Virus record (IMG/VR): IMGVR_UViG_3300039191_000589
Location: 1 to 64,000 of that record
From: a virus
DNA length: 64,000 bases
Reading direction: 5' to 3' (one strand)
The notes below the pieces were generated by a model, which saw nothing but the letters and a program-made list of their open reading frames with translations, was not told the DNA's origin and did no database searches. A program made the position numbers and the translations under genes. Within the stretch, counting starts at the first letter, position 1; each line of letters opens with the position of its first letter. Shown here piece after piece: positions 1-64,000 of this stretch.

Positions 1-210
1 ATCTCAATATCCCTGGGGTCAGGCCCTTCCGGGTCTCTATCAGTTCCTTTCAGTAGATATAATCTAACTCTGGTAGATAATTCTTCATAATTTAAAATTT
101 TTCTGACTTCATTATAACTTACTCCATTCCAAACCTTGAACCTCTGATAATATTGTATTTTCTACTACAAAATTCCCAAATTCTTCATCGCTATACCAAA
201 TCTTAAACAT
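1..210 (-). pseudogene. Frameshifted, edge-truncated small gene
   Basis: Read on the minus strand, an ATG at 210 follows a GGGAG ribosome site and opens MFKIWYSDEEFGNFVVENT. That frame stops after about 32 codons. From about base 155 leftward another frame stays open to the window edge (QYYQRFKVWNGVSYNEV, then KGTDRDPEGPDPRDIE). Reading across with one +1 shift near the GAAAATACAATA stretch gives a single plausible protein. It lies 28 bases upstream of the methyltransferase in the same orientation, so the two could be co-transcribed. I do not recognise the family. The shift may be a real mutation or a base error. Confidence 0.45.
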
Positions 211-238
211 AGTTTTCACTCCCTAAAATAAATATTAC

Positions 239-1387
239 TTAATCTTTATTTTTCATTTGAAAAATATTATCTCCAAATGATTTAGCTAATAACGGAGGAA
301 CTGCTTGACCTGTTAGTACACGCCCTTGAACCATGCCTCCTTTAAATTCAAAAAAATCAGGAAAGCTTTGTAATCTTGCCCTCTCTCTAACAGTTAATCC
401 TCTTATCTGACTGGGATGCCCATATTGAAATTGCGGTCTTATTCCTCCAGAAATTATGGTAGGTGCAGGTTTATCTGGATGTAATCTTACTCTTTGTCTA
501 AACTTTTCATACATTGGTTCTCCAGGCTTAGTAGAACTTATTCTATCTATTGTGACCTGTCTATGATTAGGTGCTTTATGATTTTTTAATACTTTATTAT
601 TACTTCTCATTAATTGCTGAAAATTATTTTGAGGCATTTTTTTATATTTACTTGCTGATTCTCCTACTTTCAATTTAGGTAAATCAGAAATAGCTTCCCA
701 AACACTTATCTCTTCATCATTTTCTACCGGCCAATCTAATTGAATATCTAAATCTTTTCTAACTCCCATAAAAAACAACCTTTTCCTTTGTTGAGGAACT
801 TGATATTTTTTAGAATTTAAAACTCTAGTTTCAACATTATAATTATCATTTAAAGCTTTTTTAATAGTTTCTACAAATTCTCCATCTTTAGCTTTCTTCA
901 TTGTAGGAACATTTTCAACTATAATAAATTTAGGGTTAGTTAAATCAACAACTCTTAGAAATTCTTTAAACAAATAATTTCTTTCATCCTCATCATTTTG
1001 CTTTCTATTAGCAATTGAAAATCCCTGGCAAGGAATTCCCGCAGTAATTAATTCAATTTCTTTTCCTAAACTTGCTTCTTTAATAGCCTTCTCTAGTAAC
1101 TTATCATTTGCTTCTCTAATATCTCCAAGAATCGCATGAGCAAATTTATGATTAAATTGAAATGTTTCAATTGATGGTACATGAATATCAACTCCTAAAA
1201 CAACATCAAAACCAGCCATTGAAAGACCAGTAGAAAAACCACCTGCCCCACAAAACAAATCAATCATTGGATGGTTCGGTGCATTTTCCCTTTCTTTCAT
1301 AGATTTTAAATGTTTAGGATCTCCTTTAGAATTATAACTACTCTTTTCAACTTCAACTTCTGGATCCCAAATATTCTCTTTAGTCAT
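239..1387 (-). CDS. DNA (cytosine-5-)-methyltransferase
   Basis: Transfers a methyl group from S-adenosylmethionine to C5 of cytosine in a target site. All core C5-MTase blocks are visible in order: motif I DLFCGAGGFSTG (about 43-54), motif IV PCQGFS with catalytic Cys near 120, motif VI ENV near 158-160, motif VIII QQRKRLFF, motif IX RERARLQSFPDFF, and motif X GQAVPP close to the C-terminus. Length 382 aa is normal for a complete enzyme. The region between VIII and IX, which sets specificity, is short. No restriction endonuclease is visible beside it, so it may be an orphan enzyme protecting phage DNA, or half of a system cut by the window edge. Base composition is less AT-rich than the phage genes and the strand is opposite, which fits separate acquisition. 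Confidence 0.93.
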   Translation of the reverse strand: MTKENIWDPEVEVEKSSYNSKGDPKHLKSMKERENAPNHPMIDLFCGAGGFSTGLSMAGFDVVLGVDIHVPSIETFQFNHKFAHAILGDIREANDKLLEKAIKEASLGKEIELITAGIPCQGFSIANRKQNDEDERNYLFKEFLRVVDLTNPKFIIVENVPTMKKAKDGEFVETIKKALNDNYNVETRVLNSKKYQVPQQRKRLFFMGVRKDLDIQLDWPVENDEEISVWEAISDLPKLKVGESASKYKKMPQNNFQQLMRSNNKVLKNHKAPNHRQVTIDRISSTKPGEPMYEKFRQRVRLHPDKPAPTIISGGIRPQFQYGHPSQIRGLTVRERARLQSFPDFFEFKGGMVQGRVLTGQAVPPLLAKSFGDNIFQMKNKD

Positions 1388-1472
1388 TTTATTTATTCCT
1401 CCTATAAATAATTAATTAAACTTTAATTCGCATACTATTTTATTATTTTCTTTATTTATTATTATATCCAAT

Positions 1473-1487
1473 TACCTGAATTATTCA
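1473..1487. repeat. Left terminal inverted repeat of the IS
   Basis: TACCTGAATTATTCA here is the exact reverse complement of bases 3118-3132. The functional tip is probably the CCTGAA at 1475. The four bases outside each end (ATTA and TATA) do not form an obvious target duplication. Confidence 0.8.
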
Positions 1488-3130
1488 CGGTAATTTAAAA
1501 AATAGTGTTTCGAATCGCATAGTTCCTGCATTTTTAAATATTCTTTCTTTCACTTAAAAAGTGATGCAAAAAACAATAGAAAAAGGGCTCCTCTTTTGAT
1601 AAAATGAAGTTAGTAAATAAACATTCACACAAAGGAGGAATCCTTATGTCTAGTTTAAGTGAACTTCAGTTAAAAAGCAATAGTAAAATCAAAATAAATT
1701 TTAATGGAGGAGATTTATCCTCTGATTCTGGGCTTCTTTTAATCAAGGAGTTCGCCCATAAAATTGGTTTAAATAAGCTAATTAATAAAACTTTTAAGAC
1801 TAATGATACCTCAAAAGATCGTTTTCACAAAGATGATGAAAATCTTCGTCAAATGATATATCAGATTTTGGCAGGTTACTTCAATGATAACGATGCTGAT
1901 GAGCTAACAGATGAACCGATTTTCAAACGTATCCTTGAAAAACCTTCTTTAGCATCACAGCCTACTTTATCACGTTTTTTCAATCGTATGGATGAAGATA
2001 CCCTAAAGCAATTTAATGAAATTTGCAAAAAATTACGCGCCTTGGTTTACAAGATTGAATCTCCAGAAATGGTGTTATTAGATCTTGATTCAACTTTACT
2101 AAATACTTATGGCAAACAAGAAGGAGAAGGTTTTAATTATCACTACAGTTCCCATGGATACCATCCTTTACTCTGCTATGATGGTTTAACTGGTGATTTA
2201 CTAAAAGCAGAACTTAGAGATGGTACAGTATATACATCTAATGGTGTTGTAGAATTTATGCAACCTCTTTTAGATGAATACTTTCAAGATTATGAAGATA
2301 TTTCTTTGTATCTTAGAGGTGATAGCGGTTTTGCAACACCAGATTTATTTAAACAATGTGAATGCAATGGTGTTTCATATGCTATTAGATTAAAAGCCAA
2401 TCAGAATCTTTATAAGTTAGCAAGCCATGCAGAATATAAAATGGCTGAACTTACTGAAAAAAATCTAGTTGATTACGCTGTTGTGTATGATGAATTCTTT
2501 TATCAAGCTAGTAGTTGGGATTATCCAAGACGCGTTGTCGTTAAAGTTGAGAAACCAGCTAATCAGTTAACATATCAATATTCATTCATTGTTACTAATA
2601 TGGATTTGATACCTGAAGAGATCCTAAAGTACTACTGTAATCGTGGTACGATGGAGAACTTTATTAAAGAATGTAAGAACGGTTTTGATTTTTCATCAAC
2701 AGGAAGTAGAAGCAAAATAGTTAATGCTAATCGTTTACAACTTCATGTTTTAACATATAATTTATTCAATTATTTTAGACGTATAGTTTTACCTGAAAGC
2801 ATGAGAAAAATGCAGATAGATACCATTCGTTTAAAACTGATTAAAATTGCTTCAAAGGTAATCAAATCAGCAAGATATATTTATTTTAAACTGTGTAGTA
2901 GCTGTCCTTATCAAAACGAATTCTATAAAGTTGTAGAAAATATAAGGTTGCTTCCACAATTAGAATAATACTAAATAATGAACCTTGAAAACTCAAAAAT
3001 GCTAAAGCGATAACTGTAGGATAAGTCTGCCTTCGTCATGGAAAATATTGGTTAATTAGAAAGCGATAATCTTTAAAAAAGAGTCGCGAACTGATTTTAG
3101 GGTAAATCATAGACTCATGAATAATTCAGG
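1475..3130 (+). mobile_element. IS1380-family insertion sequence, complete
   Basis: A single transposase gene is enclosed by perfect terminal inverted repeats (CCTGAATTATTCA and its complement). Size, about 1.66 kb, is typical for IS1380. No clear target duplication is seen, so the flanks may have been rearranged by a deletion next to the element. The right tip ends in CAGG directly before TATAAT of a phage-type promoter leader. Confidence 0.85.
1646..2968 (+). CDS. IS1380-family DDE transposase
   Basis: Cut-and-paste transposase of the RNase H-fold DDE class. The start is the ATG at 1646 (MSSLSELQLK), which has an AAAGGAGG ribosome site eight bases upstream; an in-frame ATG 42 bases earlier lacks one. 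Diagnostic IS1380 blocks are present: LLDLDSTLLNTYGKQ with the first Asp near residue 147, YHPLLCYDGLTGD, LRGDSGFATP with the second Asp near 225, and the YNRG-type block CNRGTMENFIKECKNGF with Glu near 336. At about 440 aa the protein is full length and has no stops, so the element looks intact and possibly active. Confidence 0.95.
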   Translation: MSSLSELQLKSNSKIKINFNGGDLSSDSGLLLIKEFAHKIGLNKLINKTFKTNDTSKDRFHKDDENLRQMIYQILAGYFNDNDADELTDEPIFKRILEKPSLASQPTLSRFFNRMDEDTLKQFNEICKKLRALVYKIESPEMVLLDLDSTLLNTYGKQEGEGFNYHYSSHGYHPLLCYDGLTGDLLKAELRDGTVYTSNGVVEFMQPLLDEYFQDYEDISLYLRGDSGFATPDLFKQCECNGVSYAIRLKANQNLYKLASHAEYKMAELTEKNLVDYAVVYDEFFYQASSWDYPRRVVVKVEKPANQLTYQYSFIVTNMDLIPEEILKYYCNRGTMENFIKECKNGFDFSSTGSRSKIVNANRLQLHVLTYNLFNYFRRIVLPESMRKMQIDTIRLKLIKIASKVIKSARYIYFKLCSSCPYQNEFYKVVENIRLLPQLE

Positions 3131-3132
3131 TA
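3118..3132. repeat. Right terminal inverted repeat of the IS
   Basis: TGAATAATTCAGGTA, exact complement of 1473-1487. Its last two bases already belong to the TATAAT box that follows. Bases 2969-3117, between the transposase stop and this repeat, hold no gene I can support. Confidence 0.8.
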
Positions 3133-3136
3133 TAAT
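3131..3136 (+). promoter_or_regulatory. -10 box left at the IS junction
   Basis: TATAATTAAGAAAGGTAATA matches the -10 and initial transcribed leader of the early promoters further right (TATAATATAATTAGAAGGTAAGGA). No TTTACA lies 17 bases upstream; that position falls inside the IS and reads CATAGA. The IS seems to have separated the -10 from its original -35. Confidence 0.5.
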
Positions 3137-3194
3137 TAAGAAAGGTAATATTGATAAGGACTAAATTTAAAAAAATAATTTGGAGGTTGATAAT

Positions 3195-3455
3195 ATGGTA
3201 ACTTATTTAGATGTTTTAAATACTTTTTTAGAAAAGGGTTATAATAAAATGGTTAAATCAAGAACTTTAACAGGAGATGATTTAACTATTGAGGATGAAA
3301 TTTATATGCTTGATGAAGATAGTATAGAAGCTAAAGAAAAAGTAGTATGGCAAAAAGTTGAAAATAGTCATTTACAAAGAACATTTGTTTATATTAGATC
3401 TATTAGTGAATCAGGAAGAATTGAAGAACCAATAGCAATTATTGAAATAGAATAA
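3195..3455 (+). CDS. Unknown small early protein, 86 aa
   Basis: Begins MVTYLDVLNTFLEKGYNKM. The apparent upstream TTG start reads MEVDN only because the ribosome site GGAGGTTGATAAT is translatable, so the ATG at 3195 is the true start. The protein is acidic and has no recognisable motif. It follows the IS-disrupted promoter directly and is closed by a hairpin terminator, making a one-gene unit. Because the IS replaced its -35 region, its expression may be altered. Confidence 0.75.
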   Translation: MVTYLDVLNTFLEKGYNKMVKSRTLTGDDLTIEDEIYMLDEDSIEAKEKVVWQKVENSHLQRTFVYIRSISESGRIEEPIAIIEIE

Positions 3456-3456
3456 A

Positions 3457-3481
3457 AGAGAGGGATTAATTTCCCTCTTTT
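3457..3481 (+). terminator. Hairpin terminator
   Basis: A nine-pair stem AGAGAGGGA / TCCCTCTTT with a TTAATT loop begins just after the stop of the preceding gene. The stem's 3' arm doubles as the T-run. Confidence 0.7.
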
Positions 3482-3504
3482 AGTTTTAAAAAAGAGGTGA
3501 TAAA

Positions 3505-3741
3505 ATGAAAAATAATAAAGAGACTCTTAATAATATAAAATCAATAAAGGAATTAGTAGAAAATGAAGTATTATGTGATTATTGTTTTTGTACAGATTTT
3601 GGAACACAGAAAGTAAATACAAATCCAAAAAATATGTGTTTTGGTGAACATTGTGAAGAAACATATGAAGATTATATTTATGATGAATATGGGGAAAAGA
3701 TTTATGATTCATATATATTAATAAATAAATTAAAAAAATAA
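3505..3741 (+). CDS. Cys-rich small protein, possible zinc binding, 78 aa
   Basis: Starts at ATG 3505 after GAGGTGAT. The middle carries CDYCFC followed by CFGEHC, four to five cysteines and a histidine spaced like a small zinc knuckle. The C-terminus ILINKLKK resembles the tails of the EWIES-family proteins, but the rest does not align. No function can be assigned. It sits between a terminator and the next promoter and is probably read through from the gene before. Confidence 0.7.
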   Translation: MKNNKETLNNIKSIKELVENEVLCDYCFCTDFGTQKVNTNPKNMCFGEHCEETYEDYIYDEYGEKIYDSYILINKLKK

Positions 3742-3754
3742 TTTTAAAAAACTG

Positions 3755-3783
3755 TTTACATTTCCATTAAAATGTGGTATAAT
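3755..3783 (+). promoter_or_regulatory. Early promoter
   Basis: TTTACA, 17 bases, TATAAT, with TGG before the -10 (extended -10). Drives the genes at 3834 and 4229. Confidence 0.85.
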
Positions 3784-3833
3784 ATAATTAGAAAGTAAGA
3801 AAATAAATAAAAAATAAATGGAGGTTGATAATT

Positions 3834-4211
3834 ATGGTAGAAAATGTAAAAGTTGGAGAGGTATATTATATTATTAATAATTATGATGGAGAAGTACAAG
3901 AACTCAAAATTGAGGAACATATACCAGCTAAAAATAACCAAAGAGAATATTGGAATGGTGATGTATTAAATACTCCATATCACCAAGGGGCTTATAAAGA
4001 AATGCTTTTTAAAACCAAAGAGGAGGCAATTAGACATCGCAAAGCTGAAAAAGAGAAAGACCTTAATAATCTAAGAAAAGCTGTTGAAACTCCTGAAAAA
4101 ACATTAGAATTTTTATTTAATAATTTTAAGCATGATGAGTATAATACTGATAAAAAAAATAATATCGTTAAAGAAAAAATAAGAGACCATTTTGGAATTG
4201 AATTAAATTAA
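3834..4211 (+). CDS. Unknown early protein, 125 aa
   Basis: The ATG at 3834 (MVENVKVGEVYYIINNYDGE) lies eight bases after GGAGGT; the earlier in-frame TTG is part of that site. A beta-rich N-terminal half contains the segment FKTKEEAIRHRKAEKEKDL, similar in shape to the end of the EWIES motif (aromatic, KxKEEA, basic helix). The remaining helical C-terminus is different. It could be a distant relative of that family or an unrelated protein with a similar helix. Confidence 0.7.
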   Translation: MVENVKVGEVYYIINNYDGEVQELKIEEHIPAKNNQREYWNGDVLNTPYHQGAYKEMLFKTKEEAIRHRKAEKEKDLNNLRKAVETPEKTLEFLFNNFKHDEYNTDKKNNIVKEKIRDHFGIELN

Positions 4212-4228
4212 TTAAGGGGGTAGATAAT

Positions 4229-4471
4229 ATGGATAATGAAATTGAAAATTTACGATATGATATTGAAGCTACTTTGGAGGATGAAAGTGTAATTGAATTA
4301 GAAATAACATTAAAAAATGGAAAAAATATTAAAGTTCCTAGAGATAATTGTGATCCTGTTACTAATATTTTTATTGGCCTTGATCCTAAAGGTCATAGTG
4401 TTAAATTTAATATTAGACAGATTGATAAAGTTAAACCAATTCATGATAATGCACTTCGTTATAAGTATTAA
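4229..4471 (+). CDS. Unknown early protein, 80 aa
   Basis: Begins MDNEIENLRYDIEATL after AAGGGGGTAGATAAT, 17 bases downstream of the previous stop and so in the same operon. It is predicted mainly beta (alternating charged and hydrophobic residues), with no cysteine pair, membrane segment or known motif. Length and start are well supported; the role is unknown. Confidence 0.72.
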   Translation: MDNEIENLRYDIEATLEDESVIELEITLKNGKNIKVPRDNCDPVTNIFIGLDPKGHSVKFNIRQIDKVKPIHDNALRYKY

Positions 4472-4510
4472 GATTAATATTATATTTTTTTAATTATTTT
4501 AAAAAAAGCC

Positions 4511-4539
4511 TTTACAAAATGCATATAATATGGTATAAT
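4511..4539 (+). promoter_or_regulatory. Early promoter without its own gene
   Basis: TTTACA-17-TATAAT with TGG extension and the usual AATTAGAAAAGGTAA leader. No coding region follows before the next promoter starts at 4610. It is probably the remnant of a deleted gene or a tandem promoter for 4692. Confidence 0.8.
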
Positions 4540-4609
4540 ATAATTAGAAAAGGTAATAGGGAAACAGGAAATATTATATCATATTTTTTTAATTATTTTT
4601 AAAAAAGCC

Positions 4610-4638
4610 TTTACAAATTAATTAAAGTGTGGTATAAT
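4610..4638 (+). promoter_or_regulatory. Early promoter
   Basis: TTTACA-17-TATAAT, TGG extension; second of a tandem pair upstream of the gene at 4692. Confidence 0.85.
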
Positions 4639-4691
4639 ATAATTAGAAGGTAAGGAAAAGGAATTAAAAAAATAACTTGGAGGTAGATAAT

Positions 4692-4958
4692 ATGGATAAA
4701 ATAAAAAAAGCACATTTAAAAGTTGCTAAAACAATTGTAGAAGAACACAATATGGAAATTATGAAAGAATATGATTATGATATGACACAATGTGAAGATC
4801 AAATTGCTACAGTTACTACTAATGGATTTAATTTATGGAATATTTTTGAAGATGAAACTGGTAGAAAATCTGTTGATCCTTTTGAGTATTATGATAAATT
4901 TGTAGTATTAGATTTTATTTCAGATTATCATGAAAAAGTAGTAATGACACAAATTTAA
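4692..4958 (+). CDS. Unknown early protein, 88 aa
   Basis: True start is ATG 4692 (MDKIKKAHLKVAKTIVEEHN); the MEVDN codons before it are the ribosome site GGAGGTAGATAAT. It has an amphipathic N-terminal helix and an acidic body, with two isolated Met-rich helices and no recognised domain. It is a one-gene unit between its own promoter pair and a hairpin. Confidence 0.75.
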   Translation: MDKIKKAHLKVAKTIVEEHNMEIMKEYDYDMTQCEDQIATVTTNGFNLWNIFEDETGRKSVDPFEYYDKFVVLDFISDYHEKVVMTQI

Positions 4959-4964
4959 TTATAT

Positions 4965-4984
4965 ATGGGGATTAATTTCCCCAT
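4965..4984 (+). terminator. Weak hairpin terminator
   Basis: ATGGGG / CCCCAT stem with an eight-base loop, followed by AATTAATTTT rather than a clean T-run. Confidence 0.45.
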
Positions 4985-5013
4985 AATTAATTTTAATTAT
5001 TTTTAAAAAACTG

Positions 5014-5042
5014 TTTACATTTCCATTAAAATATGGTATAAT
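5014..5042 (+). promoter_or_regulatory. Early promoter
   Basis: TTTACA-17-TATAAT with TGG extension, upstream of the gene at 5090. Confidence 0.85.
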
Positions 5043-5089
5043 ATAATTAGAAGGTAAGGATTTAATAAAAAAACTTGGAGGTAGATAAT

Positions 5090-5689
5090 ATGGGACGAGG
5101 AATTGGTTATAGTCATGATTATTTTATTTTATTGGATGAAACTAGTCAATATTTTATGGAAATGGACCATTATATAGCTCAACAGAAATTTGATGAAATT
5201 CAAAATAACTTTATTAATTGTTTTAATGCTTATGAATTTAATAAAAATAAACCTACTGGGAAACGAGATGCTTGGTATATTGGAGAAAATATGGATAAAG
5301 GAATTAAATTAGGAATTGATACCACAGGATCAATCCCAGCATTTTTTGTAGAAATTAGTTGTGAAGATAATATTGAATATTTTAATGATTTAAAAGAAGA
5401 GATTAAGTCCAATAAAGAATTAATTAAAAAATTTGAAAAACAAGAAAAAGAATTAATGATTACAAAAGCTAAATTTCCAGATCAAGATGATTTTTATGAT
5501 GATTTACAAGATCGTGTGGAATATAGAATTGAAAGTAGAGCTGACTATTTAAAAGAAGAAAAAATTGAAGAAAAGATAGAATTTATTAGAGAATCATTTG
5601 ATAAATTAATCAATTTATATCCAATAGGAATATTCAAAAAACCAACTTCAAGATATACTACTACTACTCTTAAAAAATATAGTGTGTAA
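5090..5689 (+). CDS. Unknown early protein, 199 aa, coiled-coil middle
   Basis: Starts MGRGIGYSHDYFILLDETSQ at ATG 5090, after GGAGGTAGATAAT. The N-terminal 90 residues look globular (WYIGENMDKGIKLGID). Residues of roughly 105-175 are charged and helical (KEEIKSNKELIKKFEKQEKE), with clear coiled-coil potential. The C-terminus ends RYTTTTLKKYSV. I do not recognise it. It is the longest gene of the first early block and has its own promoter, with a decayed hairpin (5696-5713) after it. Confidence 0.78.
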   Translation: MGRGIGYSHDYFILLDETSQYFMEMDHYIAQQKFDEIQNNFINCFNAYEFNKNKPTGKRDAWYIGENMDKGIKLGIDTTGSIPAFFVEISCEDNIEYFNDLKEEIKSNKELIKKFEKQEKELMITKAKFPDQDDFYDDLQDRVEYRIESRADYLKEEKIEEKIEFIRESFDKLINLYPIGIFKKPTSRYTTTTLKKYSV

Positions 5690-5741
5690 AATATAGTGGG
5701 TGAAATTCCCTCTTTTTATTTTAATTATTTTTAAAAAACTG

Positions 5742-5770
5742 TTTACAAATCATTAAATTTATGGTATAAT
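5742..5770 (+). promoter_or_regulatory. Early promoter
   Basis: TTTACA-17-TATAAT with TGG extension, serving the exported protein at 5831. Confidence 0.85.
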
Positions 5771-5830
5771 ATAATTAGAAGGTAAGGAAAAAGGAAAGGA
5801 AATTAAAAAAATATTTGGGGGGTAGATAAT

Positions 5831-6193
5831 ATGAAAAAGCAAATTATTATTACTTTAATCTTATTAATAGCATTTACTGGGATTTGTCAAGCTAAACAAA
5901 CTACTGTAGAATTAAATGGTAAACCTAAAGCATATATTCATTATCATGGTAAAGAAGCTACAAAATATGTATTAGATAAAGTAATTTGGAAAAATAATAG
6001 TATTAAAGATGTTAAGTATAAGCCAATTAAAACTTTTACTCTTAAAGATAATCAATATGGAAAAACTTATTTAGGTAAAGAGTTTATAGCAACTAAAATA
6101 GTTATTATTGATACAGAAAAAATTAATAAAAGTCGAACAACTAAAAGATTAAAATCATATAATTATAATAAAGATAAAGGTTTTTATGAATAA
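5831..6193 (+). CDS. Small exported protein with signal peptide, 120 aa
   Basis: Start ATG 5831 follows GGGGGGTAGATAAT. The N-terminus has a basic MKKQ, a hydrophobic core IIITLILLIAFTGI and a CQAK site that suits signal peptidase I cleavage after Ala near residue 21. The mature part is basic and beta-rich and has no known motif. The single Cys is just before the predicted cut and not in a good lipobox. A comparable leader (ICVAK) occurs in the protein at 15365. Early-expressed exported phage proteins can act at the cell envelope, for example in superinfection exclusion; that role is a guess here. Confidence 0.8.
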   Translation: MKKQIIITLILLIAFTGICQAKQTTVELNGKPKAYIHYHGKEATKYVLDKVIWKNNSIKDVKYKPIKTFTLKDNQYGKTYLGKEFIATKIVIIDTEKINKSRTTKRLKSYNYNKDKGFYE

Positions 6194-6206
6194 TTTTAAA
6201 AAACTG

Positions 6207-6235
6207 TTTACAAAACAATTAAAATATGGTATAAT
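6207..6235 (+). promoter_or_regulatory. Early promoter
   Basis: TTTACA-17-TATAAT with TGG extension, upstream of 6282. Confidence 0.85.
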
Positions 6236-6281
6236 ATAATTAGAAGGTAAGGATTTAATAAAAAACTTGGAGGTAGATAAT

Positions 6282-6629
6282 ATGGATTTTGAAGAAAAAT
6301 TTGAATTATTAGTGGATGGTGAAGGATTAATAGTAGTTGGTAATAAAGATGATTTAAAAAAAATATCTAATAAAGCTAAAGAAATTTATAAAGAAGGTAA
6401 AAGTTTTTTTGATATACTAGGTTATACAAATGAAAATTTAGAGGTTGAATTAGATAATTTTAATGAAGATCATCATATTACAATTAATTTACCACATTGT
6501 AATATTAATGAATTATATAATTCTTATTTATTTATTGGTGGACCAGCCTATCCTGAACACAATAAATATGAAAAACTATTAGAAAAATCTACAGATCTTA
6601 TGGAAAAAATTAAAAATAATAGATCATAA
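6282..6629 (+). CDS. Unknown early protein, 115 aa
   Basis: ATG 6282 (MDFEEKFELLVDGEGLIVVG) follows GGAGGTAGATAAT. It is acidic, with an alternating strand/helix pattern and the segment FIGGPAYPEHNKYEKLLEK near the C-terminus. No family is recognised. It precedes a hairpin and the first EWIES-family gene, which shares its promoter. Confidence 0.75.
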   Translation: MDFEEKFELLVDGEGLIVVGNKDDLKKISNKAKEIYKEGKSFFDILGYTNENLEVELDNFNEDHHITINLPHCNINELYNSYLFIGGPAYPEHNKYEKLLEKSTDLMEKIKNNRS

Positions 6630-6633
6630 ATAT

Positions 6634-6657
6634 AAGAGGGTGAAATTCCCTCTTTAT
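6634..6657 (+). terminator. Hairpin terminator
   Basis: AAGAGGG / CCCTCTT stem, TGAAATT loop, T-rich tail; directly after the stop at 6629. Probably partial, since the gene at 6681 has no separate promoter. Confidence 0.6.
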
Positions 6658-6680
6658 TATTTATTAGGAGGTAGATAATA

Positions 6681-6932
6681 ATGACGATAGGTGCAACTGG
6701 AGAAGTTGAAATAAAACAAGACAAAAATGGATATTGGTTATGTGTTAATGGGGGATCATATCATAATCAATTTTTAGGAATATCTCCACAGGAATATAGA
6801 GAAATATTATATAATTACAATGGAAAATTAAATACTAAAAATTATGTAGTATATTTTAAAAACAAACAAAATATTAAACGGGCAAAACAAAAAATTGAAC
6901 AAATAGTAATAATGAACAAACTAAAAAAGTAA
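6681..6932 (+). CDS. EWIES-family small protein, 83 aa (first copy)
   Basis: First of 34 paralogous loci. The shared plan, seen by aligning copies by eye, is: a variable beta-rich N-terminus of about 30 residues with a (Y/N)YYI-like strand; a middle helix of the type IAxxLNIxxxEYxxxL; a FNG/FNA turn; then the signature F(K/N)(N/T)KxxAxxAKEWIESxxxxxKM at the C-terminus. This copy shows GISPQEYREIL, YNGK and YFKNKQNIKRAKQKIEQ. I know no named domain that fits. The basic helical end after an aromatic strand would suit nucleic-acid or protein binding, which is inference. ATG 6681 follows TAGGAGGTAGATAATA. Confidence 0.8.
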   Translation: MTIGATGEVEIKQDKNGYWLCVNGGSYHNQFLGISPQEYREILYNYNGKLNTKNYVVYFKNKQNIKRAKQKIEQIVIMNKLKK

Positions 6933-6955
6933 AATTTTTATTTTTTTAAAAAGCC

Positions 6956-6984
6956 TTTACAAATTATTAAATTTATGGTATAAT
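6956..6984 (+). promoter_or_regulatory. Early promoter
   Basis: TTTACA-17-TATAAT with TGG extension, upstream of 7034. Confidence 0.85.
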
Positions 6985-7033
6985 ATAATTAGAAGGTAAG
7001 GAAAAAGAATTAAAAAACTTGGGGGTAGATACC

Positions 7034-7288
7034 ATGTTTAAAGTAAATGGCTTTTTAATTGACAATAATTTTAAAAAGATTAATTCAAATTTTAGTCAAG
7101 GAGATATTAATTGGATAAATGAAGAGCATGATTTAAAAGTTAATTTATGTAAAAAGAATGATAACCCTATATTATCCTTATATCAAAATGATGTATTTAT
7201 AGCTGAATATTATCTTTCAAATAATAAAAATTGTCAAAAATATAAGGATTTTAAAAGCGATTTAAAATTAATTATGTATAAATGGTAA
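7034..7288 (+). CDS. Unknown early protein, 84 aa
   Basis: ATG 7034 (MFKVNGFLIDNNFKKINSN); the apparent MGVDT before it is the ribosome site GGGGGTAGATACC. It ends NCQKYKDFKSDLKLIMYKW, a short basic helix loosely like the EWIES C-terminus but without the signature. It is the last gene before a long non-coding stretch. Confidence 0.72.
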   Translation: MFKVNGFLIDNNFKKINSNFSQGDINWINEEHDLKVNLCKKNDNPILSLYQNDVFIAEYYLSNNKNCQKYKDFKSDLKLIMYKW

Positions 7289-7329
7289 TTAATAACAATT
7301 TTAATATTTGTTATTAATAATAATTAAAT

Positions 7330-7358
7330 TTTACAAACTATATAACTTATGTTATAAT
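7330..7358 (+). promoter_or_regulatory. Promoter reading into a structured non-coding region
   Basis: TTTACA-17-TATAAT with TGT extension. No ORF starts in the 300 bases after it; the hairpin-rich segment 7365-7515 does. Confidence 0.8.
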
Positions 7359-7364
7359 ATAAAT

Positions 7365-7515
7365 TGTATTAAACACTACTTAGAACATACTTAAAATCAA
7401 TCCAGTTGTTATCTAGTACATAATATAGTAATATATAAGGTATATATACCGCAATTAGAGAAGGCCTTAGAAAAAAACTAAGGCCTTCTCAGAGGGTTGC
7501 ACCAATCCCTCTCGT
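7365..7515 (+). ncRNA. Candidate structured small RNA
   Basis: This lies in the gene-free stretch 7289-7660. From the predicted start near 7365 the transcript contains GGTATATATACC (7440-7451) and a 13-pair stem GAGAAGGCCTTAG / CTAAGGCCTTCTC around an A7 loop (7458-7490). A second stem AGAGGG / CCCTCT (7491-7513) abuts it. These segments are far more G+C-rich than their surroundings, as structured RNAs are in AT-rich genomes. It does not fold as a tRNA. The two stems could instead be a double terminator, though neither is followed by a T-run. Confidence 0.5.
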
Positions 7516-7531
7516 ACACCATATAAAATTT

Positions 7532-7606
7532 TAGCCAATTTTTTTACACTTCAATAGTGCATTTAAAAAAATTTCAAGAAAAAAATAAGCCAATTTTTTT
7601 ACACTT
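7532..7606 (+). repeat. 20-base direct repeat pair
   Basis: TAGCCAATTTTTTTACACTT at 7532-7551 recurs as AAGCCAATTTTTTTACACTT at 7587-7606, 55 bases apart. Both contain TTTACA, but neither has a -10 at 17 bases, so they are not intact early promoters. They could be protein-binding sites or promoter remnants ahead of the EWIES array. Confidence 0.6.
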
Positions 7607-7660
7607 TATGTATTTTATTAAGAATTTAATAAATAATTCCATAGGAAAGGATGAGGAGCA

Positions 7661-7942
7661 TTGATAAAAAATTTAGAAATAGTAACAACGAGAATGGAAG
7701 ATAATAAGTATATTATTATGTTAAGAAATATAGAAACAAATAAGTTAATAGAGTGGGATAAAAGTATAGCAGAAAATTTAGGGGTTAGATTGGAATTTTA
7801 TCAACATAAATTAAAAAGTTATGGGGCAAAACAAATGGCTTTTATAGATCAACTACATTTTGAAACAAAAGAAAGTATAAGTAGAGCAAAAAAGTGGATA
7901 GAATCAATTTTAATGTCAAGAACATTTAAGAGGGGTCTTTAA
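7661..7942 (+). CDS. EWIES-family protein, TTG start, 93 aa
   Basis: Opens with TTG 7661 (MIKNLEIVTTRMEDNKYIIM) behind AAAGGATGAGGAG. Family features are IAENLGVRLEFYQHKL in the middle and FETKESISRAKKWIESI with the tail LMSRTFKRG. There is no FNG turn; SYGAK stands in its place. It is preceded by the structured non-coding region and closed by a hairpin overlapping its stop. Confidence 0.8.
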   Translation: MIKNLEIVTTRMEDNKYIIMLRNIETNKLIEWDKSIAENLGVRLEFYQHKLKSYGAKQMAFIDQLHFETKESISRAKKWIESILMSRTFKRGL

Positions 7943-7960
7943 AGAGATTCCTCTTTTTTA
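7928..7960 (+). terminator. Hairpin terminator overlapping a stop codon
   Basis: AAGAGG / CCTCTT with an inner TCTTT / AAAGA pairing, then T6; the 5' arm lies within the last codons of the gene ending at 7942. Confidence 0.65.
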
Positions 7961-7983
7961 TTTTAATTGTTTTTAAAAATATA

Positions 7984-8012
7984 TTTACAAAATATAAAAA
8001 TGTTGATATAAT
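7984..8012 (+). promoter_or_regulatory. Promoter of the first EWIES operon
   Basis: TTTACA-17-TATAAT with TGA extension, 24 bases before the gene at 8036. The next canonical promoter is at 11181, so the genes from 8036 to about 11071 can form one transcript. Confidence 0.8.
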
Positions 8013-8035
8013 AAAATATAAGGAGGGATATAATA

Positions 8036-8329
8036 ATGCAAGTAAAAATAAAACGATATAATCCTAGAGAATATTATATAGTGATAAAAACAAAAATGGC
8101 AATGAATGATTTAATCTTAGATTATGAAATATCTAAAAAATTAAATCTAACAAAAGAAAAATATCGTCAAAAAATAAGAAATATAGTAAAAGATAATAGC
8201 TATATAGGAAGATTAAGTGGGGATATAATATTTTCAAATAAATCTGATGCTAAAAAAGTAAAAGAATGGATAGAATCAATATTGTTAATAAAAAAAATGG
8301 AGGAGGATAAAAATGAAATATCACGCTAA
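8036..8329 (+). CDS. EWIES-family protein, 97 aa
   Basis: Starts at ATG 8036 after AGGAGGGATATAATA. Seen in order: YYIVIKTKM strand, EISKKLNLTKEKYRQKI helix, and FSNKSDAKKVKEWIESILLIKKM. The tail EEDKNEISR extends beyond the signature and overlaps the next gene by 17 bases. Confidence 0.82.
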   Translation: MQVKIKRYNPREYYIVIKTKMAMNDLILDYEISKKLNLTKEKYRQKIRNIVKDNSYIGRLSGDIIFSNKSDAKKVKEWIESILLIKKMEEDKNEISR

Positions 8330-8918
8330 TATTGGACAAAAAATAAATGGAGTATATTATATATATTTAAGCTTTGATAAGGGAAATAAAATACCTTTTG
8401 ATGGATTTCAACAATATGGAGCAATGATTGATAAACATATAGCTGAAAAATTAAATATTTCTTATGAAGAGTACCATAATAAATTATTAAGTTATAATGG
8501 ACAATATAAACCTGATGAATATGATAAGCACCATGTATATTTTGAACATAAATATGATGTTAAAAGAGCGTTAAAGTGGGTAGAATCATTAATAATAGCA
8601 AAAAAATGGAGGGAGAAGTTAGTGGATAATATTAAAATTGAAATACAAAAAGTATTAGATAATTATATGATAATATTAAATGAAAATAACAATGATGAAT
8701 ATTATGTAGCTGATATACAAATAGCTGTTTATTTAAATATATATAATGATGAATATCAAAATCTTTTATTGAAAGTAGGAGGGCATAAAGCAGGAGGTAA
8801 AGGGGATATAATGTTTAATAATAAAGAAGATGCAAAAAAAGCAAAGGAATTAATACAATCATTATTATATACTAAAAATATGAGAGAAGAATTAATGTTA
8901 ATTAATAAAGGGGGATAA
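8313..8918 (+). CDS. Two-domain EWIES-family fusion, 201 aa
   Basis: Two complete family domains in one ORF. Domain 1 (about 1-100) carries IAEKLNISYEEYHNKLL and FEHKYDVKRALKWVESLIIAKKW. Domain 2 (about 105-195) carries IAVYLNIYNDEYQNLLL and FNNKEDAKKAKELIQSLLYTKNM. The join, around MREELVDNIKIEIQ, looks like loss of a stop and start between adjacent copies. It overlaps the preceding gene and is followed five bases later by the next. It is the only double copy in the window and suggests the fold can function in tandem or as an intramolecular dimer. Confidence 0.85.
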   Translation: MKYHANIGQKINGVYYIYLSFDKGNKIPFDGFQQYGAMIDKHIAEKLNISYEEYHNKLLSYNGQYKPDEYDKHHVYFEHKYDVKRALKWVESLIIAKKWREKLVDNIKIEIQKVLDNYMIILNENNNDEYYVADIQIAVYLNIYNDEYQNLLLKVGGHKAGGKGDIMFNNKEDAKKAKELIQSLLYTKNMREELMLINKGG

Positions 8919-8922
8919 AAAT

Positions 8923-9210
8923 ATGTATAAAATAGTTATAGATAATTTATTAAAAGATAAATATTATATTAAATTAGTTAGTAAAAAAGGAACAAAAACA
9001 TATAATAGAGATTATGATATAGCAAGAATATTAGATATACCAGTAAATGAATATAGAGAAAAATTAAATAATTTTAGAAAAAGACCATATAAAAATAGCA
9101 AAAAAGAAAGTGATATTTTATTAGATTCATATAAAAAAGCACAACAAGCAAAAGAATGGATAGAATCAGTTTTAATATCTAGTAAAATGAAAAATGGAGA
9201 TATATCATGA
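8923..9210 (+). CDS. EWIES-family protein, 95 aa
   Basis: ATG 8923 after AAAGGGGGATAAAAAT. Shows KYYIKLVSKKG, IARILDIPVNEYREKL and SYKKAQQAKEWIESVLISSKM. The strand before the signature is DILLDSY rather than the usual YFK, so the aromatic position has shifted. Ends in TGA. Confidence 0.82.
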   Translation: MYKIVIDNLLKDKYYIKLVSKKGTKTYNRDYDIARILDIPVNEYREKLNNFRKRPYKNSKKESDILLDSYKKAQQAKEWIESVLISSKMKNGDIS

Positions 9211-9228
9211 TAAGAGGGGGATAGTATT

Positions 9229-9486
9229 ATGGCAAATAAAGAAAAAATAAATATATATAAAAATAGATGTTATGGTTATTTTATATCAATTGGGGAATTA
9301 ATAGAAGCTGAACAAATAGCAAATAAAATAGAATTAAAAAAGCAAGAATATTTAAAAAAAGTTAAAAAGGAATATGGTGGAATAAGCCCTCAAGGGTTTG
9401 TAGTATATTTTAATAATAAAAAGAATGCACAACAAGCAAAAAAATGGATAGAAAAAAGATATGTATTATATCAACTAACAAAATAA
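9229..9486 (+). CDS. EWIES-family protein, 85 aa
   Basis: One of the shorter copies. ATG 9229 follows AGAGGGGGATAGTATT. The middle helix is IANKIELKKQEYLKKV, then GGISPQGFVVYFNNKKNAQQ, AKKWIEKRYVLYQL. The Ser of the signature is replaced (WIEK). Two strong hairpins follow the stop. Confidence 0.8.
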   Translation: MANKEKINIYKNRCYGYFISIGELIEAEQIANKIELKKQEYLKKVKKEYGGISPQGFVVYFNNKKNAQQAKKWIEKRYVLYQLTK

Positions 9487-9488
9487 AC

Positions 9489-9538
9489 GCTTCAATTTAT
9501 TGAAGCTAAAATCTTAGGTGGATCTTACCTAAGATTTT
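9489..9538 (+). terminator. Two adjacent hairpins within the EWIES operon
   Basis: GCTTCAAT / ATTGAAGC (9489-9506) is followed by a 12-pair stem AAAATCTTAGGT / ACCTAAGATTTT (9508-9538). The second ends in only TTTT and reaches the ribosome site of the next gene. It may attenuate or process the transcript rather than terminate it fully. Confidence 0.55.
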
Positions 9539-9557
9539 AATGAAAGGAGAATATAAT

Positions 9558-9833
9558 ATGATAAAAGCTGAAATAAGTAATACAATAGGAAGTAGTTATA
9601 TGCTTACTTTAAAAGATCATGATAAAAATAAAAGGTATGTAACAAATTCATCAATAACAGGATATTTAAATATGGAACAAGAAACATTTAATAAGCAAAT
9701 AAAAAAATATATGAATACTAAAAAATATAAGAAACACTTATCACTTATATTATTTAAAGATAAAAAACAAGCAAATAAAGCTAAAGAATGGTTGGAATCA
9801 ATATTATTAGCTAAAAAAATAAAGGGGGAATAA
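9558..9833 (+). CDS. EWIES-family protein, 91 aa
   Basis: The ATG at 9558 (MIKAEISNTIGSSYMLTLKD) is preferred. An ATG 18 bases earlier overlaps the AAAGGAG site. The middle ITGYLNMEQETFNKQI lacks the usual Tyr, and the end is FKDKKQANKAKEWLESILLAKKI. A single base separates its stop from the next start. Confidence 0.82.
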   Translation: MIKAEISNTIGSSYMLTLKDHDKNKRYVTNSSITGYLNMEQETFNKQIKKYMNTKKYKKHLSLILFKDKKQANKAKEWLESILLAKKIKGE

Positions 9834-9834
9834 T

Positions 9835-10116
9835 ATGGAATTTAAAGTAGTTAAAGCAATGGGAAGAAATAAAGATCATTATTATATAGCATTCCATGAT
9901 GGAGAGTTTTATATAGATAGTGATAGAAAAATAGCTGAAATAGTAAATTTACCTATAGAGCAATATATTTATAAATTAAAAAATAAATTTAATGCAACAA
10001 CTCTTGATTATGAATGTTTAGTATATTTTAAAAATAAGATTGAAGCAAAACAAGCAATGGAATGGTTAAGGTCAAGAATATTAATAAAAGAATTAAAAGG
10101 GGAGGGGAGGCAATAA
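9835..10116 (+). CDS. EWIES-family protein, 93 aa
   Basis: ATG 9835 follows AAAGGGGGAATA within the upstream gene end. Conserved parts: HYYIAFHDGEF, IAEIVNLPIEQYIYKL, KFNA and YFKNKIEAKQAMEWLRSRILIKEL. Arg replaces Glu in the signature (WLRSR). The stop overlaps the next ATG in TAATG, a sign of translational coupling. Confidence 0.83.
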   Translation: MEFKVVKAMGRNKDHYYIAFHDGEFYIDSDRKIAEIVNLPIEQYIYKLKNKFNATTLDYECLVYFKNKIEAKQAMEWLRSRILIKELKGEGRQ

Positions 10117-10472
10117 TGATTAAATCAATACATGATACTAAATTAAAAATAAAAGTATTAGAATATACTAATAAATATAGTATAGCATTAATTAATAAAA
10201 AAACAGAGGGAATAAGTCTTGTAGATGATGATAATATAGCAAGGTATTTAAATATATCTTTAAAAGAATATCAAAGCTACTTAATAAACAAAGGAGGAAT
10301 TAAACAAAAAGAAAATATAGTTTTTTATAATAAAGAACAAGTAAATAGAGCAAAGGAAATAATAGAGTGGTTATTAATTACTAAAAAAGATCGTAAACAA
10401 AGATCTAGAAAAACAATAAAAATAGATGTAAGTAAAGCAATAAAAGAATTAAAAGAGGAAGGGTTAATATAA
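10116..10472 (+). CDS. EWIES-family protein with basic C-terminal extension, 118 aa
   Basis: Start chosen at ATG 10116 (MIKSIHDTKLKIKVLEYTN) behind GGGGAGGGGAGG. Middle IARYLNISLKEYQSYLI and FYNKEQVNRAKEIIEWLLITKKD, where the signature reads EIIEW. About 25 further residues (RKQRSRKTIKIDVSKAIKEL) form a basic helix not found in other copies. Confidence 0.8.
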   Translation: MIKSIHDTKLKIKVLEYTNKYSIALINKKTEGISLVDDDNIARYLNISLKEYQSYLINKGGIKQKENIVFYNKEQVNRAKEIIEWLLITKKDRKQRSRKTIKIDVSKAIKELKEEGLI

Positions 10473-10496
10473 TAAGAAATAAAGAGGGAGGATAAA

Positions 10497-10775
10497 ATGA
10501 AATTTAAAATTCATAAAAATTCTAAAGATATATATTTTATAAGGCCTAAAGAGGAAGGTAAAAAATATTTTAAATATATTATGCATAAGGATTTATCAAT
10601 TGCTAATTTATTAAATATAGAATTAAAAGAATATAAAAATAAAATTAAAGATAAATTTAATATAATACAATATAAAGGGGGAGGAATATTTTTTAAAACA
10701 AGGGACGAGGCTATTAAAGCTAAGGAATGGATAGAACAACAATATATATTAAATAGATTAAGAGGGGAGGGATAA
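10497..10775 (+). CDS. EWIES-family protein, 92 aa
   Basis: ATG 10497 after GAGGGAGGATAAA. Contains IANLLNIELKEYKNKIK, KFNI and FFKTRDEAIKAKEWIEQQYILNRL. The GGG run before FFK is an unusual glycine turn. The next, broken copy begins six bases after its stop. Confidence 0.83.
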   Translation: MKFKIHKNSKDIYFIRPKEEGKKYFKYIMHKDLSIANLLNIELKEYKNKIKDKFNIIQYKGGGIFFKTRDEAIKAKEWIEQQYILNRLRGEG

Positions 10776-10780
10776 ATATA

Positions 10781-11071
10781 ATGGATATTAAAATAAAACA
10801 AAATAATGATAATTATTATTATATAAAAATAATTGTTGAAGAAGGAAATATGATAGAGAATGATTGATTTATAGCTAATTCAATAGGATTAGAATTAAAA
10901 GAATATACTAATATACTAAAAGAAAGATTTAATGCAATTGAACCTTATAAAGAATATCAATTATTTTTTAAAACTAAGATAGATATTAATAGATTTATAG
11001 AGTGGTTAGAAAGGCAATATGTATTACAAAAATTAATTAATACAAATAGTAATACAGATGTTAACATATAA
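10781..11071 (+). pseudogene. EWIES-family gene with in-frame TGA
   Basis: ATG 10781 opens MDIKIKQNNDNYYYIKIIVE. A TGA at 10868-10870 interrupts the frame, which then continues with FIANSIGLELKEYTNIL, RFNA, FFKTKIDINRFIEWLERQYV to TAA at 11071. Apart from the TGA it is a full 96-codon family member. A TGG-to-TGA change would explain it. Many neighbouring genes end in TGA, so general recoding is unlikely. Its last 18 codons are the source of the repeat array that follows. Confidence 0.8.
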
Positions 11072-11515
11072 TATAAACAATATATATTACAAGAATCAAT
11101 TAATACAAATAGTAATACAAGTGTTAACATATAACAAATTCCAATTAATAAAATTTTTGTATTATATTATAAAAAATCTATTTACAATTTAATTAAAGTA
11201 TGATATAATATAATAGAAGTTAATAAAAAATATATAAGACCAATTAATATAATGAGCTATTTATTAAAAAGGCGAATTAAACAATATATATTATAAGAAT
11301 TAATTAATACAATTAGTAATACAGATGTTAACATATAATATAAGCAATATATATTACAAAGATTAATTAATACAAATAGTAATACAAGTGTTAACATACA
11401 ATACAAATAATATATATTATAAGAATTAATTAATACAAATAGTAATACAGATGTTAACAAACAGTATATTACAAGAATTAATTAATACAAATAGTAATAC
11501 AGATATTAACTCGCC
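11018..11515 (+). repeat. Tandem repeat derived from a gene 3' end
   Basis: Six imperfect copies of a unit of about 60 bases resembling CAATATATATTACAAGAATT then AATTAATACAAATAGTAATA then CAGATGTTAACATATAATAT. Copies begin near 11018 (the coding end of the pseudogene), 11078, 11282, 11345, 11408 and 11460. A unique segment with a promoter (about 11140-11280) separates copies 2 and 3. In the gene frame the unit reads QYVLQKLINTNSNTDVNI. This fills most of the gene-free stretch 11072-11575. Confidence 0.85.
11181..11209 (+). promoter_or_regulatory. Promoter inside the repeat region
   Basis: TTTACA-17-TATAAT with TGA extension. Its transcript would carry four repeat units and the nested stems before the gene at 11576. 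Confidence 0.8.
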
Positions 11516-11549
11516 ATAATAGATATAAGCTCAATTTAGATATAGGTCT
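11237..11549 (+). ncRNA. Candidate long structured leader RNA
   Basis: Three nested complementary pairs enclose the last four repeats: AGACC 11237-11241 with GGTCT 11545-11549; GAGCT 11254-11258 with AGCTC 11528-11532; GGCGAATTAA 11271-11280 with TTAACTCGCC 11506-11515 (nine of ten). The spacings between pairs are nearly equal on both sides (12 and 12 to 13 bases). Such symmetry by chance is unlikely in this AT-rich sequence. It begins about 20 bases after the predicted transcription start. Confidence 0.45.
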
Positions 11550-11575
11550 ATTTAATTAATATAAGGAGGTAATAT

Positions 11576-11875
11576 ATGAATAATAATAAAGTAACAATTA
11601 AAGTTAAAGAACATAATGGTAACTATTATATTGAATATAGAGAAGATAGTGATTTAACAAATTATGGGATAATAACTCAATGTTTACCAGCAATAGGAGT
11701 AGCTATAAATGAAGATAAAGATAAATTTATTAAAGATATTAATAATAAATTTAATTTAAAAATAGATGAAGATACTCATATTAATTATTTTAATAAAAAG
11801 GAAATTGCTAATAAAATTGCTAATTGGATAAGATCAAAATATATATTAAATAAAATGACTAATAAGGGGAGATAA
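11576..11875 (+). CDS. EWIES-family protein, 99 aa
   Basis: ATG 11576 after AAGGAGGTAATAT. Shows NYYIEYREDSD, the turn KFNLKI and YFNKKEIANKIANWIRSKYILNKM. The middle helix is atypical (AIGVAINEDKDKFIKDI). First gene after the repeat/leader region. Confidence 0.8.
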   Translation: MNNNKVTIKVKEHNGNYYIEYREDSDLTNYGIITQCLPAIGVAINEDKDKFIKDINNKFNLKIDEDTHINYFNKKEIANKIANWIRSKYILNKMTNKGR

Positions 11876-11876
11876 T

Positions 11877-12179
11877 ATGGGATCTAATAAGTCTAATAAA
11901 TCTAATAAAAAGATTATAGTAACGAGTGGAAAAAAAGATGGTTTATATTATATTAACATTAAAGGAGTAGGCGGAAAAAGAGAGACCTTTTTAGATCCTA
12001 ATTTAATTTCTATATTATGTGGTATTAAACAAAAAGAGTATAAGAAAATTTTAAATAATAAATTTAATGGAAAACATAAAGAACATAATATATGTTTTAA
12101 TAATAAAGAAAATTATAAACAATTTGCTGATTGGTTAGAATCATTAATAGTAGCTAAAAAAATAAATAAGGAGTGGTAA
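11877..12179 (+). CDS. EWIES-family protein, 100 aa
   Basis: Starts with ATG 11877 one base after the previous stop. The N-terminus is a Ser/Asn/Lys repeat (GSNKSNKSNKK), then LYYINIKGVGGK, LISILCGIKQKEYKKIL, KFNGKH and FNNKENYKQFADWLESLIVAKKI. Phe-Ala replaces Ala-Lys before the Trp, and a conserved GKHKE linker is present. Confidence 0.82.
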   Translation: MGSNKSNKSNKKIIVTSGKKDGLYYINIKGVGGKRETFLDPNLISILCGIKQKEYKKILNNKFNGKHKEHNICFNNKENYKQFADWLESLIVAKKINKEW

Positions 12180-12180
12180 T

Positions 12181-12483
12181 ATGGAATACCAAGTAAAACC
12201 TATAAAAATGCAATTATCAACATTTAGATTGAGAAAGAAAGTATATATAATAAAAGGGATTAAGGGAGGTAGTGAGGAAGCAACGTCGGATCATCAATTG
12301 TGTAAATTGGCTGGATTATCAATAAAGGATTATAGGGATTTAGCAATGGATAAATATGGAGCTAATAGAGAAAGAAAGATAGGGATATACTTTGATGATT
12401 ATAAACGGGCTAAAGAATTCGCTAAATGGATTGAAAGGGGAATATTAGCTACAAGATTAAGGGGTAAAGTAATAAAATGGTAA
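12181..12483 (+). CDS. EWIES-family protein, divergent, 100 aa
   Basis: ATG 12181 directly follows the previous stop with an AAGGAG site inside that gene. It is more basic and slightly less AT-rich than its neighbours. LCKLAGLSIKDYRDLAM, KYGANRERK and YFDDYKRAKEFAKWIERGILATRL are recognisable, with WIER in place of WIES. Confidence 0.8.
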   Translation: MEYQVKPIKMQLSTFRLRKKVYIIKGIKGGSEEATSDHQLCKLAGLSIKDYRDLAMDKYGANRERKIGIYFDDYKRAKEFAKWIERGILATRLRGKVIKW

Positions 12484-12584
12484 TATTACAAAAGCTTTTT
12501 ATATTATAATAATAATTTTTTGTATAATAAAGCCTTTATATTACAATAAATTTTATGATATTTTGCTGAGATTCAACAATAGCA

Positions 12585-12656
12585 TGGAATAGAGAGCTTT
12601 AGAAAGCTCAGAAGCGTCTCGTGCACGGCACTAGTAGTGTACAAGCCCCCTCCATA
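12585..12656 (+). ncRNA. Candidate structured RNA
   Basis: A G+C-rich island in an otherwise very AT-rich gap (12484-12757). ATGGA near 12594 can pair with TCCAT near 12650 to close a domain. The domain holds the hairpin GAGCTTT AG AAAGCTC and a second arm CACT AGT AGTG. The sequence GTGCACGGCACTAGTAGTGT is unusual for this genome. A promoter-like AAGCCTTTATA sits about 45 bases upstream, but its -10 is poor. It does not match a tRNA cloverleaf, and I cannot name a known class. Confidence 0.45.
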
Positions 12657-12693
12657 GAGTAAAAAGTCTAATTAGAGAAAATATAAAAAAATG

Positions 12694-12722
12694 TTTACAT
12701 GATAAACAAAAATTGATATAAT
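12694..12722 (+). promoter_or_regulatory. Promoter
   Basis: TTTACA-17-TATAAT with TGA extension, ahead of the membrane protein gene at 12758. Confidence 0.8.
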
Positions 12723-12757
12723 ATAATTGTAACAAAATAAATATTAAAAGGGGGGAT

Positions 12758-13208
12758 GTGATGATAAAGCTAATTATATTAGTATATTTGATATTTGTTT
12801 TTTTAAATATTGCTACCTTTTCAATTCCATTAATAAAGAAATATTGTATTGGTTTAACATTAAAAAAAGAATATATATTAGATTTAATATTTGCAATATT
12901 AGTTCCTTTCCCATTAAATCTTAATCTTTGTAATTTTATAATTAGTAGGGTAGATAATTTTGTTTATTTAGATGTATTAAAAAGATTTAATATTAGAAAA
13001 TATTCTTTTTTAGATAAATTAGACAAACATTATAATGATCTTCCGTGGGGAACTATAAGTGAATATCAAAATTTACCTTTTAAAATAGCTAAAAAATATA
13101 AAGATAAAATTAATTGGGAAATATTAATAAAAAATTATAGGGGGCAATAAAGATGAATTAGAAAAAATTGAATCATATTATATATTAAATAAATTAAAGG
13201 GGGAATAA
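12758..13208 (+). pseudogene. Membrane protein gene frameshifted at a G5 run
   Basis: The ORF from ATG 12758 or 12761 ends at 13150 (130 aa). Two hydrophobic segments (IKLIILVYLIFVFLNIATF and LIFAILVPFPLNLNL) are followed by a soluble part with IKNYRG. At the G5 run 13140-13144 a +1 shift restores NKDELEKIESYYILNKLKGE and a stop at 13208. That tail matches NKEELKKIESYYILNKLN in the gene at 13639, so the uninterrupted form was the ancestral one. The restored tail also resembles the EWIES signature end. It could be phase variation, mutation or base error. Confidence 0.7.
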
Positions 13209-13210
13209 TA

Positions 13211-13531
13211 ATGAGTTATAATTTTCAAACTTTTGAAGTAGAAAATTCTAAAAAAAATGAATATAAAATAAAAATGAATAGTTTTGAGGGAAGTCACTTT
13301 TTATATGCTGAGAGTAAAAATAATAGACTTGAAAAAGATGATGAAATAGCAAAAATTTTAAATATGACTTTAGAGGAATATCATCAAAAATTAATTAATG
13401 ATTTTAATGGAGTTAAAAAAGAATGGGGAAATGAAATATTGGTTAATTTTAAAAATAAAGCTAATGCTATGAAAGCAATTGCTTGGGCCCAATCAAGATA
13501 TGTTGGTCTTAAATTAGGTGGTCAAATGTGA
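13211..13531 (+). CDS. EWIES-family protein, 106 aa
   Basis: ATG 13211 two bases after the restored stop at 13208, behind AAAGGGGGAATAATA. Strong family fit: IAKILNMTLEEYHQKLI, DFNGVKKEWG, FKNKANAMKAIAWAQSRYVGLKLGG. The signature is altered to AWAQS. The stop TGA overlaps the GTG of the next small ORF. Confidence 0.82.
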   Translation: MSYNFQTFEVENSKKNEYKIKMNSFEGSHFLYAESKNNRLEKDDEIAKILNMTLEEYHQKLINDFNGVKKEWGNEILVNFKNKANAMKAIAWAQSRYVGLKLGGQM

Positions 13532-13632
13532 TTAAAACATATTGTATAATGATAAGCTTTCTTTATATAGCAGGGATATTGACAACAAATCTTATTTTTT
13601 ATTTAAGAAATAATGAGATAAAAAAAATGTGA
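13528..13632 (+). CDS. Small membrane peptide, 34 aa, GTG start
   Basis: GTG 13528 overlaps the previous stop (ATGTGA) and has AGGTGG upstream. The peptide MIKTYCIMISFLYIAGILTT and following NLIFYLRNN form one hydrophobic segment with basic ends. It resembles the N-terminus of the membrane protein at 12758 (MIKLIILVYLIFVF). It seems to be the detached first half of a second copy whose remainder is the gene at 13639. Confidence 0.5.
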   Translation: MIKTYCIMISFLYIAGILTTNLIFYLRNNEIKKM

Positions 13633-13638
13633 GTAATA

Positions 13639-14106
13639 ATGAAAGATAAATATAAAAGAAAAATATTAAAAAAAAGATTTATTCCTTTTCCTCTTAGCAC
13701 ATCTTTTTTAGATGAATTATCAATAACTCAAACTATGATAATGGGGGGAATGTTACATCAATATTATAGTGATGATAAATATAGAAAACAAGTTATTGAA
13801 ATATTAAAAAGATTTAAATTAAAAGATAAATATTTAGGTAATTTTAAATATAAAATAAATTGGAAACAGATATGTAAATATCAAGATCTATCTTTAGCAT
13901 ATGTAAAAAAATATAAAAAATATATATATTGGAAAGTTCTTTTAAAAAATTATAGTGGTAATAAAGAGGAATTAAAAAAGATTGAGTCATATTATATATT
14001 AAATAAATTAAATAATGATATTAATGACGAACCTAATGATGAAGATGAATATATAATTAAATCATTATTAAAAACAGTAGAAAATTTTAAAGTAGGAAGA
14101 TATTAA
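13639..14106 (+). CDS. Paralogue of the 12758 protein, soluble part, 155 aa
   Basis: Begins MKDKYKRKILKKRFIPFPLS. Shares RFIPFPLS, a LKRFKLKDKY-type segment, INWKQICKYQDLSLAYVKKYKKYI and KNYSGNKEELKKIESYYILN with the gene at 12758. The N-terminal membrane segment is missing and is probably supplied by the small ORF just before it. After the IESYYILNKL tail comes an acidic extension (NDEPNDEDEYI). The ribosome site is weak (GTGAG), consistent with translational coupling. Confidence 0.7.
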   Translation: MKDKYKRKILKKRFIPFPLSTSFLDELSITQTMIMGGMLHQYYSDDKYRKQVIEILKRFKLKDKYLGNFKYKINWKQICKYQDLSLAYVKKYKKYIYWKVLLKNYSGNKEELKKIESYYILNKLNNDINDEPNDEDEYIIKSLLKTVENFKVGRY

Positions 14107-14220
14107 TGTATTTCTTCGTATGATTCAAAAAGTGCAGCCATAAATATATTATAATAAATATATAAAAGAGGTGATTTTTTTAACAAAAAATTTAAATTAT
14201 TTTAAAAAGGTTTTATAATT

Positions 14221-14290
14221 AGATATTAACTCTCCAGGCAAGCTGTCGAGTTAATATCTAGAGCGAAGCTCTAGGTTACAAGTAAGTTGT
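14221..14290 (+). ncRNA. Candidate structured RNA with 12-bp stem
   Basis: AGATATTAACTC (14221-14232) pairs fully with GAGTTAATATCT (14248-14259) around TCCAGGCAAGCTGTC. AGAGC GAA GCTCT and an imperfect GGTTACAA / TTGTTAC follow. The first 12 bases repeat the sequence at 11501-11512 at the end of the leader-RNA candidate, linking the two elements. Bases 14107-14220 hold no gene I can support. Confidence 0.5.
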
Positions 14291-14320
14291 TACTAAAAAA
14301 TAGTTAAAAGGGTGATGTTA

Positions 14321-14749
14321 ATGGAAGTAGATAAGTTAGTAAATAAAATACACAACGGATTAAAGTTTAATAAAATGATAAATATTTCTAAAGATACTAT
14401 AGAAGAAATCTTATTACTAAGAGAAAAAATTATTAACCAAAAGAATATTGATAATTTAATTGATAATAATAAAGATTACTTACATTTATCTCCAAACCAA
14501 ATCTATATTGATTTAGACTTTTCTAATATAAAAAAAGATTTAATAGAACATTATAAAAATGCTGATATTAAAGATTGTAATAGTATAATAACAATTTATT
14601 TAGATAATTTTAAGTTTTCTGTTAATAGTATTGGTGAAATAACTGTTATTGAATATAATATATCTAAAAAAGAGTTATTTAATGAGATTAAAACTATTGA
14701 GTCAATCTTTCAAAAATATTGTAATAATTTTAAAATAAAAGCTAAATAA
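14321..14749 (+). CDS. Unknown protein, 142 aa
   Basis: ATG 14321 (MEVDKLVNKIHNGLKFNKMI) is eight bases from AAAGGG; an ATG six bases upstream overlaps that site. It is largely helical with one beta stretch (DCNSIITIYLDNFKFSVNSI) and ends KYCNNFKIKAK. No EWIES signature and no known motif. It is preceded by the structured element, which might regulate it. Confidence 0.72.
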   Translation: MEVDKLVNKIHNGLKFNKMINISKDTIEEILLLREKIINQKNIDNLIDNNKDYLHLSPNQIYIDLDFSNIKKDLIEHYKNADIKDCNSIITIYLDNFKFSVNSIGEITVIEYNISKKELFNEIKTIESIFQKYCNNFKIKAK

Positions 14750-14760
14750 AGGAGGTAATT

Positions 14761-15036
14761 ATGAAAGATGTAGATTTTGAGATTGAAAAGAATTGTTCTC
14801 GATATTTAGAAAATTATATAATAATAGGAAAATCATTTAATAAATATTATTATGATAAAGGGACTGCTAAATTATTAAATATTTTTATTGATGATTATAA
14901 AACTATAATGAAAAATAAATTTAATGCTAAATTATCAAGTTATAATCAAGTATTTTTTAAAACTAAAAAAGATGCTAAAAAAGCATTAGAATGGATAGAA
15001 AGTAAATATTTAATAATAAAATTAAAGAGAGGATAA
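14761..15036 (+). CDS. EWIES-family protein, 91 aa
   Basis: ATG 14761 follows AAAGGAGGTAATT. Clear family features: TAKLLNIFIDDYKTIM, KFNAKL, FFKTKKDAKKALEWIESKYLIIKL. It starts the second tight run of copies (14.76-18.8 kb), in which most genes abut or overlap. Confidence 0.84.
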   Translation: MKDVDFEIEKNCSRYLENYIIIGKSFNKYYYDKGTAKLLNIFIDDYKTIMKNKFNAKLSSYNQVFFKTKKDAKKALEWIESKYLIIKLKRG

Positions 15037-15041
15037 TAAAA

Positions 15042-15362
15042 ATGATATATAATGGTGTTGAATTTACTTTAGATGATATTAGTTTTAAAATAGTAAAATA
15101 TGGAGAATTAACAAAAAAACAAAACATTAGATATGGTATTAGAGCTAATATTAGTGAATCATTATCAATTAATGATTATAATATTGTTAAATATTTATTA
15201 GATATGTCGCTTATGGATTATAGGTGGTATCTAGTGGATAATTTTGATGGTCAAGGTGATATACATGGTGATGTATATTTTAGGTGTAAGAGTGATGCCA
15301 GAGATGCTTTAGAATGGGTACAATCTAATTTTATTATAAAAAAATTAAAAAAGGGGAAATAA
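15042..15362 (+). CDS. EWIES-family protein, 106 aa
   Basis: ATG 15042. A longer N-terminus (MIYNGVEFTLDDISFKIVKY) precedes IVKYLLDMSLMDYRWYLV, NFDGQGD and YFRCKSDARDALEWVQSNFIIKKL. The signature reads EWVQS. The stop is two bases before the next ATG. Confidence 0.83.
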   Translation: MIYNGVEFTLDDISFKIVKYGELTKKQNIRYGIRANISESLSINDYNIVKYLLDMSLMDYRWYLVDNFDGQGDIHGDVYFRCKSDARDALEWVQSNFIIKKLKKGK

Positions 15363-15364
15363 AA

Positions 15365-15691
15365 ATGAAAAAAATTTTAATATTTTCATGTATTATATTA
15401 TTATTATCTCCAATATGTGTAGCTAAGGAAAATACTTCAAATTTTATTCTTGTTAATTTAGATGGTACTTATATTAAAATTACCCCACAAAATTTACATT
15501 ATATTGGTATTTATGGATCTAAAAATGATTATTACATAATGTTAAAAATTCTTTATTATAATACTAGAAATAATCAACAATATATGAAATATTGTAGTAA
15601 AAAATTTAAAAATAAATATGAAGCTGAAAGTCGTTTGCAAATTATTATTAATAAAATTAATAAAGCATTTAATACAACAATAATTAAATAA
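15365..15691 (+). CDS. Small exported protein with signal peptide, 108 aa
   Basis: MKKILIFSCIILLLSPICVA is a good signal peptide, with cleavage likely before KENTS. The mature 87 residues include YYIMLKILYYNTRNNQQYMK and FKNKYEAESRLQIIINKI, which loosely resemble the N-terminal strand and signature helix of the EWIES family. It may be an exported divergent relative. It lies inside the family array, three bases after one copy and 15 before another. Confidence 0.75.
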   Translation: MKKILIFSCIILLLSPICVAKENTSNFILVNLDGTYIKITPQNLHYIGIYGSKNDYYIMLKILYYNTRNNQQYMKYCSKKFKNKYEAESRLQIIINKINKAFNTTIIK

Positions 15692-15705
15692 AAAGGAGGG
15701 GTTAC

Positions 15706-15957
15706 ATGAAGTTTAATGTTATTTTAAAAGAGAAAAATTATAATTATGAAGTAAAATTAGATATTGATAAAGAAGCATTTAAAGTGTTAGATTATATTGA
15801 TCAAGAATATGGAATTTCATTTGGGGAAGTTTTTATGGAAAAATTTTCTTGTGGTTGGGATGATGGTAGTTTTATTTTTCAAAATAAAGAAAAAGCTCAA
15901 AAAGCAAAACAATGGTTAGAAAATCAAGCAATGATATTTAAGATGGTTGATAAGTAA
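15706..15957 (+). CDS. EWIES-family protein, 83 aa
   Basis: ATG 15706 behind AAAGGAGGGGTTAC. The N-terminus is very regular beta (MKFNVILKEKNYNYEVKLDI). Middle VLDYIDQEYGISFGEVFMEKF differs from the usual helix; FQNKEKAQKAKQWLENQAMIFKM is the signature, with Asn for Ser. Confidence 0.82.
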   Translation: MKFNVILKEKNYNYEVKLDIDKEAFKVLDYIDQEYGISFGEVFMEKFSCGWDDGSFIFQNKEKAQKAKQWLENQAMIFKMVDK

Positions 15958-15976
15958 AAAAAGGGGGGAATTAATA

Positions 15977-16243
15977 TTGGATTATTATATACTTGGTAAA
16001 GATGAATATGGTTATAGAGTTATGATAAATTATAAATATGAGGATTATAAAATTATTCATATAATTCAAGATTGTTTTTGGTCAAGAAAATATAAACAAT
16101 ATTGTATGGATGAATTAAATGCTAAAATTAAAAAAAGAGAAAATGGAAGAAAAGTAATTTATTTTAATAATGAAAAACAAGTAAAAAAAGCTAAAGAATG
16201 GTTGGAATCACAAGTATTAATGAAAAAAATGAGAATAAAATAA
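15977..16243 (+). CDS. EWIES-family protein, TTG start, 88 aa
   Basis: TTG 15977 (MDYYILGKDEYGYRVMINYK) lies nine bases after AAGGGGGG. The ATG-like start further up is within the previous gene. It belongs to a subgroup with SRKYKQYCMDELNAKIKK in place of the IAxxLN helix, shared with the copies at 16261 and 17116. Signature YFNNEKQVKKAKEWLESQVL. Confidence 0.82.
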   Translation: MDYYILGKDEYGYRVMINYKYEDYKIIHIIQDCFWSRKYKQYCMDELNAKIKKRENGRKVIYFNNEKQVKKAKEWLESQVLMKKMRIK

Positions 16244-16260
16244 AAGGAGAAGAATAAATT

Positions 16261-16536
16261 GTGAATTATAAAAATTGTTATATTATAACTAAAAGTAATA
16301 AAGGATTTTTAATTTTAATAAAAAATGAATTTTTATATCATAAACATGTACGTATTTTAATTAATATACTTCAATCGAAACAATATAAAAAATATTGTAT
16401 AAATGAATTAAATGCTATTAGTAAAATAGTTGATCCTGATTTTGATAAAAAAAGAATTTATTTTAAAACTAAAAAACATGCTATAAAAGCTAAGGAATGG
16501 TTAGAGTCAAAATTAATGATAGAATTAATGAGGTGA
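16261..16536 (+). CDS. EWIES-family protein, GTG start, 91 aa
   Basis: GTG 16261 after AAAGGAGAAGAATAAATT. Same subgroup as 15977: SKQYKKYCINELNAISK, then YFKTKKHAIKAKEWLESKLM. The close match to its neighbour points to recent tandem duplication. Stop TGA sits in AGGTGATATA, which also serves the next start. Confidence 0.83.
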   Translation: MNYKNCYIITKSNKGFLILIKNEFLYHKHVRILINILQSKQYKKYCINELNAISKIVDPDFDKKRIYFKTKKHAIKAKEWLESKLMIELMR

Positions 16537-16540
16537 TATA

Positions 16541-16843
16541 ATGAAAATTGGAGGGATTTCAGTTAAGTTAAATGAAATAAAAATAATATGTCAAGAGGTA
16601 GATAATAATATTTATGCTTTAAATATTTTATTAAATGATAAATATTGTGCTGATTTTGATTTAGCTATAATGAAAAGAATATTAGGTATATCGAAAAAAG
16701 AATTAAGTAATATTATTAAGGGACGTTTTAATGGTAAACAAAAGTATAAATATAGTAATATATACTTTAATACTAAAGAGGATGCCCAGGGTGCACGTGA
16801 ATGGTTTAGATCACAATTATTAATGAAACAACTAGGGAGGTAG
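16541..16843 (+). CDS. EWIES-family protein, 100 aa
   Basis: ATG 16541 four bases after the preceding stop. IMKRILGISKKELSNIIK, RFNGKQKY and YFNTKEDAQGAREWFRSQLLMKQL. Phe and Arg (EWFRS) replace Ile and Glu in the signature. Confidence 0.83.
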   Translation: MKIGGISVKLNEIKIICQEVDNNIYALNILLNDKYCADFDLAIMKRILGISKKELSNIIKGRFNGKQKYKYSNIYFNTKEDAQGAREWFRSQLLMKQLGR

Positions 16844-16850
16844 TAATAAT

Positions 16851-17114
16851 ATGAATAAATATGAAATTGAATATATAAAAAATTATTCTTCTGGTCATTA
16901 TTTTGTATGTTTAGAAAAAAGCAATGTTAAAGGTAAAAGATTTTTTCCATATGAAATTTGTGATATTTCTAAAAAGGAATATAGAAAAATATTAAAAGAA
17001 GAATTTAATGCTGTAAAGTGGGGAGGTCTTATGGCTTTTAAAAATAAGAATGATGCCAAAGAAATTGAAGATTGGTTAGATTCTTTATTATTGGCCAAAA
17101 CAATGGAGGGGTAA
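16851..17114 (+). CDS. EWIES-family protein, 87 aa
   Basis: ATG 16851 after AGGGAGGTAGTAATA. HYFVCLEKSN, ICDISKKEYRKILK, EFNAVKWGG, FKNKNDAKEIEDWLDSLLLAKTM. A short middle helix (deletion of about eight residues) and DWLDS signature mark it as divergent. Confidence 0.82.
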   Translation: MNKYEIEYIKNYSSGHYFVCLEKSNVKGKRFFPYEICDISKKEYRKILKEEFNAVKWGGLMAFKNKNDAKEIEDWLDSLLLAKTMEG

Positions 17115-17115
17115 A

Positions 17116-17403
17116 ATGGAACAATATTATACTATTCATTATAACCAATCTAAAAAAGGCTATACTCTTTTAATAAAAGGAGATAATATTAGTCAATATA
17201 GGGATTTACATAAAACACTTAGATCAAAAAGGTATCATAAATATGCTATAGATAAATTAAATGGTAAATTAATTACAATTAAAAAAGATCATGATATAAC
17301 AATAGATAGAATATACTTTAAAACTAAAAAAAATGCTAAAGAGGCTATAAAGTGGTTAAATTCATTATTATTATCATTAAAATTAGGAGGTAATGAGAAT
17401 TAA
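17116..17403 (+). CDS. EWIES-family protein, 95 aa
   Basis: ATG 17116 one base after the previous stop, with GGAGGGG upstream. Subgroup with SKRYHKYAIDKLNGKLI; signature YFKTKKNAKEAIKWLNSLLLSLKL. Its end overlaps the next gene by 11 bases. Confidence 0.82.
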   Translation: MEQYYTIHYNQSKKGYTLLIKGDNISQYRDLHKTLRSKRYHKYAIDKLNGKLITIKKDHDITIDRIYFKTKKNAKEAIKWLNSLLLSLKLGGNEN

Positions 17404-17689
17404 AGTTATTATTTTTAATAAAAGTGGTAATAGAGCATTAATAATAAAAAATGCCCCAGGAAATTATTGTGTAACTGATAAACAAGTTGCTCATCAATTA
17501 ACAATAACTACAAAAGAATATCAACAAAAATTATTAAATGATTATAATGGTATTTTAGAAAATGAATTTTGGGTATCTAATAGTACTAATGTTATTTTTA
17601 AAACTGAAGAAGATGCTATAAAAGCAAAAGAGTGGTTAGAAAGTCAAGCAATAATAAGTAAAATGGGGGAAAATAATGGAATCATATAA
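17393..17689 (+). CDS. EWIES-family protein, 98 aa
   Basis: ATG 17393 is inside the preceding gene, behind TTAGGAGGTA. VAHQLTITTKEYQQKLL, DYNGILE, FKTEEDAIKAKEWLESQAIISKM. It overlaps the next gene by 14 bases, so the run from 17116 to 18300 is one coupled unit. Confidence 0.83.
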   Translation: MRIKVIIFNKSGNRALIIKNAPGNYCVTDKQVAHQLTITTKEYQQKLLNDYNGILENEFWVSNSTNVIFKTEEDAIKAKEWLESQAIISKMGENNGII

Positions 17690-17993
17690 AAATTCTTATG
17701 AGGTTATGATTGAACCAATTAATAATAAATATAGAATTTGTATAGCAGAATGGGGAGATAAATTTCCTAGTGGAGCTAAGGGTGGCCCTTTACATTTAGG
17801 AATGGATTTATATTTTTTATTAAATATTAAATCTAATATTATTTATAATAAATTAATAAAAGAACTTGATGGTAAAGAAACTAATGACGATAATATAATA
17901 TTTCCATCAAGAAAAAAAGCTCAACAAGCTAAAATATGGGTTGAAGCTCAATTGATTCTTACAAAATTAGGTGATACAAATGATAAAATATAA
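17676..17993 (+). CDS. EWIES-family protein, divergent, 105 aa
   Basis: ATG 17676 with GGGGGAAA upstream inside the previous gene. Trp/Gly-rich N-terminal segment IAEWGDKFPSGAKGGPLHLG, then LFLLNIKSNIIYNKLI-like middle, LDGKETND and FPSRKKAQQAKIWVEAQLILTKL. WVEA replaces WIES and Pro-Ser replaces Lys-Asn in the preceding strand. Confidence 0.8.
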   Translation: MESYKNSYEVMIEPINNKYRICIAEWGDKFPSGAKGGPLHLGMDLYFLLNIKSNIIYNKLIKELDGKETNDDNIIFPSRKKAQQAKIWVEAQLILTKLGDTNDKI

Positions 17994-18300
17994 TTATAAT
18001 ATAAGAATAATAGGGGGAAGCCATTTAGAATATGAAATAATTATAGAAGAAATAAGAGAATTAAAATATAAAGATCTTAATAATAATGATAAAATTAAAA
18101 GAAAGAAACAAAAATTTCCTCCTTGGAGTTTTTATAATATTTTAAATATTAGTGAAGATAAATATAAACATAAAATAAAACAAAAGGGTTTTGTTAGTAG
18201 AGGGCCTATGGATACTATGGAATTTATTGATAAAAAAGATGCTATAAAAGTAAAAAAATTATTAGAATCATTATTATTAATGAATAAAATAGAGGAGTGA
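17980..18300 (+). CDS. EWIES-family protein, divergent, 106 aa
   Basis: ATG 17980 (MIKYNYNIRIIGGSHLEYEI) follows TTAGGTGATACAA and overlaps the previous gene. Contains WSFYNILNISEDKYKHKIK, FIDKKDAIKVKKLLESLLLMNKI. Trp of the signature is replaced by Leu (KLLES). Ends in TGA within GAGGAGTGA, the ribosome site of the next gene. Confidence 0.8.
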   Translation: MIKYNYNIRIIGGSHLEYEIIIEEIRELKYKDLNNNDKIKRKKQKFPPWSFYNILNISEDKYKHKIKQKGFVSRGPMDTMEFIDKKDAIKVKKLLESLLLMNKIEE

Positions 18301-18305
18301 AAATA

Positions 18306-18539
18306 ATGGAAAATGACTTTGATTTAAAAGATATTTATAATATTGTAATTGAACCTGAACATTCTAAAAATACCTTAAAAAAAATAATGAAAAATAAAAA
18401 TTTAGATTTAATTACTACTTTAAACATTTTAATTACAAAAGATTATAATAAATTTAATATATCTAAAGAAGAATATAAAGAGCTTAAACATTATTTTTTA
18501 ATTTTTATTAATAGTGAAGGTAATTTAAATAAATTATAA
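18306..18539 (+). CDS. Unknown small protein, 77 aa
   Basis: ATG 18306 (MENDFDLKDIYNIVIEPEHS) is five bases after GAGGAGTGA; an in-frame upstream ATG overlaps the previous stop. It is all-helical with no EWIES signature, though FNISKEEYKELKHYF recalls the middle helix. Possibly a truncated or rearranged relative. Confidence 0.68.
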   Translation: MENDFDLKDIYNIVIEPEHSKNTLKKIMKNKNLDLITTLNILITKDYNKFNISKEEYKELKHYFLIFINSEGNLNKL

Positions 18540-18555
18540 AAAAGATGGTGATAAT

Positions 18556-18816
18556 ATGTGTGAATATAAAATTATTAAGCAAGATAATAGATATTATATT
18601 ACATTTGATGATATAGAATATGTTGTAGATAGTGGGGCATTAGCTCAAACTTTAGGTATGAAAAATGATAAGTTACATAAAATTGCTTGTAATAAATATA
18701 GTGCTATTAAAGAATGGGAATATGCTTTTTATTTTAAAAAACAAAAAGATGCTCAACAAGCTTTAGAATGGATTAGATCAGTATATATAAGTAATCAATT
18801 AAAACAAAGTCAATAA
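18556..18816 (+). CDS. EWIES-family protein, 86 aa
   Basis: ATG 18556 after AAGATGGTGATAAT. RYYITFDDIEY, LAQTLGMKNDKLHKIA, KYSAIKEWE, YFKKQKDAQQALEWIRSVYISNQL. Last copy of the main array, followed by the tandem promoters of the ATPase module. Confidence 0.83.
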   Translation: MCEYKIIKQDNRYYITFDDIEYVVDSGALAQTLGMKNDKLHKIACNKYSAIKEWEYAFYFKKQKDAQQALEWIRSVYISNQLKQSQ

Positions 18817-18843
18817 TTTTTTTTAAAAAACTATAAAAAACTA

Positions 18844-18872
18844 TTTACAAAGTTATAATAATGTTATATAAT
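18844..18872 (+). promoter_or_regulatory. Upstream promoter of the ATPase module
   Basis: TTTACA-17-TATAAT, without the TG extension seen elsewhere. CATCTCTC at 18893-18900 lies in its initial transcript. Confidence 0.7.
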
Positions 18873-18892
18873 ATAAATTGTAGTAAAGAAAA

Positions 18893-18954
18893 CATCTCTC
18901 AAGAAAAATTTTAATTTTTTACAAAAAAACTGTTTACATTTTAAATGAGAGATG
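18893..18954. promoter_or_regulatory. Candidate operator: separated inverted repeat
   Basis: CATCTCTC (18893-18900) and GAGAGATG (18947-18954) are exact complements. The right arm fills the spacer next to the -10 of the second promoter. This could be a looping operator or a leader hairpin affecting the 19007 operon. Confidence 0.4.
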
Positions 18955-18961
18955 ATATAAT
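18933..18961 (+). promoter_or_regulatory. Downstream promoter of the ATPase module
   Basis: TTTACA-17-TATAAT with TGA extension, 46 bases before the ATPase start. Confidence 0.82.
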
Positions 18962-19006
18962 ATAATTAACAAATAAATAAATGAAAAGGAAGGGGGATTT
19001 ATTATA

Positions 19007-20446
19007 ATGAATCAACAATTTTTAAAACATGTAGCTGCAACTTATCCTTTATTATGGATTGATACGGCGGAATATGATAGGGCTATTAATTCTTTAAGTG
19101 AATCAATTGATATTTTAGATCATAATTGTGTAAAATGGGATATGGTTAATGGAATTACTGATATGAATGGTGATATTATTGAAAATTCAAATGATGATCC
19201 TATTCAACCATTAGAATATTTAGAAGATAAAGAAGATACAGTAATGTTTATTCAAGATTATCATTTATATCTTGAATCAGAATATATTTGGAGAAAATTA
19301 TTAAATGATAAAAATGATTTACAAAAAAGAGGGAATGTTATTTCAATAGTTTCACCAGTAATGGAAATTCCAGATGAAATTGATAGATATATCACTGTTA
19401 TTGATTTTGAATTACCTAATTATGATAAATTAAAGAATATTGTAGAGGATATTTGTGATGATATGGATATTGAACATCCTGAAAATATTGATGAAATTAT
19501 TAAATCAGGATTAGGATTAACACAATTTGAATTTGAAAATTCTTTATATTTATCAATTTCTAGTTATGGTGAAATTAGACCAAATGTAATTCACAAACAA
19601 AAAGAACAATTAATTAGGAAAAATTCTACATTAGAAATTGAAAAATCAGATCGAGGTTTTGAAAGTTTATATGGATTAAATAATTTAAAATATTTTTCTA
19701 AAAAAATGGCTAATAGTGAGAATGGAAGAGGTATTTTATTAGTAGGGGTTCCTGGTGGAGGTAAATCTCATTTTGCAAGAACACTAGGTAATGAAACTGA
19801 TCGAATTACAATTTCAATGGATTTTGGAAGTATGATGGGATCACTTGTAGGAGAAACAGAAAGAAAAACTAGAGAAGCTTTAAAAATAATTGATGCTATG
19901 GAACCAGCAATTTTATTTGTAGATGAAATTGAAAAAGGATTAGCTGGTGTAACTGGTAGTAATGGTGATTCTGGTACTTCTCAAAGACAAGGTGGTCAAT
20001 TTTTAAGATGGTTATCTGATCATGAATCAGATGTATATGTTGTTGCTACTTCTAATGATATTTCTAAATTACCACCAGAATATTTACGGGCTGAAAGATG
20101 GGATGCAATCTTTTTTGTAGATTTACCAAATCAAGAAGAAAGACAAGGAATATTAGATTTATATAGGAATGAATATAATGTTAATGAAGATGAGGAATGT
20201 CCAAATATTCAAAATTGGACTGGAGCTGAAATAAAAACATTATGTAAATTATCTGATTCTTTAGAAGTTCCTTTAAGTGAAGCTAAGAATTTTGTAACAC
20301 CATTATATAAAACTATGGAAGAAAAAATTAAATCATTACAAGACTGGGCTAAAGATAGAACAATTCCAGCATCAAAAATTGAAGTTGATACTGATAATAG
20401 TAATGAATCTAAAAGAAAAGTGAGTAAAATTACTAGTTTAGGATAA
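19007..20446 (+). CDS. AAA+ ATPase, Ycf46-like
   Basis: ATP-driven remodelling protein of unknown target. Residues 1-220 form the N-terminal domain typical of Ycf46-like proteins (FIQDYHLYLE, then a V/I-rich strand IVSPVMEIP). The AAA core has Walker A GVPGGGKSH near 246-254, Walker B AILFVDEIEKG near 300-310, sensor-1-like VVATSNDISKLP and an arginine-finger region EYLRAERWD. A 479-aa length suits the family. The C-terminus ends KRKVSKITSLG, related to the KRKI tails of neighbouring proteins. It heads an operon with DUF1257 and DUF2997 genes, a grouping known from plastids, cyanobacteria and other bacteria. Confidence 0.88.
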   Translation: MNQQFLKHVAATYPLLWIDTAEYDRAINSLSESIDILDHNCVKWDMVNGITDMNGDIIENSNDDPIQPLEYLEDKEDTVMFIQDYHLYLESEYIWRKLLNDKNDLQKRGNVISIVSPVMEIPDEIDRYITVIDFELPNYDKLKNIVEDICDDMDIEHPENIDEIIKSGLGLTQFEFENSLYLSISSYGEIRPNVIHKQKEQLIRKNSTLEIEKSDRGFESLYGLNNLKYFSKKMANSENGRGILLVGVPGGGKSHFARTLGNETDRITISMDFGSMMGSLVGETERKTREALKIIDAMEPAILFVDEIEKGLAGVTGSNGDSGTSQRQGGQFLRWLSDHESDVYVVATSNDISKLPPEYLRAERWDAIFFVDLPNQEERQGILDLYRNEYNVNEDEECPNIQNWTGAEIKTLCKLSDSLEVPLSEAKNFVTPLYKTMEEKIKSLQDWAKDRTIPASKIEVDTDNSNESKRKVSKITSLG

Positions 20447-20481
20447 AAATATATTTATAAAAAATAAAGGAGGAATAAAAA

Positions 20482-20838
20482 ATGAGTCATATTGCTACTA
20501 TTGAAACTAAATTTAAAGATAAAAAAGTATTAAAGAAAACTTGTGATCGTTTAGGAATACGTTATGAGAATGTAACTAATTATAAATTTTATGATGGAAC
20601 AAGAAAATCAGGTTTAGCAATTTACTTAAGTGGTTGGAAATATCCTGCAGTTATAACTGATGAAGGAGAAATTTTTTATGATAATTATAATGGTAGTTGG
20701 GGAAGTATTGAAAAATTAAATAAAGTAAAAGATTATTATGGATTAGAAAAAGCTAAAAAAGCAGCTAGATCAAAAGGTTATTCTTATAAAGAAAGAAAAA
20801 ATAAAGATGGGAATTTACAATTAGTAGTAAATGTTTAA
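20482..20838 (+). CDS. DUF1257 protein (Ycf35-like)
   Basis: The MSH start, basic helix (FKDKKVLKKTCDRLG), GLAIYLSGWKYPAVI strand and the final KAARSKGYSYKERKNKDGNL helix match DUF1257, which is encoded next to Ycf46-like ATPases in many genomes. It is 118 aa, the normal size. ATG 20482 follows AAAGGAGGAATAAAA, 35 bases after the ATPase. The biochemical role is not established; the neighbouring ATPase is the likely partner. Confidence 0.8.
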   Translation: MSHIATIETKFKDKKVLKKTCDRLGIRYENVTNYKFYDGTRKSGLAIYLSGWKYPAVITDEGEIFYDNYNGSWGSIEKLNKVKDYYGLEKAKKAARSKGYSYKERKNKDGNLQLVVNV

Positions 20839-20854
20839 AAAGTGAGGGATTAAA

Positions 20855-21250
20855 ATGATAATTAATTGTGTTGCATATTTTAGATGTGAATCAAGAAATA
20901 ATAAAAAAATAAAATCCCAATTAAAAAAAATAGAAGAAAAAAGTAATAATTATATTATAGAATTTGAAAATAATGAATATAAAAATGTTTCAGTTAAATT
21001 TAATAATTCCCAAACAAAAGATAAAGAATATGGTTATTTAATTAGAAATAAATGTGTAGTAAAATTAAATGTTAATTTTAAGTCTAATAATTTAAATAAT
21101 AATATAAAAAGATTTGTACAGTGCCTTATTAATGCTCTTTTAAATGATGTTAATTATTTAAATTGTATAGAAGTTACAATGGGATCTAATAATAATTTAA
21201 GAATTAAAACTAAAAAAGGAAACAAAAGGAAAATATCTATTTTGGGGTGA
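20855..21250 (+). CDS. Unknown protein with C-terminal KRKISIL, 131 aa
   Basis: ATG 20855 after GTGAGGGATTAAA. Predicted alpha/beta with a Cys in the first strand (MIINCVAYFRCESRN) and a hydrophobic helix FVQCLINALLNDV. It ends KKGNKRKISILG, the same short C-terminal peptide that closes or lies near the end of proteins at 21954, 22536 and 36208. It stands between the DUF1257 and DUF2997 genes, so it may belong to that module. Confidence 0.72.
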   Translation: MIINCVAYFRCESRNNKKIKSQLKKIEEKSNNYIIEFENNEYKNVSVKFNNSQTKDKEYGYLIRNKCVVKLNVNFKSNNLNNNIKRFVQCLINALLNDVNYLNCIEVTMGSNNNLRIKTKKGNKRKISILG

Positions 21251-21254
21251 TCTA

Positions 21255-21749
21255 ATGAAGGATATAGAAATAGATTTTTATATAACAGAAGAAAAAGATT
21301 ATAAAAATAAATGTTATTCATTAAAATTTAGACCATATGAATTATGTGATATTAGAGGGAGGACTTATTATGGTGATCATTATAGTAAGCCAAGTTATTA
21401 TCATATAAATGATAACTTACCTCCTTGTTATCATAGTTGTATGTTAAAATTTTTAAAATGTTCTAAAGATACTTTAATTAATTCATTAAACAATAATTCA
21501 AATGCAAGAATATTTGATAATCGTATATATTTTAAAACTATAAAAGATGCAAAACAAGGTATTAAAGTATTACAATCACTTATGATAGCTCAAAATTTTA
21601 TTAGCAGTGATCTTAATGTAGTTAAATTTAAATATAAAGTGTATAAATATAGAGAAATTGATGGAGGATTATTTCAAACATTGTTAGAAATTTTAGATTT
21701 ACGTGATCCTATTGAACAATTAAAAGAGATTGAAACAGGAATTATTTAA
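21255..21749 (+). CDS. EWIES-family protein with C-terminal extension, 164 aa
   Basis: ATG 21255 within GGGGTGATCTA. The N-terminal 115 residues follow the family plan with inserts (YYGDHYSKPSYYHINDN, MLKFLKCSKDTLINSL) and a signature YFKTIKDAKQGIKVLQSLM that has lost the Trp. About 50 further residues (KYKVYKYREIDGGLFQTLLE) are unique. It is placed inside the ATPase module, away from the array. Confidence 0.72.
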   Translation: MKDIEIDFYITEEKDYKNKCYSLKFRPYELCDIRGRTYYGDHYSKPSYYHINDNLPPCYHSCMLKFLKCSKDTLINSLNNNSNARIFDNRIYFKTIKDAKQGIKVLQSLMIAQNFISSDLNVVKFKYKVYKYREIDGGLFQTLLEILDLRDPIEQLKEIETGII

Positions 21750-21763
21750 AAGGAGGAGATAAA

Positions 21764-21952
21764 ATGGGAGAAGTTATTATTACTTTTAATGATGGTGAAT
21801 CTACAGTTGAAACTAAAGGGATTAAAGGTAAGTCTTGTAAGAAAGCATCTGAATTTATAGAAAAAGGATTAGGAGATAAAAAATCTGATAAAAAAACAAA
21901 AGAATTTTATGAAAAGGAGAGTAATACAAATAAAATAAGGAGAAGGAGATAA
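21764..21952 (+). CDS. DUF2997-family small protein, 62 aa
   Basis: The N-terminal 40 residues fit DUF2997: VIITFNDGESTVETKGIKGK, SCKKASEFIEKGLG, with the GKSC and LG positions kept. The tail is charged (KKTKEFYEKESN) and ends RRRR. DUF2997 genes are usually found with DUF1257 and Ycf46-like ATPase genes, as here. ATG 21764 follows AAGGAGGAGATAAA. Function unknown. Confidence 0.75.
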   Translation: MGEVIITFNDGESTVETKGIKGKSCKKASEFIEKGLGDKKSDKKTKEFYEKESNTNKIRRRR

Positions 21953-21953
21953 T

Positions 21954-22535
21954 ATGGTAGAAATACAATTTAGATTATATTTTACTTCTAATGATTATAA
22001 TAATGAAGATATTAAAAATAGACTAGAAGATATTAGAGATAAAATGTATTATCGTGATGATATTCAAAGTAGTTTTGAAATTATTGATGTTGAACCAAGT
22101 AATGCTTGGGATGATATTGAATATAAAATTAATTGTTTTTTAGCACTTGATGAACGTCAATATCAAGGAATTGAATTTGATTATGATATGCCAATTAAAC
22201 AAATTATCCGAGATTATATACAACACCATTTAGAAAATGAGAATTTAAGATATTCTTATATGGATCATTTTGAAGCTACTTTACATCCTTTTTATAATAA
22301 TTATGAATTTGATGGGCATAATAGAGTTCGTGCTGGGGCAACTTCTGGGCACACTTATGATTCATGGGGAGATGACCCATGGGAAGATACAAGTAGTGCA
22401 GAAATATGGAAAAAAGAAGAAACATGGAAAAAAGAAGGTGATACAGAAAAAGAAGAATCTAGACCTTATCAGGAAAAAGTAGGTAATAAGAGAAAGATTT
22501 TTATATTAAATAATGAAGAAGAGGAGGATGAATAA
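21954..22535 (+). CDS. Unknown protein with C-terminal KRKIFIL, 193 aa
   Basis: ATG 21954 is one base after the DUF2997 stop. The first 115 residues are globular and acidic (VEIQFRLYFTSNDYNNEDIK). A His-rich turn (YMDHFEATLHPFYNN), a Trp/Asp segment (SWGDDPWEDTSSAEIW) and a Lys/Glu linker follow. It closes with GNKRKIFILNNEEEEDE, where the basic-hydrophobic peptide is followed by an acidic end. No family recognised. Confidence 0.75.
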   Translation: MVEIQFRLYFTSNDYNNEDIKNRLEDIRDKMYYRDDIQSSFEIIDVEPSNAWDDIEYKINCFLALDERQYQGIEFDYDMPIKQIIRDYIQHHLENENLRYSYMDHFEATLHPFYNNYEFDGHNRVRAGATSGHTYDSWGDDPWEDTSSAEIWKKEETWKKEGDTEKEESRPYQEKVGNKRKIFILNNEEEEDE

Positions 22536-22856
22536 ATGCCCCCTGATGATTTTGATGCTTTTATGGAGTTCATGTTAAGAGAAGAAGGAATAATAGAAGA
22601 TAGAGAAAGGGAAGAGAATTATGAAGATGATTTAAAAAGATTACAACAACATATTTTTTCAGAAATAATTAATGAAATGCATAAAGATATTCAAAGTGAA
22701 AAAAATGATAAAATTATTAATAATGCAAAAGATTCAAAACAAATAAATAATCAAAAAGAAAAAACTAAAGAAGATAATAGTGAAAAATGTAACACTAAAG
22801 AAACTAATAAAAGGAAAATATTTCTTTTGTCAGAGGAGGTAGATAATAATGAGTAA
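22536..22856 (+). CDS. Acidic protein with C-terminal KRKIFLL, 106 aa
   Basis: ATG 22536 directly follows the previous stop. It starts MPPDDFDAFMEFMLREEGI and is a long charged helix, then a disordered Asn/Lys linker. TNKRKIFLLSEEVDNNE closes the protein, parallel to its upstream neighbour. The end overlaps the next ribosome site and start by eight bases. Confidence 0.72.
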   Translation: MPPDDFDAFMEFMLREEGIIEDREREENYEDDLKRLQQHIFSEIINEMHKDIQSEKNDKIINNAKDSKQINNQKEKTKEDNSEKCNTKETNKRKIFLLSEEVDNNE

Positions 22857-23109
22857 AGAAATTGTTATGAATTTTAAAGATGGTATTGTAGAAACATTAT
22901 ATGAAGATGATTTAAATTTAGATCAAATTGGAGAAATGGATATACGTAGAGCATCTCATGTTGAGCCTAATAATAATGGAAAATGGATTGTTGATTTATC
23001 TCCTGTTAATGGTCCTAAATTAGGTCCTTTTAAAAAGAGGAAAGATGCCTTAAAAGCAGAGGTTAAGTGGATAAATAAAAATTACTTTAATAAAAAAAAT
23101 GCCCTTTAA
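22849..23109 (+). CDS. Small conserved hypothetical, 86 aa
   Basis: ATG 22849 after GAGGAGGTAGATAATA. The pattern IRRASHVEPNNNGKWIVDLS, then GPKLGPFKKRKDALKAEVKW is one I associate with small hypothetical proteins near Ycf35/DUF2997 genes, though I cannot name a Pfam entry. The C-terminal part (phenylalanine, basic turn, KDALKAEVKWI) is built like the EWIES signature and could indicate the origin of that family. A terminator overlaps its end. Confidence 0.68.
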   Translation: MSKEIVMNFKDGIVETLYEDDLNLDQIGEMDIRRASHVEPNNNGKWIVDLSPVNGPKLGPFKKRKDALKAEVKWINKNYFNKKNAL

Positions 23110-23128
23110 AATAGGGTATTTTTTTTAT
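23099..23128 (+). terminator. Terminator of the ATPase module
   Basis: GCCCT / AGGGT stem with a TTAAAAT loop and T8, spanning the stop of the gene ending 23109. Confidence 0.75.
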
Positions 23129-23142
23129 TAGGGGGTAATATT

Positions 23143-23451
23143 ATGATTAAAAAAGTTAAACTTAGAGTAAGAAAAACATATACTCTTGAGATTTTTTTTA
23201 TAACTGATAGTTCTTTAAATACTTTTTGTTCAGGGTGGAGTGGTTATTTAATAATTAATATGGATAAAAATAAATATGAAAAAATTATGAGGGATAAATT
23301 TAATGCTAAGAGAAAACCAAATAAAATGTATTTTAAAAACACTAAAGATCTTAATAAGGCAAAACAATGGTTAGAAAAACAATTAACAATGGTAAAATTA
23401 CAAAAGGGTAATTGGGGAAGAACAAGAGATTATTTTGGAAATAAGAATTAA
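23143..23451 (+). CDS. EWIES-family protein, 102 aa
   Basis: ATG 23143 after TAGGGGGTAATATT. IINMDKNKYEKIM, KFNAKRKPNK, YFKNTKDLNKAKQWLEKQLTMVKL; WLEK replaces WIES. An extra glycine/arginine tail (GNWGRTRDYFGNKN) follows. A standalone copy between the ATPase module and the antiporter. Confidence 0.8.
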   Translation: MIKKVKLRVRKTYTLEIFFITDSSLNTFCSGWSGYLIINMDKNKYEKIMRDKFNAKRKPNKMYFKNTKDLNKAKQWLEKQLTMVKLQKGNWGRTRDYFGNKN

Positions 23452-23568
23452 AAAATAGATTAAATTACAATATATAACTAATAAAATAGTAGAATAAGTT
23501 AAAAAAAATATATATAATAAATATTATATATTATATAAAAGTACATAATCAAATATAGGGGGTTAATA

Positions 23569-24996
23569 ATAAATAAAAATGAAATTAATTTTAGGTTAGG
23601 AAGTTTTGGTGCTGCGGTTCCAATGTTGTTTTTTATATTTTGGGCAATTTTTATTTCCGTTCAAGGAGCTCCTGATACTAATGGGTTGATTGTAGGGGCA
23701 TTAATAGGATTAGTATTAGGTATGTTTTTAGTTAAAGATGAATGGGAAGAATATTGTCAAAAGATATTTGAAGGAATGTCTAAAGATGTTGGGGTAGTAG
23801 CAATTGTAGCATGGTTTTTTGCAGGTACTTTTGCTCAAATCTTACAAGAAGGTGGATTAGTTAGGGGATTGGTTTGGATAGCTAATATAACTAATGTTCA
23901 AGGAGCTTTATTTATAGTTGTTACTTTTTTATTAGCTGCATTATTTTCTACAGCAGTAGGAACTGGTTATGGTACAGTAGTAGCATTTACAACATTAATG
24001 TATCCTGCTGGATTAGTTATGGGAGCACATCCAATTGTTTTATTTGCTAGTATTTTAAGTGGAGCAGCTTTTGGTGATAACTTAGCTCCAGTATCAGATA
24101 CAACAATTGTTTCAGCTGTTACACAAGATACTGATGTCCCTGGGGTAGTTAGGTCAAGATTTAAATATTGTATTATAGCCGCACTTCCAGCAATGGTTTT
24201 ATTATATATTTTTGGTAATACATCAAGTGATATAGCAATGAGTACCACTAAAGCCGCAGAATATATGGCAAATTCTGCTAATCCAAATGGTTTATTATTT
24301 TTAGTTCCTTTTGTTTTAGTAATTTATTTAGCTATGAAAGGTAAACATTTAATTATTTCTTTAACTTGGGGAATTATAACAGCATCTGGTTTAGGGATGT
24401 TAACTGGGTTAATTAATTTACAAGATTTAATATATATTAATGGAACTGAAGGAACAGTTACAGGAGCAGTTGTTTCTGGAGTTATAGGATACGTTCCGAT
24501 GGGTATATTAATACTATTAATTGTTGCCGCTGGTCATATTATGGAAATTGGTGGTACAATGAGAGCATTAAAAAAATGGTTATTGAATAAAATTAAAGAT
24601 AATCCTTCAAAAGCTGAATTATCAATGTGGGGATTAATTGCTAGTTTAAATATGTTTATTACAATTAATACAGCTGCTGAAATTGCTGCAGCACCTTTTG
24701 TTAAAGAGGTTGGAGAAGATTTTGATATTCATCCATATAGAAGAGCTAATTTTTTAGATTCTATTAGTTCAGCATTAGGATATATTTTTCCTTGGAGTGG
24801 AGCAGTATTACTAGGTTATAGCACATTACAAAATTTAGCTACTCAATATGATTTTGTGAATGTAATTTCAACAACAAAAGTTTGGCCTTATGTATTTCAT
24901 GGTTGGTTATTAGTATTGATTATGTTTGTTGCTGCTTTAACTGGGTTTGGTAGAAGATATATTGGAGAAAATGGTGAGCCTGTTAAAAAAAGATAA
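23569..24996 (+). CDS. nhaC: NhaC-family Na+/H+ antiporter, probable ATA start
   Basis: Integral membrane exchanger that would expel Na+ in exchange for H+. The reading frame is open from 23563 and encodes NKNEINFRLGSFGAAVPM before the first ATG at 23623; these residues fit the usual NhaC N-terminus. A GGGGG site lies at 23558-23562. The only plausible initiators behind it are ATA codons at 23566 or 23569, so a non-canonical start is likely. About ten hydrophobic segments are seen, with NhaC landmarks GAAFGDNLAPVSDTT and SRFKY, and WSGAVLLGYS near the C-terminus. Roughly 475 aa is full length. It is richer in G+C than its neighbours. Antiporters are rarely seen in phages. Confidence 0.88.
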   Translation: MNKNEINFRLGSFGAAVPMLFFIFWAIFISVQGAPDTNGLIVGALIGLVLGMFLVKDEWEEYCQKIFEGMSKDVGVVAIVAWFFAGTFAQILQEGGLVRGLVWIANITNVQGALFIVVTFLLAALFSTAVGTGYGTVVAFTTLMYPAGLVMGAHPIVLFASILSGAAFGDNLAPVSDTTIVSAVTQDTDVPGVVRSRFKYCIIAALPAMVLLYIFGNTSSDIAMSTTKAAEYMANSANPNGLLFLVPFVLVIYLAMKGKHLIISLTWGIITASGLGMLTGLINLQDLIYINGTEGTVTGAVVSGVIGYVPMGILILLIVAAGHIMEIGGTMRALKKWLLNKIKDNPSKAELSMWGLIASLNMFITINTAAEIAAAPFVKEVGEDFDIHPYRRANFLDSISSALGYIFPWSGAVLLGYSTLQNLATQYDFVNVISTTKVWPYVFHGWLLVLIMFVAALTGFGRRYIGENGEPVKKR

Positions 24997-25001
24997 TTAT
25001 T

Positions 25002-25037
25002 AATATCCTCTAGTAATATTACTAGAGGATATTTTTT
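25002..25037 (+). terminator. Strong terminator after the antiporter
   Basis: Perfect palindrome with arms ATATCCTCTAGTAAT / ATTACTAGAGGATAT, followed by T6. Confidence 0.85.
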
Positions 25038-25052
25038 AAAAGGAGGAGTAAA

Positions 25053-25328
25053 ATGAGAGGTAAATTTACAATTAATAAAAATAATGATGGATACTATATT
25101 GAATTTATAATTAAAAATAATGGACTTTGTAAATCAGTATATGATTCTGACTCAGGAATTTCTGATATGGTTTTAGAATTATCATTAAAGGAATATAAAA
25201 ATATATTAAGAAAACAGTATAGTGGCCAATTTAAACATGATAGAACATATTTTAAAAATAAAGAACAAGCTGAAGAAGCTAAAAAATGGTTATTATCTAT
25301 GGAAACTATGATGAAATTAGAAAAATAA
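25053..25328 (+). CDS. EWIES-family protein, 91 aa
   Basis: ATG 25053 after AAAGGAGGAGTAAA. GYYIEFIIKNNG, MVLELSLKEYKNILR, QYSGQFKHD, YFKNKEQAEEAKKWLLSMET. WLLS in place of WIES. One of four copies clustered after the antiporter, each more separated than in the main array. Confidence 0.82.
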   Translation: MRGKFTINKNNDGYYIEFIIKNNGLCKSVYDSDSGISDMVLELSLKEYKNILRKQYSGQFKHDRTYFKNKEQAEEAKKWLLSMETMMKLEK

Positions 25329-25334
25329 ATATTA

Positions 25335-25364
25335 TGGGCTAATTTTTTATTAGCTCATTTTTTT
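25335..25364 (+). terminator. Terminator
   Basis: TGGGCTAAT / ATTAGCTCA stem (one G-T pair), T7 tail; follows the gene ending 25328. Confidence 0.75.
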
Positions 25365-25395
25365 ATAAATAATAAAAAAGAAAAGGTGATATTAT

Positions 25396-25683
25396 ATGAA
25401 TAGTAAATACTTTGAAATACGAAGATCAAAAATTCATTGTGGATGTTATTATATTAAAATGAAAATTGGATTTAATTATTATCATAATAATAGTGATACT
25501 AATGATAGAAAAATTGCTAAATATATTGGGGTTACTTTAAAGGAATATATTAATATAATGGTTAATAAATTTAGAGCTATAACAAAGGAGAATGGGATAT
25601 ATTTTCAAAATAAACAAAAAATTAAAAAAGCTATTAATTGGTTAGAATCATTTATAATTTCTCATAAATTACAAGTAAAATAA
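25396..25683 (+). CDS. EWIES-family protein, 95 aa
   Basis: ATG 25396 after AAAGGTGATATTAT. CYYIKMKIGFNYYH, IAKYIGVTLKEYINIM, KFRAITKENG, FQNKQKIKKAINWLESFIISHKL. A typical, well-preserved copy. Confidence 0.83.
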   Translation: MNSKYFEIRRSKIHCGCYYIKMKIGFNYYHNNSDTNDRKIAKYIGVTLKEYINIMVNKFRAITKENGIYFQNKQKIKKAINWLESFIISHKLQVK

Positions 25684-25698
25684 AAAGGAGGAAAACAA

Positions 25699-25974
25699 AT
25701 GAAAAATTTTAATAATAAAATAACAATAAAAAAAGAACAACCTGGTTATTGTATAAAACATACTAATTATGGTCATAATTATAGTGAATTAAAAATTACC
25801 ATTAAACTTGATATTTCACTTAAAGAATATAGAGAAAAATTAATTAATCATTTTAATGGTTTTTTATATCATGGCAATGTATATTTTTATACTAAAAATG
25901 ATGCTCAGAGGGTCATAGAATGGTTTAATTCTAAGATATTATTAGACACCATTGGAGAGAATGATGTTGTTTAG
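25699..25974 (+). CDS. EWIES-family protein, 91 aa
   Basis: ATG 25699 after AAAGGAGGAAAACAA. TIKLDISLKEYREKLI, HFNGFLYHG, FYTKNDAQRVIEWFNSKILLDTI. Its last codons contain the ribosome site and start of the next copy. Confidence 0.83.
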   Translation: MKNFNNKITIKKEQPGYCIKHTNYGHNYSELKITIKLDISLKEYREKLINHFNGFLYHGNVYFYTKNDAQRVIEWFNSKILLDTIGENDVV

Positions 25975-26236
25975 AATTGAATCTAATCATTATAATGGTA
26001 ATTATTATATTACTTTATGGGATTATAAGAATAAAACAAATTTTATTAATGATAAGAACATTGCTAAATTAATAAATATATCTTTTGAGAAATATCAAAA
26101 AATTCTTCTTAATCAATTTAATGGTGTTTATAAATTTGATAATAATATTGTTTTTAATAAAGAAAATGATATAAAACAAACAATAGAATGGATTGAATCA
26201 AAAATAATAATGAAAAAAATGAATAAAAGTAATTAA
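25964..26236 (+). CDS. EWIES-family protein, 90 aa
   Basis: Overlaps the previous gene. Two ATGs (25961, 25964) and a TTG (25967) crowd behind GGAGAG; spacing favours 25964 or 25967. NYYITLWDYKNKTN, IAKLINISFEKYQKILL, QFNGVYK, FNKENDIKQTIEWIESKIIMKKM: an almost consensus member. Confidence 0.82.
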   Translation: MLFRIESNHYNGNYYITLWDYKNKTNFINDKNIAKLINISFEKYQKILLNQFNGVYKFDNNIVFNKENDIKQTIEWIESKIIMKKMNKSN

Positions 26237-26260
26237 GCTGCCATTTGGCAGTTTTTTTAT
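26236..26260 (+). terminator. Terminator
   Basis: CTGCC ATTT GGCAG with T7, closing the antiporter-proximal EWIES cluster. Confidence 0.8.
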
Positions 26261-26331
26261 TTGGTATAATTTTTAGTGTTAATAAAGGTATATAATAAAT
26301 GAAAGAAAATAATAAAAAAAGGAGTGTTAAA

Positions 26332-26616
26332 ATGCAAAATAGGGTTACTAAAAAAATATTAAAAATAGTAAGAACTTATCTTAAAGAAGAAGATATAATT
26401 TTATCTGAATTAGCTAGAAGAAGTGATATTAGTAAATCTTGGTTGAGTAAACTTCAAAATACTGATGCTAATTTATCTGTAGATACAGCTTCAAGATTGT
26501 TAAAAAACATGGGGTATGAATTAATTGTAAGAAAGAGAAGTTCTAAACAATCATCTCAGGATGATATAATGGATATGAGAAATAATAATGTTAAAGATTT
26601 ACGAACTAATTTATAA
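26332..26616 (+). CDS. XRE-type helix-turn-helix regulator, 94 aa
   Basis: ATG 26332 (MQNRVTKKILKIVRTYLKEE) follows AAAGGAGTG; an earlier in-frame ATG lies upstream of that site. Helices 2-3 of a Cro/C1-type HTH are clear: LSELARRSDISKSWLSKLQ, then LSVDTASRLLKNMGYELIV. The basic, disordered tail suggests a DNA-binding regulator acting alone. It could control the early promoters or the genes after it. Confidence 0.8.
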   Translation: MQNRVTKKILKIVRTYLKEEDIILSELARRSDISKSWLSKLQNTDANLSVDTASRLLKNMGYELIVRKRSSKQSSQDDIMDMRNNNVKDLRTNL

Positions 26617-26633
26617 TTAAGAGGTGAGAAAAT

Positions 26634-28538
26634 ATGCCTAAATATGTAATTCCATTTAAAGATAAAAATAAATGGGAATCTAAAGATGATTGTTCATTAT
26701 GTAGTCGAATTGATAAAAATTATAATGAAATATTAAATAATGATAATATATCTTATAAGCAAAAACAAATAAATTTTTTAGATAGACATTTATTAATTAG
26801 TGGATATAGTCTTATAGAATTATATGAAAGAAATGGATATGGTATATATAAAAAAGATAAAATAATTGAAGTAAAACAATATAAAAGTGAATCGGATATA
26901 TTTTATAATAAAGTAGAATATTATTTAAACAATAAAAATTATAATGATTTTAATGAGGTTAATATTGATAAACCAGTTTTAATGTATTCAAAATGGTGTA
27001 AAGAATGTGGGAGTAGAAAACCTGATATTTATGATACCGAAAAACGTGATAATTTACCAATGTTAGATATAGTTAATTTTTATACTAAATTACAAAATAA
27101 TAAAGTATATATAACTTGGAAAGATATAGAAGCATTTAGTCGTTATGGTACAAAATTAATAAAAAAGCAAGGATCACCTCCTAAAAATATTAATGATGGT
27201 GAAATATTAATTGATTATACCAATACTGTTAATAGGTATTCTTCATTTCCTTTTGTTGATAAAGATGTAGTTCAAGGGAATTTATATTATTATAAAATAT
27301 ATACATATGATAAATTTAATAAAATAATTAAAGAAAGCAATACACAAGAAGTATATGTACAAACAACTGATTTTTCACCGCCAAATGCTATTAATGATTT
27401 ACAATTAGAACAAGATAGAAAAATTGAAATTATTGATGATAAATATAAAATAAAAGATTATCTTTACATTAATTGGTCTAATCCTCAAAATAAAGATTTA
27501 AATGGGGTATTATTAAAGATGCATGATGAATATGTCCCTACAAAATCTGATGATTATATAACTATTAATGATTATAAGAATGGTGAAAATTTTGAAAAAA
27601 TAAAAATAGATGTAACTAATAAAAGTAAAAATCAATTATATGTTAATAAAAGATATTATTTTAAATTATTTCCTTACGATATAATAAAAAAGAAAAAGGG
27701 TAATTATCAAAATACATATGAAGATTATAGAAATTATAATGATAATAGCATTGCTCAAAGTATAAAATTATTTCCTCATGTTAACAAAGTGAAAAATATT
27801 AGTATTAAAGAAAAAGATCATAAATTATTATTACAATGGGAAGATCCTAATGATGATAAATGGGAATATACTAAAATATTAATAAAAGAAAATAATAAAA
27901 GTTTAACTAAAGATGATGGGGAATTAGTACAGAAAGTTTATCAACATAATAAGTATTCAAATGATTATTTTGTAATTGATAATTTAAAAAATAATGTTGA
28001 ATATAACGTTGCAATTTTCCCAGTAAATTCTGCGGGAATATGTAATGTAAATTTAGATAATCAAATTAAGGGAGTGCCAGGATATTATACTAATGGTTTT
28101 AATTTTGATCTTAATCAAGATTTAAGAGATTACTTTGAATATTTAGGCGCTTGGGAATTATATCAACATAATGAAAGAGGCAATGTAATGAAAAATCCTC
28201 CATTACCTCCAAATTCGGAAAGTATGTGTTATTTTGAATTATTTAAATTAAAATCTGATGATTTAAGATATAATGGTTATTTTGAATTTGATTATAAAAT
28301 TACTACTATTCAAGAAAATAGTTTTTTAAATGTTTATATTAATGAGGAATTAATTGAATCATTTACTTGTGATAATTTATTTAATCCTCATGAGGAATGG
28401 AAAAAAGCTAAAATAAAATTACCAAATAAAGATTATATTAAAATTCAAATTAAATTTGAAACTAGTAATAAAAATGTTGATGATTATGTAATGATTGATG
28501 ATTTACAAATAAAATATAATTCATATGAAGAGGAGTGA
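26634..28538 (+). CDS. Fibronectin-III-like repeat protein, 634 aa
   Basis: The N-terminus has two Cys pairs (CSLC near 20, CKEC near 122) that could bind zinc. Residues of about 135-500 contain two to three Fn3-like units, each with a VYITWKD / LYINWSNP / LLLQWEDP strand, a YYYKIYTYD or NVAIFPVNSAG strand and proline boundaries (SPPNAINDL, FPHVNKVKNI). The C-terminal 130 residues look like a jelly-roll domain (FEFDYKITTIQEN, DYVMIDDLQIKY). Such domains in phages are usually carbohydrate or surface binding parts of virions. The position outside the virion module and the lack of a signal peptide leave its location open. Confidence 0.65.
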   Translation: MPKYVIPFKDKNKWESKDDCSLCSRIDKNYNEILNNDNISYKQKQINFLDRHLLISGYSLIELYERNGYGIYKKDKIIEVKQYKSESDIFYNKVEYYLNNKNYNDFNEVNIDKPVLMYSKWCKECGSRKPDIYDTEKRDNLPMLDIVNFYTKLQNNKVYITWKDIEAFSRYGTKLIKKQGSPPKNINDGEILIDYTNTVNRYSSFPFVDKDVVQGNLYYYKIYTYDKFNKIIKESNTQEVYVQTTDFSPPNAINDLQLEQDRKIEIIDDKYKIKDYLYINWSNPQNKDLNGVLLKMHDEYVPTKSDDYITINDYKNGENFEKIKIDVTNKSKNQLYVNKRYYFKLFPYDIIKKKKGNYQNTYEDYRNYNDNSIAQSIKLFPHVNKVKNISIKEKDHKLLLQWEDPNDDKWEYTKILIKENNKSLTKDDGELVQKVYQHNKYSNDYFVIDNLKNNVEYNVAIFPVNSAGICNVNLDNQIKGVPGYYTNGFNFDLNQDLRDYFEYLGAWELYQHNERGNVMKNPPLPPNSESMCYFELFKLKSDDLRYNGYFEFDYKITTIQENSFLNVYINEELIESFTCDNLFNPHEEWKKAKIKLPNKDYIKIQIKFETSNKNVDDYVMIDDLQIKYNSYEEE

Positions 28539-28542
28539 AATA

Positions 28543-28902
28543 ATGAATTTAGATAAAGAAGAAATTGATAAAATGGTTGATTTATTTAATAGTCCAGTAA
28601 AAAATATTTATAGAGAAAATAACTCAACTATTGTAGAATTTCAAAATGGAAAAACAATACCATTATATGGACAAAGTTTTGAAATAGAAACTAATGGTCC
28701 TAAATGTAATTTTTGTAAGGAGCCAAGTAATGGATTAATTTTTACTGTTGATGATGAAAATTATATTTGTTTACAATGTACATTAATTGCTTTAGAGGTA
28801 TTTGTACAAAATGGTGCTGATATACAAATAAATTTAACTGATAATTTCCCAGGATTAGCTAAACAAATTAAAAAACTATCAAATAATCTTGATGATATGT
28901 AA
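28543..28902 (+). CDS. ClpX-type zinc-finger protein, 119 aa
   Basis: ATG 28543 (MNLDKEEIDKMVDLF) follows GAGGAGTGAAATA, which overlaps the end of the upstream gene. The middle CNFCKEPSNGLIF then YICLQCTLIALEVF has the C-x2-C / C-x2-C spacing and hydrophobic helix of the ClpX N-terminal zinc domain, without an ATPase. Such free domains could bind ClpX substrates or dimerise with ClpX and so redirect host proteolysis. That is inference. Confidence 0.65.
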   Translation: MNLDKEEIDKMVDLFNSPVKNIYRENNSTIVEFQNGKTIPLYGQSFEIETNGPKCNFCKEPSNGLIFTVDDENYICLQCTLIALEVFVQNGADIQINLTDNFPGLAKQIKKLSNNLDDM

Positions 28903-28968
28903 AAATGTTAAAAAAGGAAATTAAGTTTAATATTATAATTACAAAAGGATAAGGGAAGGTGGTTTTAA

Positions 28969-29484
28969 GTGTCTTTAGAGGTTAATTCGAGTTTTCAAAA
29001 AAGATTAGGTTTAGGAAATATGAAAGAAGAATATGTAAATGATATATTAAATTTATGTAATATTCCTAGTGAACTTAATAATGAAAAAAATGTTATGGAT
29101 ATAGATTTATTTTTAACTAAAGATAATTTATATTTAGATGTTAAATATCTTGAATCATATTGTAAAGATGCTAAATTTAAATGTAATATAAAAGAAGAAA
29201 ATTGTTTAATAATTAGTAATAGCCATTTAAAAAGATATGAACATAAAAGAGAAAAAACTGGGATTGATACATGGGTTTGTTTTATAGTTAATTATGAAAA
29301 ATATGATATATATGAATTAAGATTTATAAAAACACAAGATATTATTAATTTATGGAAAAATGAAAAAGCTGTAAAACGTCCTATTATGTCTAGAGGAAAA
29401 AGGAAAATGATTTATAACTTAAATCGAAAGGATTGTTTAAATATGAATGATTTTATGGAATATATTTTTAACAAAAGGGATTAA
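28969..29484 (+). CDS. Possible PD-(D/E)XK nuclease-fold protein, 171 aa
   Basis: GTG 28969 after GGAAGGTGG. The region MDIDLFLTKDNLYLDVKYLE provides Asp and an Asp-Val-Lys arranged like the PD-(D/E)XK core, followed by CLIISNSHLKRYEHKREKTG and a WVCFIVNY strand. The C-terminus is basic (SRGKRKMIYNLNRKD). It resembles restriction-endonuclease-like proteins, but without a family match this is tentative. Confidence 0.45.
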   Translation: MSLEVNSSFQKRLGLGNMKEEYVNDILNLCNIPSELNNEKNVMDIDLFLTKDNLYLDVKYLESYCKDAKFKCNIKEENCLIISNSHLKRYEHKREKTGIDTWVCFIVNYEKYDIYELRFIKTQDIINLWKNEKAVKRPIMSRGKRKMIYNLNRKDCLNMNDFMEYIFNKRD

Positions 29485-29566
29485 TAAAGATTATAATTTT
29501 TATCCTTAATAATATTCTATAATAAAGCAAAAATAAGTAAGGATAAAAAACCGAGGTGATATATTA

Positions 29567-29854
29567 ATGGATAAAGATAACTTTAAAGTATTAAAATTTC
29601 AACAAGATAATAATGAAAAAATTGAGTTAAATTCTAAAGAAAAAGAAATTAAAAATAAATTAGTTGAAATAGATGATAAATTTTCTTCCATTCAAAGGGT
29701 AATATCATCAATTAAAAATGATAATAGAGATACAATTTATAATATTGAAACTTTTGATATTTTAATTGAATCAATTGCAATGACAGCGGCTACTAATAAA
29801 ATATCGGAATATTTTGATATTAATACTGAAGAAATAGATAATTTATTAGAGTGA
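29567..29854 (+). CDS. Unknown helical protein, 95 aa
   Basis: ATG 29567 after GAGGTGATATATTA. Mostly helical (ELNSKEKEIKNKLVEIDDKF) with heptad-like spacing and an acidic C-terminus. No known motif. It is separated from the previous gene by 82 bases with a TATAAT-like AT run but no clear promoter. Confidence 0.65.
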   Translation: MDKDNFKVLKFQQDNNEKIELNSKEKEIKNKLVEIDDKFSSIQRVISSIKNDNRDTIYNIETFDILIESIAMTAATNKISEYFDINTEEIDNLLE

Positions 29855-29883
29855 TATAAAATATTAAGGAAAGGGTGAAAAAA

Positions 29884-30564
29884 GTGAGACCATTAACACA
29901 AGAAGTTGTTGATCTTTTAAATGATAATGATGTTAAAAATGATGAAATTTTAGATAAACTTTCTTTGATTTATGAAGATATAGAAAAAAACTTATGGGAG
30001 TCAATTGAAATTTCCCCAGCAATATTTTATAACTTAAAAGATGTAGTATGGTATAATTTAGAACATATTCCTAATGATGGAGTACAAAAAGGAGGAACAA
30101 CATTAGAATTTTTAGGTACTAAGTATCCTAATTTTATTTATTGTTGTAATGAATCAGATATAATTAAAAAAGATAATTTACCTTCTTTATTAGAAGAAAT
30201 TGAAGAGATAATAGCTAAATGGGATAAAAATTGGAGGTTTGCTTCATTATTTACTAGATCAACACAAAGTTGGAAAGGTGGCAGAAATGATGAGCCTTCC
30301 AAAGTAATTATTTATGATGCTAATAGTGAGTCACCTTCACAATATGGATATAATAAGCAATATAGCACAATTGTTGATAGTAAAGGCGATTCAATTAAAA
30401 AATATGGAATAAATACTGTCTTATGTTCTCTTGGTGAAACAATAGGGCAATATACTCAAGGAAAAATCTTATATAATGTTTTAATAAAAGTAAGAGAAAA
30501 ATGTAAAGATGCTATTAGGAATAAAAAAGGATTAAAATTTAATTTTATTCAGAATCAGGGGTAG
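29884..30564 (+). CDS. Unknown protein, 226 aa
   Basis: Two GTG codons compete. GTG 29884 (MRPLTQEVVDLLNDN) has AAAGGGTGA at proper distance, so it is preferred over 29875. It contains WRFASLFTRSTQSWKGGRND and conserved-looking glycines (GINTVLCSLGETIGQYTQG), suggesting an enzyme-like fold. Not recognised. It ends just before the ART-fold gene and shares its transcript. Confidence 0.7.
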   Translation: MRPLTQEVVDLLNDNDVKNDEILDKLSLIYEDIEKNLWESIEISPAIFYNLKDVVWYNLEHIPNDGVQKGGTTLEFLGTKYPNFIYCCNESDIIKKDNLPSLLEEIEEIIAKWDKNWRFASLFTRSTQSWKGGRNDEPSKVIIYDANSESPSQYGYNKQYSTIVDSKGDSIKKYGINTVLCSLGETIGQYTQGKILYNVLIKVREKCKDAIRNKKGLKFNFIQNQG

Positions 30565-30574
30565 GTGATTAATA

Positions 30575-31030
30575 ATTAAAAGGCTTATAAGAGAATCAAA
30601 AAAAGTAACCACTTATCATGGTACTTCAACTGATAATAAAGATAGTATTTTACAAGATGGATTAAGTTCAACACCAGGTGGATTTGGAAAAGGGGCTTAT
30701 ACAACCACTGATTATGATGAAGCATGTAAATATGCTATTAAAGCAGCAGCAGAGCATATTGAAGATCAATTATATGATAATGTTAATGATTATCCTGAAC
30801 CAATTGTTTTTGAAATTGAAATTGATGATAAAAAAGCTGAATCAATTTATACATCATATTATATTTCTGAAGATGGAATTGATCCTAGTCAAATTGTAAA
30901 ATATGAAAATATATCTAATGACTCACGGTGGGAAAAATTAATAAAATTGTTTAATAAATTTTTAAAAAATGAATTAGATAATGAATGGGAATTTTGGGAA
31001 TATGCCTCAAAAATGTCTAATATTATTTAG
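30575..31030 (+). CDS. ART-fold protein with MKRLI-type N-terminus; ATT or ATA start
   Basis: The frame is open only from 30569; no ATG, GTG or TTG precedes the conserved part. AGGTGA lies at the right distance from ATT 30575, which would give MKRLIRESKKVTTYHGTS, matching the N-terminal tag of seven other proteins here. The TYHGTS block, GLSSTPGGFGKGAYTTTDYD and EACKYA follow the ADP-ribosyltransferase plan (NAD-binding His, Tyr region, later Glu). At 151 aa it is a single catalytic domain. In T4, the ADP-ribosyltransferase Alt is packaged through an N-terminal capsid-targeting peptide; this protein could be a counterpart. Enzymatic activity is inferred. Confidence 0.7.
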   Translation: MKRLIRESKKVTTYHGTSTDNKDSILQDGLSSTPGGFGKGAYTTTDYDEACKYAIKAAAEHIEDQLYDNVNDYPEPIVFEIEIDDKKAESIYTSYYISEDGIDPSQIVKYENISNDSRWEKLIKLFNKFLKNELDNEWEFWEYASKMSNII

Positions 31031-31058
31031 CCAACTTTTATAGTTGGCTTTTTTATTT
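31029..31058 (+). terminator. Terminator
   Basis: AGCCAACT / AGTTGGCT stem plus T6, beginning at the stop of the ART-fold gene. Confidence 0.85.
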
Positions 31059-31136
31059 TATTGAAAATATTGTTAAAAAATGTTTATTATTTGAATTATA
31101 TTTATATAGGAATTATATAGCATTGGAGGTTTTATA

Positions 31137-32393
31137 TTGGACAAAGATAATATAATTATGCAAGGATTTTATTGGAATGTTCCCAAAAGTGGAAAATGGT
31201 ATAATATTATGGCTAATAAAGCTAAAAAACTATCAAAAGTTGGGTTTGATTCCATTTGGTTTCCTCCACCATGTAAGGGAATGAGTGGTAAAAATTCAAT
31301 GGGGTATGATTTATTTGATCATTATGACTTAGGTAATTATAATCAAAAAGGTACAATACAAACTAGATTTGGAACAAAAGAACAATTAAAAAAAGCTATT
31401 AAAGAATATCATAAATATGGAATAAATGTATACGTTGATGTTGTAATGAATCATATGATGGGGGGAGAATTAGAAAATAACCCTTATAATAATGAAAAAA
31501 CTTATACAAAGTTTAAATATAAACATAGTAAATTTGAAAAAAATTATAAACATTTTCATCCTAATAAAAAACATAACTGTAATCATAAACCATTTTATGG
31601 GGGTGATTTTGAACCTAGTGTTTGTTTCGAAGCAGATAATCAATATATGTTTAATGGTTTAGTAAAATGGTGTAAATGGCTTTATAATGAAATTGGATTT
31701 GATGGATATAGGTTAGATTTTGTTAAGGGAATTCAAAATAAATATTTAAAAAAGTGGAAACAATGTAAACCAATGAATTCTAGTTTTACTGTTGGAGAAT
31801 ATTGGGATGGTGATGATTATAAAATAAATAAGTTTATTAATGAAACGAATATACGTGCTTTTGATTTTAATTTGTTTTATATTTTAAGGGATATGTGTAA
31901 TAACTTTAGTAATTTTGATATGAGGAAATTGGTTGGGGTTGGAGTAAATCCTAATAAATCAGTAACTTTTGTAGAAAATCATGATACTGATCGTGAATGT
32001 CCAATTGTTCAAAATAAAATAATGGCTTATGCTTATATTTTAATGCATGAAGGGTATCCTACAGTCTTTTGGAAAGATTATTATAATTATAATTTAAAAC
32101 ATAAAATTAATAAATTAATTTCACTACGTAAAAAATTTGCTAAAGGTAATACTGTAAATTTATTTTCTAGTACTGAGACTTATATTGCTCAACGAACTGG
32201 TGATCCAGGGGTGATATTTGCATTAAATAATGGTCTTTTACATAAAAATTTTAATATTACAACTAAATGGAAAGATGTTATATTATATGATTATATTAAT
32301 GATAAAGAAATCGGGAAAACTAATAAAGAGGGTCAAATTAATATTTTAATTCCACCCCAAGATTATATTATAGTAGCACCAAAAGAGGTTTAA
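31137..32393 (+). CDS. GH13-family alpha-amylase, cytoplasmic
   Basis: Hydrolyses alpha-1,4 glucan links in glycogen, starch or maltodextrin. Start TTG 31137 follows GGAGGTTTTATA. All four GH13 regions are intact: I DVVMNH (Asp 101 to His 106), II GYRLDFVK with nucleophile Asp 194, III VGEYWDG with acid Glu 221, IV FVENHDTD with His 282 and Asp 283. At 418 aa it lacks extra C-terminal or binding modules. There is no signal peptide, so it should act inside the infected cell or in lysate. The organisation suggests glucan mobilisation during infection as an auxiliary metabolic function. A copy in a phage-type genome is unusual, and its codon use is as AT-rich as neighbouring genes, so it is not a recent arrival. 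Confidence 0.92.
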   Translation: MDKDNIIMQGFYWNVPKSGKWYNIMANKAKKLSKVGFDSIWFPPPCKGMSGKNSMGYDLFDHYDLGNYNQKGTIQTRFGTKEQLKKAIKEYHKYGINVYVDVVMNHMMGGELENNPYNNEKTYTKFKYKHSKFEKNYKHFHPNKKHNCNHKPFYGGDFEPSVCFEADNQYMFNGLVKWCKWLYNEIGFDGYRLDFVKGIQNKYLKKWKQCKPMNSSFTVGEYWDGDDYKINKFINETNIRAFDFNLFYILRDMCNNFSNFDMRKLVGVGVNPNKSVTFVENHDTDRECPIVQNKIMAYAYILMHEGYPTVFWKDYYNYNLKHKINKLISLRKKFAKGNTVNLFSSTETYIAQRTGDPGVIFALNNGLLHKNFNITTKWKDVILYDYINDKEIGKTNKEGQINILIPPQDYIIVAPKEV

Positions 32394-32455
32394 ATAATAA
32401 ATATAATTATAAACATTTTATTATTTTTTATATATCTTATGGAAGGAGTATAAAA

Positions 32456-32599
32456 ATGAAAAAAAATGAAGTAAAAAGAATATTAGAAAAGAAAAATAAA
32501 TATGATAAAAAAAATAATATTCCTGAAAATAATGCTCCAACTACTAGTAATAAATATTTTGTTGAATTAGTTTCTTATATATTACAGGAGGTTGATTAA
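32456..32599 (+). CDS. Small basic protein, 47 aa
   Basis: ATG 32456 after GGAAGGAGTATAAAA opens MKKNEVKRILEKKNKYDKKN and ends YFVELVSYILQEVD. Its end holds the GGAGG site of the exonuclease gene, supporting translation. Charged N-terminal half, amphipathic C-terminal helix. Function unknown. Confidence 0.6.
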   Translation: MKKNEVKRILEKKNKYDKKNNIPENNAPTTSNKYFVELVSYILQEVD

Positions 32600-32600
32600 T

Positions 32601-33506
32601 ATGTCTAGTAAATTTTTAATTGTTGATGGTAATTCTTTATCTTGTAGAGCAGCTTTTGCCCATAATCCAAATTGGGGACCTGATTTGCATACCTCAAATG
32701 GGAGAAAAACAGGGGCAACATATAGATTTATTAATATGTTTGATAGTCTTTTAAGAAAAGTAAGACCTACTCATATTATTGTAGGGTGGGATGTTAGTAG
32801 TGAAACATTTCGTAAATCATTAGATGAAAATTATAAAGCTAATCGTAAACAATATGACAAAGATTTATATGAACAATTTAAAGATATTAAATCTATTTTA
32901 GAAGCAATTGGTATTCATAATGTTGGTATAAGGGGTTATGAAGCTGATGATGTTTTAGGTACTTATGCAGAAAAATCTAAAGCACATAAAACTTTTATTG
33001 CTAGTGGTGATAAAGATATTTTTCAACTAGTTGATGGTAGCACTACTGTTTTATATCCTAAAAGTGGGTTTAGTAAAATGAAATTAGTTACACCTGAATA
33101 TATTATAAACGAATATGATATAGATCCTAGAAAATTTATTGATTTAAAAATGTTAATGGGTGATAATTCAGATAATATTCCTGGAATTAAAGGTTGCGGA
33201 CCAAAAACTGCTAAAAAGTTATTAAATTATTATAAAAATGCTGAGGAAGTAGCTGATAATGCTGAAACCATTGACGAAATAAAAGGAGTTACTAAAACAG
33301 CTAAAAAAGGTGCCATAGAATGGAAAAAAGATTTTGAAAAAATTAAGAAATTAGTTACTATTAGAAAAGATGTTGATGTTCCATATGATTTTGAAGAATG
33401 TAGAGTTAATTATGATTGGGATAATGCTAAAAATATTTTTGAAAAATTAGAATTTAAAAAACACCTTAATAAATTAAAGAAAGGTGGATTTTATGGCCAA
33501 AGGTAA
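32601..33506 (+). CDS. 5'-3' exonuclease (FEN / Pol I N-domain family)
   Basis: Structure-specific 5' nuclease acting on RNA primers and flaps in replication. ATG 32601 (MSSKFLIVDGNSLSCRAAF) follows AGGAGGTTGATTAAT. Metal-binding acids are in place: LIVDGN, GYEADDVLG, ASGDKDIFQLV and MGDNSDNIPGIKGCGPKTA, the last being the helix-3-turn-helix DNA-binding motif. The 301-aa length is typical for free-standing phage versions. No DNA polymerase is encoded in this window. Confidence 0.92.
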   Translation: MSSKFLIVDGNSLSCRAAFAHNPNWGPDLHTSNGRKTGATYRFINMFDSLLRKVRPTHIIVGWDVSSETFRKSLDENYKANRKQYDKDLYEQFKDIKSILEAIGIHNVGIRGYEADDVLGTYAEKSKAHKTFIASGDKDIFQLVDGSTTVLYPKSGFSKMKLVTPEYIINEYDIDPRKFIDLKMLMGDNSDNIPGIKGCGPKTAKKLLNYYKNAEEVADNAETIDEIKGVTKTAKKGAIEWKKDFEKIKKLVTIRKDVDVPYDFEECRVNYDWDNAKNIFEKLEFKKHLNKLKKGGFYGQR

Positions 33507-34092
33507 ATTATTTAATGAATCAAAAATTGTTAATTCTCAATCAAAACAACAAAAAAGTAAAATTGATAAAAATAAAAAAAATGATAAACCTAAAAATGAT
33601 TTAAATAATAAATCTAAAGATAATAATGATAATAATAACAATGATAATAATGAGTCTAAAAATAAAGACTTAAAAGAAAAAGAATATAAAGATAAAATTG
33701 ATATTAATATTGATAAAAATAAAAAAAGACCTAAAAAAAATAATTCATATTTAAATACTGTTGAAGATTTTAAAAAAAATCAACAAAATAAATCAAATAA
33801 AATAAATAATAATGATAATAATCAAAATACTAATAAAGATGTTATTAATAAAGAAAAAAATAAAACTACAAATAAAAAAAATAATTCATTAAAACAAAAT
33901 AGAATAGAAAAGATGGTTAATAATGAAAAAAATAAAATAAATGATTTAGAAATAGAAATTCAATTACATTTAAAATTAATAAAAGATACAGGTGATAGAT
34001 CAAAGAAGGAATTATACCAAACTAAAATTGATAGATTCAGAGAAGATTTAGAATATCATAAAAAGAGATTGTATTTTTTAGAAAAAATGTAA
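33493..34092 (+). CDS. Lys/Asn-rich low-complexity protein, 199 aa
   Basis: ATG 33493 (MAKGKLFNESKIVNSQSKQQ) overlaps the exonuclease end and follows AAAGGTGG. Residues of about 20-145 are almost only K, N, D and S, thus disordered. The last 50 residues form a coiled coil (KINDLEIEIQLHLKLIKDTG). Basic disordered proteins of this kind often coat or condense nucleic acid; a role with the neighbouring nuclease is possible. Confidence 0.72.
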   Translation: MAKGKLFNESKIVNSQSKQQKSKIDKNKKNDKPKNDLNNKSKDNNDNNNNDNNESKNKDLKEKEYKDKIDINIDKNKKRPKKNNSYLNTVEDFKKNQQNKSNKINNNDNNQNTNKDVINKEKNKTTNKKNNSLKQNRIEKMVNNEKNKINDLEIEIQLHLKLIKDTGDRSKKELYQTKIDRFREDLEYHKKRLYFLEKM

Positions 34093-34102
34093 TTATTTAA
34101 TA

Positions 34103-34130
34103 CTCAGAGCAATTGCTCTGAGTTTTTTAT
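34103..34130 (+). terminator. Terminator
   Basis: CTCAGAGC / GCTCTGAG stem with AATT loop and T6. Confidence 0.85.
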
Positions 34131-34190
34131 TATATAAAAGAATATTTTTTTTATTAGTATAATAGAAATATAATAAAGAGGTGTTAATAT

Positions 34191-34886
34191 ATGGCTGAAG
34201 GTAAGGTACATAAACATTTAAAACAAGTTGCGTTAAGATGGCTTAAATTTAAAGTAACTGATCTTGTAGGAGCCGAAGTAAAATTCCATAATGCTTATTC
34301 AGTGGCTGATGCGGCAGGAGTAAATTTAAAAAGAAAAGAAGTTAGAATAATTGAGGTTAAATCATCAAAAGCAGATTTAAAAAGAGATGATAAATTATTT
34401 AAAAAACCAACTTCCTATTACTATCATGCTCATTATTCATATATCATGTGTCCTGAAGGGGTATTGGATAAAAATGATATACCTAAATATTTTGGTTTAT
34501 TATATGTTGATGATTATGATAATGTTGAAGTTATTAAAAATCCAACAAAAAATAAAGGTAGATTAAAAACATATTTTAAAACAACTTTAAGAAGAACTGC
34601 AAGAGCTTTAACTAATGATAAAATATTTAGTAAAGAAAACATTGAATCATATGATAGAACAAATGGCCACTATAAACGAAAGGCTAAATTATGGTTAATT
34701 AGAACTCGTTGTCCTGATTGTAAGAAACATCCAAAAATATTAATTCATGAAGATAATACTAATATTGTAGAATGTCCTAAATGTGGTACTGAAATAGACT
34801 TAGATAAAGCTAAAGTTAATAAAGTGAGTGGTTATAATAAAAAATTTATTAAACAAGCTAATAATCTAATAGATGGTGATAATTAA
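34191..34886 (+). CDS. MmcB-like PD-(D/E)XK nuclease with zinc ribbon, 231 aa
   Basis: The N-terminal 100 residues contain SVADAAGVNL, then IIEVKSSKADLKRDDKL, the motif of MmcB-type nucleases: Asp, Glu-Val-Lys, then a second basic helix and a Tyr-rich strand (YYYHAHYSYIMCPEG). The C-terminus adds a zinc ribbon, CPDC and CPKC about 26 residues apart. A DNA repair or processing role fits. The stop overlaps the next ATG by one base. Confidence 0.7.
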   Translation: MAEGKVHKHLKQVALRWLKFKVTDLVGAEVKFHNAYSVADAAGVNLKRKEVRIIEVKSSKADLKRDDKLFKKPTSYYYHAHYSYIMCPEGVLDKNDIPKYFGLLYVDDYDNVEVIKNPTKNKGRLKTYFKTTLRRTARALTNDKIFSKENIESYDRTNGHYKRKAKLWLIRTRCPDCKKHPKILIHEDNTNIVECPKCGTEIDLDKAKVNKVSGYNKKFIKQANNLIDGDN

Positions 34887-35311
34887 TGAAAAGATTAATA
34901 AAAAAAGCATCAAATGTATGGGTTGGAGAACCTGAAGTAAGGTTAGATGAAGGTCCATCAGGATGGGAAGCAGGAGCTTATGATGTTACATGTATGAAAC
35001 AAGGGGAAATAAAAATAGATGCTCTTAAGGGTATTCCTGGGGCTAATGGAGAGAATCGACAATGGCATAAACGTGATGGAAAAGAATATTTTGGTAATTA
35101 TTCAAAAGAAGAATGGGAAGAATTTAAAAATGATTTAGAACAAAATGGAATGAAATATCCTATTTTTATTACAGTTGATAAAGATGGCACTATTTTAATG
35201 AGTGAAGGAAATCATAGAATGGAAGCGGCTAAACAATTAGAATGGGATTCAGTTCCTGTTGAAATTAAATATTTTGGAAATTCCCAACAAGATGTTCATA
35301 AATTTGATTAA
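34886..35311 (+). CDS. ParB/sulfiredoxin-fold protein with MKRLIKKA tag, 141 aa
   Basis: Starts MKRLIKKASNVWVGE. The middle has the ordered block IPGANGENRQWHKRD, and the end has MSEGNHRMEAAKQL, VPVEIKYFGNSQQD. The GNHR-x2-AA segment and following strand are the hallmark of ParB-N-like folds, which can bind or hydrolyse nucleotides. The paralogue at 41156 shares FPGANGEDRDWHFNGD and EGNHRIKAALHL. Both carry the same N-terminal tag. Confidence 0.72.
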   Translation: MKRLIKKASNVWVGEPEVRLDEGPSGWEAGAYDVTCMKQGEIKIDALKGIPGANGENRQWHKRDGKEYFGNYSKEEWEEFKNDLEQNGMKYPIFITVDKDGTILMSEGNHRMEAAKQLEWDSVPVEIKYFGNSQQDVHKFD

Positions 35312-35325
35312 GGAGGAAATTAGTA

Positions 35326-35820
35326 ATGAATAAACTAAAACAATTACAAGATACTATTAAACATAAAAATAATGTTATTGAGATTGGTACTCAATTATCA
35401 CAAAAATTAATGCAGATAGGACATGAAAAATTGTCATTAAAATTATTAGAAAGAATTTATAATCATGACAATACTAAATTTTCAAATCGAGAATTTTATG
35501 GATTAGCAGACAATGTTCATGATAAAAGATCATTAAAAAATGTTAATGAAGATCAAATTGCTAAAGAAGAAAAGATGAAATTCATTAAATTTCATTGGTT
35601 TTCTAATAAACACCATCCAGAATATTATAGTGATGTTAATGATATGAAATTATTAGATATTTTAGAAATGTGTTGTGATTGGTATGCGCGAAGTAAAGAA
35701 TTTGATAATGATCCAATAGAATTTTTTAATAAAAAACAAGGTACTCGATGGAATTTTAATAAGGAAATGCAAGAAACAATAATAAAACATTTAAGAGCTT
35801 TAAAATCTTTAGATAAGTAA
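35326..35820 (+). CDS. DUF5662-like phage protein, 164 aa
   Basis: Recognisable segments are NHDNTKFSNREFYGL and HWFSNKHHPEYYSD, followed by LLDILEMCCDWYARSKEFDN, matching the conserved His/Asp pattern of DUF5662 proteins common in phages. The His and Asp residues suggest a metal-dependent HD-like enzyme. Normal length. ATG 35326 follows AAGGAGGAAATTAGTA. Confidence 0.7.
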   Translation: MNKLKQLQDTIKHKNNVIEIGTQLSQKLMQIGHEKLSLKLLERIYNHDNTKFSNREFYGLADNVHDKRSLKNVNEDQIAKEEKMKFIKFHWFSNKHHPEYYSDVNDMKLLDILEMCCDWYARSKEFDNDPIEFFNKKQGTRWNFNKEMQETIIKHLRALKSLDK

Positions 35821-35827
35821 TTTTTTT

Positions 35828-35856
35828 AAAAGGGTGAAAACCCTTTTATTTTTTTT
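35828..35856 (+). terminator. Terminator
   Basis: AAAAGGGT GAAA ACCCTTTT hairpin with a GNRA-like loop, then ATTTTTTTT. Confidence 0.85.
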
Positions 35857-35865
35857 AAAAAATTA

Positions 35866-35894
35866 TTTACTTTTTTTGTTATGTATGATATAAT
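35866..35894 (+). promoter_or_regulatory. Early-type promoter
   Basis: TTTACT-17-TATAAT with TGA extension, the only copy of this promoter type right of 19 kb. It drives an isolated EWIES-family gene. Confidence 0.78.
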
Positions 35895-35926
35895 ATTAAT
35901 GTAACAAAATAAAAGGAGGTAGATAA

Positions 35927-36202
35927 GTGAATAAATATAATGTTACAGTTAATAATGATTATGATATTGGTTATTATATTGTTATAGAAGATAATAATAG
36001 TGTTAAAGCATGTTATGATAATGAAATAGCTAGTTTATTAAATATATCTATTGATAAATACAAAAAAGAGTTAAAAAAATTTAATTATATAAGTAATAAT
36101 GGAGAATCTTATTTTAAAAATAAAAAAGATGCTTTAAATGCATCAAAACGAATTCAGGATATATTAATAATGAGTATATTAACTGTATCTGAAAGGAGTT
36201 AA
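35927..36202 (+). CDS. EWIES-family protein, outlying copy, GTG start, 91 aa
   Basis: GTG 35927 behind AAAGGAGGTAGATAA. GYYIVIEDNNSVK, IASLLNISIDKYKKELK, YFKNKKDALNASKRIQDILIMSIL. The signature has lost EWIES (RIQD), but the rest is typical. It lies about 10 kb from the other copies yet keeps the same type of promoter and leader, so gene and promoter seem to have moved together. Confidence 0.8.
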   Translation: MNKYNVTVNNDYDIGYYIVIEDNNSVKACYDNEIASLLNISIDKYKKELKKFNYISNNGESYFKNKKDALNASKRIQDILIMSILTVSERS

Positions 36203-36207
36203 TAATT

Positions 36208-36942
36208 ATGATAGCAGAAAAATTAAGAAAATTTCAACGTCAAGAACTAATAAAAAAAATAGAAGATGAAATAAAAGATCATATAGCTTACAATAATTCA
36301 AAAATTCCAAGACATAAACAGCGTATAGAATTTTTTGATGAAAAAGTTAATATATATAAAAATATATTATTAGAAAATAAATCTGTTGAAGATGTTTATA
36401 ATTTTGTTAAAGATTTTTCCCATAAAAAAAATTTTAAAAATATAATTTTAAAAAAAATTAAACAGGATTATTTTAAAAAAGCTACTAAGGAAGATTATAT
36501 AAAATGGTTAAATGGTTATTTAGAAGATCAAAATAATGATCCTACTAAATATTTTCATTATGATTTTAATGCGGATAACCATATAGATCCAACCTTTTAT
36601 ATAGCTACAAAAGATATACCTATTTTATGTTTTTATGGAGTAGGACAATTTAACCTTATAGTACCTAAAGGAATTAACGTTGAAACTAAATATGGAACTG
36701 GGCATTGTAATTTATATTTTATGGGAGATTATCAAAATGTTGGAGATGTTCCAATATATAAAGATATTATAGAAGATATAGAAGAAAAAGAAAAATCTGG
36801 ATTAGATAAAATATCCAATAATAAAAAAAGAAAAATATTTATGTTACATAATAACAAAGAAAATAAAAATATTGATAATTCTTGGTTACATTTTATATCA
36901 AAAATACCTTTTATAAAAAAATATATTAAAAAGAGAGAATAA
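36208..36942 (+). CDS. Unknown protein with KRKIFML motif, 244 aa
   Basis: ATG 36208 after AAGGAGTTAATAATT. Helical first half (KLRKFQRQELIKKIEDEIKD), then a beta-rich part with IPILCFYGVGQFNLIVPKG and YGTGHCNLYFMGDYQ. Near the C-terminus NNKKRKIFMLHNNKE repeats the peptide found at the ends of proteins at 20855, 21954 and 22536, followed by a hydrophobic-basic tail (WLHFISKIPFIKKYI). Not recognised. Confidence 0.72.
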   Translation: MIAEKLRKFQRQELIKKIEDEIKDHIAYNNSKIPRHKQRIEFFDEKVNIYKNILLENKSVEDVYNFVKDFSHKKNFKNIILKKIKQDYFKKATKEDYIKWLNGYLEDQNNDPTKYFHYDFNADNHIDPTFYIATKDIPILCFYGVGQFNLIVPKGINVETKYGTGHCNLYFMGDYQNVGDVPIYKDIIEDIEEKEKSGLDKISNNKKRKIFMLHNNKENKNIDNSWLHFISKIPFIKKYIKKRE

Positions 36943-36969
36943 TTTTATTAATAGGAAGGGGTAAATAAT

Positions 36970-37698
36970 ATGCGTGTAATAGTAGCAGGGACAAGATCTT
37001 TTAATGATTATAATTTATTAAAAAAAGTATTGAATAATAAATTAAAAAAATATAATGATCTTACAATCTTATGTGGCTGTGCTCAAGGGGCAGATACATT
37101 AGGTAAAAGATGGACTAAAGAAAATGGATATAAAGTTGAAGAATATCCAGCAAAATGGGATGATTTTGGTAAAAAAGCTGGTTATATAAGAAATGAAAAG
37201 ATGGCAAAAAATGCAGATGCTTTAATTGCTTTTTGGGATGAAAAATCAAAAGGTACAAAGCATATGATTAATTTTGCTACAGAATATAATTTAAATATTA
37301 AAGTAATTAAATATAAAAATAAATCAAAAATTTATCTTTCAAGTCTATCTAAATCTAAAAACTTACCAGATAATGTAATTAAATTATTTATTGCTAGGCA
37401 ACCTATTAAAAATATGGGTAAATATGATTTAAAACATGTTACTGAATTAGCCCCTTCAAAAGAATTATTATATGATTATAAAGGGGATAAAATTACTTGG
37501 AAAGAATATGTTGATTTATATCGTGAAGAAATGAGATCAATAAATGCTAGAAAAATGTTAAATAAAATTATTGATTATTTAGATATGTGTAATGATATTG
37601 CTTTAATTTGCTATTGTGGTAGTTCTTCTAATTGTCATCGTAATATAGTAGGAAATTATTTTAAAGAGATAGGTAAAGAAGTTATTAATTTTGAATGA
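36970..37698 (+). CDS. SLOG (DUF2493) and DUF488-like fusion, 242 aa
   Basis: The N-terminal 120 residues are a SLOG/DUF2493 Rossmann domain: VIVAGTRSFNDY, LCGCAQGADTLGKRWTKENG, GYIRNEKMAKNADALIAFWD, thought to bind nucleotide-like ligands. The C-terminal 120 residues match DUF488: IYLSSLSKSKNLP, LYREEM and CYCGSSSNCHRNIVGNYF with the CxC and CHR cysteines. Both domains occur separately in bacteria and phages. The fusion suggests one ligand-processing or signalling enzyme. Confidence 0.75.
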   Translation: MRVIVAGTRSFNDYNLLKKVLNNKLKKYNDLTILCGCAQGADTLGKRWTKENGYKVEEYPAKWDDFGKKAGYIRNEKMAKNADALIAFWDEKSKGTKHMINFATEYNLNIKVIKYKNKSKIYLSSLSKSKNLPDNVIKLFIARQPIKNMGKYDLKHVTELAPSKELLYDYKGDKITWKEYVDLYREEMRSINARKMLNKIIDYLDMCNDIALICYCGSSSNCHRNIVGNYFKEIGKEVINFE

Positions 37699-37722
37699 TA
37701 TTTCTAAGAAAGGAGGGTAAAA

Positions 37723-38565
37723 ATGATAGAAAAAGAATTGGGAAAAGAGATAAGTATTAAATATGAATATGAAAATATTGAATCAATATTAAATAATTTA
37801 AAACAAGAATTAAATAAAATAAATTATAATATTCAAGAAGTTAATAATAAAATAAAAAGAATAATTAATTCTGAAAAATATATAGCGGCATTATTTTATT
37901 TATTAATTGATTATAAATCTCTTTTTAATAAATTTAAGGATGATATAATTAAAGCATGTCATAATAACCCCCTTAGTGCAGTTCAAATTCTTAGCGAATA
38001 TCAAATTATAAATTTAGATGTACTAATTAATATTAATAAAGATGAATTACAATTATTACAATCTACAGATAATTATAAAAATATTATAAAAAAATATAGA
38101 ACAAAATTAATCCATATTATATCTCAAGATCCTGAATGTGCTTATAAATTTATTAGAGAATGTAAAGATAATGTTGAAAGACAATGTTTATTAAACTCAA
38201 TTTTAAAATCAGATACGTATTCTTTTAAGCTTAGAAAATTATTATTAATTAATTTAGATAGCCATAAAAAACAACAATTAACTACTATATGTTGTGGTAA
38301 TGATTATTATATTATGAAATTAATTGAAGCCCATAGGTATTCTTATATTAAATTAAATAATATTGAAAAATGGATTATTATTGATCGTATAATAGAATTG
38401 CAAGATAATAAATTAGCTGAAATAGCATATCATAAAGGTAATTTAGATTTATCACAGGAATTAAAAGAAAAATTAGAACCATTATTAATTATGAATAAAT
38501 TAAATAAAACTAAAAAAAATAAAGAAAAATTTATTAATTATAAAATAAAATTTATTAATTTTTAA
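37723..38565 (+). CDS. Helical repeat protein, 280 aa
   Basis: ATG 37723 after AAAGGAGGGTAAAA. Almost entirely alpha-helical. The N-terminal coiled coil (NLKQELNKINYNIQEVNNKI) is followed by repeated helical pairs (ALFYLLIDYKSLFNKFKDDI, AVQILSEYQIINLDV). The end LEPLLIMNKLNKTKKN resembles the tails of EWIES proteins. No family can be assigned; a scaffold for protein contacts is plausible. Confidence 0.7.
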   Translation: MIEKELGKEISIKYEYENIESILNNLKQELNKINYNIQEVNNKIKRIINSEKYIAALFYLLIDYKSLFNKFKDDIIKACHNNPLSAVQILSEYQIINLDVLININKDELQLLQSTDNYKNIIKKYRTKLIHIISQDPECAYKFIRECKDNVERQCLLNSILKSDTYSFKLRKLLLINLDSHKKQQLTTICCGNDYYIMKLIEAHRYSYIKLNNIEKWIIIDRIIELQDNKLAEIAYHKGNLDLSQELKEKLEPLLIMNKLNKTKKNKEKFINYKIKFINF

Positions 38566-38573
38566 ATAAAAAA

Positions 38574-38598
38574 AAGGAAGAGAATCTTCTCTTCCTTA
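38574..38598. terminator. Bidirectional terminator
   Basis: AAGGAAGAGA / TCTCTTCCTT with a four-base loop between converging genes; A-rich and T-rich flanks serve both strands. Confidence 0.8.
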
Positions 38599-39036
38599 AT
38601 CTATTATTCTTAAATGTTGATTATTTTTTACCATTGTTTCATGAATATCTTCTAACCATTGCTCCCATTTATCATTTTCCTGCCATGCAGTAATAGAATT
38701 ATTTTCTAATCCTGATTTTATATCAATTATATTTTTTGGTTTAATTTTTTTTGGGTATAAAAAATCATATCCATTAATACATTTTATACATTTGCTTTGT
38801 TTTACTTTAACTGTTAAAATAGAAATTTTATTATTATGCAACCATCCTCCATATTCTATTGCTTTCTCAATGTTATTTGTTAAAAATATTACTCCATTGT
38901 GGTCTGGCCAACATTCTTTAGGTATATCATTATTATACCTAGAATTATAAGATGGAATCAATCCTTTCTTTAAAATTGAATTAATATTATAATCTGGGGT
39001 GCCATGATAAAGAATTTTAGTGTTATTGTTACTCAT
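38596..39036 (-). CDS. ART/Tpt1-like fold protein, reverse strand, 146 aa
   Basis: The only minus-strand gene I accept within the phage region. ATG at 39036 follows GGAGGGATTTAT on the minus strand. ILYHGTPDYNINSILKKGL, then HNGVIFLTNNIEKAIEYGGW and ISILTVKVKQS follow the ART-superfamily order: an H in YHGT, a conserved strand-turn with a T/S position, then a hydrophobic strand. It has no MKRLI tag, unlike the other ART-fold gene at 30575. It is preceded by a divergent intergenic region shared with thymidylate kinase. Its opposite direction suggests separate acquisition or timing. Confidence 0.7.
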   Translation of the reverse strand: MSNNNTKILYHGTPDYNINSILKKGLIPSYNSRYNNDIPKECWPDHNGVIFLTNNIEKAIEYGGWLHNNKISILTVKVKQSKCIKCINGYDFLYPKKIKPKNIIDIKSGLENNSITAWQENDKWEQWLEDIHETMVKNNQHLRIID

Positions 39037-39159
39037 ATAAATCCCTCCTAATATATTGTTAATATATTATATTCGACTATTATTAAAATATTACTTTAAA
39101 AAATAAAAAAATTCTTTTTATAATATATATATAATAAATAATACAGGGGGTTTACTTAT

Positions 39160-39837
39160 ATGATAGGTAAATTAATTACAATAGAAGGTATTGATGGATC
39201 TGGTAAAAAAACCCAAACTAATCTAATAAAACAATATTTAGAATCTAAAGGAAAAAAAGTTAAAGTTATTGAGTTTCCTAGGTATAAAACTGAAGTAGGT
39301 AAAGTTATAGCTAATTATTTAAAAGGTGATTATGGAAAATTAAATGAAGTACCTAATGAATTGATTTGTATTGCATATGCTTCAGATAGGGCAGGAATGT
39401 CTAGTAAAATTAGAAGATTACTTAATGATGGTTATTATGTAATTGCTGATAGGTATACATATTCTAATTTATTTACAGCTGCAAAATTACCTAAAGATCA
39501 ACAATATAATTTTATAAAATGGATTGAAAAAATGGAATTTAAGAGTTTAAATATAGTAAAACCTGATTATAATTTTTATTTATATCTTGATCCTGAAATA
39601 GCTTATAAAAGAATAAATCAAAGAGGTAAACGTGATTATCAAGATGGAAAGGATGATATTCATGAACAAGATATTAACTTTTTATCTGATGTCACTGAAT
39701 GTTATTTCAATATTGCTAAAGATAATCCAAAATGGAATATTATTAATCAAATACAAAATAATAAACAATTATCAAAAAACCAAATTTTTAATAAAATAAA
39801 AAAACATTTAGATAAAATAATTAAAGAAGGTGAATAA
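39160..39837 (+). CDS. tmk: Thymidylate kinase
   Basis: Phosphorylates dTMP to dTDP with ATP, useful in a genome so rich in A and T. P-loop GIDGSGKKTQ (about 10-19), the DRY motif ADRYTYSNLF (about 108), the substrate-site segment YASDRAGM and a lid region RGKRDYQDGKDDIHE are present. 225 aa is normal. The distal LYLDPEIAYKR strand is conserved. It overlaps the following membrane protein gene. Confidence 0.9.
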   Translation: MIGKLITIEGIDGSGKKTQTNLIKQYLESKGKKVKVIEFPRYKTEVGKVIANYLKGDYGKLNEVPNELICIAYASDRAGMSSKIRRLLNDGYYVIADRYTYSNLFTAAKLPKDQQYNFIKWIEKMEFKSLNIVKPDYNFYLYLDPEIAYKRINQRGKRDYQDGKDDIHEQDINFLSDVTECYFNIAKDNPKWNIINQIQNNKQLSKNQIFNKIKKHLDKIIKEGE

Positions 39838-40238
39838 TGATGTTTTTAGAAATAATTTATCAAATGTTTCATTGGGCATGTAAAATGATTTTTATTATAA
39901 GTTTTTTAAGTGTATTATATGAATTAATGTACCCTGTTAAAGAAGAAGGAGTAATAGAATTAACTAAAGATGGAAATCAATATAAAGTTTGTTTTATGGA
40001 AATAAGGTGGGATAAAAAATTGCAAAAAGTACCATTATTAATATTAGGGGATAAATCTTTAAATGTTACTTTTATTAAATTTCCAACTTTACATCCCGTA
40101 ATAAAAGAACAACATAAATATAAAATTTTAAATAAAAATGAATATACTGTTATTAAAAGGTTTCCTGATCAAATTAATGAAAACATAAAAGCATTATTTT
40201 TTATATCAGCCATTTCAGGATTATTATTAATATTTTAA
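39837..40238 (+). CDS. Membrane protein, 133 aa
   Basis: Start ATG 39837 overlaps the stop of thymidylate kinase (TAATG). One hydrophobic segment at each end (FHWACKMIFIISFLSVLYEL and ALFFISAISGLLLIF) frames a soluble beta-rich loop of about 75 residues (DGNQYKVCFMEIRWDKK). No family recognised. The topology suggests a loop facing one side with both anchors in the host membrane. Confidence 0.72.
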   Translation: MMFLEIIYQMFHWACKMIFIISFLSVLYELMYPVKEEGVIELTKDGNQYKVCFMEIRWDKKLQKVPLLILGDKSLNVTFIKFPTLHPVIKEQHKYKILNKNEYTVIKRFPDQINENIKALFFISAISGLLLIF

Positions 40239-40263
40239 AGCCACTTTAAGGTGGCTTTTTTTA
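40238..40263 (+). terminator. Terminator
   Basis: AAGCCAC TTTAAG GTGGCTT and T7, ending the early/middle region. Confidence 0.85.
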
Positions 40264-40325
40264 TTTTTAATTATAATTATATTTTATAAGGATATTTAAT
40301 TAATAAAGATTATAGGAGTGATTTA

Positions 40326-40928
40326 ATGAAAAGGTTAATAAAAAAGTCAAAACATGGTATTGAAAATAGAGATGAAGCATTAACTTACATAGATGGAGAA
40401 ATATATACTGGCCCTAACCATCCTAGGATGATTGATGAATTTTTAAAAGAAAACAAAAAACAAGGGAGAAAAATAATAGAAGATTTTATAGGCAATTTCG
40501 GTCTTGATGATGAAGAAGCTCAAATACTATTAGATAAATTTGAAGATTTAGGAAGAGTTCCATCAAATGTATTATCAGCTTATAATGAATTTGAAAGATC
40601 ATCTGATTATTATCAAGAATTAGGTGATGTTCCATTAGGATTTGGACATATTGTAGAAGATGATAATGCGATATATATTGAAAAAGATTCAATTCAAAAT
40701 GTTGATTTTAATACTATAATTAATGAAATAAAAAATAATTATCCTGATTATAATGTTTATGATGATAGTAGTTATTCTAATTATGGTGGTACTCCTGAAG
40801 ATTATACTAAAGTTGCCAGCAAACAATTAATAAAACAAGCTGCTTATGTATATTGTCGTAATTGTAATTGGAGCCAAGATGATTTTTGGAGTGAATCATA
40901 TAATCCATTGAGGTATTTATTAAATTGA
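40326..40928 (+). CDS. MKRLIKKS-tagged protein, in-frame TGA at its end, 200 aa
   Basis: MKRLIKKSKHGIENRDEALT opens the protein. Residues to about 165 align with the second half of the protein at 43629 (DGE-Y, FGHIVEDDNAIYIEKDS vs FAHIVNDGLAIYIEEDS, YDDSSYS vs YNDDSYP). It then runs into KQLIKQAAYVYCRNCNWSQD, which looks like a second tag plus the start of another tagged zinc protein fused on. The stop is TGA at 40926; the same frame continues in the next feature. Confidence 0.75.
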   Translation: MKRLIKKSKHGIENRDEALTYIDGEIYTGPNHPRMIDEFLKENKKQGRKIIEDFIGNFGLDDEEAQILLDKFEDLGRVPSNVLSAYNEFERSSDYYQELGDVPLGFGHIVEDDNAIYIEKDSIQNVDFNTIINEIKNNYPDYNVYDDSSYSNYGGTPEDYTKVASKQLIKQAAYVYCRNCNWSQDDFWSESYNPLRYLLN

Positions 40929-41144
40929 GAAGATATGTTATTAAATGAAGATTTAGAAGAGCAATTTACAGATGATTGTAATTTTATTGATCAATATGGA
41001 AATTTAAGTAAAAAAGAAGTAATTATAAAAGAATTAAATGATGCTATTAATAAAATTAAAAAAATGGAATATAAAAATGAAAAACAATTAAAAAAGAATG
41101 ATAATAGATGCCCACAATGTGGAGAAAAATTAACTAGAGATTAA
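40929..41144 (+). pseudogene. Continuation of the 40326 frame after TGA
   Basis: Same frame as the previous gene: EDMLLNEDLEEQFTDDCNFI to RCPQCGEKLTRD. The CPQC here would complete a zinc ribbon with CRNC in the upstream part, so both pieces once formed one chain. ATG 40935 could start it, but only a weak GAGAAG lies upstream. The TGA stands where Trp would fit (LLN-W-EDML). Either nonsense mutation or readthrough. Confidence 0.6.
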
Positions 41145-41155
41145 AGGGGGATTAT

Positions 41156-41602
41156 ATGAAAAGATTAATAAAGAAAAGTGAAAATTCTCAATATACTGGA
41201 GCTAAATTAATAACAGTTGAAGATGATTATTTGGATGAAGTACCTGAAGATAAAGTTAAAGATACTCATGTTACTAGAGTATTAGAAGGGGTAATTGATG
41301 TTTTTGATATAATGGATTTTCCAGGTGCTAATGGTGAGGATAGAGATTGGCATTTTAATGGTGATCAAGCATATTTTGGTACCTATACAGAAGAAGAATG
41401 GTATGATTTTTTAGATGATATAGAACAAAATGGTATTAAAAAGAAGGTTTTTCTTAAGGTATTTCCTAATGGTGATATAAAAGTTATAGAAGGAAATCAT
41501 AGAATAAAAGCAGCATTACATCTTAATATTAGAAAAGTACCAATAATGATTAAATATTTTGGCAATTCACAAAAATTTGTAGATTATTTTGATAAACCAT
41601 AA
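41156..41602 (+). CDS. ParB/sulfiredoxin-fold protein with MKRLIKKS tag, 148 aa
   Basis: MKRLIKKSENSQYTGA, then an acidic stretch, FPGANGEDRDWHFNGDQAYF and EGNHRIKAALHLNI, VPIMIKYFGNSQKF. Paralogue of the gene at 34886; the catalytic-type GNHR segment is retained. The tag is again followed by an unrelated spacer. It lies two genes before the terminase. Confidence 0.72.
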   Translation: MKRLIKKSENSQYTGAKLITVEDDYLDEVPEDKVKDTHVTRVLEGVIDVFDIMDFPGANGEDRDWHFNGDQAYFGTYTEEEWYDFLDDIEQNGIKKKVFLKVFPNGDIKVIEGNHRIKAALHLNIRKVPIMIKYFGNSQKFVDYFDKP

Positions 41603-41616
41603 AAAGAGGTTTAAAA

Positions 41617-41862
41617 ATGAAAATTAAAAAAGTAATAAAAGAATTTAAAAAGTTTGATAAAGATAATGTTTTAATTAAAACTTTTACTCAAGGGTTTTGT
41701 TATGATTTTGCTTGTATTCTTAAAATGAATTTCCCTAAAGGTGAAATATATTTTATAAAGAATAGAAGGCATTATGTTTTTAAAATAAATAATAAATTTT
41801 ATGATATAACTGGTGAAGTTAATATAAAAAAAGAAGATATTTTAGAAAAAGATACTATTTAA
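41617..41862 (+). CDS. Small conserved phage protein, possible Cys/His active site, 81 aa
   Basis: ATG 41617 after AAGAGGTTTAAAA. FTQGFCYDFACILKMNFPKG, then NRRHYVFKINNKFYDITG. The spacing of a Cys at a helix start and a His before a strand resembles minimal NlpC/P60 or transglutaminase-like cores, and similar short proteins occur in other phages. No catalytic role is proven. Confidence 0.6.
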   Translation: MKIKKVIKEFKKFDKDNVLIKTFTQGFCYDFACILKMNFPKGEIYFIKNRRHYVFKINNKFYDITGEVNIKKEDILEKDTI

Positions 41863-41887
41863 GCACCTATAAGGGTGCTTTTTTTAT
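41861..41887 (+). terminator. Terminator
   Basis: AAGCACC TATAA GGGTGCTT and T6 before the terminase gene. Confidence 0.85.
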
Positions 41888-41958
41888 TGTGTATTATAAT
41901 TTTTTAGTTGAAGTTTATATTTTTTATGAAAATAAATATAATATAGGTAGGTGGTATA

Positions 41959-43611
41959 GTGTTTAATTTAGATTCTATAAAAAATGAAACTAAAGCACTA
42001 CAACAAGACATAGAAAAAATCCAAGAAAATAAAATTCAAGGAATGCCTCTTGGTGATTATATTTTTAATAAAGTTATTACAAGGGTTGATCCAGTTGAAT
42101 ATTGCGAAAGAGTTTTAAGAAATCATTTACCTAGGGAGCAAACAAAATTACATGAAAATCAAAGGATTTTAGTAAGAGCTGTAACAGATCCTAAAATTCG
42201 TAAGGTTGCAGCCTTGATGTCACGGCAGGCTGGTAAAACAGAATCAATTGCTTCTTTTACAGGTTTTTTGTTAGATAATTATCCAGGAATGAGAGTGGGT
42301 ATATTTACTCCTAGAATTCAACAGGCACAAATTGATTTAGGTCGTACTAAAGTATTTTTTCAAATGAATGAAGGATTATTAAATAATGAAATAGTAAAAG
42401 TAACAAAAGATAAACTTAAATTATCAAATGGTTCATATGCTCAAGCAGTATCTGGTTCTGATCAATCTAATATTGAGGGTTTAACTTTTGATGTAATTAT
42501 ATTAGATGAGGCTCAAAAAATTACTGATTATACTTGGTCTGAACGTATTGCTCCTATGGGTGGTGCTACAAATGCGAAAATGATTAAAATTGGAACTCCT
42601 AAAACAAAAAATCATTTCTTTGAATCAATGAAAGGTTCAGCATCAGAAGCATGGGAGTGTTTATATCGGGATTGGACTGAATGTGAACAGTTATGGGTAT
42701 TAAATCAAACCGTTTTACCTGATCATACTGATCCTGAAAGTGGAAGAGTTCGACCATATTCTACATATGTTTTAGGGTTAATGCCTAAATCCTTAAAGCA
42801 AGAATATTTTCCAAAAAATCCTGAAATATGGACAGAAGGAGAAATGTCAGTTCAGGACTTTAGAACCCAGTATATGTTAAATTTTGTAGCTTCTGCAAGT
42901 AAATTCTTTAAAACACATGAAATTGATAAATTGAAAGATGGAGATTTTCATTGGTTAGAAAGTGGTAGAAGAAATGAAACATATGTAGCTGGTATTGACT
43001 TTGCTGGTTCAAGTGCTGGAAATGCTGACTATACTCATATTTCTGTAATGCGAGTTAATGATGATGGAACAAAAGAAAAAGTGTGGGGTACAGAATTTAG
43101 AGGTAAGCGTTATCCTGAACAAATTAAAGAGATTGCTAGTATTTTTGGTGGTCCTCGTCCAAAATTTATGGTTAAAAGTATTTTTGCAGACTATACTGGT
43201 TGTGGTCGACCTGTTATCCAAACATTACAAGATGAATATGGACTACAACAATTAGAAGGTATAACTTTTAATGCTAAAGATACCTATACAAATTCTGGTA
43301 TGAATATGAAAAATATTATGTATGCTAAATTTAAACATGAATTAAATTATGATCGTGTAAAATATCCTAATCAAGAGAAATTTTTAGAAACAGCAGGTTC
43401 TGATAAAAAAGGATTTTATCATAAAATGATTGGAGAGTGGAGTGATCTTGAGATGGAGATGGGAAGAAGTATTAATAAAAGAATTGAAGCACCATCTGGA
43501 GGTCATGATGATGTATGTGATGCTGATGCTTTAGCTAATTTTGCTGCATTAAATGGTCAACAAAATCGTGGAATGCCAAAACCTAGTCAAGCTAAAATTA
43601 GTCGTTTTTAA
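41959..43611 (+). CDS. terL: Terminase large subunit
   Basis: Motor and nuclease that pumps concatemeric DNA into the prohead. GTG 41959 follows TAGGTAGGTGG. ATPase: Walker A SRQAGKTES near residues 87-95, motif with TPRIQQAQIDLGR, Walker B VIILDEAQ near 178, and a coupling motif IKIGTPKTKNHF. Nuclease: GIDFAGSS near 345, FADYTGCG, and HDDVCDADALANF near the C-terminus give the three metal-binding acids. At 550 aa it is complete and fits the Terminase_6-like group. No small subunit is recognisable next to it. Confidence 0.95.
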   Translation: MFNLDSIKNETKALQQDIEKIQENKIQGMPLGDYIFNKVITRVDPVEYCERVLRNHLPREQTKLHENQRILVRAVTDPKIRKVAALMSRQAGKTESIASFTGFLLDNYPGMRVGIFTPRIQQAQIDLGRTKVFFQMNEGLLNNEIVKVTKDKLKLSNGSYAQAVSGSDQSNIEGLTFDVIILDEAQKITDYTWSERIAPMGGATNAKMIKIGTPKTKNHFFESMKGSASEAWECLYRDWTECEQLWVLNQTVLPDHTDPESGRVRPYSTYVLGLMPKSLKQEYFPKNPEIWTEGEMSVQDFRTQYMLNFVASASKFFKTHEIDKLKDGDFHWLESGRRNETYVAGIDFAGSSAGNADYTHISVMRVNDDGTKEKVWGTEFRGKRYPEQIKEIASIFGGPRPKFMVKSIFADYTGCGRPVIQTLQDEYGLQQLEGITFNAKDTYTNSGMNMKNIMYAKFKHELNYDRVKYPNQEKFLETAGSDKKGFYHKMIGEWSDLEMEMGRSINKRIEAPSGGHDDVCDADALANFAALNGQQNRGMPKPSQAKISRF

Positions 43612-43628
43612 ATAAAGGGAGGATAAAA

Positions 43629-44483
43629 ATGAAAAGATTATTACAAAAATCTAGTGTAGAAAAAGTTACCCCTATTGAAAAATCATATAAATCTAAAAAT
43701 CAATTAGATGATTTTATAAGAGATGATAATAAAGATAACAGTGATAATAATGATAATATTGATGATGATTTTAAAGATATTCTTAAACAAAAAGAAAGAA
43801 AATTAAGAAATAATAGTCGATTAACTAAAAAATCATATCATGGTATAGATTCTCGAGATTCAGCATTAACATATTTAGATGGGGAGTTATATGTTACTAT
43901 GACCCATCCAGTTGCAATTGAAAAGTTTTTAGGTTCAAATAGAGAAAAAGGAAAGGAAATTATAGAGAAATATTTAGAAGAAAATAATATAGGTAAAGAT
44001 AGTGAAGAAGGTCAAGATATATTAAATGAATTTGAACAAGTAGGGATATTATCTACTGATATTTTCAATGCATATTCTGAATATTCAAGAAGGAAAGGGT
44101 ATTATCAAGATTTTGGTGATATTCCTTTGGCTTTTGCCCATATTGTAAATGATGGTCTTGCAATATATATTGAAGAAGATTCATTACAAAATGTTGAATT
44201 AAATACAGTTGTAAATAAAATAAAGGGAGAATTTCCTAATTTTGATATTTATAATGATGATAGTTATCCTGAAGAAGATGGTATGCCAGAAGATTATGAT
44301 AAATTAGCAAACCAACTTGATCCTGAAAGAATAAAAAAATATAAAAATATACAAAAAAGACCACGCCCTAATTGGAAATCATTAATATTAAAGACTAAAC
44401 CCCAATATTTAGTTGATAATTATTATAAAAAAAATAAAAGATTAATTAAAGATAGGGATGATAATAATGAAAAGATTAATTAA
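43629..44483 (+). CDS. MKRLLQKS-tagged protein related to 40326, 284 aa
   Basis: MKRLLQKSSVEKVTPIEKSY, then a disordered Asp/Asn stretch to about 65 and a second tag-like NNSRLTKKSYHGIDSRDSAL. From there it follows the protein at 40326 (LDGELYVTMTHPVAIEKFLG, IPLAFAHIVNDGLAIYIEED). A basic tail (RPRPNWKSLILKTKPQY) is unique. The internal copy of the tag shows that a tagged gene received a new tagged N-terminus. Located directly after the terminase, thus probably a virion or packaging protein. Confidence 0.72.
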   Translation: MKRLLQKSSVEKVTPIEKSYKSKNQLDDFIRDDNKDNSDNNDNIDDDFKDILKQKERKLRNNSRLTKKSYHGIDSRDSALTYLDGELYVTMTHPVAIEKFLGSNREKGKEIIEKYLEENNIGKDSEEGQDILNEFEQVGILSTDIFNAYSEYSRRKGYYQDFGDIPLAFAHIVNDGLAIYIEEDSLQNVELNTVVNKIKGEFPNFDIYNDDSYPEEDGMPEDYDKLANQLDPERIKKYKNIQKRPRPNWKSLILKTKPQYLVDNYYKKNKRLIKDRDDNNEKIN

Positions 44484-44643
44484 AAAATCTTATAATTATT
44501 ATACAACTCGCGATATATTTTTATCAAAAAATAAAGTTGATTTTAATTACTTTGATGAAATAAAAAGGTTGATAAAAAAAAGAAAAAATAAAAAAGATAA
44601 AAAGGATGAATCAAATGAAAAAAAACATAAAACAAGAGTTTAA
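44467..44643 (+). CDS. Short MKRLIKKS-tagged peptide, 58 aa
   Basis: ATG 44467 (MKRLIKKSYNYYTTRDIFLS) behind AGGGATGAT, inside the end of the previous gene. The remainder is highly basic (IKRLIKKRKNKKDKKDESNE). It overlaps the start of the subtilase gene in another frame and could be a packaged peptide or the detached pro-region of that protease. Confidence 0.6.
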   Translation: MKRLIKKSYNYYTTRDIFLSKNKVDFNYFDEIKRLIKKRKNKKDKKDESNEKKHKTRV

Positions 44644-45457
44644 TTCACAAGTATTTGATTATGGAATTAAATTAATTAACCCTTTTAATATATGGAAAAC
44701 AACTTATGGAGCAGGTATAAAAGTAGGATTATTAGATTCAGGTATTGATTATAAACATTCTAATTTAAATAAGAATTTTGTTAAAGGGGTTAACTTTACC
44801 TCTAATGATAAAGATGATTATATGGATTATAATGGTCATGGTACAATGTCAGCTGGGGTAATAAGTAGTTATAATGATATTGGATCTGTTGGTATTGCTC
44901 CTAATATTAATTTATATAATTTAAAAGTATTAGATAAGAATGCTAAAGGAAATATAGATAATATAAAAAAAGGTTTATTATGGTGTATAAGAAATAATAT
45001 TAAAATTATTGTAATGAATTTTGGTTTAAATAATAGTGATAATAGTCTTCATAGAATAATTAAAAAAGCTTATACAAAACAACTTATTATGGTTGCTCCT
45101 ACTGGAAATGAAGGTAAAGAATCAACTTGTAATTATCCAGCTCAATATAAAGAGGTAATATCAGTAACTGCAATAAATAAAAATTATGAAATACCTAGTT
45201 TTGCTACTATAGATAATGCTGAAATTTCTGCCCCCGGAACAAATATTACTACAACTTATCTTGATAATAAATTTATATCAGCTTCTGGGACATCATTGGC
45301 ATCATCTTATATTGCTGGAATAATTGCTTTATTACAAGGGGAAAACTTAGAAAACAATAAGAGATTTTTAAATCAAAATCAAATTAGAAAAAAATTGTTT
45401 AAACATTGTAGTAAAATAAAGAATTTTGATATTAAATATTTTAGTTTTGATAATTAA
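44615..45457 (+). CDS. Subtilisin-like serine protease (S8), intracellular
   Basis: Serine endopeptidase. ATG 44615 (MKKNIKQEFNSQVFDYG) is preferred, six bases after AAAAAGGATG. The triad is intact: Asp in VGLLDSGIDYKHS, His in YNGHGTMSAGVI, Ser in SASGTSLASSYIAGI; oxyanion Asn in APTGNEG. There is no signal peptide and only a short pro-region, as in intracellular subtilisins, about 280 aa. Situated between terminase and M16 peptidase genes, it may process virion proteins or host proteins. Confidence 0.9.
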   Translation: MKKNIKQEFNSQVFDYGIKLINPFNIWKTTYGAGIKVGLLDSGIDYKHSNLNKNFVKGVNFTSNDKDDYMDYNGHGTMSAGVISSYNDIGSVGIAPNINLYNLKVLDKNAKGNIDNIKKGLLWCIRNNIKIIVMNFGLNNSDNSLHRIIKKAYTKQLIMVAPTGNEGKESTCNYPAQYKEVISVTAINKNYEIPSFATIDNAEISAPGTNITTTYLDNKFISASGTSLASSYIAGIIALLQGENLENNKRFLNQNQIRKKLFKHCSKIKNFDIKYFSFDN

Positions 45458-45527
45458 ATGTTAAAAAAAAATCATATAATCTATATAATTTATATAGATA
45501 TGTTAATAAATGGTGGTGAAGTATATA

Positions 45528-46760
45528 ATGGAAGTTTCAAAGATTAATAATGGATTAACAATAATAACAGATAAAGATAATTCTGCTAATACAGCAACAA
45601 TAGGATATGTTATAGCTTGTGGTTCTCATGATGAAGCTGAAGATGAAATGGGCATTGCTCATTTTACAGAACATATGCTTTTTAAGGGAACTACTAATAG
45701 AAATGCTCAAGAAATATCTAAAGATATTGAAGCAATTGGTGGTATTTTAAATGCTGAAACTTCTTATGAACATACAAAATATCATTGTACAGTTCCATCC
45801 TCAGAATGGGAAATAGCTTGTGATGTATTATCAGATATGATTTGGAATAATTTAATTCCAAAAGATGAATTTAATAGTGAAAAGCAAGTTATATTAGAAG
45901 AATTAAAAATGTATTATGATAAACCTCGTTCAAGGGCAATGCAATTATTATCTATTAATATGCATTTTAATTATAAAAATAGACAATATATTGGTGGAAC
46001 TATTGAAACAGTTAAAAAAATTAATAGAGAACAAATGATTAATTTTATAGATAAATTTTATGTTCCTAGTAATATGGTTGTTATTGCTACTGGTGATATA
46101 GAACATGATAAATTAGTTAACTTTTTTAAGAATTATTGTTTAGATATAGAAATTAAAGACGAATTAAATGATTATAAAAAGTCTGAATTTAATCCACCTA
46201 AATTAAATGGTGATCAATTAGTAGAAGAAAAAAATACTATGCAATCTCATTTATGTTGGGGGTTATTTGGGGCTCAACCTAATACTCAAGAATGTGTTAT
46301 AGGAGATGTTATTGTAACTTTATTAGGTGGTAATACATGTTCAAGGTTATATCAAATTATTCGTGAACAAAAAGGATTAGCTTATACTATTACAATGGAT
46401 AATGAAGAATTTAGTGATATTAGCATAATAAAAGGATATGTTGGTTTAAATAAAGAAAATATTAATGATGTAAAAAATATTATAAAAAAAGAAATGTTTA
46501 AATTAAAAGATGAGTTAGTAACTGATGAAGAATTAGAACGGGCTAAATCATATATTGAAGGAAATTTAAAAATAGGATTAGAAACTCCATCAGCTCAAAA
46601 TGGTTTTCTTACTCAAGCTATAATAATTAATTCAGATATTGATATAGATAATTACTTTAATAAAATTAAATCAGTAACTAAAGAAGATATTATGGATTTT
46701 GCAAGAAAATATTTTAATAAAGATAATATTACATTTTCTCAAGTAATATCTAAAGATTAG
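45528..46760 (+). CDS. M16-family zinc peptidase
   Basis: Start ATG 45528 (MEVSKINNGLTIITD) follows GGTGGTGA. The inverted zinc motif HFTEHMLFKGT (HxxEH) near residue 50 and the downstream Glu in SEKQVILEELKMYYD complete the active site. The second half is the usual inactive partner domain (RLYQIIREQKGLAYT, SYIEGNLKIGLETPS). About 410 aa matches MPP/YmxG-type processing peptidases. Phage-encoded M16 enzymes are uncommon. The site in the virion module suggests work during assembly or lysate entry. Confidence 0.9.
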   Translation: MEVSKINNGLTIITDKDNSANTATIGYVIACGSHDEAEDEMGIAHFTEHMLFKGTTNRNAQEISKDIEAIGGILNAETSYEHTKYHCTVPSSEWEIACDVLSDMIWNNLIPKDEFNSEKQVILEELKMYYDKPRSRAMQLLSINMHFNYKNRQYIGGTIETVKKINREQMINFIDKFYVPSNMVVIATGDIEHDKLVNFFKNYCLDIEIKDELNDYKKSEFNPPKLNGDQLVEEKNTMQSHLCWGLFGAQPNTQECVIGDVIVTLLGGNTCSRLYQIIREQKGLAYTITMDNEEFSDISIIKGYVGLNKENINDVKNIIKKEMFKLKDELVTDEELERAKSYIEGNLKIGLETPSAQNGFLTQAIIINSDIDIDNYFNKIKSVTKEDIMDFARKYFNKDNITFSQVISKD

Positions 46761-46771
46761 GAGGGTAAACA

Positions 46772-47362
46772 TTGGCAATAGAAGATTTAGATATAGAAGA
46801 AATTTTTGATAGAGAGGTACCTTTTGAGCAAGATTATCAGGATGCAAAAGAAAATAATAATGTAATTTGGGATAAATATCAAGATAAAATTTTTAATACA
46901 ATAAATGGATTATCATATTGGAAGAATTTTGATAAAGATGAATTAATTCAACAATCATATTTGTATTTTTCAGAATTATGTAATAGATATAATCCTTATT
47001 ATGCAGGTAACTTTATTCCTTTTAATAAATATTTATTTAAAAATATAATAATTAAATTAAGAGCTTTTATTCAAAGATATTATTTTAAAAGAAAGCGTGA
47101 ACAGCCTACTGAAATATCAGACTATATGTTTAATTATATGAATAATAATGATGTATCTAAAAGTGATTTAAAAATACATGTTGAATATTTATATTCTTTA
47201 ATTACAAATAGACAAAAACAAATTTTAGAACTTTCATTAAAAGGATATAAACAACAAGAAATTGGTGAGATATTAGATATTTCTCAAAGTAGAGTTTCAG
47301 TTATAAAAAAGAAAACTCTACAAAAATTACAAAAAGTTATGGAAAAAAGAAAAGAAAAATAA
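46772..47362 (+). CDS. Phage RNA polymerase sigma factor, 196 aa
   Basis: TTG 46772 after AGGAGGGTAAACA. Region 2-like segment DELIQQSYLYFSELCNRYNP, then KYLFKNIIIKLRAFIQRYYF; region 4 with LITNRQKQILELSLKGYKQQ and the HTH EIGEILDISQSRVSVIKKKT. It would direct host core polymerase to late promoters. Late genes here lack the TTTACA-17-TATAAT boxes of the early region, in agreement with a second specificity. Confidence 0.85.
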   Translation: MAIEDLDIEEIFDREVPFEQDYQDAKENNNVIWDKYQDKIFNTINGLSYWKNFDKDELIQQSYLYFSELCNRYNPYYAGNFIPFNKYLFKNIIIKLRAFIQRYYFKRKREQPTEISDYMFNYMNNNDVSKSDLKIHVEYLYSLITNRQKQILELSLKGYKQQEIGEILDISQSRVSVIKKKTLQKLQKVMEKRKEK

Positions 47363-47370
47363 TGTTAATT

Positions 47371-47405
47371 AAAGACCATTAAGAAATGTTTCTTGGTGGT
47401 CTTTA
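47371..47405 (+). terminator. Terminator
   Basis: AAAGACCA / TGGTCTTT-type long stem with an inner AAGAAA / TTTCTT pairing, after the sigma factor gene. The T-run is short. Confidence 0.7.
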
Positions 47406-47581
47406 TGTTTTATATAGTAATTTTGTATATTTTTTTTAAAAAAGCCATTGAATTATAATAATATAATAATGATTATAATATATTATAAGGTTCAATATAT
47501 TTATTAAATGAAATAATAAGCTATTCTTGGGGGATATTATAAAAATAAGGTTATAATTTTATAAGAGGTGATTATATTATA

Positions 47582-47683
47582 ATGGAAAATAAGAATAAAT
47601 GTCAATATTGTGATACTGAAAATAAAAGTCATAAAATTTATTGTTCATATTGTAAAGGTAATTTATATAATAAAAATAATTAA
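47582..47683 (+). CDS. Zinc-ribbon microprotein, 33 aa
   Basis: ATG 47582 after AGAGGTGATTATATTATA: MENKNKCQYCDTENKSHKIY then CSYCKGNLYNKNN. Two CxxC pairs 11 residues apart make a minimal zinc ribbon. The preceding 170 bases are AT-rich, with an imperfect hairpin around 47450-47500 and no other gene. Confidence 0.62.
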   Translation: MENKNKCQYCDTENKSHKIYCSYCKGNLYNKNN

Positions 47684-47749
47684 AAAATAATTTAGTTTTA
47701 ATATAATTTATTATAATATCCCTCAAAAAATAAGAAAGGAGGATTAATA

Positions 47750-48538
47750 ATGGCTAAGATTACTAGATCAAATGATTATAGTGGATTAGATAATAAAACA
47801 TTTAATAAGTTAGCTAAACAAATTAACAATATTAATGAAGAAAATTTAGTTGATATTGTAGAAAATGAAAAAGAGGCTAAAATATTAAAAAAAGAATTAA
47901 GTCTTGAAGGGTATAATACTAAAATTAAACCTCATAATAATAAGTTTAAAGTTATAGCTGTAAAAAATAATGATCAAATTAAAATTGATTATCGAAAAGC
48001 TAAACAAAGTAATTGTTTTGAAAAAGTTGCTTGGGGAAGGTATTGTTTTCAAAGAAAAAATAATAATAATGATTTTAGTGATTATAATTTTGATGATGGT
48101 TCAATTTGGAAAGTTGAAGAGGACGAGGAGGATAATAAATATTTAGTTAAAGAGCTTAATAATGATGGTGATATTATAAGAGCAGCCGATAATAATATAA
48201 AATCAGTAGTAAATAAAGATAATTTAAAAAATGTATTATCTTTATTATATGATATTGATAATATTAATAATACTTTAGTAAAAGATTTATTAAATAATAT
48301 AGGAGATCAATTTTATTCTATGTTAAATAATAAAATATCATCATTAATTGATAATCAATTAGAAAAAAATTATAATATTGAATCTAATGCAATAAAAAAT
48401 AATGTTAAAGGATTAATTACACAAGCAATTAATAAAAAAGAAATTAAAAATAAAAAACATTTTCAACAATTTATTAATAAATCAGTTGAAAATCAAGAAT
48501 CATTAACTAATAAGCCTAATAAAATATTTAATCAATAA
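47750..48538 (+). CDS. Unknown virion-module protein, 262 aa
   Basis: ATG 47750 after AAAGGAGGATTAATA. Contains an Asn-rich helical N-terminus, an SNCFEKVAWGRYCFQRKNNN segment, an acidic turn and a long helical second half (NTLVKDLLNNIGDQFYSMLN). It shows no domain I recognise. Its place between the sigma factor and structural genes suggests a head or packaging component. Confidence 0.68.
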   Translation: MAKITRSNDYSGLDNKTFNKLAKQINNINEENLVDIVENEKEAKILKKELSLEGYNTKIKPHNNKFKVIAVKNNDQIKIDYRKAKQSNCFEKVAWGRYCFQRKNNNNDFSDYNFDDGSIWKVEEDEEDNKYLVKELNNDGDIIRAADNNIKSVVNKDNLKNVLSLLYDIDNINNTLVKDLLNNIGDQFYSMLNNKISSLIDNQLEKNYNIESNAIKNNVKGLITQAINKKEIKNKKHFQQFINKSVENQESLTNKPNKIFNQ

Positions 48539-48552
48539 GAGGGGGTTTATAA

Positions 48553-49494
48553 ATGACTAGTAAGAATTCTGATGTTTTATATGATAATAGAAAGAATGTT
48601 AGTGAAGATCCAGCATATGATTATAGGAAAAATTTAAATTGGAGAATTGATGGTGGCCCTCATAATGATGAAATTGAGGATCCAGGAATTAATGAGTTTT
48701 ATAAAGGTTACCAAATTAACCCTTATGAATTTAGACGGTGGGCTAATAAAAATTTATCAAAAAAACAACTAGAAAAATTATCAGCCCAAGAAGTAATGCC
48801 AATGAAATTTACTACTGATTATTTAGCTGATAAAATTTTAACTTTATGGAATGGAGTCGATGGACCTTTACAATATTTCTTTGATGGGTTTACATTAAAA
48901 TATGATAATAAATTAAAACAAGATATAGCTAAAAAATTAGAACAAAAAGGGTATAAAATATATCCAACCTTAACTGATGATCAACCAAATGATATAAGAT
49001 CAAGAAATGGAGAACATCGCCAAGTATATAAAGAAGTAATGTCTTCTAACAATGTTGATAATATATTAAAATATGCCAAATGTGTTTCTCAACATTGTCA
49101 AGCGGTTAATTTATTAGAAGGAGAAATTAATGATTTAAAAGAAGCTGGAAATGAAATTGAAAAATCAGATGCAAGTGGATTAGCTGAATATTATAAAAAT
49201 ATATTTCCAGAAGATTATGCAGTTTCTTTAGTTAATATTATGTTAGATGATTCTTTAGATGGTGCTTCAATTAATGATGAAAGCTTAGATATTAGTTATC
49301 CCCATGATCAATATCAACACATGTCAGAAGAATCACAAAAACAAATTGAAGATTATATGTCTGGAAATGCTGACCCTTATTATAATAAAGATGGTGGCGG
49401 AGAGTTTGGGTATAATTTTGTTACAGATATGAGAAATGATACAACACGCCCTACTCAGTATGAAACTAAAGTTAGTAATAAAAAAAAAGGTTAA
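48553..49494 (+). CDS. Unknown virion-module protein, 313 aa, ends at an A9 run
   Basis: ATG 48553 after GAGGGGGTTTATAA. Acidic, mostly helical; segments KGYQINPYEFRRWANKNLSK, VNLLEGEINDLKEAGNEIEK and an HDQYQHMSEES turn. It ends SNKKKG at an A9GG run. A -1 shift there continues into the next ORF, which has no start codon or ribosome site, to give about 448 aa. Confidence 0.7.
   Translation: MTSKNSDVLYDNRKNVSEDPAYDYRKNLNWRIDGGPHNDEIEDPGINEFYKGYQINPYEFRRWANKNLSKKQLEKLSAQEVMPMKFTTDYLADKILTLWNGVDGPLQYFFDGFTLKYDNKLKQDIAKKLEQKGYKIYPTLTDDQPNDIRSRNGEHRQVYKEVMSSNNVDNILKYAKCVSQHCQAVNLLEGEINDLKEAGNEIEKSDASGLAEYYKNIFPEDYAVSLVNIMLDDSLDGASINDESLDISYPHDQYQHMSEESQKQIEDYMSGNADPYYNKDGGGEFGYNFVTDMRNDTTRPTQYETKVSNKKKG
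49480..49488 (+). other. Candidate -1 slippage site (A9 then GG)
   Basis: The zero frame reads AAT AAA AAA AAA GGT TAA. A -1 move gives AGG TTA ATA AAA AAA TCT, which is RLIKKS. The embedded A AAA AAG heptamer is a classic bacterial slippery sequence, and A9 runs also favour transcript slippage. Confidence 0.5.
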
Positions 49495-49898
49495 TAAAAA
49501 AATCTAATGAAATTGAAAATATCCCTTTATATGAAGTAATGAATGCTATTTCACAAGCTAGTAAAAATGTTTCAGGTTTATTAGGAGAAAAATTAGTTCA
49601 ACCTCCAGTATTGGTAGATACTATACGAGAACAAGAATTTAGTAATATACAAGAAGATAATTCTAGTTTTGAAAATGTAGTAGATACAATTAATGTAGTT
49701 CGGGTTCATGAAATTTGGGAGGTTTATTTAGGCGATATTGATGATAAAAAAGATATAGAAACTATTTTTATAGTCATTTCAGGAGACAATAAAATTAAGC
49801 AAAAATATGAAAAAGGAGATTGGAATAATATTGAATATCAAGGTTTTTATTCTACCCTTGAAGAAGCTAAAAATAATATTAAAGGTTATTTAGACTAA
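49488..49898 (+). CDS. Minus-one-frame extension, 136 codons
   Basis: The frame is closed upstream by TAA at 49479 and reads KRLIKKSNEIENIPLYEVMN and on to EEAKNNIKGYLD. The first ATG is at 49539, with no ribosome site, and would remove the KRLIKKS part. Globular acidic domain with VRVHEIWEVYLGDIDDKKDI. It was once probably a separate MKRLIKKS-tagged gene. Confidence 0.6.
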   Translation, partial: RLIKKSNEIENIPLYEVMNAISQASKNVSGLLGEKLVQPPVLVDTIREQEFSNIQEDNSSFENVVDTINVVRVHEIWEVYLGDIDDKKDIETIFIVISGDNKIKQKYEKGDWNNIEYQGFYSTLEEAKNNIKGYLD

Positions 49899-49919
49899 TA
49901 CAAATAGGAGTGAAATAAT

Positions 49920-52900
49920 ATGAGTGAAAAATTTTCTACAACTAGTTCATTGTTATTTAAAGAGAATAATAATAATAATGATAATTTACCTGATTGGATG
50001 AAAGATCTTGATATAGATTTACAAAAACAAGCTAATAAAAATAAAAATATACCAGATTTACCAACTAAAGAAGAAGGAGTTTTTGCTTCTGAAAAACAAA
50101 AAATTAATAGAGATAGCAAAAATGGAACTCCTCGACAAATGGAGGCATCATTAAGTAATGGTAGAATGGTAACAGGAGCTAAAATTAATTTAGCTACATT
50201 TTTATCAGGTAAATATTATAAAGTACAACCTGATATAAATGGTAATCAAATTCATTTAAAAACAAAAATTGAAGAAATTCCTGCTAAATTTAATTTTAAA
50301 TTTACTGCAAGTAGTGGAAAAATAAAAAAAGCACAAACTTTCTCTGTGTTTTTTAATAATGAAACCGCTGAGTATCCTTTTAGTAAAGCTGGTTTTGATG
50401 AATGTATTGATGATATTAATAATGAAGACATTAAAAGTGTTGAAGGTGAAGTTGGAGAAGGGGTTAATAAAACCTATCTTATTAGTAAAGAAGAAATTGT
50501 AAGACGATTTAATGGGGAATTAAGAAAAGCTACTGATAAAATTAATGAATTATTAGAAAATGATATGATTGTTGGGGTAGGAAGTAATACTTTTGCTTCT
50601 TTATATAATGTAGATCAATTATTTCCTAATGAACCTAAAGAAAAACCTCAACAAAAAGAAGGTTCTTTTGATTTTGCACCAAATAGAGAACATGTTGCAG
50701 CTAAACCTCATAAAACTGCTAATGTATTATCAATTGAAGCTAGTAAAATGTTATCTAATTTCTTTTCTGATTTTGCTATTAAAAATCATTTTCGAGAAGG
50801 AAAAGAATTATTTATTGAAGCTAGTGTTTTAAGTAATAATGGAGTAAAAAGAACATGTAATTTTTGTTTTGGTATTGATAATGAAAAAGTAAAATCATTA
50901 AAAGTAGCTGAATTAAATGGTGAAAGAATGACTGTGGAACAATTATTAAGTAAATTAAATATTAATAATAGTGTTTTAGATAAATACCTTACTAAAAATA
51001 ATAGTAATTCTAAAAGAATTTATCAAGGACGTGTATTAACAGCTCGAAGAATTAAAAATAAATTATTAGGAATTGTAAAAAAACAAAATATAAAAGATAT
51101 TATTCATAATTGGACAGATCGTGATTTAATTACTAAAATTAATAGCACAACATATACTACTCAACATAGTTTTGAAGAATTATTAGCTAATATTGAAGTT
51201 GATACATTATCAAATAAAGAACAACAAGAAATAAAGGCATATAAAAAGAAATTTGGTGAAGGTTTAGATATGAATAGAAATGATGTTGAAGATACTGGGG
51301 TAAGAGATTATGATCAAGTTAAACCTTCACGAGAATTAAGATTAGCTAATTTAAAGCAATTTTTATCAACTAAATTTAAAAACTTTAAAATTGAAAACTT
51401 TATTAATGATAATGGTATAAAAGAAGCTAAAATAATTATTAAACAAGGATATAAATTAGATACTTGTGAAGCTGATTTATATTTTATTAATCCTGAAAAT
51501 GGAGTAAAAAATAAAGTAAAAGCAAAAGCATATTTTTATAAAAATCATATTGATAATGTTTTAGTTCAATTAGGTAATAAACAAGTTTCTATTGATAAAG
51601 CTAGAACATTATTTAAACAAAGTGAATTATTATCTAACTATTTAGAAGATAATTCTATTAATAAAACAGCTGGATCAATTATTATTACTGAAAATAAAAT
51701 TAAAGATAAACTATCTAATTATGTTAATAATGAAGAAATTGATAATATTATTAATGAATGGTATAATGAAGGTTATATTAAAGAAATTAATTCTGGAATA
51801 TATGCTTCAAATTATTCTTTTGAAAACTTATTAAATAAAACTGAAGCTCAATTATTATCAAATAAAGATAGAACAGAAATAAAATTAGCTAAACAATATT
51901 TTGGGGAACAAATTAAAATTGGTCGTAAAGAAATTGATGATACTGGCGTAAGAGAAGCTAATGAAAAATTATCAAATGTTAATGTATTAAATAAGGTTAA
52001 TAAGTTTTTATCAAAACATTTTGATAATTTTAAACCTCAAGATTTTGAAGTTAATGGAGAAAATGTAACTTACACAATTAATTTATTTGATGAAGAAACT
52101 GGATTATCAACTAATATTGATTTTGATTTTATTATTAATGATAATGAAATAACTAATTGTTTAGCCAATTTAAATGGTGAACAAATTAAAATTAATAATA
52201 TTAAAAGAGCATTTTCAACAAATGAAATTTTAAATAAATATTTAAATCAAAACAATAATAAAAAGACAAACGCACCAATGATTATTACAACTAAACAATT
52301 ACAGGGTAAATTAAATAAAATTGCTAATATACCATTGCAAGAAATTAAACAAATGGTTAATAAATGGCATAAAACAGGAAAAATTAAAAAAATGGGATCC
52401 AATGTTTTTGCAAGTAATTATACCTTAGAGCAATTATTATCAATGTCTAATATTAGACCATTATCTGATAAAGAAATTGCTCAGAGGATTAATAAGAGTA
52501 AAAGAGATCGCGGTTTAGAAGTTAATGCTCAGCATATTAATGATCAAGATACAAGACAACCTATTGAACAATGGTCATCTCAAAGAATGGTAACTCATGC
52601 TAAATCTGAATTAAATAAAATCTTTGAAGATTATAACATATTAGATGCAAAAGTTAATAATGATTCTTATGTTATTACTGCTCGTGTTGTTAATCCTAAT
52701 AATGGAATAAATCAAAAATTATATTGTAAATTAAAAGTTTTAGGTGATAAATTAGGAAAATTAATAGCAATTAGTGATGGTAAAAATACTGTTAGTCCAG
52801 ATCAATTAAGTAAATTAGATGTTTCTAATGAAGCTTTAAGAGAATTTAATAACATTAATAAAGCTACTAAGCGAAACTATAAAAATGTTATTTCTAAAAG

Positions 52901-53363
52901 AAAATTAAATAATAAATTAATGGCTGTTATAGATAACAATAAAATTAATGATATAGTTAAACATTTAGTTAAAAATTCTGTTTTAAAGCCTCTTAATACT
53001 AATAAATTTGCATCTGATTATTCTTTAAATGAGATTGTAGCTTATTTAGATAAATCTAGCAAAACTAATTTAAATGCCGGTAAAAAACAACAACAATACG
53101 CTCAAAGAGATGAAAGCAAATTAAAAATAGATTATCGTGTAAATAAAGATGATAATTCAAGACAAATTGAATCTAAAGAGGAAAAATTACATTCTAATAT
53201 GATTAAAGTTTGTAGTAAAATTAAAAATAAAGCTAAAGAAGCCTGTAAAAAGAAAATTATTACTAAAAATAAATTAGAACAATTAGAATTACAATTAGAT
53301 AATGCTAAAAACAAAAAAGACATTGATAAAGTTTGGAAAGAATTAAAAAGATATTTTAAATAA
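49920..53363 (+). CDS. Giant repeat protein of the virion module, 1147 aa
   Basis: ATG 49920 after AGGAGTGAAATAAT. Built from about five divergent repeats of roughly 200 residues. Each has an Arg-rich linker (TPRQMEAS, VEDTGVRDYD, IDDTGVREAN, NDQDTRQPIE), a strand-rich unit (FKIENFINDNGIKEAKIIIK), a helix ending (LLSNYLEDNS) and a winged-helix-like end (NIINEWYNEGYIKEINSGIY). The C-terminal 80 residues are a basic coiled coil (KLEQLELQLDNAKNKKDIDK). No homologue comes to mind. Its length and place before the portal suggest a structural or internal head protein. Confidence 0.75.
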   Translation: MSEKFSTTSSLLFKENNNNNDNLPDWMKDLDIDLQKQANKNKNIPDLPTKEEGVFASEKQKINRDSKNGTPRQMEASLSNGRMVTGAKINLATFLSGKYYKVQPDINGNQIHLKTKIEEIPAKFNFKFTASSGKIKKAQTFSVFFNNETAEYPFSKAGFDECIDDINNEDIKSVEGEVGEGVNKTYLISKEEIVRRFNGELRKATDKINELLENDMIVGVGSNTFASLYNVDQLFPNEPKEKPQQKEGSFDFAPNREHVAAKPHKTANVLSIEASKMLSNFFSDFAIKNHFREGKELFIEASVLSNNGVKRTCNFCFGIDNEKVKSLKVAELNGERMTVEQLLSKLNINNSVLDKYLTKNNSNSKRIYQGRVLTARRIKNKLLGIVKKQNIKDIIHNWTDRDLITKINSTTYTTQHSFEELLANIEVDTLSNKEQQEIKAYKKKFGEGLDMNRNDVEDTGVRDYDQVKPSRELRLANLKQFLSTKFKNFKIENFINDNGIKEAKIIIKQGYKLDTCEADLYFINPENGVKNKVKAKAYFYKNHIDNVLVQLGNKQVSIDKARTLFKQSELLSNYLEDNSINKTAGSIIITENKIKDKLSNYVNNEEIDNIINEWYNEGYIKEINSGIYASNYSFENLLNKTEAQLLSNKDRTEIKLAKQYFGEQIKIGRKEIDDTGVREANEKLSNVNVLNKVNKFLSKHFDNFKPQDFEVNGENVTYTINLFDEETGLSTNIDFDFIINDNEITNCLANLNGEQIKINNIKRAFSTNEILNKYLNQNNNKKTNAPMIITTKQLQGKLNKIANIPLQEIKQMVNKWHKTGKIKKMGSNVFASNYTLEQLLSMSNIRPLSDKEIAQRINKSKRDRGLEVNAQHINDQDTRQPIEQWSSQRMVTHAKSELNKIFEDYNILDAKVNNDSYVITARVVNPNNGINQKLYCKLKVLGDKLGKLIAISDGKNTVSPDQLSKLDVSNEALREFNNINKATKRNYKNVISKRKLNNKLMAVIDNNKINDIVKHLVKNSVLKPLNTNKFASDYSLNEIVAYLDKSSKTNLNAGKKQQQYAQRDESKLKIDYRVNKDDNSRQIESKEEKLHSNMIKVCSKIKNKAKEACKKKIITKNKLEQLELQLDNAKNKKDIDKVWKELKRYFK

Positions 53364-53380
53364 TAAAGGGGTTGATTTTA

Positions 53381-53770
53381 TTGAGTAAAGATGATTTTAA
53401 AATTAAACAACCTAAATTGATGGGTTCTTCTAATGAACAACATGCTAATCCTTCTGGAGTAGATTATGATGATTTAGCTAGTGCATTAGGGGTATGTGAA
53501 GAAGATGATAGTGGTAATAATGATGAAGAAGATGAAGAAAATATAAATAAAAAAGAAACAAAAGGTGAAGTAAAAGATTTAAGAAAAAATAGTAATAGAT
53601 ATTATATGAAAACAGATTTAAAAAATAATGATGAAAATGATGATGAAGAAGAAGATAATAAAACAACTTTATTACAACCAGGAGTAGAAATGAGTTTTAG
53701 CACGGATAATTTTTCAAGAAGACCTGAACATTCATCACCATATACTCAAGGTCCTACTTGGAGTGATTAA
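53381..53770 (+). CDS. Acidic unknown protein, 129 aa, TTG start
   Basis: TTG 53381 (MSKDDFKIKQPKLMGSSNEQ) follows AAAGGGG at suitable distance. The centre is nearly all Asp, Glu, Asn and Lys (EEDDSGNNDEEDEENINKKE), hence disordered; the end NFSRRPEHSSPYTQGPTWSD is proline- and serine-rich. A possible scaffold or assembly factor. Confidence 0.68.
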   Translation: MSKDDFKIKQPKLMGSSNEQHANPSGVDYDDLASALGVCEEDDSGNNDEEDEENINKKETKGEVKDLRKNSNRYYMKTDLKNNDENDDEEEDNKTTLLQPGVEMSFSTDNFSRRPEHSSPYTQGPTWSD

Positions 53771-53784
53771 TAAGGGGTGATATA

Positions 53785-54189
53785 ATGAAAAGTAGATTAA
53801 AAAGAAATCACATAAAAAATCGTATAATGAATAAAACTGCTGCTTCAAAAGCATATATAGATCTTCACTCTATTGTATTACAAAGTGGGGATTATATTGC
53901 TTTTGAGGCAAGAATTACTAATAATGAACCTTGGTTTAATATACGTCATGAAACACAATATAGTTCAAGTTCATTTTATAATGGAAATGATTTTGATAGA
54001 GCATGTGAAGTATATGGTGAAATATTAATAGCTTTTAAGGGAACTGTTGGCACTGAAGAAATGAAAGAAATTAGAAATAATATTGAACAAGAAATTGAAA
54101 TTTTAATGGAAGATCATAAATTAATTAATAGAGACAATCATAATCAGCTTAATAAAAACCCTTATTTTTTAGGAATAAATAATTTTTAG
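53785..54189 (+). CDS. MKSRLKRN-tagged protein, 134 aa
   Basis: ATG 53785 after AAGGGGTGATATA. The basic N-terminus MKSRLKRNHIKNRIMNKTAA is a variant of the MKRLIKK tag; the next protein begins MKSRLRKN. The body is beta-rich (SIVLQSGDYIAFEARITNNE), then a helical end. No domain recognised. Confidence 0.7.
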   Translation: MKSRLKRNHIKNRIMNKTAASKAYIDLHSIVLQSGDYIAFEARITNNEPWFNIRHETQYSSSSFYNGNDFDRACEVYGEILIAFKGTVGTEEMKEIRNNIEQEIEILMEDHKLINRDNHNQLNKNPYFLGINNF

Positions 54190-54201
54190 GAGGGTCATAT
54201 A

Positions 54202-54432
54202 GTGAAATCAAGATTACGTAAAAATAATAGTAAATTAAAGAAAAATAAAAAAGTAGCTTTAGAAATTACTGGTCCTGTTGGTCTTATTTTTCCTGATTTT
54301 CAAGATAAAGTTGATAATAAAGATGAAATTAAAGATAGAACCTATGGTCCTTCTTTTGAACATGAATGGTCGTTTGAAGATCCTATTAAAGATCCAGAAT
54401 GGAATATGATTGAACAATATTATGGAGAATAA
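54202..54432 (+). CDS. MKSRLRKN-tagged protein, GTG start, 76 aa
   Basis: GTG 54202 after AGGAGGGTCATATA. MKSRLRKNNSKLKKNKKVAL is basic. The rest is acidic with TGPVGLIFPDFQDKVD and EHEWSFEDPIKDPEWNMIEQ. Pair with the preceding gene. Possibly a small internal or neck protein. Confidence 0.68.
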   Translation: MKSRLRKNNSKLKKNKKVALEITGPVGLIFPDFQDKVDNKDEIKDRTYGPSFEHEWSFEDPIKDPEWNMIEQYYGE

Positions 54433-54508
54433 AATATAAAAATATTATAAAACATTATTTTATTTTTATATTCTATATGAAAAGAAAAAACGAAATGGAG
54501 GGTTTAAT

Positions 54509-55825
54509 GTGCAAGTTTCTAATAATAAAGAATTACCTAAATGGTTAAATAACTTCGTTGATGCTTTTGAAGATGGCGATAATGAAACTAAGGTTGCTAA
54601 AGGTGATAATAGAGAAGATAATAATATTGAGGATAAAAATAATCAAGATAGTCAACAAGAAAAATATAGTGAGGTCAATATTGATGATTTAGATGAGGTT
54701 GTATGGAAAGATGAAACTTTTTATGTTATGTTTGATGGTGATGTTGCTACAATACTTAATAAATTTGGTAATACTGTAACAACTCTTCAAGGTACTTCAA
54801 CAATAGAGGAGGTTAATGAAGAATTAAATGGTAAAGAAGTAGTAACTTCTAAAGAAAATAATCCTTTTGAAGAAGAAATTGAAAAAGTTTCTCCTTATCG
54901 TGAAGAAATTGAAGGGTTTGATGAACAACAACCTAATAACAACAATAATAATCAAATGACTAACCAACAACCTAATAACAACAATAATAATCAACAACAA
55001 CAGCCTAATAATAACAATAATAACCAACAACCTAATAATAACAATAATAATCAACAACCTACAGGATTTGATGGTCAACCAGTTCAACAAGCTGAAAAAA
55101 TAATTGCTAAGCAAAATGAAAAATTTGAAAAGCAAAGTGAAAAAATTAAACAAAAAGATAAAGAAATTAAAAAATTAAATGAAAAAGTTGCTAACTTACA
55201 AAATGATTTATCAGATTTAAAGAAAACAATTGAAGCATTAATTCCTCAAGATTATGCTCGTAATAATCCTGGAAATATTTTTGATATAGATTCAGGACAA
55301 TTTGATAAACAACGAAAAGAAGAAGGGGAAGAAGTAGAAAAAACATTAAGAGATATAGAGCAAGAAGTTGATCTTACCACTCCTGAAGGTAGAGCTGATT
55401 TCGTTGATAAAGTAGATAAAGATGTTAGAAAGAAAGATACTGAAAAAGAGGATTATAATGATTATAAAGATATTGAAGATGCTGAAATTAATTTTAATGA
55501 TATTGATTTAGAAGATGATAATTCAAGAACATTACAAGAAAATGATGATGTTGATAATGAAGTTGATATAGATATTGATTCATTGGATGAAGGAGAAGAA
55601 GTTGTTTTAGATAAAACAGCTAATAAAAAAATGCAAATTGAAAGATTATCAAATAAGAAAAAAATTAAGTTATTTAATAATAATATTTGTCCTAATTGTG
55701 ATAGTGAAGAAGAAACCTTGACTAAGCATAATTCAACTGGTAATTTTGAAGGTAAATATTGTGAAGGTTGTGGTTCAGAATTTGCTATTAATACCAAAAC
55801 TAATGAAGTTTATTGTAAACAATAA
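54509..55825 (+). CDS. Asn/Gln-repeat, coiled-coil, zinc-ribbon protein, 438 aa
   Basis: GTG 54509 after TGGAGGGTTTAAT. Domains in order: acidic N-terminus; a small beta unit (WKDETFYVMFDGDVATILNK); repeats of PNNNNNNQQ (about 141-190); a coiled coil (KIKQKDKEIKKLNEKVANLQ); an acidic stretch; and a C-terminal zinc ribbon with CPNCDSEEE and CEGCGSEF. The flexible centre and coiled coil suggest a scaffold or tether. The basic segment before the ribbon (NKKMQIERLSNKKKIKLFNN) may contact DNA. Confidence 0.72.
   Translation: MQVSNNKELPKWLNNFVDAFEDGDNETKVAKGDNREDNNIEDKNNQDSQQEKYSEVNIDDLDEVVWKDETFYVMFDGDVATILNKFGNTVTTLQGTSTIEEVNEELNGKEVVTSKENNPFEEEIEKVSPYREEIEGFDEQQPNNNNNNQMTNQQPNNNNNNQQQQPNNNNNNQQPNNNNNNQQPTGFDGQPVQQAEKIIAKQNEKFEKQSEKIKQKDKEIKKLNEKVANLQNDLSDLKKTIEALIPQDYARNNPGNIFDIDSGQFDKQRKEEGEEVEKTLRDIEQEVDLTTPEGRADFVDKVDKDVRKKDTEKEDYNDYKDIEDAEINFNDIDLEDDNSRTLQENDDVDNEVDIDIDSLDEGEEVVLDKTANKKMQIERLSNKKKIKLFNNNICPNCDSEEETLTKHNSTGNFEGKYCEGCGSEFAINTKTNEVYCKQ
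54931..55072 (+). repeat. Tandem CCTAATAAC-type coding repeat
   Basis: Four units of 27-39 bases start CCTAATAA(C/T)AACAATAATAA and encode PNNNNNN plus glutamines. Unit-length differences suggest slippage and copy-number change. Confidence 0.85.
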
Positions 55826-55840
55826 AAGGAGGTTATTTAA

Positions 55841-56110
55841 ATGGAAGATTTAAGAAATAATGATACAAACCCTTTAAAGGGGAGTTTTGTTACAGCTGGT
55901 TATAGTGTTGAAGAAGAAAAGGTTAAGGAAATGTTAACTTTTATGGGTGTAGACCCTGATGAAGAAATAATTGCTGATGCTATAGGATATTTAAGTTCAA
56001 ATAGTATGGAAATAGATATGAATAATTTACATCAATTTTTACAGACTAAACAAATAATGAGTTCTAAACATACTAATAAAGTTCATGATTTTAGAAAAAA
56101 AAACAAATAA
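55841..56110 (+). CDS. Unknown protein ending at an A9 run, 89 aa
   Basis: ATG 55841 after AAAGGAGGTTATTTAA. Acidic and helical (VEEEKVKEMLTFMGVDPDEE, IGYLSSNSMEIDMNNLHQFL). It finishes FRKKNK where an A9C run sits. Slipping -1 there joins the following ORF for a total of about 179 residues. Confidence 0.7.
   Translation: MEDLRNNDTNPLKGSFVTAGYSVEEEKVKEMLTFMGVDPDEEIIADAIGYLSSNSMEIDMNNLHQFLQTKQIMSSKHTNKVHDFRKKNK
56095..56103 (+). other. Candidate -1 slippage site (A9 then C)
   Basis: Zero frame AGA AAA AAA AAC AAA TAA. The A AAA AAC heptamer allows a -1 move to AAA CAA ATA ACC, in frame with 56101-56379. Confidence 0.5.
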
Positions 56111-56379
56111 CCAAACAAAATAATGATAATGATAGTAATATAATTAAAATTAATAAACCAATTCCTGATGAACAATTATTTAATTCAACTATGAAAAATT
56201 TATGTTATAAAGAAGTTTCTAATAGTTTTTTAGTTAAAAATATACAAGGGATTGAAATTAATATTACTCGAAGAAATAATCAAGTTAAATCTATTACTGG
56301 CTATAAAAACAATGAGATTATAGAAATACCAAAAGAAATTATCGAACAAATAAAAAAAGATATAAATCAAGCTTTGTAG
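56101..56379 (+). CDS. Minus-one-frame extension, 92 codons
   Basis: This frame is closed by TAG at 56092 and lacks ATG, GTG or TTG until ATG 56191, which has no ribosome site. It reads KQITKQNNDNDSNIIKINKP, then NSTMKNLCYKEVSNSFLVKN and ends QIKKDINQAL. The beta-strand part (IEINITRRNNQVKSITGYKN) looks like a real domain. Expression by slippage from the gene before is the simplest reading. Confidence 0.58.
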   Translation, partial: KQITKQNNDNDSNIIKINKPIPDEQLFNSTMKNLCYKEVSNSFLVKNIQGIEINITRRNNQVKSITGYKNNEIIEIPKEIIEQIKKDINQAL

Positions 56380-56380
56380 T

Positions 56381-56410
56381 AAAAAGAGGGGATTATCCCC
56401 TCTTTTTATT
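56381..56410 (+). terminator. Terminator
   Basis: Perfect stem AAAAAGAGGGGAT / ATCCCCTCTTTTT, ahead of the portal gene. Confidence 0.88.
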
Positions 56411-56476
56411 TATCTATAAAAAAAGTAAAAAAATTTTATTATTTTTTATATGTTATATATATGGAGGTGAAAATGA

Positions 56477-59400
56477 TTGAGTAGAATAATTACTAACAAT
56501 AACAGTAATAACAATAGTAATAATTCTCAACAAGGAACAATTAATCGAAGATATGCAAATCATGGAAACAATGGTAGTATGATGAAATCAGCTATAACTG
56601 ATAAAAATTCACTACCAAATAATGTACAAAATCAAATAAATAAGAAAAAAGGCCCTAGAGCTAGAACAGCTAACGTTAACCGAAATAATACTAATCAAAA
56701 TAATAATGGTGGTATGCAAAAACAAGGTGCAGTACCACGTGGTGGATACAACGGGTATGGTGGTGGTATGGCTAGTGGATCAAGTGCTAACATAAAACAA
56801 TCTAGTCCAGAGTTTTATCATCCATTATTTCAAAATTTAAATATGATGTTACCACGTGATAGAAGGGAAAGAAATGAGTGGTGTAGACACTTTTACCGGG
56901 TTGAACCAATTATTGCTACAGCTTTAGATTTACATACTGAATTTCCTATTTCTGATTTTGATAATGTTGCTTCTGATCCATATATTAAAAAATTCTTTGA
57001 TCATATGGCTTTTGATAAATTAAATATGGTTAATTTACTTCTTGATATAGGATTAGAATATTGGAAAATAGGTGATGTATTTCCATTTGGGCAAATAAAT
57101 GAATCAGAAGGTATGTGGGAAAAGTTTGTATTATTAAATCCTGATTATATAGATATTCAATCATCAGTATTAGCGGAGGATCCAGTAATGGAATTAATTC
57201 CTGATGCTGAAATACAATCAATTGTTAATTCAGGTCCAAATGGAAAATATGGTGATATATATGATCAATTACCTGATGATGTAATTAGGCAAGTAAAAAT
57301 GGGGAAAAACATTAAATTGGATAGTAGATTAGTTTCACAAATTTCACATAAAGCTGCTCAGTATGAAACTTGGGGAACTCCAGTTATGATGCGTTGTTTT
57401 AAAACATTAATTTATAAAGATAAATTACGACAAGCACAAGATGCAATTGCTAATAGACATATTACTCCTTTAAGGGTAGCGAAGATTGGTCAACCAGGAG
57501 AACCAATGCCTTCGCAGGATGATTTAGATGCTTTTAGAGATACTTTAATGCAAGCTGATCAAGATCCTAATTTCTTTTTAGTATATCATTATGGATTACA
57601 ATTTGAATATGTTGGTTCTAATGGTAAAATTCTTCCACTAAACCAAGAATTTGATTTTATTCAAAAAGAACTAATGAATGGATTAGGAATAAATCAAGCA
57701 ATGTTAAATGGTGAAGGTCCTACGTATTCAAATGCACAAGTTGGATATGATACTTTAGCACGTCGTTATATGGCTTATAGGTTGCGTTTAGAATCATGGA
57801 TTAAAAATAAGGTATATAAACCAATAGCTGAAATTCAAGGTTTTTATGAATCAAAGAATGGCGAAATAAGTGCTAGTAATATGACTCCTAAGCAAAGAAA
57901 AATTTCAGCTCAACGAGGTGATATGGAATTAGTTATTCCAGATATTACATGGCGTGAACAAGATTTAACTACTAATCAAAGTGCAATGAATTTTATCCAA
58001 CAATTACAACAAAAAGGTTTAATTTCTATGCAAACAGTATTACCAATGTTAAACCTTGATCCTGAAACTGAAAAGAAACAACTTGAAGAAGAAAGAGGAA
58101 CAGTATTTGATCCAGATGCACCTAAGACAGGTCCTTTACCAAATCAAGGTAGTGGTTCTGGAAATCCAAAACCAGGCGATAAAAAACCATCAACTCCAGA
58201 TAAATCTGATAGTGGTGGAGATTCCGGTGGAGATTCAGATACTACTAAAGAAACAAGTATACAAGATTTTTTCAGTAAAACAGGAAGAATAAAAACTTCG
58301 TCATATAATAAAAAAAATAATAAAGAAAAACAATCAGTAGAAGCAACAATAAATTGGCGAAATACTATGGAACAAATTGGATTAAATAGTCAATTTAAAA
58401 AATATTTAATTTCAATAAATCAAGAAGTAGAAGATTATTATAATGAATTATTAAATAATATTGAAGTTGATATGGAGGAAGATCTAGATGAATTTTCAGA
58501 AAATGTTACAGCAGTATTAGATTATTATACTGAACCAATTGTAAAAATAGGAAAAGAAAAAATAGCAAATACAATTAATGAGGATATTGTTGAAGAGGAA
58601 GAGTTTATTAATCACTATAAAAATAATGATTTAAATGATTTTGAAAAAACTTTAAAGGATGCTTTAAATAATTGTTTTGGTGAATTAAATAATAAAAAAT
58701 TATTTGAAGAAATTAGTGAAATTATTTTTGGTTTTTGTTTGAAATTATTTAGATATTCTCAATTATTAGAATGTCTTAATCATAATATTAAAACCGTTTC
58801 ACTATCCAGTAATTATAATAGTTGTCCTATTTGTAGAACTAAAAGTAAATTTAATCATAATGTAGGTGATTTGATTGATAATATTGATGAGTTTCATGAA
58901 TCATGTAAATTAGTAATTAAACCTAATATAAAAGAAAGTGTTGAAGAATTATCTATTAAAAATACTAATATTAAATTTATTAATATACCAAAATCAATCA
59001 AAAATGAAATTGAACCACTAATTAATAAGATAAAAATGTCAACACCAGAATTATTAAGTGATAAAACAATTAAATTTGTTAATAATATAAGTGATTTAGA
59101 TGAATTTAATACTTTATTAAATAATAATCATCCTAAAGATAGAGTTAATCAAATTATTAATGATGTTCAAGGGAGTGTTGTTTCATTTGAGTATAATAAT
59201 GAGATATTTATTTCAAATGAACATTTAGAAAATATTAAAAATATTATTCTTAAATCAATATTAAAGGATAAATTAATGTTAAATAATGATTTAGGTTTTT
59301 GGAGAAAAGAATATAATAATAAGAAAAAATCAAAATATATTGGTAATGGAGTATCAATCTATGCTAAACCTTTTATAAATTATTTAGCTGAAGAAGATTT

Positions 59401-59527
59401 TAAAACATATTTTATTGAAAGTGCTATATATTATATTTTAAATCCACAATTATTAAAATCTATTGATAAAAATAATTATAAACAGCTTAAGGAAAATGTA
59501 TTTAATAATATAGAGTTTAGGGTGTGA
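56477..59527 (+). CDS. Portal protein with MuF-like C-terminal extension, 1016 aa
   Basis: TTG 56477 after GGAGGTGAAAATGA. Residues of about 110-545 form the portal: FYHPLFQNLNMMLPRDRRER, YWKIGDVFPFGQ, WGTPVMMRCFKTLIYKDKLR, INQAMLNGEGPTYSNAQVGY and LRLESWIKNKVYKPIAE. A Pro/Gly/Ser linker follows (GSGSGNPKPGDKKPSTPDKS). The last 400 residues look like a MuF-type minor head domain, with SCPICRTKSKFN near 784 and EFHESCKLVIKP near 806. A last part, YIGNGVSIYAKPFINYLAEE then FKTYFIESAIYYILNPQLLK, recalls a zincin-like fold but has no HExxH. The fusion of portal and minor head protein is unusual. Confidence 0.85.
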   Translation: MSRIITNNNSNNNSNNSQQGTINRRYANHGNNGSMMKSAITDKNSLPNNVQNQINKKKGPRARTANVNRNNTNQNNNGGMQKQGAVPRGGYNGYGGGMASGSSANIKQSSPEFYHPLFQNLNMMLPRDRRERNEWCRHFYRVEPIIATALDLHTEFPISDFDNVASDPYIKKFFDHMAFDKLNMVNLLLDIGLEYWKIGDVFPFGQINESEGMWEKFVLLNPDYIDIQSSVLAEDPVMELIPDAEIQSIVNSGPNGKYGDIYDQLPDDVIRQVKMGKNIKLDSRLVSQISHKAAQYETWGTPVMMRCFKTLIYKDKLRQAQDAIANRHITPLRVAKIGQPGEPMPSQDDLDAFRDTLMQADQDPNFFLVYHYGLQFEYVGSNGKILPLNQEFDFIQKELMNGLGINQAMLNGEGPTYSNAQVGYDTLARRYMAYRLRLESWIKNKVYKPIAEIQGFYESKNGEISASNMTPKQRKISAQRGDMELVIPDITWREQDLTTNQSAMNFIQQLQQKGLISMQTVLPMLNLDPETEKKQLEEERGTVFDPDAPKTGPLPNQGSGSGNPKPGDKKPSTPDKSDSGGDSGGDSDTTKETSIQDFFSKTGRIKTSSYNKKNNKEKQSVEATINWRNTMEQIGLNSQFKKYLISINQEVEDYYNELLNNIEVDMEEDLDEFSENVTAVLDYYTEPIVKIGKEKIANTINEDIVEEEEFINHYKNNDLNDFEKTLKDALNNCFGELNNKKLFEEISEIIFGFCLKLFRYSQLLECLNHNIKTVSLSSNYNSCPICRTKSKFNHNVGDLIDNIDEFHESCKLVIKPNIKESVEELSIKNTNIKFINIPKSIKNEIEPLINKIKMSTPELLSDKTIKFVNNISDLDEFNTLLNNNHPKDRVNQIINDVQGSVVSFEYNNEIFISNEHLENIKNIILKSILKDKLMLNNDLGFWRKEYNNKKKSKYIGNGVSIYAKPFINYLAEEDFKTYFIESAIYYILNPQLLKSIDKNNYKQLKENVFNNIEFRV

Positions 59528-59531
59528 TTAT

Positions 59532-59876
59532 ATGAATATAGGAATTATTTGTAATATAAATGATAATAAACCTATTGGAGTTATTGGAATTGAAGATAGT
59601 GGTGGAGAAGTTGATTTTATTACTCAATCAGAAAAACTTAATAGTGCTATAAGTATAATTTTAGAGCAAGATAAAATTAAAATGCCAATTAAAGAAGGTT
59701 TAGAACAAAACGAAATTATTAGAAATAAATATGTTACTTCAAATACTCCTCATTATTTATCTGGAATTAATTATAATTTACCTCGTCCTTGGAGAATATT
59801 AGGGGTGAGGTATCTAAAGGGAACCTTACAAGATCAATTAAAGAAAATGTATGATGAAATAAATCAATTAGAATAA
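59532..59876 (+). CDS. Unknown virion-module protein, 114 aa
   Basis: ATG 59532 four bases after the portal stop. A beta-rich N-terminus (MNIGIICNINDNKPIGVIGI) leads to helices and a Pro/Arg/Trp-rich loop (INYNLPRPWRILGVRYLKGT). Not recognised. Tight linkage to the portal suggests a head or neck function. Confidence 0.7.
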   Translation: MNIGIICNINDNKPIGVIGIEDSGGEVDFITQSEKLNSAISIILEQDKIKMPIKEGLEQNEIIRNKYVTSNTPHYLSGINYNLPRPWRILGVRYLKGTLQDQLKKMYDEINQLE

Positions 59877-59890
59877 GAGGGGGTGTTTTA

Positions 59891-60232
59891 ATGAAAAGAC
59901 TAATAAAAAAAGAGGGTAATAATGTATCTCCAAAAATGCATGAAGAAGTTGAAAAACATATAGAAGATTCTAATAAAGGTAAAAATAGATCAAGAGAATT
60001 ATATTCTCAACAAGAATATATTACAGCCAAAAGAATTTTAGCGGAAATACCTGTTACTCCAACCAATGAAAGGATTTATGAATTAGTTGAAGATATAAAA
60101 AAAGGAGAGTTTAAAGATATTTCTACTGTTGCTCAAGCGAAAAAGAATTGGTCTGATTGGGTAAAAAGAACCACTACAATTTTAAAAGATCGTGGAGTAA
60201 TTGGAACACAAGTTAATAATAATATAGAATAA
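59891..60232 (+). CDS. MKRLIKKE-tagged protein, 113 aa
   Basis: ATG 59891 after GAGGGGGTGTTTTA. MKRLIKKEGNNVSPKMHEEV, then a helical domain (YITAKRILAEIPVTPTNERI) and KKNWSDWVKRTTTILKDRGV, Trp-rich and basic. The tag is complete although the following residue is Glu rather than Ser or Ala. Likely a virion component. Confidence 0.7.
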   Translation: MKRLIKKEGNNVSPKMHEEVEKHIEDSNKGKNRSRELYSQQEYITAKRILAEIPVTPTNERIYELVEDIKKGEFKDISTVAQAKKNWSDWVKRTTTILKDRGVIGTQVNNNIE

Positions 60233-60253
60233 TATAAATGGAGGCTGGTTTTT

Positions 60254-60793
60254 ATGAGTAAAGTTAAAATTAAAAATAATATGAAAAATACTACATTAAC
60301 ATTAGGAAATAAAAAGGTTGGTTTTAATAAAACAATTAATTTAACTAATGAGGAATTTAATAAATATATTACATTAGATATGATTAATAATAATGATGTT
60401 ATTTTAATGGAAAAAATTCCTAATAAACTTGATGAGCTAAATAATTCTACTGGTGATGTTGATACAATTGATGAGGTAAAAGAAATAATTGATAATATTA
60501 ATAATAGTATTGATTCATTAGAAACAACAACTAGTTCACTTCAAAGTACAACTGGTGATTTATCCACTGAAAATTCTAATTTATCTAATGAAATTAATAC
60601 AATTAATGAGGATTTATCCTCTATTAAAACTGATATTACTAATTTACAAACTGATGTATCTTCATTACAAGATAATTTATCACAATTAACTACCGACGTA
60701 AGTACAAATAGTGATGATATTTCCACAATTGAGACAGATTTAATAAATTTAGAAGATAGAATAACACAATTAGAAAATAATACAACTGCATAA
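60254..60793 (+). CDS. Coiled-coil protein, fibre-like, 179 aa
   Basis: ATG 60254 after GGAGGCTGGTTTTT. The first 60 residues form a small domain (MSKVKIKNNMKNTTLTLGNK). From about 75 on, regular heptads (INNSIDSLETTTSSLQSTTG, LSSIKTDITNLQTDVSSLQD) predict a long trimeric or dimeric coiled coil. The plan suits a head or tail fibre stalk, or a head-attached spacer between portal and protease. Confidence 0.72.
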   Translation: MSKVKIKNNMKNTTLTLGNKKVGFNKTINLTNEEFNKYITLDMINNNDVILMEKIPNKLDELNNSTGDVDTIDEVKEIIDNINNSIDSLETTTSSLQSTTGDLSTENSNLSNEINTINEDLSSIKTDITNLQTDVSSLQDNLSQLTTDVSTNSDDISTIETDLINLEDRITQLENNTTA

Positions 60794-60799
60794 TTTATT

Positions 60800-60831
60800 A
60801 ATAGAAGGGTTTTTTCCCTTCTATTTTTTTA
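60800..60831 (+). terminator. Terminator
   Basis: ATAGAAGGG / CCCTTCTAT stem with a T6 loop and T7 tail. Confidence 0.87.
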
Positions 60832-60901
60832 TTTTATTATATTTTTTTATCTTATGTTTATTTAAAATATGAACAATAATATTATTTAAGGTGGTGAAGG
60901 T

Positions 60902-61825
60902 ATGTTAATTAAAACTGATACACAATTTAAAATTAATGATTATTATACCAACAAAGATGAAATAACTTTTGTTACTAATAAAGAGCCTGATTTTAATTTA
61001 TTAAAACAATCAGATACATTGAAGGTTAATAAAAAAGTAAAAAAAATTATGAAAACAGCAAAAAAGGTTAAAATTGCTCCTAAAGAAAGTGATTTTATTT
61101 ATGTAAGAAATAGAGCTGTTTCAGCAGGGAATGTAATTGATAAAAAAAATGGTGAAACACAATTAATTCCAATTGATGAATTTTATAAGTTTTTTGAGAA
61201 ATATGCTAATAAAGTAAGAGGGGCAAATGATAATGGAGATTTCTTTTCCCATGAAGAGTTAAAAAGAACTTATAAAACGTTTATAGGTAAATCTGCTTTT
61301 GTTGATCATCAAAATGATAATGTAGAAGATGCTCGTGGTATTATTTTAGATGCAGTATATAATGAAAAAGGTAGGTTTGTTGAACTATTAAAAGCAGTAG
61401 ATAAAAAAGCATATCCTGAATTAGCAAGAGGAATCGAATTGGGATATATTACAGATACTTCAATGGGATGTCGTTGTGGTTATTCTATATGTTCAATTTG
61501 TCAAAATGAAGCTACAACTGAGGATGAATTTTGTGAACATGTTTTATATTATAAAGGTACTTCATATAATGGATTGCCGGTTTTTGAGGATAATAGAGAA
61601 ATTGAATTTTTTGAAGATTCATTTGTTACTCAAGGTGCTGATGAAGATGCTAAAATTATGGAGAAGGTTGCTAAAATACAAAAAAATACTACTATTAAAA
61701 AACATAATAAAAGTTCACATAATAATAAACTAATGCAAAAAATTGCTAATGAACAAAATAAAAGAACTCGAAAAGGTAGAGTTAATACAATGTCAAATAA
61801 ATTAAATAATTTACCTTGGACTTAA
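60902..61825 (+). CDS. Prohead maturation protease, 307 aa
   Basis: Self-cleaving serine protease that trims scaffold and shell proteins in the prohead. ATG 60902 after AAGGTGGTGAAGGT. The fold runs from FIYVRNRAVSAGNVIDKKNG; SAFVDHQNDNVEDARGIILD carries catalytic His 136, and ELGYITDTSMGC carries Ser 187. Directly after the Ser a Cys-rich stretch (C190, C192, C197, C200, C211, H213) could bind zinc. The C-terminal 60 residues are basic and disordered, probably removed on activation. It may also cut the MKRLIKK tags from packaged proteins, as T4 gp21 does for its packaged proteins; that is inferred. Confidence 0.85.
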   Translation: MLIKTDTQFKINDYYTNKDEITFVTNKEPDFNLLKQSDTLKVNKKVKKIMKTAKKVKIAPKESDFIYVRNRAVSAGNVIDKKNGETQLIPIDEFYKFFEKYANKVRGANDNGDFFSHEELKRTYKTFIGKSAFVDHQNDNVEDARGIILDAVYNEKGRFVELLKAVDKKAYPELARGIELGYITDTSMGCRCGYSICSICQNEATTEDEFCEHVLYYKGTSYNGLPVFEDNREIEFFEDSFVTQGADEDAKIMEKVAKIQKNTTIKKHNKSSHNNKLMQKIANEQNKRTRKGRVNTMSNKLNNLPWT

Positions 61826-61886
61826 CTTATATTTTATATATTTTATTTTATTTAAATATTAAAGAATTGAAATTAGGAGGAAAAAT

Positions 61887-62438
61887 ATGAAACGGTTAAT
61901 AAGAAAAGCATTAATGGATCCTGAAACATTTGAAAATGCGATTGAACAATTAGGTACCCAAGGGAGAGATATTTTAAAAGAAATTGAAGAATTTAAATAT
62001 AAATTAGATCAAGTTACTAGGATTACTCAAAATGATGAACAATTAACTAATAAATTAGAAAATAAAAAAAATGCTGTAGATAAAGCTGCTAATCAATTAT
62101 ATACAATTATATTTGATTTGGAAAATTTAGATATAACTCAATTATATCATCAATATGATGAAAATGTAAATGATCAAATGCCTCATAATCCATCTGATAC
62201 ACCAGAACAGCCTGGGGATATGAATACTAATGATGAAGAAAATGAACGCGAATATGACTCACCTGATGACACTGAGGATATTGAGACGCCTGATAATCCT
62301 AATAGTGATAATAATGAAGATGAAAATAATGAAGATAACGAAGATAATGAAAGTGGAGATAATGAAAATAATGATGATGGTGAAGAAGAAAATAATGAAG
62401 AAAATGAAAATAATGAAGAAAATGAAGAAAATAACTAA
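61887..62438 (+). CDS. MKRLIRKA-tagged acidic scaffold-like protein, 183 aa
   Basis: ATG 61887 after TTAGGAGGAAAAAT. MKRLIRKALMDPETFENAIE, a helical region (EIEEFKYKLDQVTRITQNDE), then over 70 residues of nearly pure Asp, Glu and Asn. The basic tag and strongly acidic tail, with the location right after the protease, point to a prohead core or internal protein. Confidence 0.72.
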   Translation: MKRLIRKALMDPETFENAIEQLGTQGRDILKEIEEFKYKLDQVTRITQNDEQLTNKLENKKNAVDKAANQLYTIIFDLENLDITQLYHQYDENVNDQMPHNPSDTPEQPGDMNTNDEENEREYDSPDDTEDIETPDNPNSDNNEDENNEDNEDNESGDNENNDDGEEENNEENENNEENEENN

Positions 62439-62467
62439 TATTTTTAAAAGAAAGGAGTATTAAGATT

Positions 62468-63469
62468 ATGAAGAATAAAAAATTGGGTATTAAAGTTATT
62501 GATAAAATTAATAATGATCAAAAAACATCAACGAAAAAAAATGGATATAAAATAAAACTTTCCAACAATTCTCGGCTAAAGAAAAAGGAAAGTAAACAAG
62601 AATATGTTGATGATATTCAAACTCAAGTTTCTCCTTTAAGCCCACAAATATCTAAAAATGAACAAAATAAAGATCAAAAAGATAAAGAGGTTAGTAAGGA
62701 TGAAATTGAAGAAATTAAAACAAAAAGAAAAGTTAATCAATTAAAACAAGAACAAAATAAAAAGCAATCAGATAAATTAAAAGGTGATTTAGCCGATGAA
62801 TTAATTGATATTGCCGTTATGAAAGATATGATTGCCGAAGAAGATGTTGAAATAGAAAAACAAAAAATAATTGCAATGAATGATGAAGAATATAAGAAAT
62901 ATAAAGAAAAAGTTGTAAATTATGAAGTTAATGGAGAAGTAACTAGTAAGGAAGATGAGTTTGAAGATAAAGAAGAATTAAGTGAGGCTGAAAAAATGCT
63001 ACAAAGAGTTAAAGGAACTGGAGGAAATATTGGAGATTTTTCTAAAGGTCCATCAAAATCATCAATGCCATCTCCTTCATCAATGCCTCAGCAATCACAA
63101 TCTAATGATAATAATAAAAGATCATTAAGTGAAGCAAAAAATAAAAATTTAAGTAATAGTATTACATTTGATAATCAACAAGCTCCTCCTTCTTTTAAGG
63201 ATGGGGTTGCTGCAAATTTATCAAAACAATTTAACCAACAAAACAATCAAACATCTAACCAACAAAGTAATCAAATGTCTAACCAGCAAAAAACTGCTAA
63301 TAAACAAACAAAAGAAGCTAAAAAAGAGTTACCTGGATTTGAAGATTTACAGGGATTAACTAAACCATTACAAATCTCTGATAAATCATCATCTAAATAT
63401 CCATCAAATAGTAATATTAAACAATTAATTGAAAATTTAGATTGGACAACAATGTCTAAAGTTCATTAA
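62468..63469 (+). CDS. Scaffold-like protein, 333 aa
   Basis: ATG 62468 after AAAGGAGTATTAAGATT. Starts MKNKKLGIKVIDKINNDQKT with NNSRLKKKESKQ at about 34, a late variant of the tag. A charged helical core (LADELIDIAVMKDMIAEEDV) is followed by Ser/Pro- and Gln/Asn-rich stretches (NNQTSNQQSNQMSNQQ) and a conserved-looking end, NSNIKQLIENLDWTTMSK. Placed between protease and shell-protein genes, the usual place for scaffolding. Confidence 0.7.
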   Translation: MKNKKLGIKVIDKINNDQKTSTKKNGYKIKLSNNSRLKKKESKQEYVDDIQTQVSPLSPQISKNEQNKDQKDKEVSKDEIEEIKTKRKVNQLKQEQNKKQSDKLKGDLADELIDIAVMKDMIAEEDVEIEKQKIIAMNDEEYKKYKEKVVNYEVNGEVTSKEDEFEDKEELSEAEKMLQRVKGTGGNIGDFSKGPSKSSMPSPSSMPQQSQSNDNNKRSLSEAKNKNLSNSITFDNQQAPPSFKDGVAANLSKQFNQQNNQTSNQQSNQMSNQQKTANKQTKEAKKELPGFEDLQGLTKPLQISDKSSSKYPSNSNIKQLIENLDWTTMSKVH

Positions 63470-63509
63470 AATTTTAAAAAAACTGTTATATTTAGTTTTA
63501 AAAATAGTA

Positions 63510-63515
63510 TATAAT
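63510..63515 (+). promoter_or_regulatory. -10 box before the last virion gene
   Basis: GTATATAATAATTG has a good TATAAT but no TTTACA at 17 bases; the upstream GTTATATT is a poor -35. A stem GTTGC / GCAAC (about 63533-63558) lies between it and the gene. Possibly a late promoter. Confidence 0.4.
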
Positions 63516-63600
63516 AATTGAAATGATATTTTGTTGCAATAGTTGTAAATCAGCAACATAAAAAAATATAAATATATTTTCATTTGGAGGTGCAAATTAA

Positions 63601-64000
63601 ATGGCTGGAGGACACAAAGAGTTTGGACCAACTTATAATACTACTACGTGGGTCCGATTAGGAATTGAAGGAGATTTAAATGGTAATCATCCTGTAGATG
63701 TTACTGAAGCTCAAAATGTAGATGGAGAATTAGCTGGAAAATTTGCTGCAATAGGTGCTAATGGAGTTAAGCTTGGAACAGATGGTGGAACTGATGTAGT
63801 TGGATTATATAGAGAAGATTTAGGAGATATGATGAGTGCTTCTGAGAAAGCTACTTTTTATTTCCGCGGTGGAGAATATTATGTTTCTGAGCATAGATTA
63901 GGAACTGCTTTAGCAGATTTCTCTGAAGGTGATGAAATTACTAGTAATGCTAATGGAGAAATTATTCCAGTTGGACAATCTGCTGCTGCAACACCTAAAG
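63601..64000 (+). CDS. Virion protein, truncated by the window edge
   Basis: ATG 63601 after TTGGAGGTGCAAATTA. The 133 visible codons give MAGGHKEFGPTYNTTTWVRL, a Gly/Ala/Val-rich body (GELAGKFAAIGANGVKLGTD, FYFRGGEYYVSEHRLGTALA) and no stop. The composition, with few Lys and Asn, many Gly and Ala, and less AT-rich codons, differs sharply from all nearby genes and fits a very abundant shell or decoration protein. I cannot tell which from this part. Confidence 0.7.
   Translation, partial: MAGGHKEFGPTYNTTTWVRLGIEGDLNGNHPVDVTEAQNVDGELAGKFAAIGANGVKLGTDGGTDVVGLYREDLGDMMSASEKATFYFRGGEYYVSEHRLGTALADFSEGDEITSNANGEIIPVGQSAAATPK

Follow-up and report, generated by a model that had tools for sequence, protein, structure and literature searches.

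Several described systems share features with the phage locus analysed here. A DUF2997–ycf35–fed7 gene cluster is reported for cyanobacteria (PMC4284462), and in the open-licence papers searched, three of which mention DUF1257 (Ycf35) or DUF2997, no tested function for either family was found. The antitoxin of SGI1 has been described as a SpoVK/Ycf46/Vps4-type ATPase (PMC10954446), and IetAS and SgiAT are systems of mobile elements that contain an AAA ATPase and a subtilisin-like partner. Tandem AAA folds are found in the type II AAA proteins p97/Cdc48, NVL and Rix7. In Rhizobium phage RHph_I4, genes for DUF1257 and DUF2997 are already annotated beside an AAA ATPase. The survey of prokaryotic ubiquitin-like systems by Iyer (2006) makes no mention of AAA, ycf46 or ycf35.

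The window, the whole stretch of DNA analysed here, covers the first 64 kb of an IMG/VR virus record of 110,097 bases, in which terminase, portal and head-protease genes indicate a tailed phage. Between positions 19007 and 23109, eight genes lie head to tail on the + strand, with intergenic gaps of −8 to +35 bases and with a purine-rich Shine–Dalgarno-like sequence upstream of most starts. The gene positions and strand given for this run by a previous sequence-only reading were all correct. A promoter scan returned fewer sites than were found in shuffled sequence, and its result was set aside. The eight genes are as follows.

19007..20446, + strand: AAA+ ATPase, 479 residues, tail KRKVSKI (Pfam AAA, E = 1e-21; phrog_8638, E = 7e-77)
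20482..20838, + strand: DUF1257 (Ycf35-type) protein, 118 residues (family profile built without the window, E = 1.1e-37)
20855..21250, + strand: protein without a known family, 131 residues, tail NKRKISILG
21255..21749, + strand: member of the EWIES paralogue family, 164 residues, without a KRK tail (EWIES profile, E = 1.2e-15)
21764..21952, + strand: DUF2997 protein, 62 residues (Pfam PF11211, E = 5e-10, above the cut-off)
21954..22535, + strand: protein without a known family, 193 residues, tail GNKRKIFILN
22536..22856, + strand: charged protein, 106 residues, tail TNKRKIFLLS
22849..23109, + strand: protein of the SHVEP family, an unnamed conserved family, 86 residues (profile built without the window, E = 1.1e-32)

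The sequence-only reading had grouped the ATPase with DUF1257 and DUF2997, and both the profiles and the gene order bear this out. The DUF2997 protein at 21764 scored 39.5 bits against a Pfam gathering cut-off of 24.1. The protein at 20482, when scanned alone, was a near miss (15.6 bits, below the PF06868 gathering cut-off of 22.2), but it was the sole match in the record to a profile built from 115 DUF1257 relatives with the window and its closest relative excluded. A profile made from cellular members alone matched it at E = 7e-34. Because the window-free profile matched at E = 1.1e-37 and PF06868 was matched by 45 of 65 relatives of the family (best 6e-16), and because four phage relatives score above the cut-off, the DUF1257 call, which the reading had left to profile searches, stands. 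The model of this protein has a pLDDT of 90 and gave no significant match to structures in the PDB (best Foldseek E = 0.15, best VIA Z = 5.0), so no function is drawn from its fold. Searches of phages with DUF1257 and with DUF2997 using tblastn gave zero matches. Open frames that are fused in other loci, DUF1257–DUF2997 in L070 and DUF2997–ATPase in L176, suggest contact between the families. L176 is a metagenome contig, and its fusion may be a frameshift. A third fused frame, in L164, appears to have arisen as an artefact of a deletion.

The EWIES member noted earlier in this run is present as gene 21255 and not as 22849, which is assigned to a different family by profile. The latter family was named SHVEP after a conserved stretch (RASHVEP...DLSPVNGP.LGPF); 22849 is without a Pfam match, and 42 of 77 cellular loci contain a member of the family, as do 19 of 80 viral loci. 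Gene 21954 occupies the spot where some related loci have DUF3150, a family on which no paper was found among the open-licence literature searched. The DUF3150 profile (PF11348) has no match in the phage record, and an assignment of 20855, 21954 and 22536 as short DUF3150 proteins was rejected, with both profile and hhalign comparisons negative. The BLAST match between 22536 and 21954 is limited to the C-terminal 30 residues.

A scan of viral contigs with the single ATPase sequence returned nothing; an alignment of several relatives succeeded. Among 103 GenBank phage records with a match to the ATPase, 46 match over most of its length. Whole-record Pfam searches located both DUF1257 and DUF2997 in L338C, HJ05, UF_RH6 and RHph_I4, and DUF2997 in JP1 and the Rhodobacter capsulatus phage RcTiptonus. 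DUF1257 in JP1, RcTiptonus and an Acidianus virus was found with our own family profile, and these calls are weaker because the seed alignment of the profile already contained those proteins. Loci were compared in 80 viral contigs and 80 bacterial genome contigs (Planctomycetes for the most part, followed by Deltaproteobacteria and Nitrospirota). The cellular order DUF1257–DUF2997–ATPase–DUF3150–SHVEP was seen in 17 loci and the order ATPase–DUF1257–DUF2997–DUF3150 in five with and seven without SHVEP, these and the other locus counts being biased by selection on ATPase similarity, by many short contigs and by the dominance of Planctomycetes. Gene orders recur across Planctomycetes, Nitrospirota, phages and IncC plasmids, and the ATPase is often accompanied by DUF1257, DUF2997 or DUF3150 in phages, viral contigs, IncC plasmids and bacterial contigs. 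At E = 1e-15 the ATPase matches 714 plasmid records, many of which represent other AAA proteins with partial coverage. The survey of gene neighbours proposed earlier thus finds the trio in GenBank phages, in many viral contigs and also in IncC plasmids. The phage version of the trio is neither new nor rare; what is unusual is that it belongs to a larger module, several of whose proteins share a C-terminal peptide.

The cassettes of Rhizobium phages RHph_I4 and L338C, Aeromonas phage HJ05 and Pseudomonas Samunavirus resemble the present locus in that DUF1257 and DUF2997 come after the ATPase and the 22849 family is represented as well. They carry a protein of about 200 residues (protein X), often basic-tailed, between the ATPase and DUF1257, whereas here the tail-bearing partners lie downstream of DUF1257. 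In M. smegmatis phage Firecracker the ATPase is accompanied by protein X, and neither DUF family was found. The IncC backbone operon (WP_004201081, ATPase; WP_000018404; WP_000757530, DUF2997) likewise combines the ATPase, DUF1257 (profile E = 1e-12) and DUF2997 with tailed proteins. In the IncC plasmid examined, three proteins with KRKIILD at their C-termini come after the ATPase, DUF1257 (1.4e-12) and DUF2997. This operon differs from the phage run in the tail of its ATPase (GRKLAIED) and in the hydrophobic segments of its tail proteins, and the 22849 family was not matched in the stretch searched.

The phrog_8638 match spans nearly the whole length of the ATPase. Residues 238–416 form the AAA domain, with Walker A (GVPGGGKS, 247–254), the Walker B residues DE (306–307), sensor N350, arginines R361 and R364 and a pore-loop SLVG (279–282). 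In a motif survey of 165 ATPase relatives, the Walker A lysine, the Walker B DE, the sensor asparagine and both arginines were near-invariant. The elements that characterize an active ATPase in PF00004 (Walker A, Walker B, sensor 1 and arginine fingers) are all recognizable in the phage protein, which is predicted to be active. At the pore loop it has leucine where many unfoldases have an aromatic residue; an aromatic is found in 51 of the 165 relatives. Residues 1–200 form a degenerate AAA-like domain from which Walker A is absent in 159 of 160 relatives. As modelled (pLDDT about 75–90), these residues align to the p97 D1 and NVL AAA domains (Z = 10–11, r.m.s.d. 4–6), and the closest PDB sequence matches of the protein are Cdc48/VCP proteins. 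The model thus places a second AAA fold ahead of the active one, as in the tandem architecture of p97/Cdc48; from this alignment and the missing Walker A, it appears to be a tandem AAA ATPase whose first unit is inactive. The likeness to p97/Cdc48, NVL and Rix7 lies in the tandem folds of the model, the intact second ATPase site and the best PDB matches. Compared with p97, the first domain is without Walker A, there is no space for the p97 N-domain and the cofactors are of bacterial or phage type. Confidence in the AAA half of the model is low (pLDDT mostly 36–65, from an input alignment of only ten rows), and no ring contacts are readable from it.

The most informative part of the sequence-only reading was its hint at KRKI tails. 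It had named two carriers; KRK-type tails are in fact present on four proteins (19007, 20855, 21954 and 22536), the ATPase among them. Four of the 156 genes of the 110 kb record, all inside the eight-gene module, encode the motif [KR][KR][KR][IV] among their last 18 residues (p = 3e-6, to be read in the light of the motif having been picked after the window had been seen). In a complete IncC plasmid the same strict motif is carried by four of 181 genes, and three of these belong to the module (p = 2e-4). With a looser motif, applied to the last 30 residues in all loci, 79 of 173 ATPases had a tail, as did 55 of 87 DUF3150 proteins, compared with 187 of 3090 (6%) unlabelled open reading frames and with one of 117 DUF1257, one of 113 DUF2997 and one of 67 SHVEP proteins (about 1%). 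A stricter motif is met in 17% of ATPases (29/171) versus 2%, so many of the ATPase tails are looser relatives of it. In a permutation analysis, the tails of the ATPases were closer to those of downstream genes in the same locus than to those of other loci (z = 6.4), with control values of 3.6, 2.5 and 1.8; base composition therefore contributes to the signal without explaining all of it. The presence of the same short C-terminal peptide on several unrelated proteins of the module suggests a shared docking tag, and the pattern of tail sharing is what a common receptor would give. The simplest candidate for the receptor would be the ATPase, since it is the sole component in every locus compared (the loci having been selected by ATPase similarity) and since tails persist on the ATPase and a partner in two phage loci (L038 and L047) that have no DUF1257, DUF2997 or SHVEP matches. 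One IncC tail protein starts with a possible signal peptide; its tail would then lie outside the cytosol, which counts against docking. A common C-terminal tag makes the question of which protein binds it directly testable.

From these observations we tentatively favour, at slightly less than even confidence, the reading that the run encodes a p97-like AAA+ remodeller with small cofactors and with partners that dock by a shared C-terminal peptide. Such a remodelling complex would serve mobile elements and some bacteria, presumably to the benefit of the phage here. The ATPase, with its first AAA-like domain inactive and its second active, would probably form a ring that pulls on, or dismantles, protein assemblies. 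DUF1257, DUF2997 and the 22849 family would act as constant small cofactors, and the variable partners would be 20855, 21954 and 22536 in the window and DUF3150 or other proteins elsewhere. The basic–hydrophobic C-terminal peptide of the partners, which resembles that of the ATPase (KRKI.IL in the window, KRKIILD in IncC plasmids), would most likely dock them on the common receptor. Possible but more doubtful is a wider proposal, that this AAA+ machine, so far undescribed, is widespread in phages, conjugative plasmids and bacteria, that it recruits non-homologous partners by a tail of the KRKI.IL type and has DUF1257, DUF2997 and the 22849 family as constant cofactors, and that a ubiquitin-like pathway is coupled to it in some Planctomycetes.

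The tail could be understood differently, as an end that binds nucleic acid or membrane and recruits the ATPase and its partners to the membrane or to the DNA of phage or plasmid, where the ATPase would act on DNA-bound or membrane proteins. The tail is strongly basic, three IncC tail bearers have hydrophobic N-terminal segments, one viral tail bearer contains a BRCT domain, and a ParB-like gene comes next in IncC and in phage Firecracker. We nevertheless consider this unlikely: the alternating hydrophobic residues behind KRK are also conserved, many ATPase tails hold a single basic residue or just two (RALDL, GRKLDL), and tails of the same locus covary. The ATPase might instead be a segregase for proteins carrying ubiquitin-like marks, with phages retaining the motor and using host or other marks. 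Nine Planctomycete loci encode, downstream of the module and in fixed order, a ubiquitin-like protein, an E2-like or Cys-rich protein, a Prok-JAB protein and a ThiF E1; ThiF also lies upstream in two viral contigs, one of which has JAB as well. In the nine loci ThiF and Prok-JAB are Pfam matches, the ubiquitin-like protein matches ThiS weakly (E = 0.0053) and the E2 reading comes from an HPHV...LC motif without a Pfam match. Profiles that detect the ubiquitin-like, E1 and JAB genes in these Planctomycetes did not find them in the phage record, and the ubiquitin-like set was not found in most relatives either, so that for the phage this role appears improbable. If the module were tied to a ubiquitin-like pathway of bacteria, it would rank among the p97-like segregases. 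The PRTRC system was rejected as an identity for the Planctomycete genes, their ThiF scoring 30 bits against 144.75 for PRTRC_ThiF.

A stability or toxin–antitoxin system like IetAS or SgiAT, with the AAA ATPase as antitoxin, would agree with the SGI1 precedent, and IetA models are the best PADLOC matches of the ATPase (1e-16). These matches are confined to the AAA domain, the curated IteA cut-off is missed (43.7 versus 510 bits) and no protease-family match, such as the subtilisin-like partner would give, was seen among the eight genes and the next gene on each side; we regard this identity as very unlikely. Even less credence is given to a function in photosynthesis or in the redox chemistry of ferredoxin, which the cyanobacterial cluster would suggest. 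That cluster shares both DUF families with the window and, as reported, includes a ferredoxin and lacks the ATPase. The present module, by contrast, occurs in phages of heterotrophs, in IncC plasmids and in Planctomycetes, and no ferredoxin was recognized among the neighbouring genes examined. The module need not serve photosynthesis, because DUF1257 and DUF2997 lie beside the ATPase in phages and IncC plasmids, both of which offer tractable genetic systems for these two families. In the scan of bacterial genome contigs no locus among the relatives was titled cyanobacterial. Weak relatives of the ATPase do occur on cyanobacterial plasmids, where they are not named Ycf46.

In nine Planctomycete loci, the ATPase module is followed by genes in the constant order ubiquitin-like protein, E2-like protein, JAB and ThiF E1. 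The E2-like protein of this set has a Cys-rich end and the JAB protein carries a JAMM-type motif. Two of the sets lie at the following positions.

L133, 11916-14452: ubiquitin-like, E2-like, JAB and ThiF genes
L119, 11166-13687: ubiquitin-like, E2-like, JAB and ThiF genes

Upstream of the module, ThiF and a JAB fragment were found on one viral contig (L056, 1-1464) and a fragment of ThiF on another (L061, 47-466).

Among GenBank phage matches, the top-ranked ATPase was that of Streptococcus satellite phage Javan368 (L004, 3965-5542; 31% identity), which ends in the tail KTRKVLV; DUF1257 and DUF2997 were looked for in Javan368 and gave no match. An IncC plasmid (L182, 28227-36220) carries a second AAA gene followed by DUF3150 and VWA genes, separate from the ATPase module.

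The EWIES family of the window phage comprises 33 genes within 6681-36202, encoding small proteins of about 85-105 residues with the C-terminal motif FxxKxDAxxAKEWLES. Its profile had no match in any of the other loci searched with it. The small-gene region of this phage also holds a Na+/H+ antiporter gene (23623-24996; PF03553, 2e-31), and the same phage encodes a GTPase of the Tubulin/FtsZ type (L001, 18491-19687; 6e-14).

In a tailed phage (L002, 491-5683), two conjugation-type ATPases, one matching TraG P-loop/HerA (2e-10) and the other weakly TraD-like, adjoin a hydrophobic protein of 302 residues.

Follow-up and report, generated by a model that had tools for sequence, protein, structure and literature searches.

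Proteins of Bacillus phage G and its relatives share a short start peptide in front of otherwise unrelated bodies, and comparison across the group establishes this tag, at the level of sequence, as a family-wide N-terminal peptide signal. The tag is probably a head-core targeting signal of phage G-like phages, whose cargo would be injected into the host. The window analysed here is a stretch of 64,000 nucleotides, the first part (bases 1-64000) of a virus record that is 110,097 bases long and has 24% GC; coordinates are those of the window, and features lie on the plus strand unless stated otherwise. Judging from its genes, the source contig is a relative of Bacillus phage G: the terminase large subunit (41959..43611) shares 61.5% identity with phage G gp1, and counterparts of the MCP, decoration protein, portal, protease and several more phage G genes are present. 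The remaining contig, the complete phage G genome and a dozen further contigs retrieved via the terminase or MCP were used for comparison, two of these contigs being near-identical to a third one; no MCP relatives were found in the bacterial genomes searched. Genes were called in this analysis with a crude caller, which is a possible source of bias.

Seven genes of the window (34886, 40326, 41156, 43629, 44467, 59891 and 61887) start with ATG and continue with KRL(I/L)(K/R/Q)K, while the eighth MKRL(I/L)(K/R/Q)(K/E) start of the original prediction, at 30575, has ATT in place of ATG. The gene at 34886..35311 encodes an MKRLIKKA-tagged ParB_N-like protein homologous to phage G gp284, which is tagged too, and its paralogue at 41156..41602 encodes an MKRLIKKS-tagged ParB_N-like protein (44% identity). 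The MKRLIKKS-tagged protein of unknown fold at 40326..40928 and the MKRLLQKS-tagged protein at 43629..44483 form one family with 65221, which together with 80502 makes two further tagged genes in the contig beyond the window. Because some tagged genes are paralogues, the contig provides fewer independent cases of the tag. Moreover, an MKRLIKKS-tagged basic peptide of 58 residues is encoded at 44467..44643, with a second KRLIKK at 44563.

The remaining tagged genes of the window belong to the head module. The gene at 59891..60232 (MKRLIKKE) is the orthologue of phage G gp17, which is tagged too, and the gene at 61887..62438 (MKRLIRKA), whose product has an acidic tail, is the orthologue of gp20 and carries the tag at the protein start in nearly all relatives; its position suggests that it is a candidate core or scaffold protein. 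It is followed by a phage G gp21 homologue (62468..63469), a candidate scaffold with an internal NNSRLKKKES near 62570. The predicted MKSRL(K/R)(R/K)N starts are also present: the gene at 53785..54189 starts with ATG (MKSRLKRN) and is the orthologue of gp9 (MTRLKKIK), and the gene at 54202..54432 starts with GTG (KSRLRKN) and is the orthologue of gp10 (MKKSRLKKVS). MKSRL as a second tag or system was rejected, as orthologues swap the KSRLKK and KRLIKK forms; the two genes carry a differently spelled form of the tag.

The ART-like protein at 30575..31030 reads IKRLIRES and matches PARP with an E value of 1.3e-5, just below the cut-off. Its ATT codon is preceded by AGGTGA, a plausible Shine-Dalgarno sequence, and no ATG, GTG or TTG lies upstream in frame, so that the gene has either a rare ATT start or been damaged. 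No homologues of 30575 were found outside the phage G-like family, and an AlphaFold ART model was unusable (pLDDT 42). The window also contains an untagged ART-like protein on the minus strand (38596..39036), whose domain begins after just 7 residues and which serves as an internal negative control.

Searching the related phages for the start peptide, as had been proposed, returned 110 strict tags, present in all 12 G-like contigs. The consensus is M-(K/S)-R-L-(I/V/K)-(K/R)-K-(A/S), with information restricted to about eight residues and with R and L content inflated by the use of both for selection. When compared by BLAST without their tags, the 110 proteins fall into about 49 body clusters, in agreement with the claim that the tagged bodies are unrelated; phage G alone has about 28 tagged proteins, and the tagged proteins are mostly 60-400 residues long. 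The tag exceeds chance by far. When KRL plus two degenerate positions was scored at residues 2-5 and the expectation was taken from how often this pattern occurs internally, 8 tags were observed vs 0.02 expected in the contig, and phage G had 19 vs 0.08; shuffling the N-terminal columns among genes gave 10 observed vs 0.11 in the contig and 24 vs 0.59 in phage G. Within the contig, 9 of the 43 called genes between 30.5 and 66 kb are tagged vs 1 of 111 elsewhere (P = 4e-5). Counting N-terminal tripeptides de novo placed KRL with the most enriched ones in nearly every G-like contig, the one exception being G013, which still has two strict tags. No tags were found in 41 kb of the non-G huge phage LR745208.

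Copies of the motif also occur within proteins. The predicted internal pieces, SRLTKKS in 43629 and KQLIKQA in 40326, are real, and gene joining is supported at both places. The second tag of 43629, NNSRLTKKS near 43815, aligns through SRLTKKS with the start of 40326, and a 40326-like body begins exactly there. At the end of 40326, KQLIKQA (40821-40841) is followed by a CxxCNWSQDDFW module whose versions in three unrelated viral contigs begin with Met, which suggests that a tagged gene was joined onto this module. Homologues outside the G-like family align or start only behind the tag, consistent with a modular prefix. For the 40326 body, no homologues were found outside the phage G-like family; the AlphaFold model of its family is of low confidence (pLDDT 62, with the first 13 residues very low) and had no match in the PDB at E <= 0.001. 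The motif further persists internally at gp123, at G001 gp20 and at gp5-gp6, and a few copies lie at C-termini; such internal and C-terminal copies would not be expected of a signal that is purely N-terminal.

The gp5-gp6 case corrects one of the predicted tagged genes. 49488, which encodes KRLIKKS at its 5' end, has no start codon and is the second half of a frameshift fusion with 48553; comparison with the gp5-gp6 arrangement of relatives ruled it out as an independent tagged gene. The phage G gp5-gp6 homologue thus occupies two frames (48553..49898), with A9 at 49480-49488 and a -1 shift to ...SNKKKRLIKKSNEIENIP. The halves are joined by a -1 shift across an A9-A10 run in the contig, in phage G and in several others, while the two halves form a single reading frame in G007, G008, G009, G010 and G011. 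Slippage at the A9 run could be ribosomal or transcriptional, and an assembly error is unlikely, because independent genomes, among them the phage G reference, keep the gp5-gp6 arrangement.

A candidate head-maturation (prohead) protease is encoded at 60902..61825 (phrog_18299, a PHROG family, E 8e-18). Its invariant motifs FVDH (His136) and TSMG (Ser187) would suit a serine protease and point to a catalytic role. The gene is conserved in every contig checked and is adjoined by the tagged gp20, with its acidic tail, and by gp21. Because the motif persists internally, it may serve the protease as a site, either in addition to acting as an N-terminal address or in place of it. The second of these options, in which the motif is chiefly a prohead-protease site, with N-terminal copies as short propeptides, internal copies splitting polyproteins (gp5|gp6, 43629 and gp20 with its extension) and packaging determined elsewhere, is rather unlikely. 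It draws on internal copies that coincide exactly with junctions (in all relatives at gp5-gp6, and also in 43629, gp123 and G001 gp20), on the conserved protease gene next to the tagged gp20 and on the enrichment of A/S after the tag lysines; however, a shared cut site alone does not explain why many small effectors have the motif at residue 1, the residues behind the tag vary, and the MCP and portal are without the motif. No cleavage motif, the T4-type xxE included, was seen behind the tag. As T4 combines cutting and targeting, this explanation overlaps with head-core targeting. A wider form of the targeting reading falls a little short of an even bet: the phage G-like giants might possess their own address code, unrelated to that of T4, acquirable by any gene and loading some 25-30 different effectors per phage into the head, in which the internal motif, including the one made by programmed slippage within the lysine codons of the tag itself, doubles as a processing site.

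The cargo of the tag fits head-core targeting in its composition. Pfam identified ART/PARP-like, ParB_N, GNAT and WYL domains, as well as nucleoside deoxyribosyltransferase-like/Arc plus NUDIX in gp334, SLOG in gp345 and ferritin/Dps in gp346. ART calls on single proteins fall below Pfam cut-offs, and a tag-blind profile unites the ART-like proteins, with ten in phage G, one in G006 and one in this contig. Eight of the ten phage G ARTs are tagged, a count that uses the annotated TTG start of gp531. In the two untagged ones, gp532 and gp568, the first residues are directly at the YHGTS strand of the fold; the adjacent paralogues gp531 (LKRLLKTSSGTKR-VYHGTS, tagged) and gp532 (LEK-VYHGTS, untagged) differ accordingly. 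The tagged set is enriched in ARTs, in further domains for host manipulation and in genes of the head module, where 6 of the 22 phage G genes from gp5 to the MCP are tagged, the conserved ones being orthologues of gp9, gp10, gp17 and gp20. None of 17 tail or baseplate-like genes of phage G is tagged, and neither is the MCP or the portal (homologue at 56477..59527, assigned by comparison with phage G). The tagged genes of phage G are dispersed along its genome, and a search for late promoters in the regions preceding the orthologues of virion genes did not yield a motif of use.

The tag is far from equally frequent in non-virion genes, annotated non-virion enzymes being nearly devoid of it. Among phage G genes with an enzymatic or regulatory note, 2 of 116 are tagged, in a list hand-compiled from record notes to which these two, gp284 (ParB-like) and gp334 (Arc-NUDIX), both effector candidates, were added afterwards. 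This distribution makes it quite improbable that the tag is a localisation signal within the infected cell, for example for a replication compartment or the membrane, rather than for the capsid. A short basic-hydrophobic peptide on many unrelated proteins would suit such a signal, but the expected cargo, encoded by the phage G genes for replication, nucleotide metabolism and transcription, is without the tag, and head-module genes carry it.

The tag is encoded by six different codons for Arg and four for Leu, and codons that vary while the residues hold indicate selection on the peptide, not on the DNA. A repeat or regulatory element at the DNA level was rejected on the same grounds. The AT-rich genome and the paralogy of some tagged genes might suggest copied 5' gene ends, or an effect of A-rich codons on translation starts, with no protein function, but this can hardly be right given the retention of Arg and Leu through many different codons, the roughly 49 unrelated bodies, the prevalence of untagged starts in the same AT-rich genomes, the lack of any tag in 150 kb of the AT-rich phage AR9 and the untagged state of the MCP, decoration and sheath genes, whose expression is presumably high.

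According to the head-core targeting reading, the eight-residue prefix would be a modular address on otherwise unrelated proteins, and its bearers would be recruited into the assembling prohead core. Docking perhaps involves acidic proteins of the core, for example the homologues of gp20 and gp21 (61887 and 62468), which is a guess. Tagged proteins would then stay inside the head with the DNA and enter the host at infection; the cargo would consist of varied effectors (ADP-ribosyltransferases, ParB-like, NAD-related, Dps and others) together with some core proteins. While head targeting and injection are what we infer from the combined evidence, the docking partner and removal of the tag by the 60902 protease are speculative.

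The T=52 capsid of phage G is, to our knowledge, larger than any other documented phage capsid. Should the tag address proteins to the head, it would be a protein-delivery tag for this capsid, and the injected proteins of phage G could be listed from sequence, about 28 including the eight ARTs and many unknown families. The unannotated set would become candidate anti-defence effectors, and capsid-targeting peptides would have evolved more than once.

The literature search found no earlier account of a start peptide common to phage G proteins, the phage G virion proteome study (Gonzalez 2020) being outside its scope. In SPN3US and other phiKZ-type phages, N-terminal regions of ejection proteins are likewise thought to target the head and to be removed by the prohead protease; their propeptides are mostly 111-254 residues with an xxE-type cut, whereas the G-like tag has 7-8 residues. 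Phage P1 DarB has been reported to carry an N-terminal capsid targeting signal within 30 residues, while the Dar proteins have no consensus (PMC9024508). The DarB signal is similar in sending an anti-restriction protein into the head; in contrast, G-like phages have an explicit 8-residue consensus on many proteins. Iyer et al. reported that phage G has at least 10 ARTs and predicted that phage ARTs are packaged in the head; together with the Nudix and SLOG proteins of phages, these were there independently predicted to be head-packaged or early-acting (PMC9503650). The co-injection of ARTs and NAD-related enzymes that Iyer and Aravind predicted for head-packaged ARTs and polyvalent proteins resembles the cargo described here, although their inference came from fusions and gene neighbourhood, and a common start peptide was not found in the passages considered. 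Unlike polyvalent proteins, which are large multidomain virion proteins, tagged proteins are mostly small.

T4 offers the closest parallel. In T4, Alt is packaged while ModA and ModB are unpackaged, and untagged ARTs coexist with tagged ones in phage G as well (gp532 and gp568). Like the T4 CTS of IPI, IPII, IPIII and Alt, the tag is a short N-terminal peptide on otherwise unrelated proteins, an ART among them, and as in T4 the prohead protease and core genes lie in the same module, position pointing to the core role in G-like phages. T-even internal proteins are diverse anti-defence proteins with only the conserved CTS in common (PMC3012670). The peptides themselves, MKTYQEFIAEA or MELITELFDE in T4 and MKRLIKKA here, are alike only in M-K, no counterpart of the xxE-type cleavage motif of T4 was seen behind the tag, and far more proteins bear the tag, by sequence, in G-like phages. 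The proposal of an independent, T4-like capsid-targeting system agrees with all comparative tests that could be run here; MKSRL belongs to the same system, and 49488 is a frameshift product. The best-supported function is head targeting, in which the tag would work like the T4 CTS; in sequence it is not homologous to it.

The candidate head-maturation protease (gene at 60902) and the homologue of phage G gp21 (gene at 62468) have a C-terminal motif in common, LNNLPW(S/T) and LDWT (window positions 61780-61825 and 63430-63469), which is kept in most relatives and is perhaps a second short terminal signal, possibly for core assembly. C-terminal peptides resembling KRLKKK or KRLIKRS are carried by gp10 homologues and one 118-residue protein of the related G-like contigs (pieces L033-L038 of G001, L102 of G012 and L029-L032 of G003). 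Phage G gp346 (L015:5160-5879), a Dps/ferritin-like protein, bears the N-terminal MKRLIKKS-like tag and has an N-terminal extension of about 100 residues. The dense small-gene region (10497-26000 and 35927-36202) encodes a paralogous family of proteins of about 90 residues, in which no member is tagged.

A protein that looks alpha-amylase-like by eye (31137-32393) adjoins the ART-like gene. Past the terminase gene, a protease sequence judged subtilisin-like by eye (44606-45457) adjoins an M16-type zinc peptidase homologous to gp2 (45510-46760), both with counterparts in G001. Within 40326-41144, a CxxCNWSQDDFW module is apparently divided between the end of the tagged protein gene at 40326 and the ORF at 40935 (..CPQCGEKLTRD). 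The gp5 and gp6 homologues (48553-49898) are joined by a conserved -1 frameshift or slippage at an A9 run (49480-49488), a slippery site that falls in the codons for lysine of a peptide resembling the tag, KKKRLIKK; in the phage G annotation, gp5 and gp6 are two separate genes.
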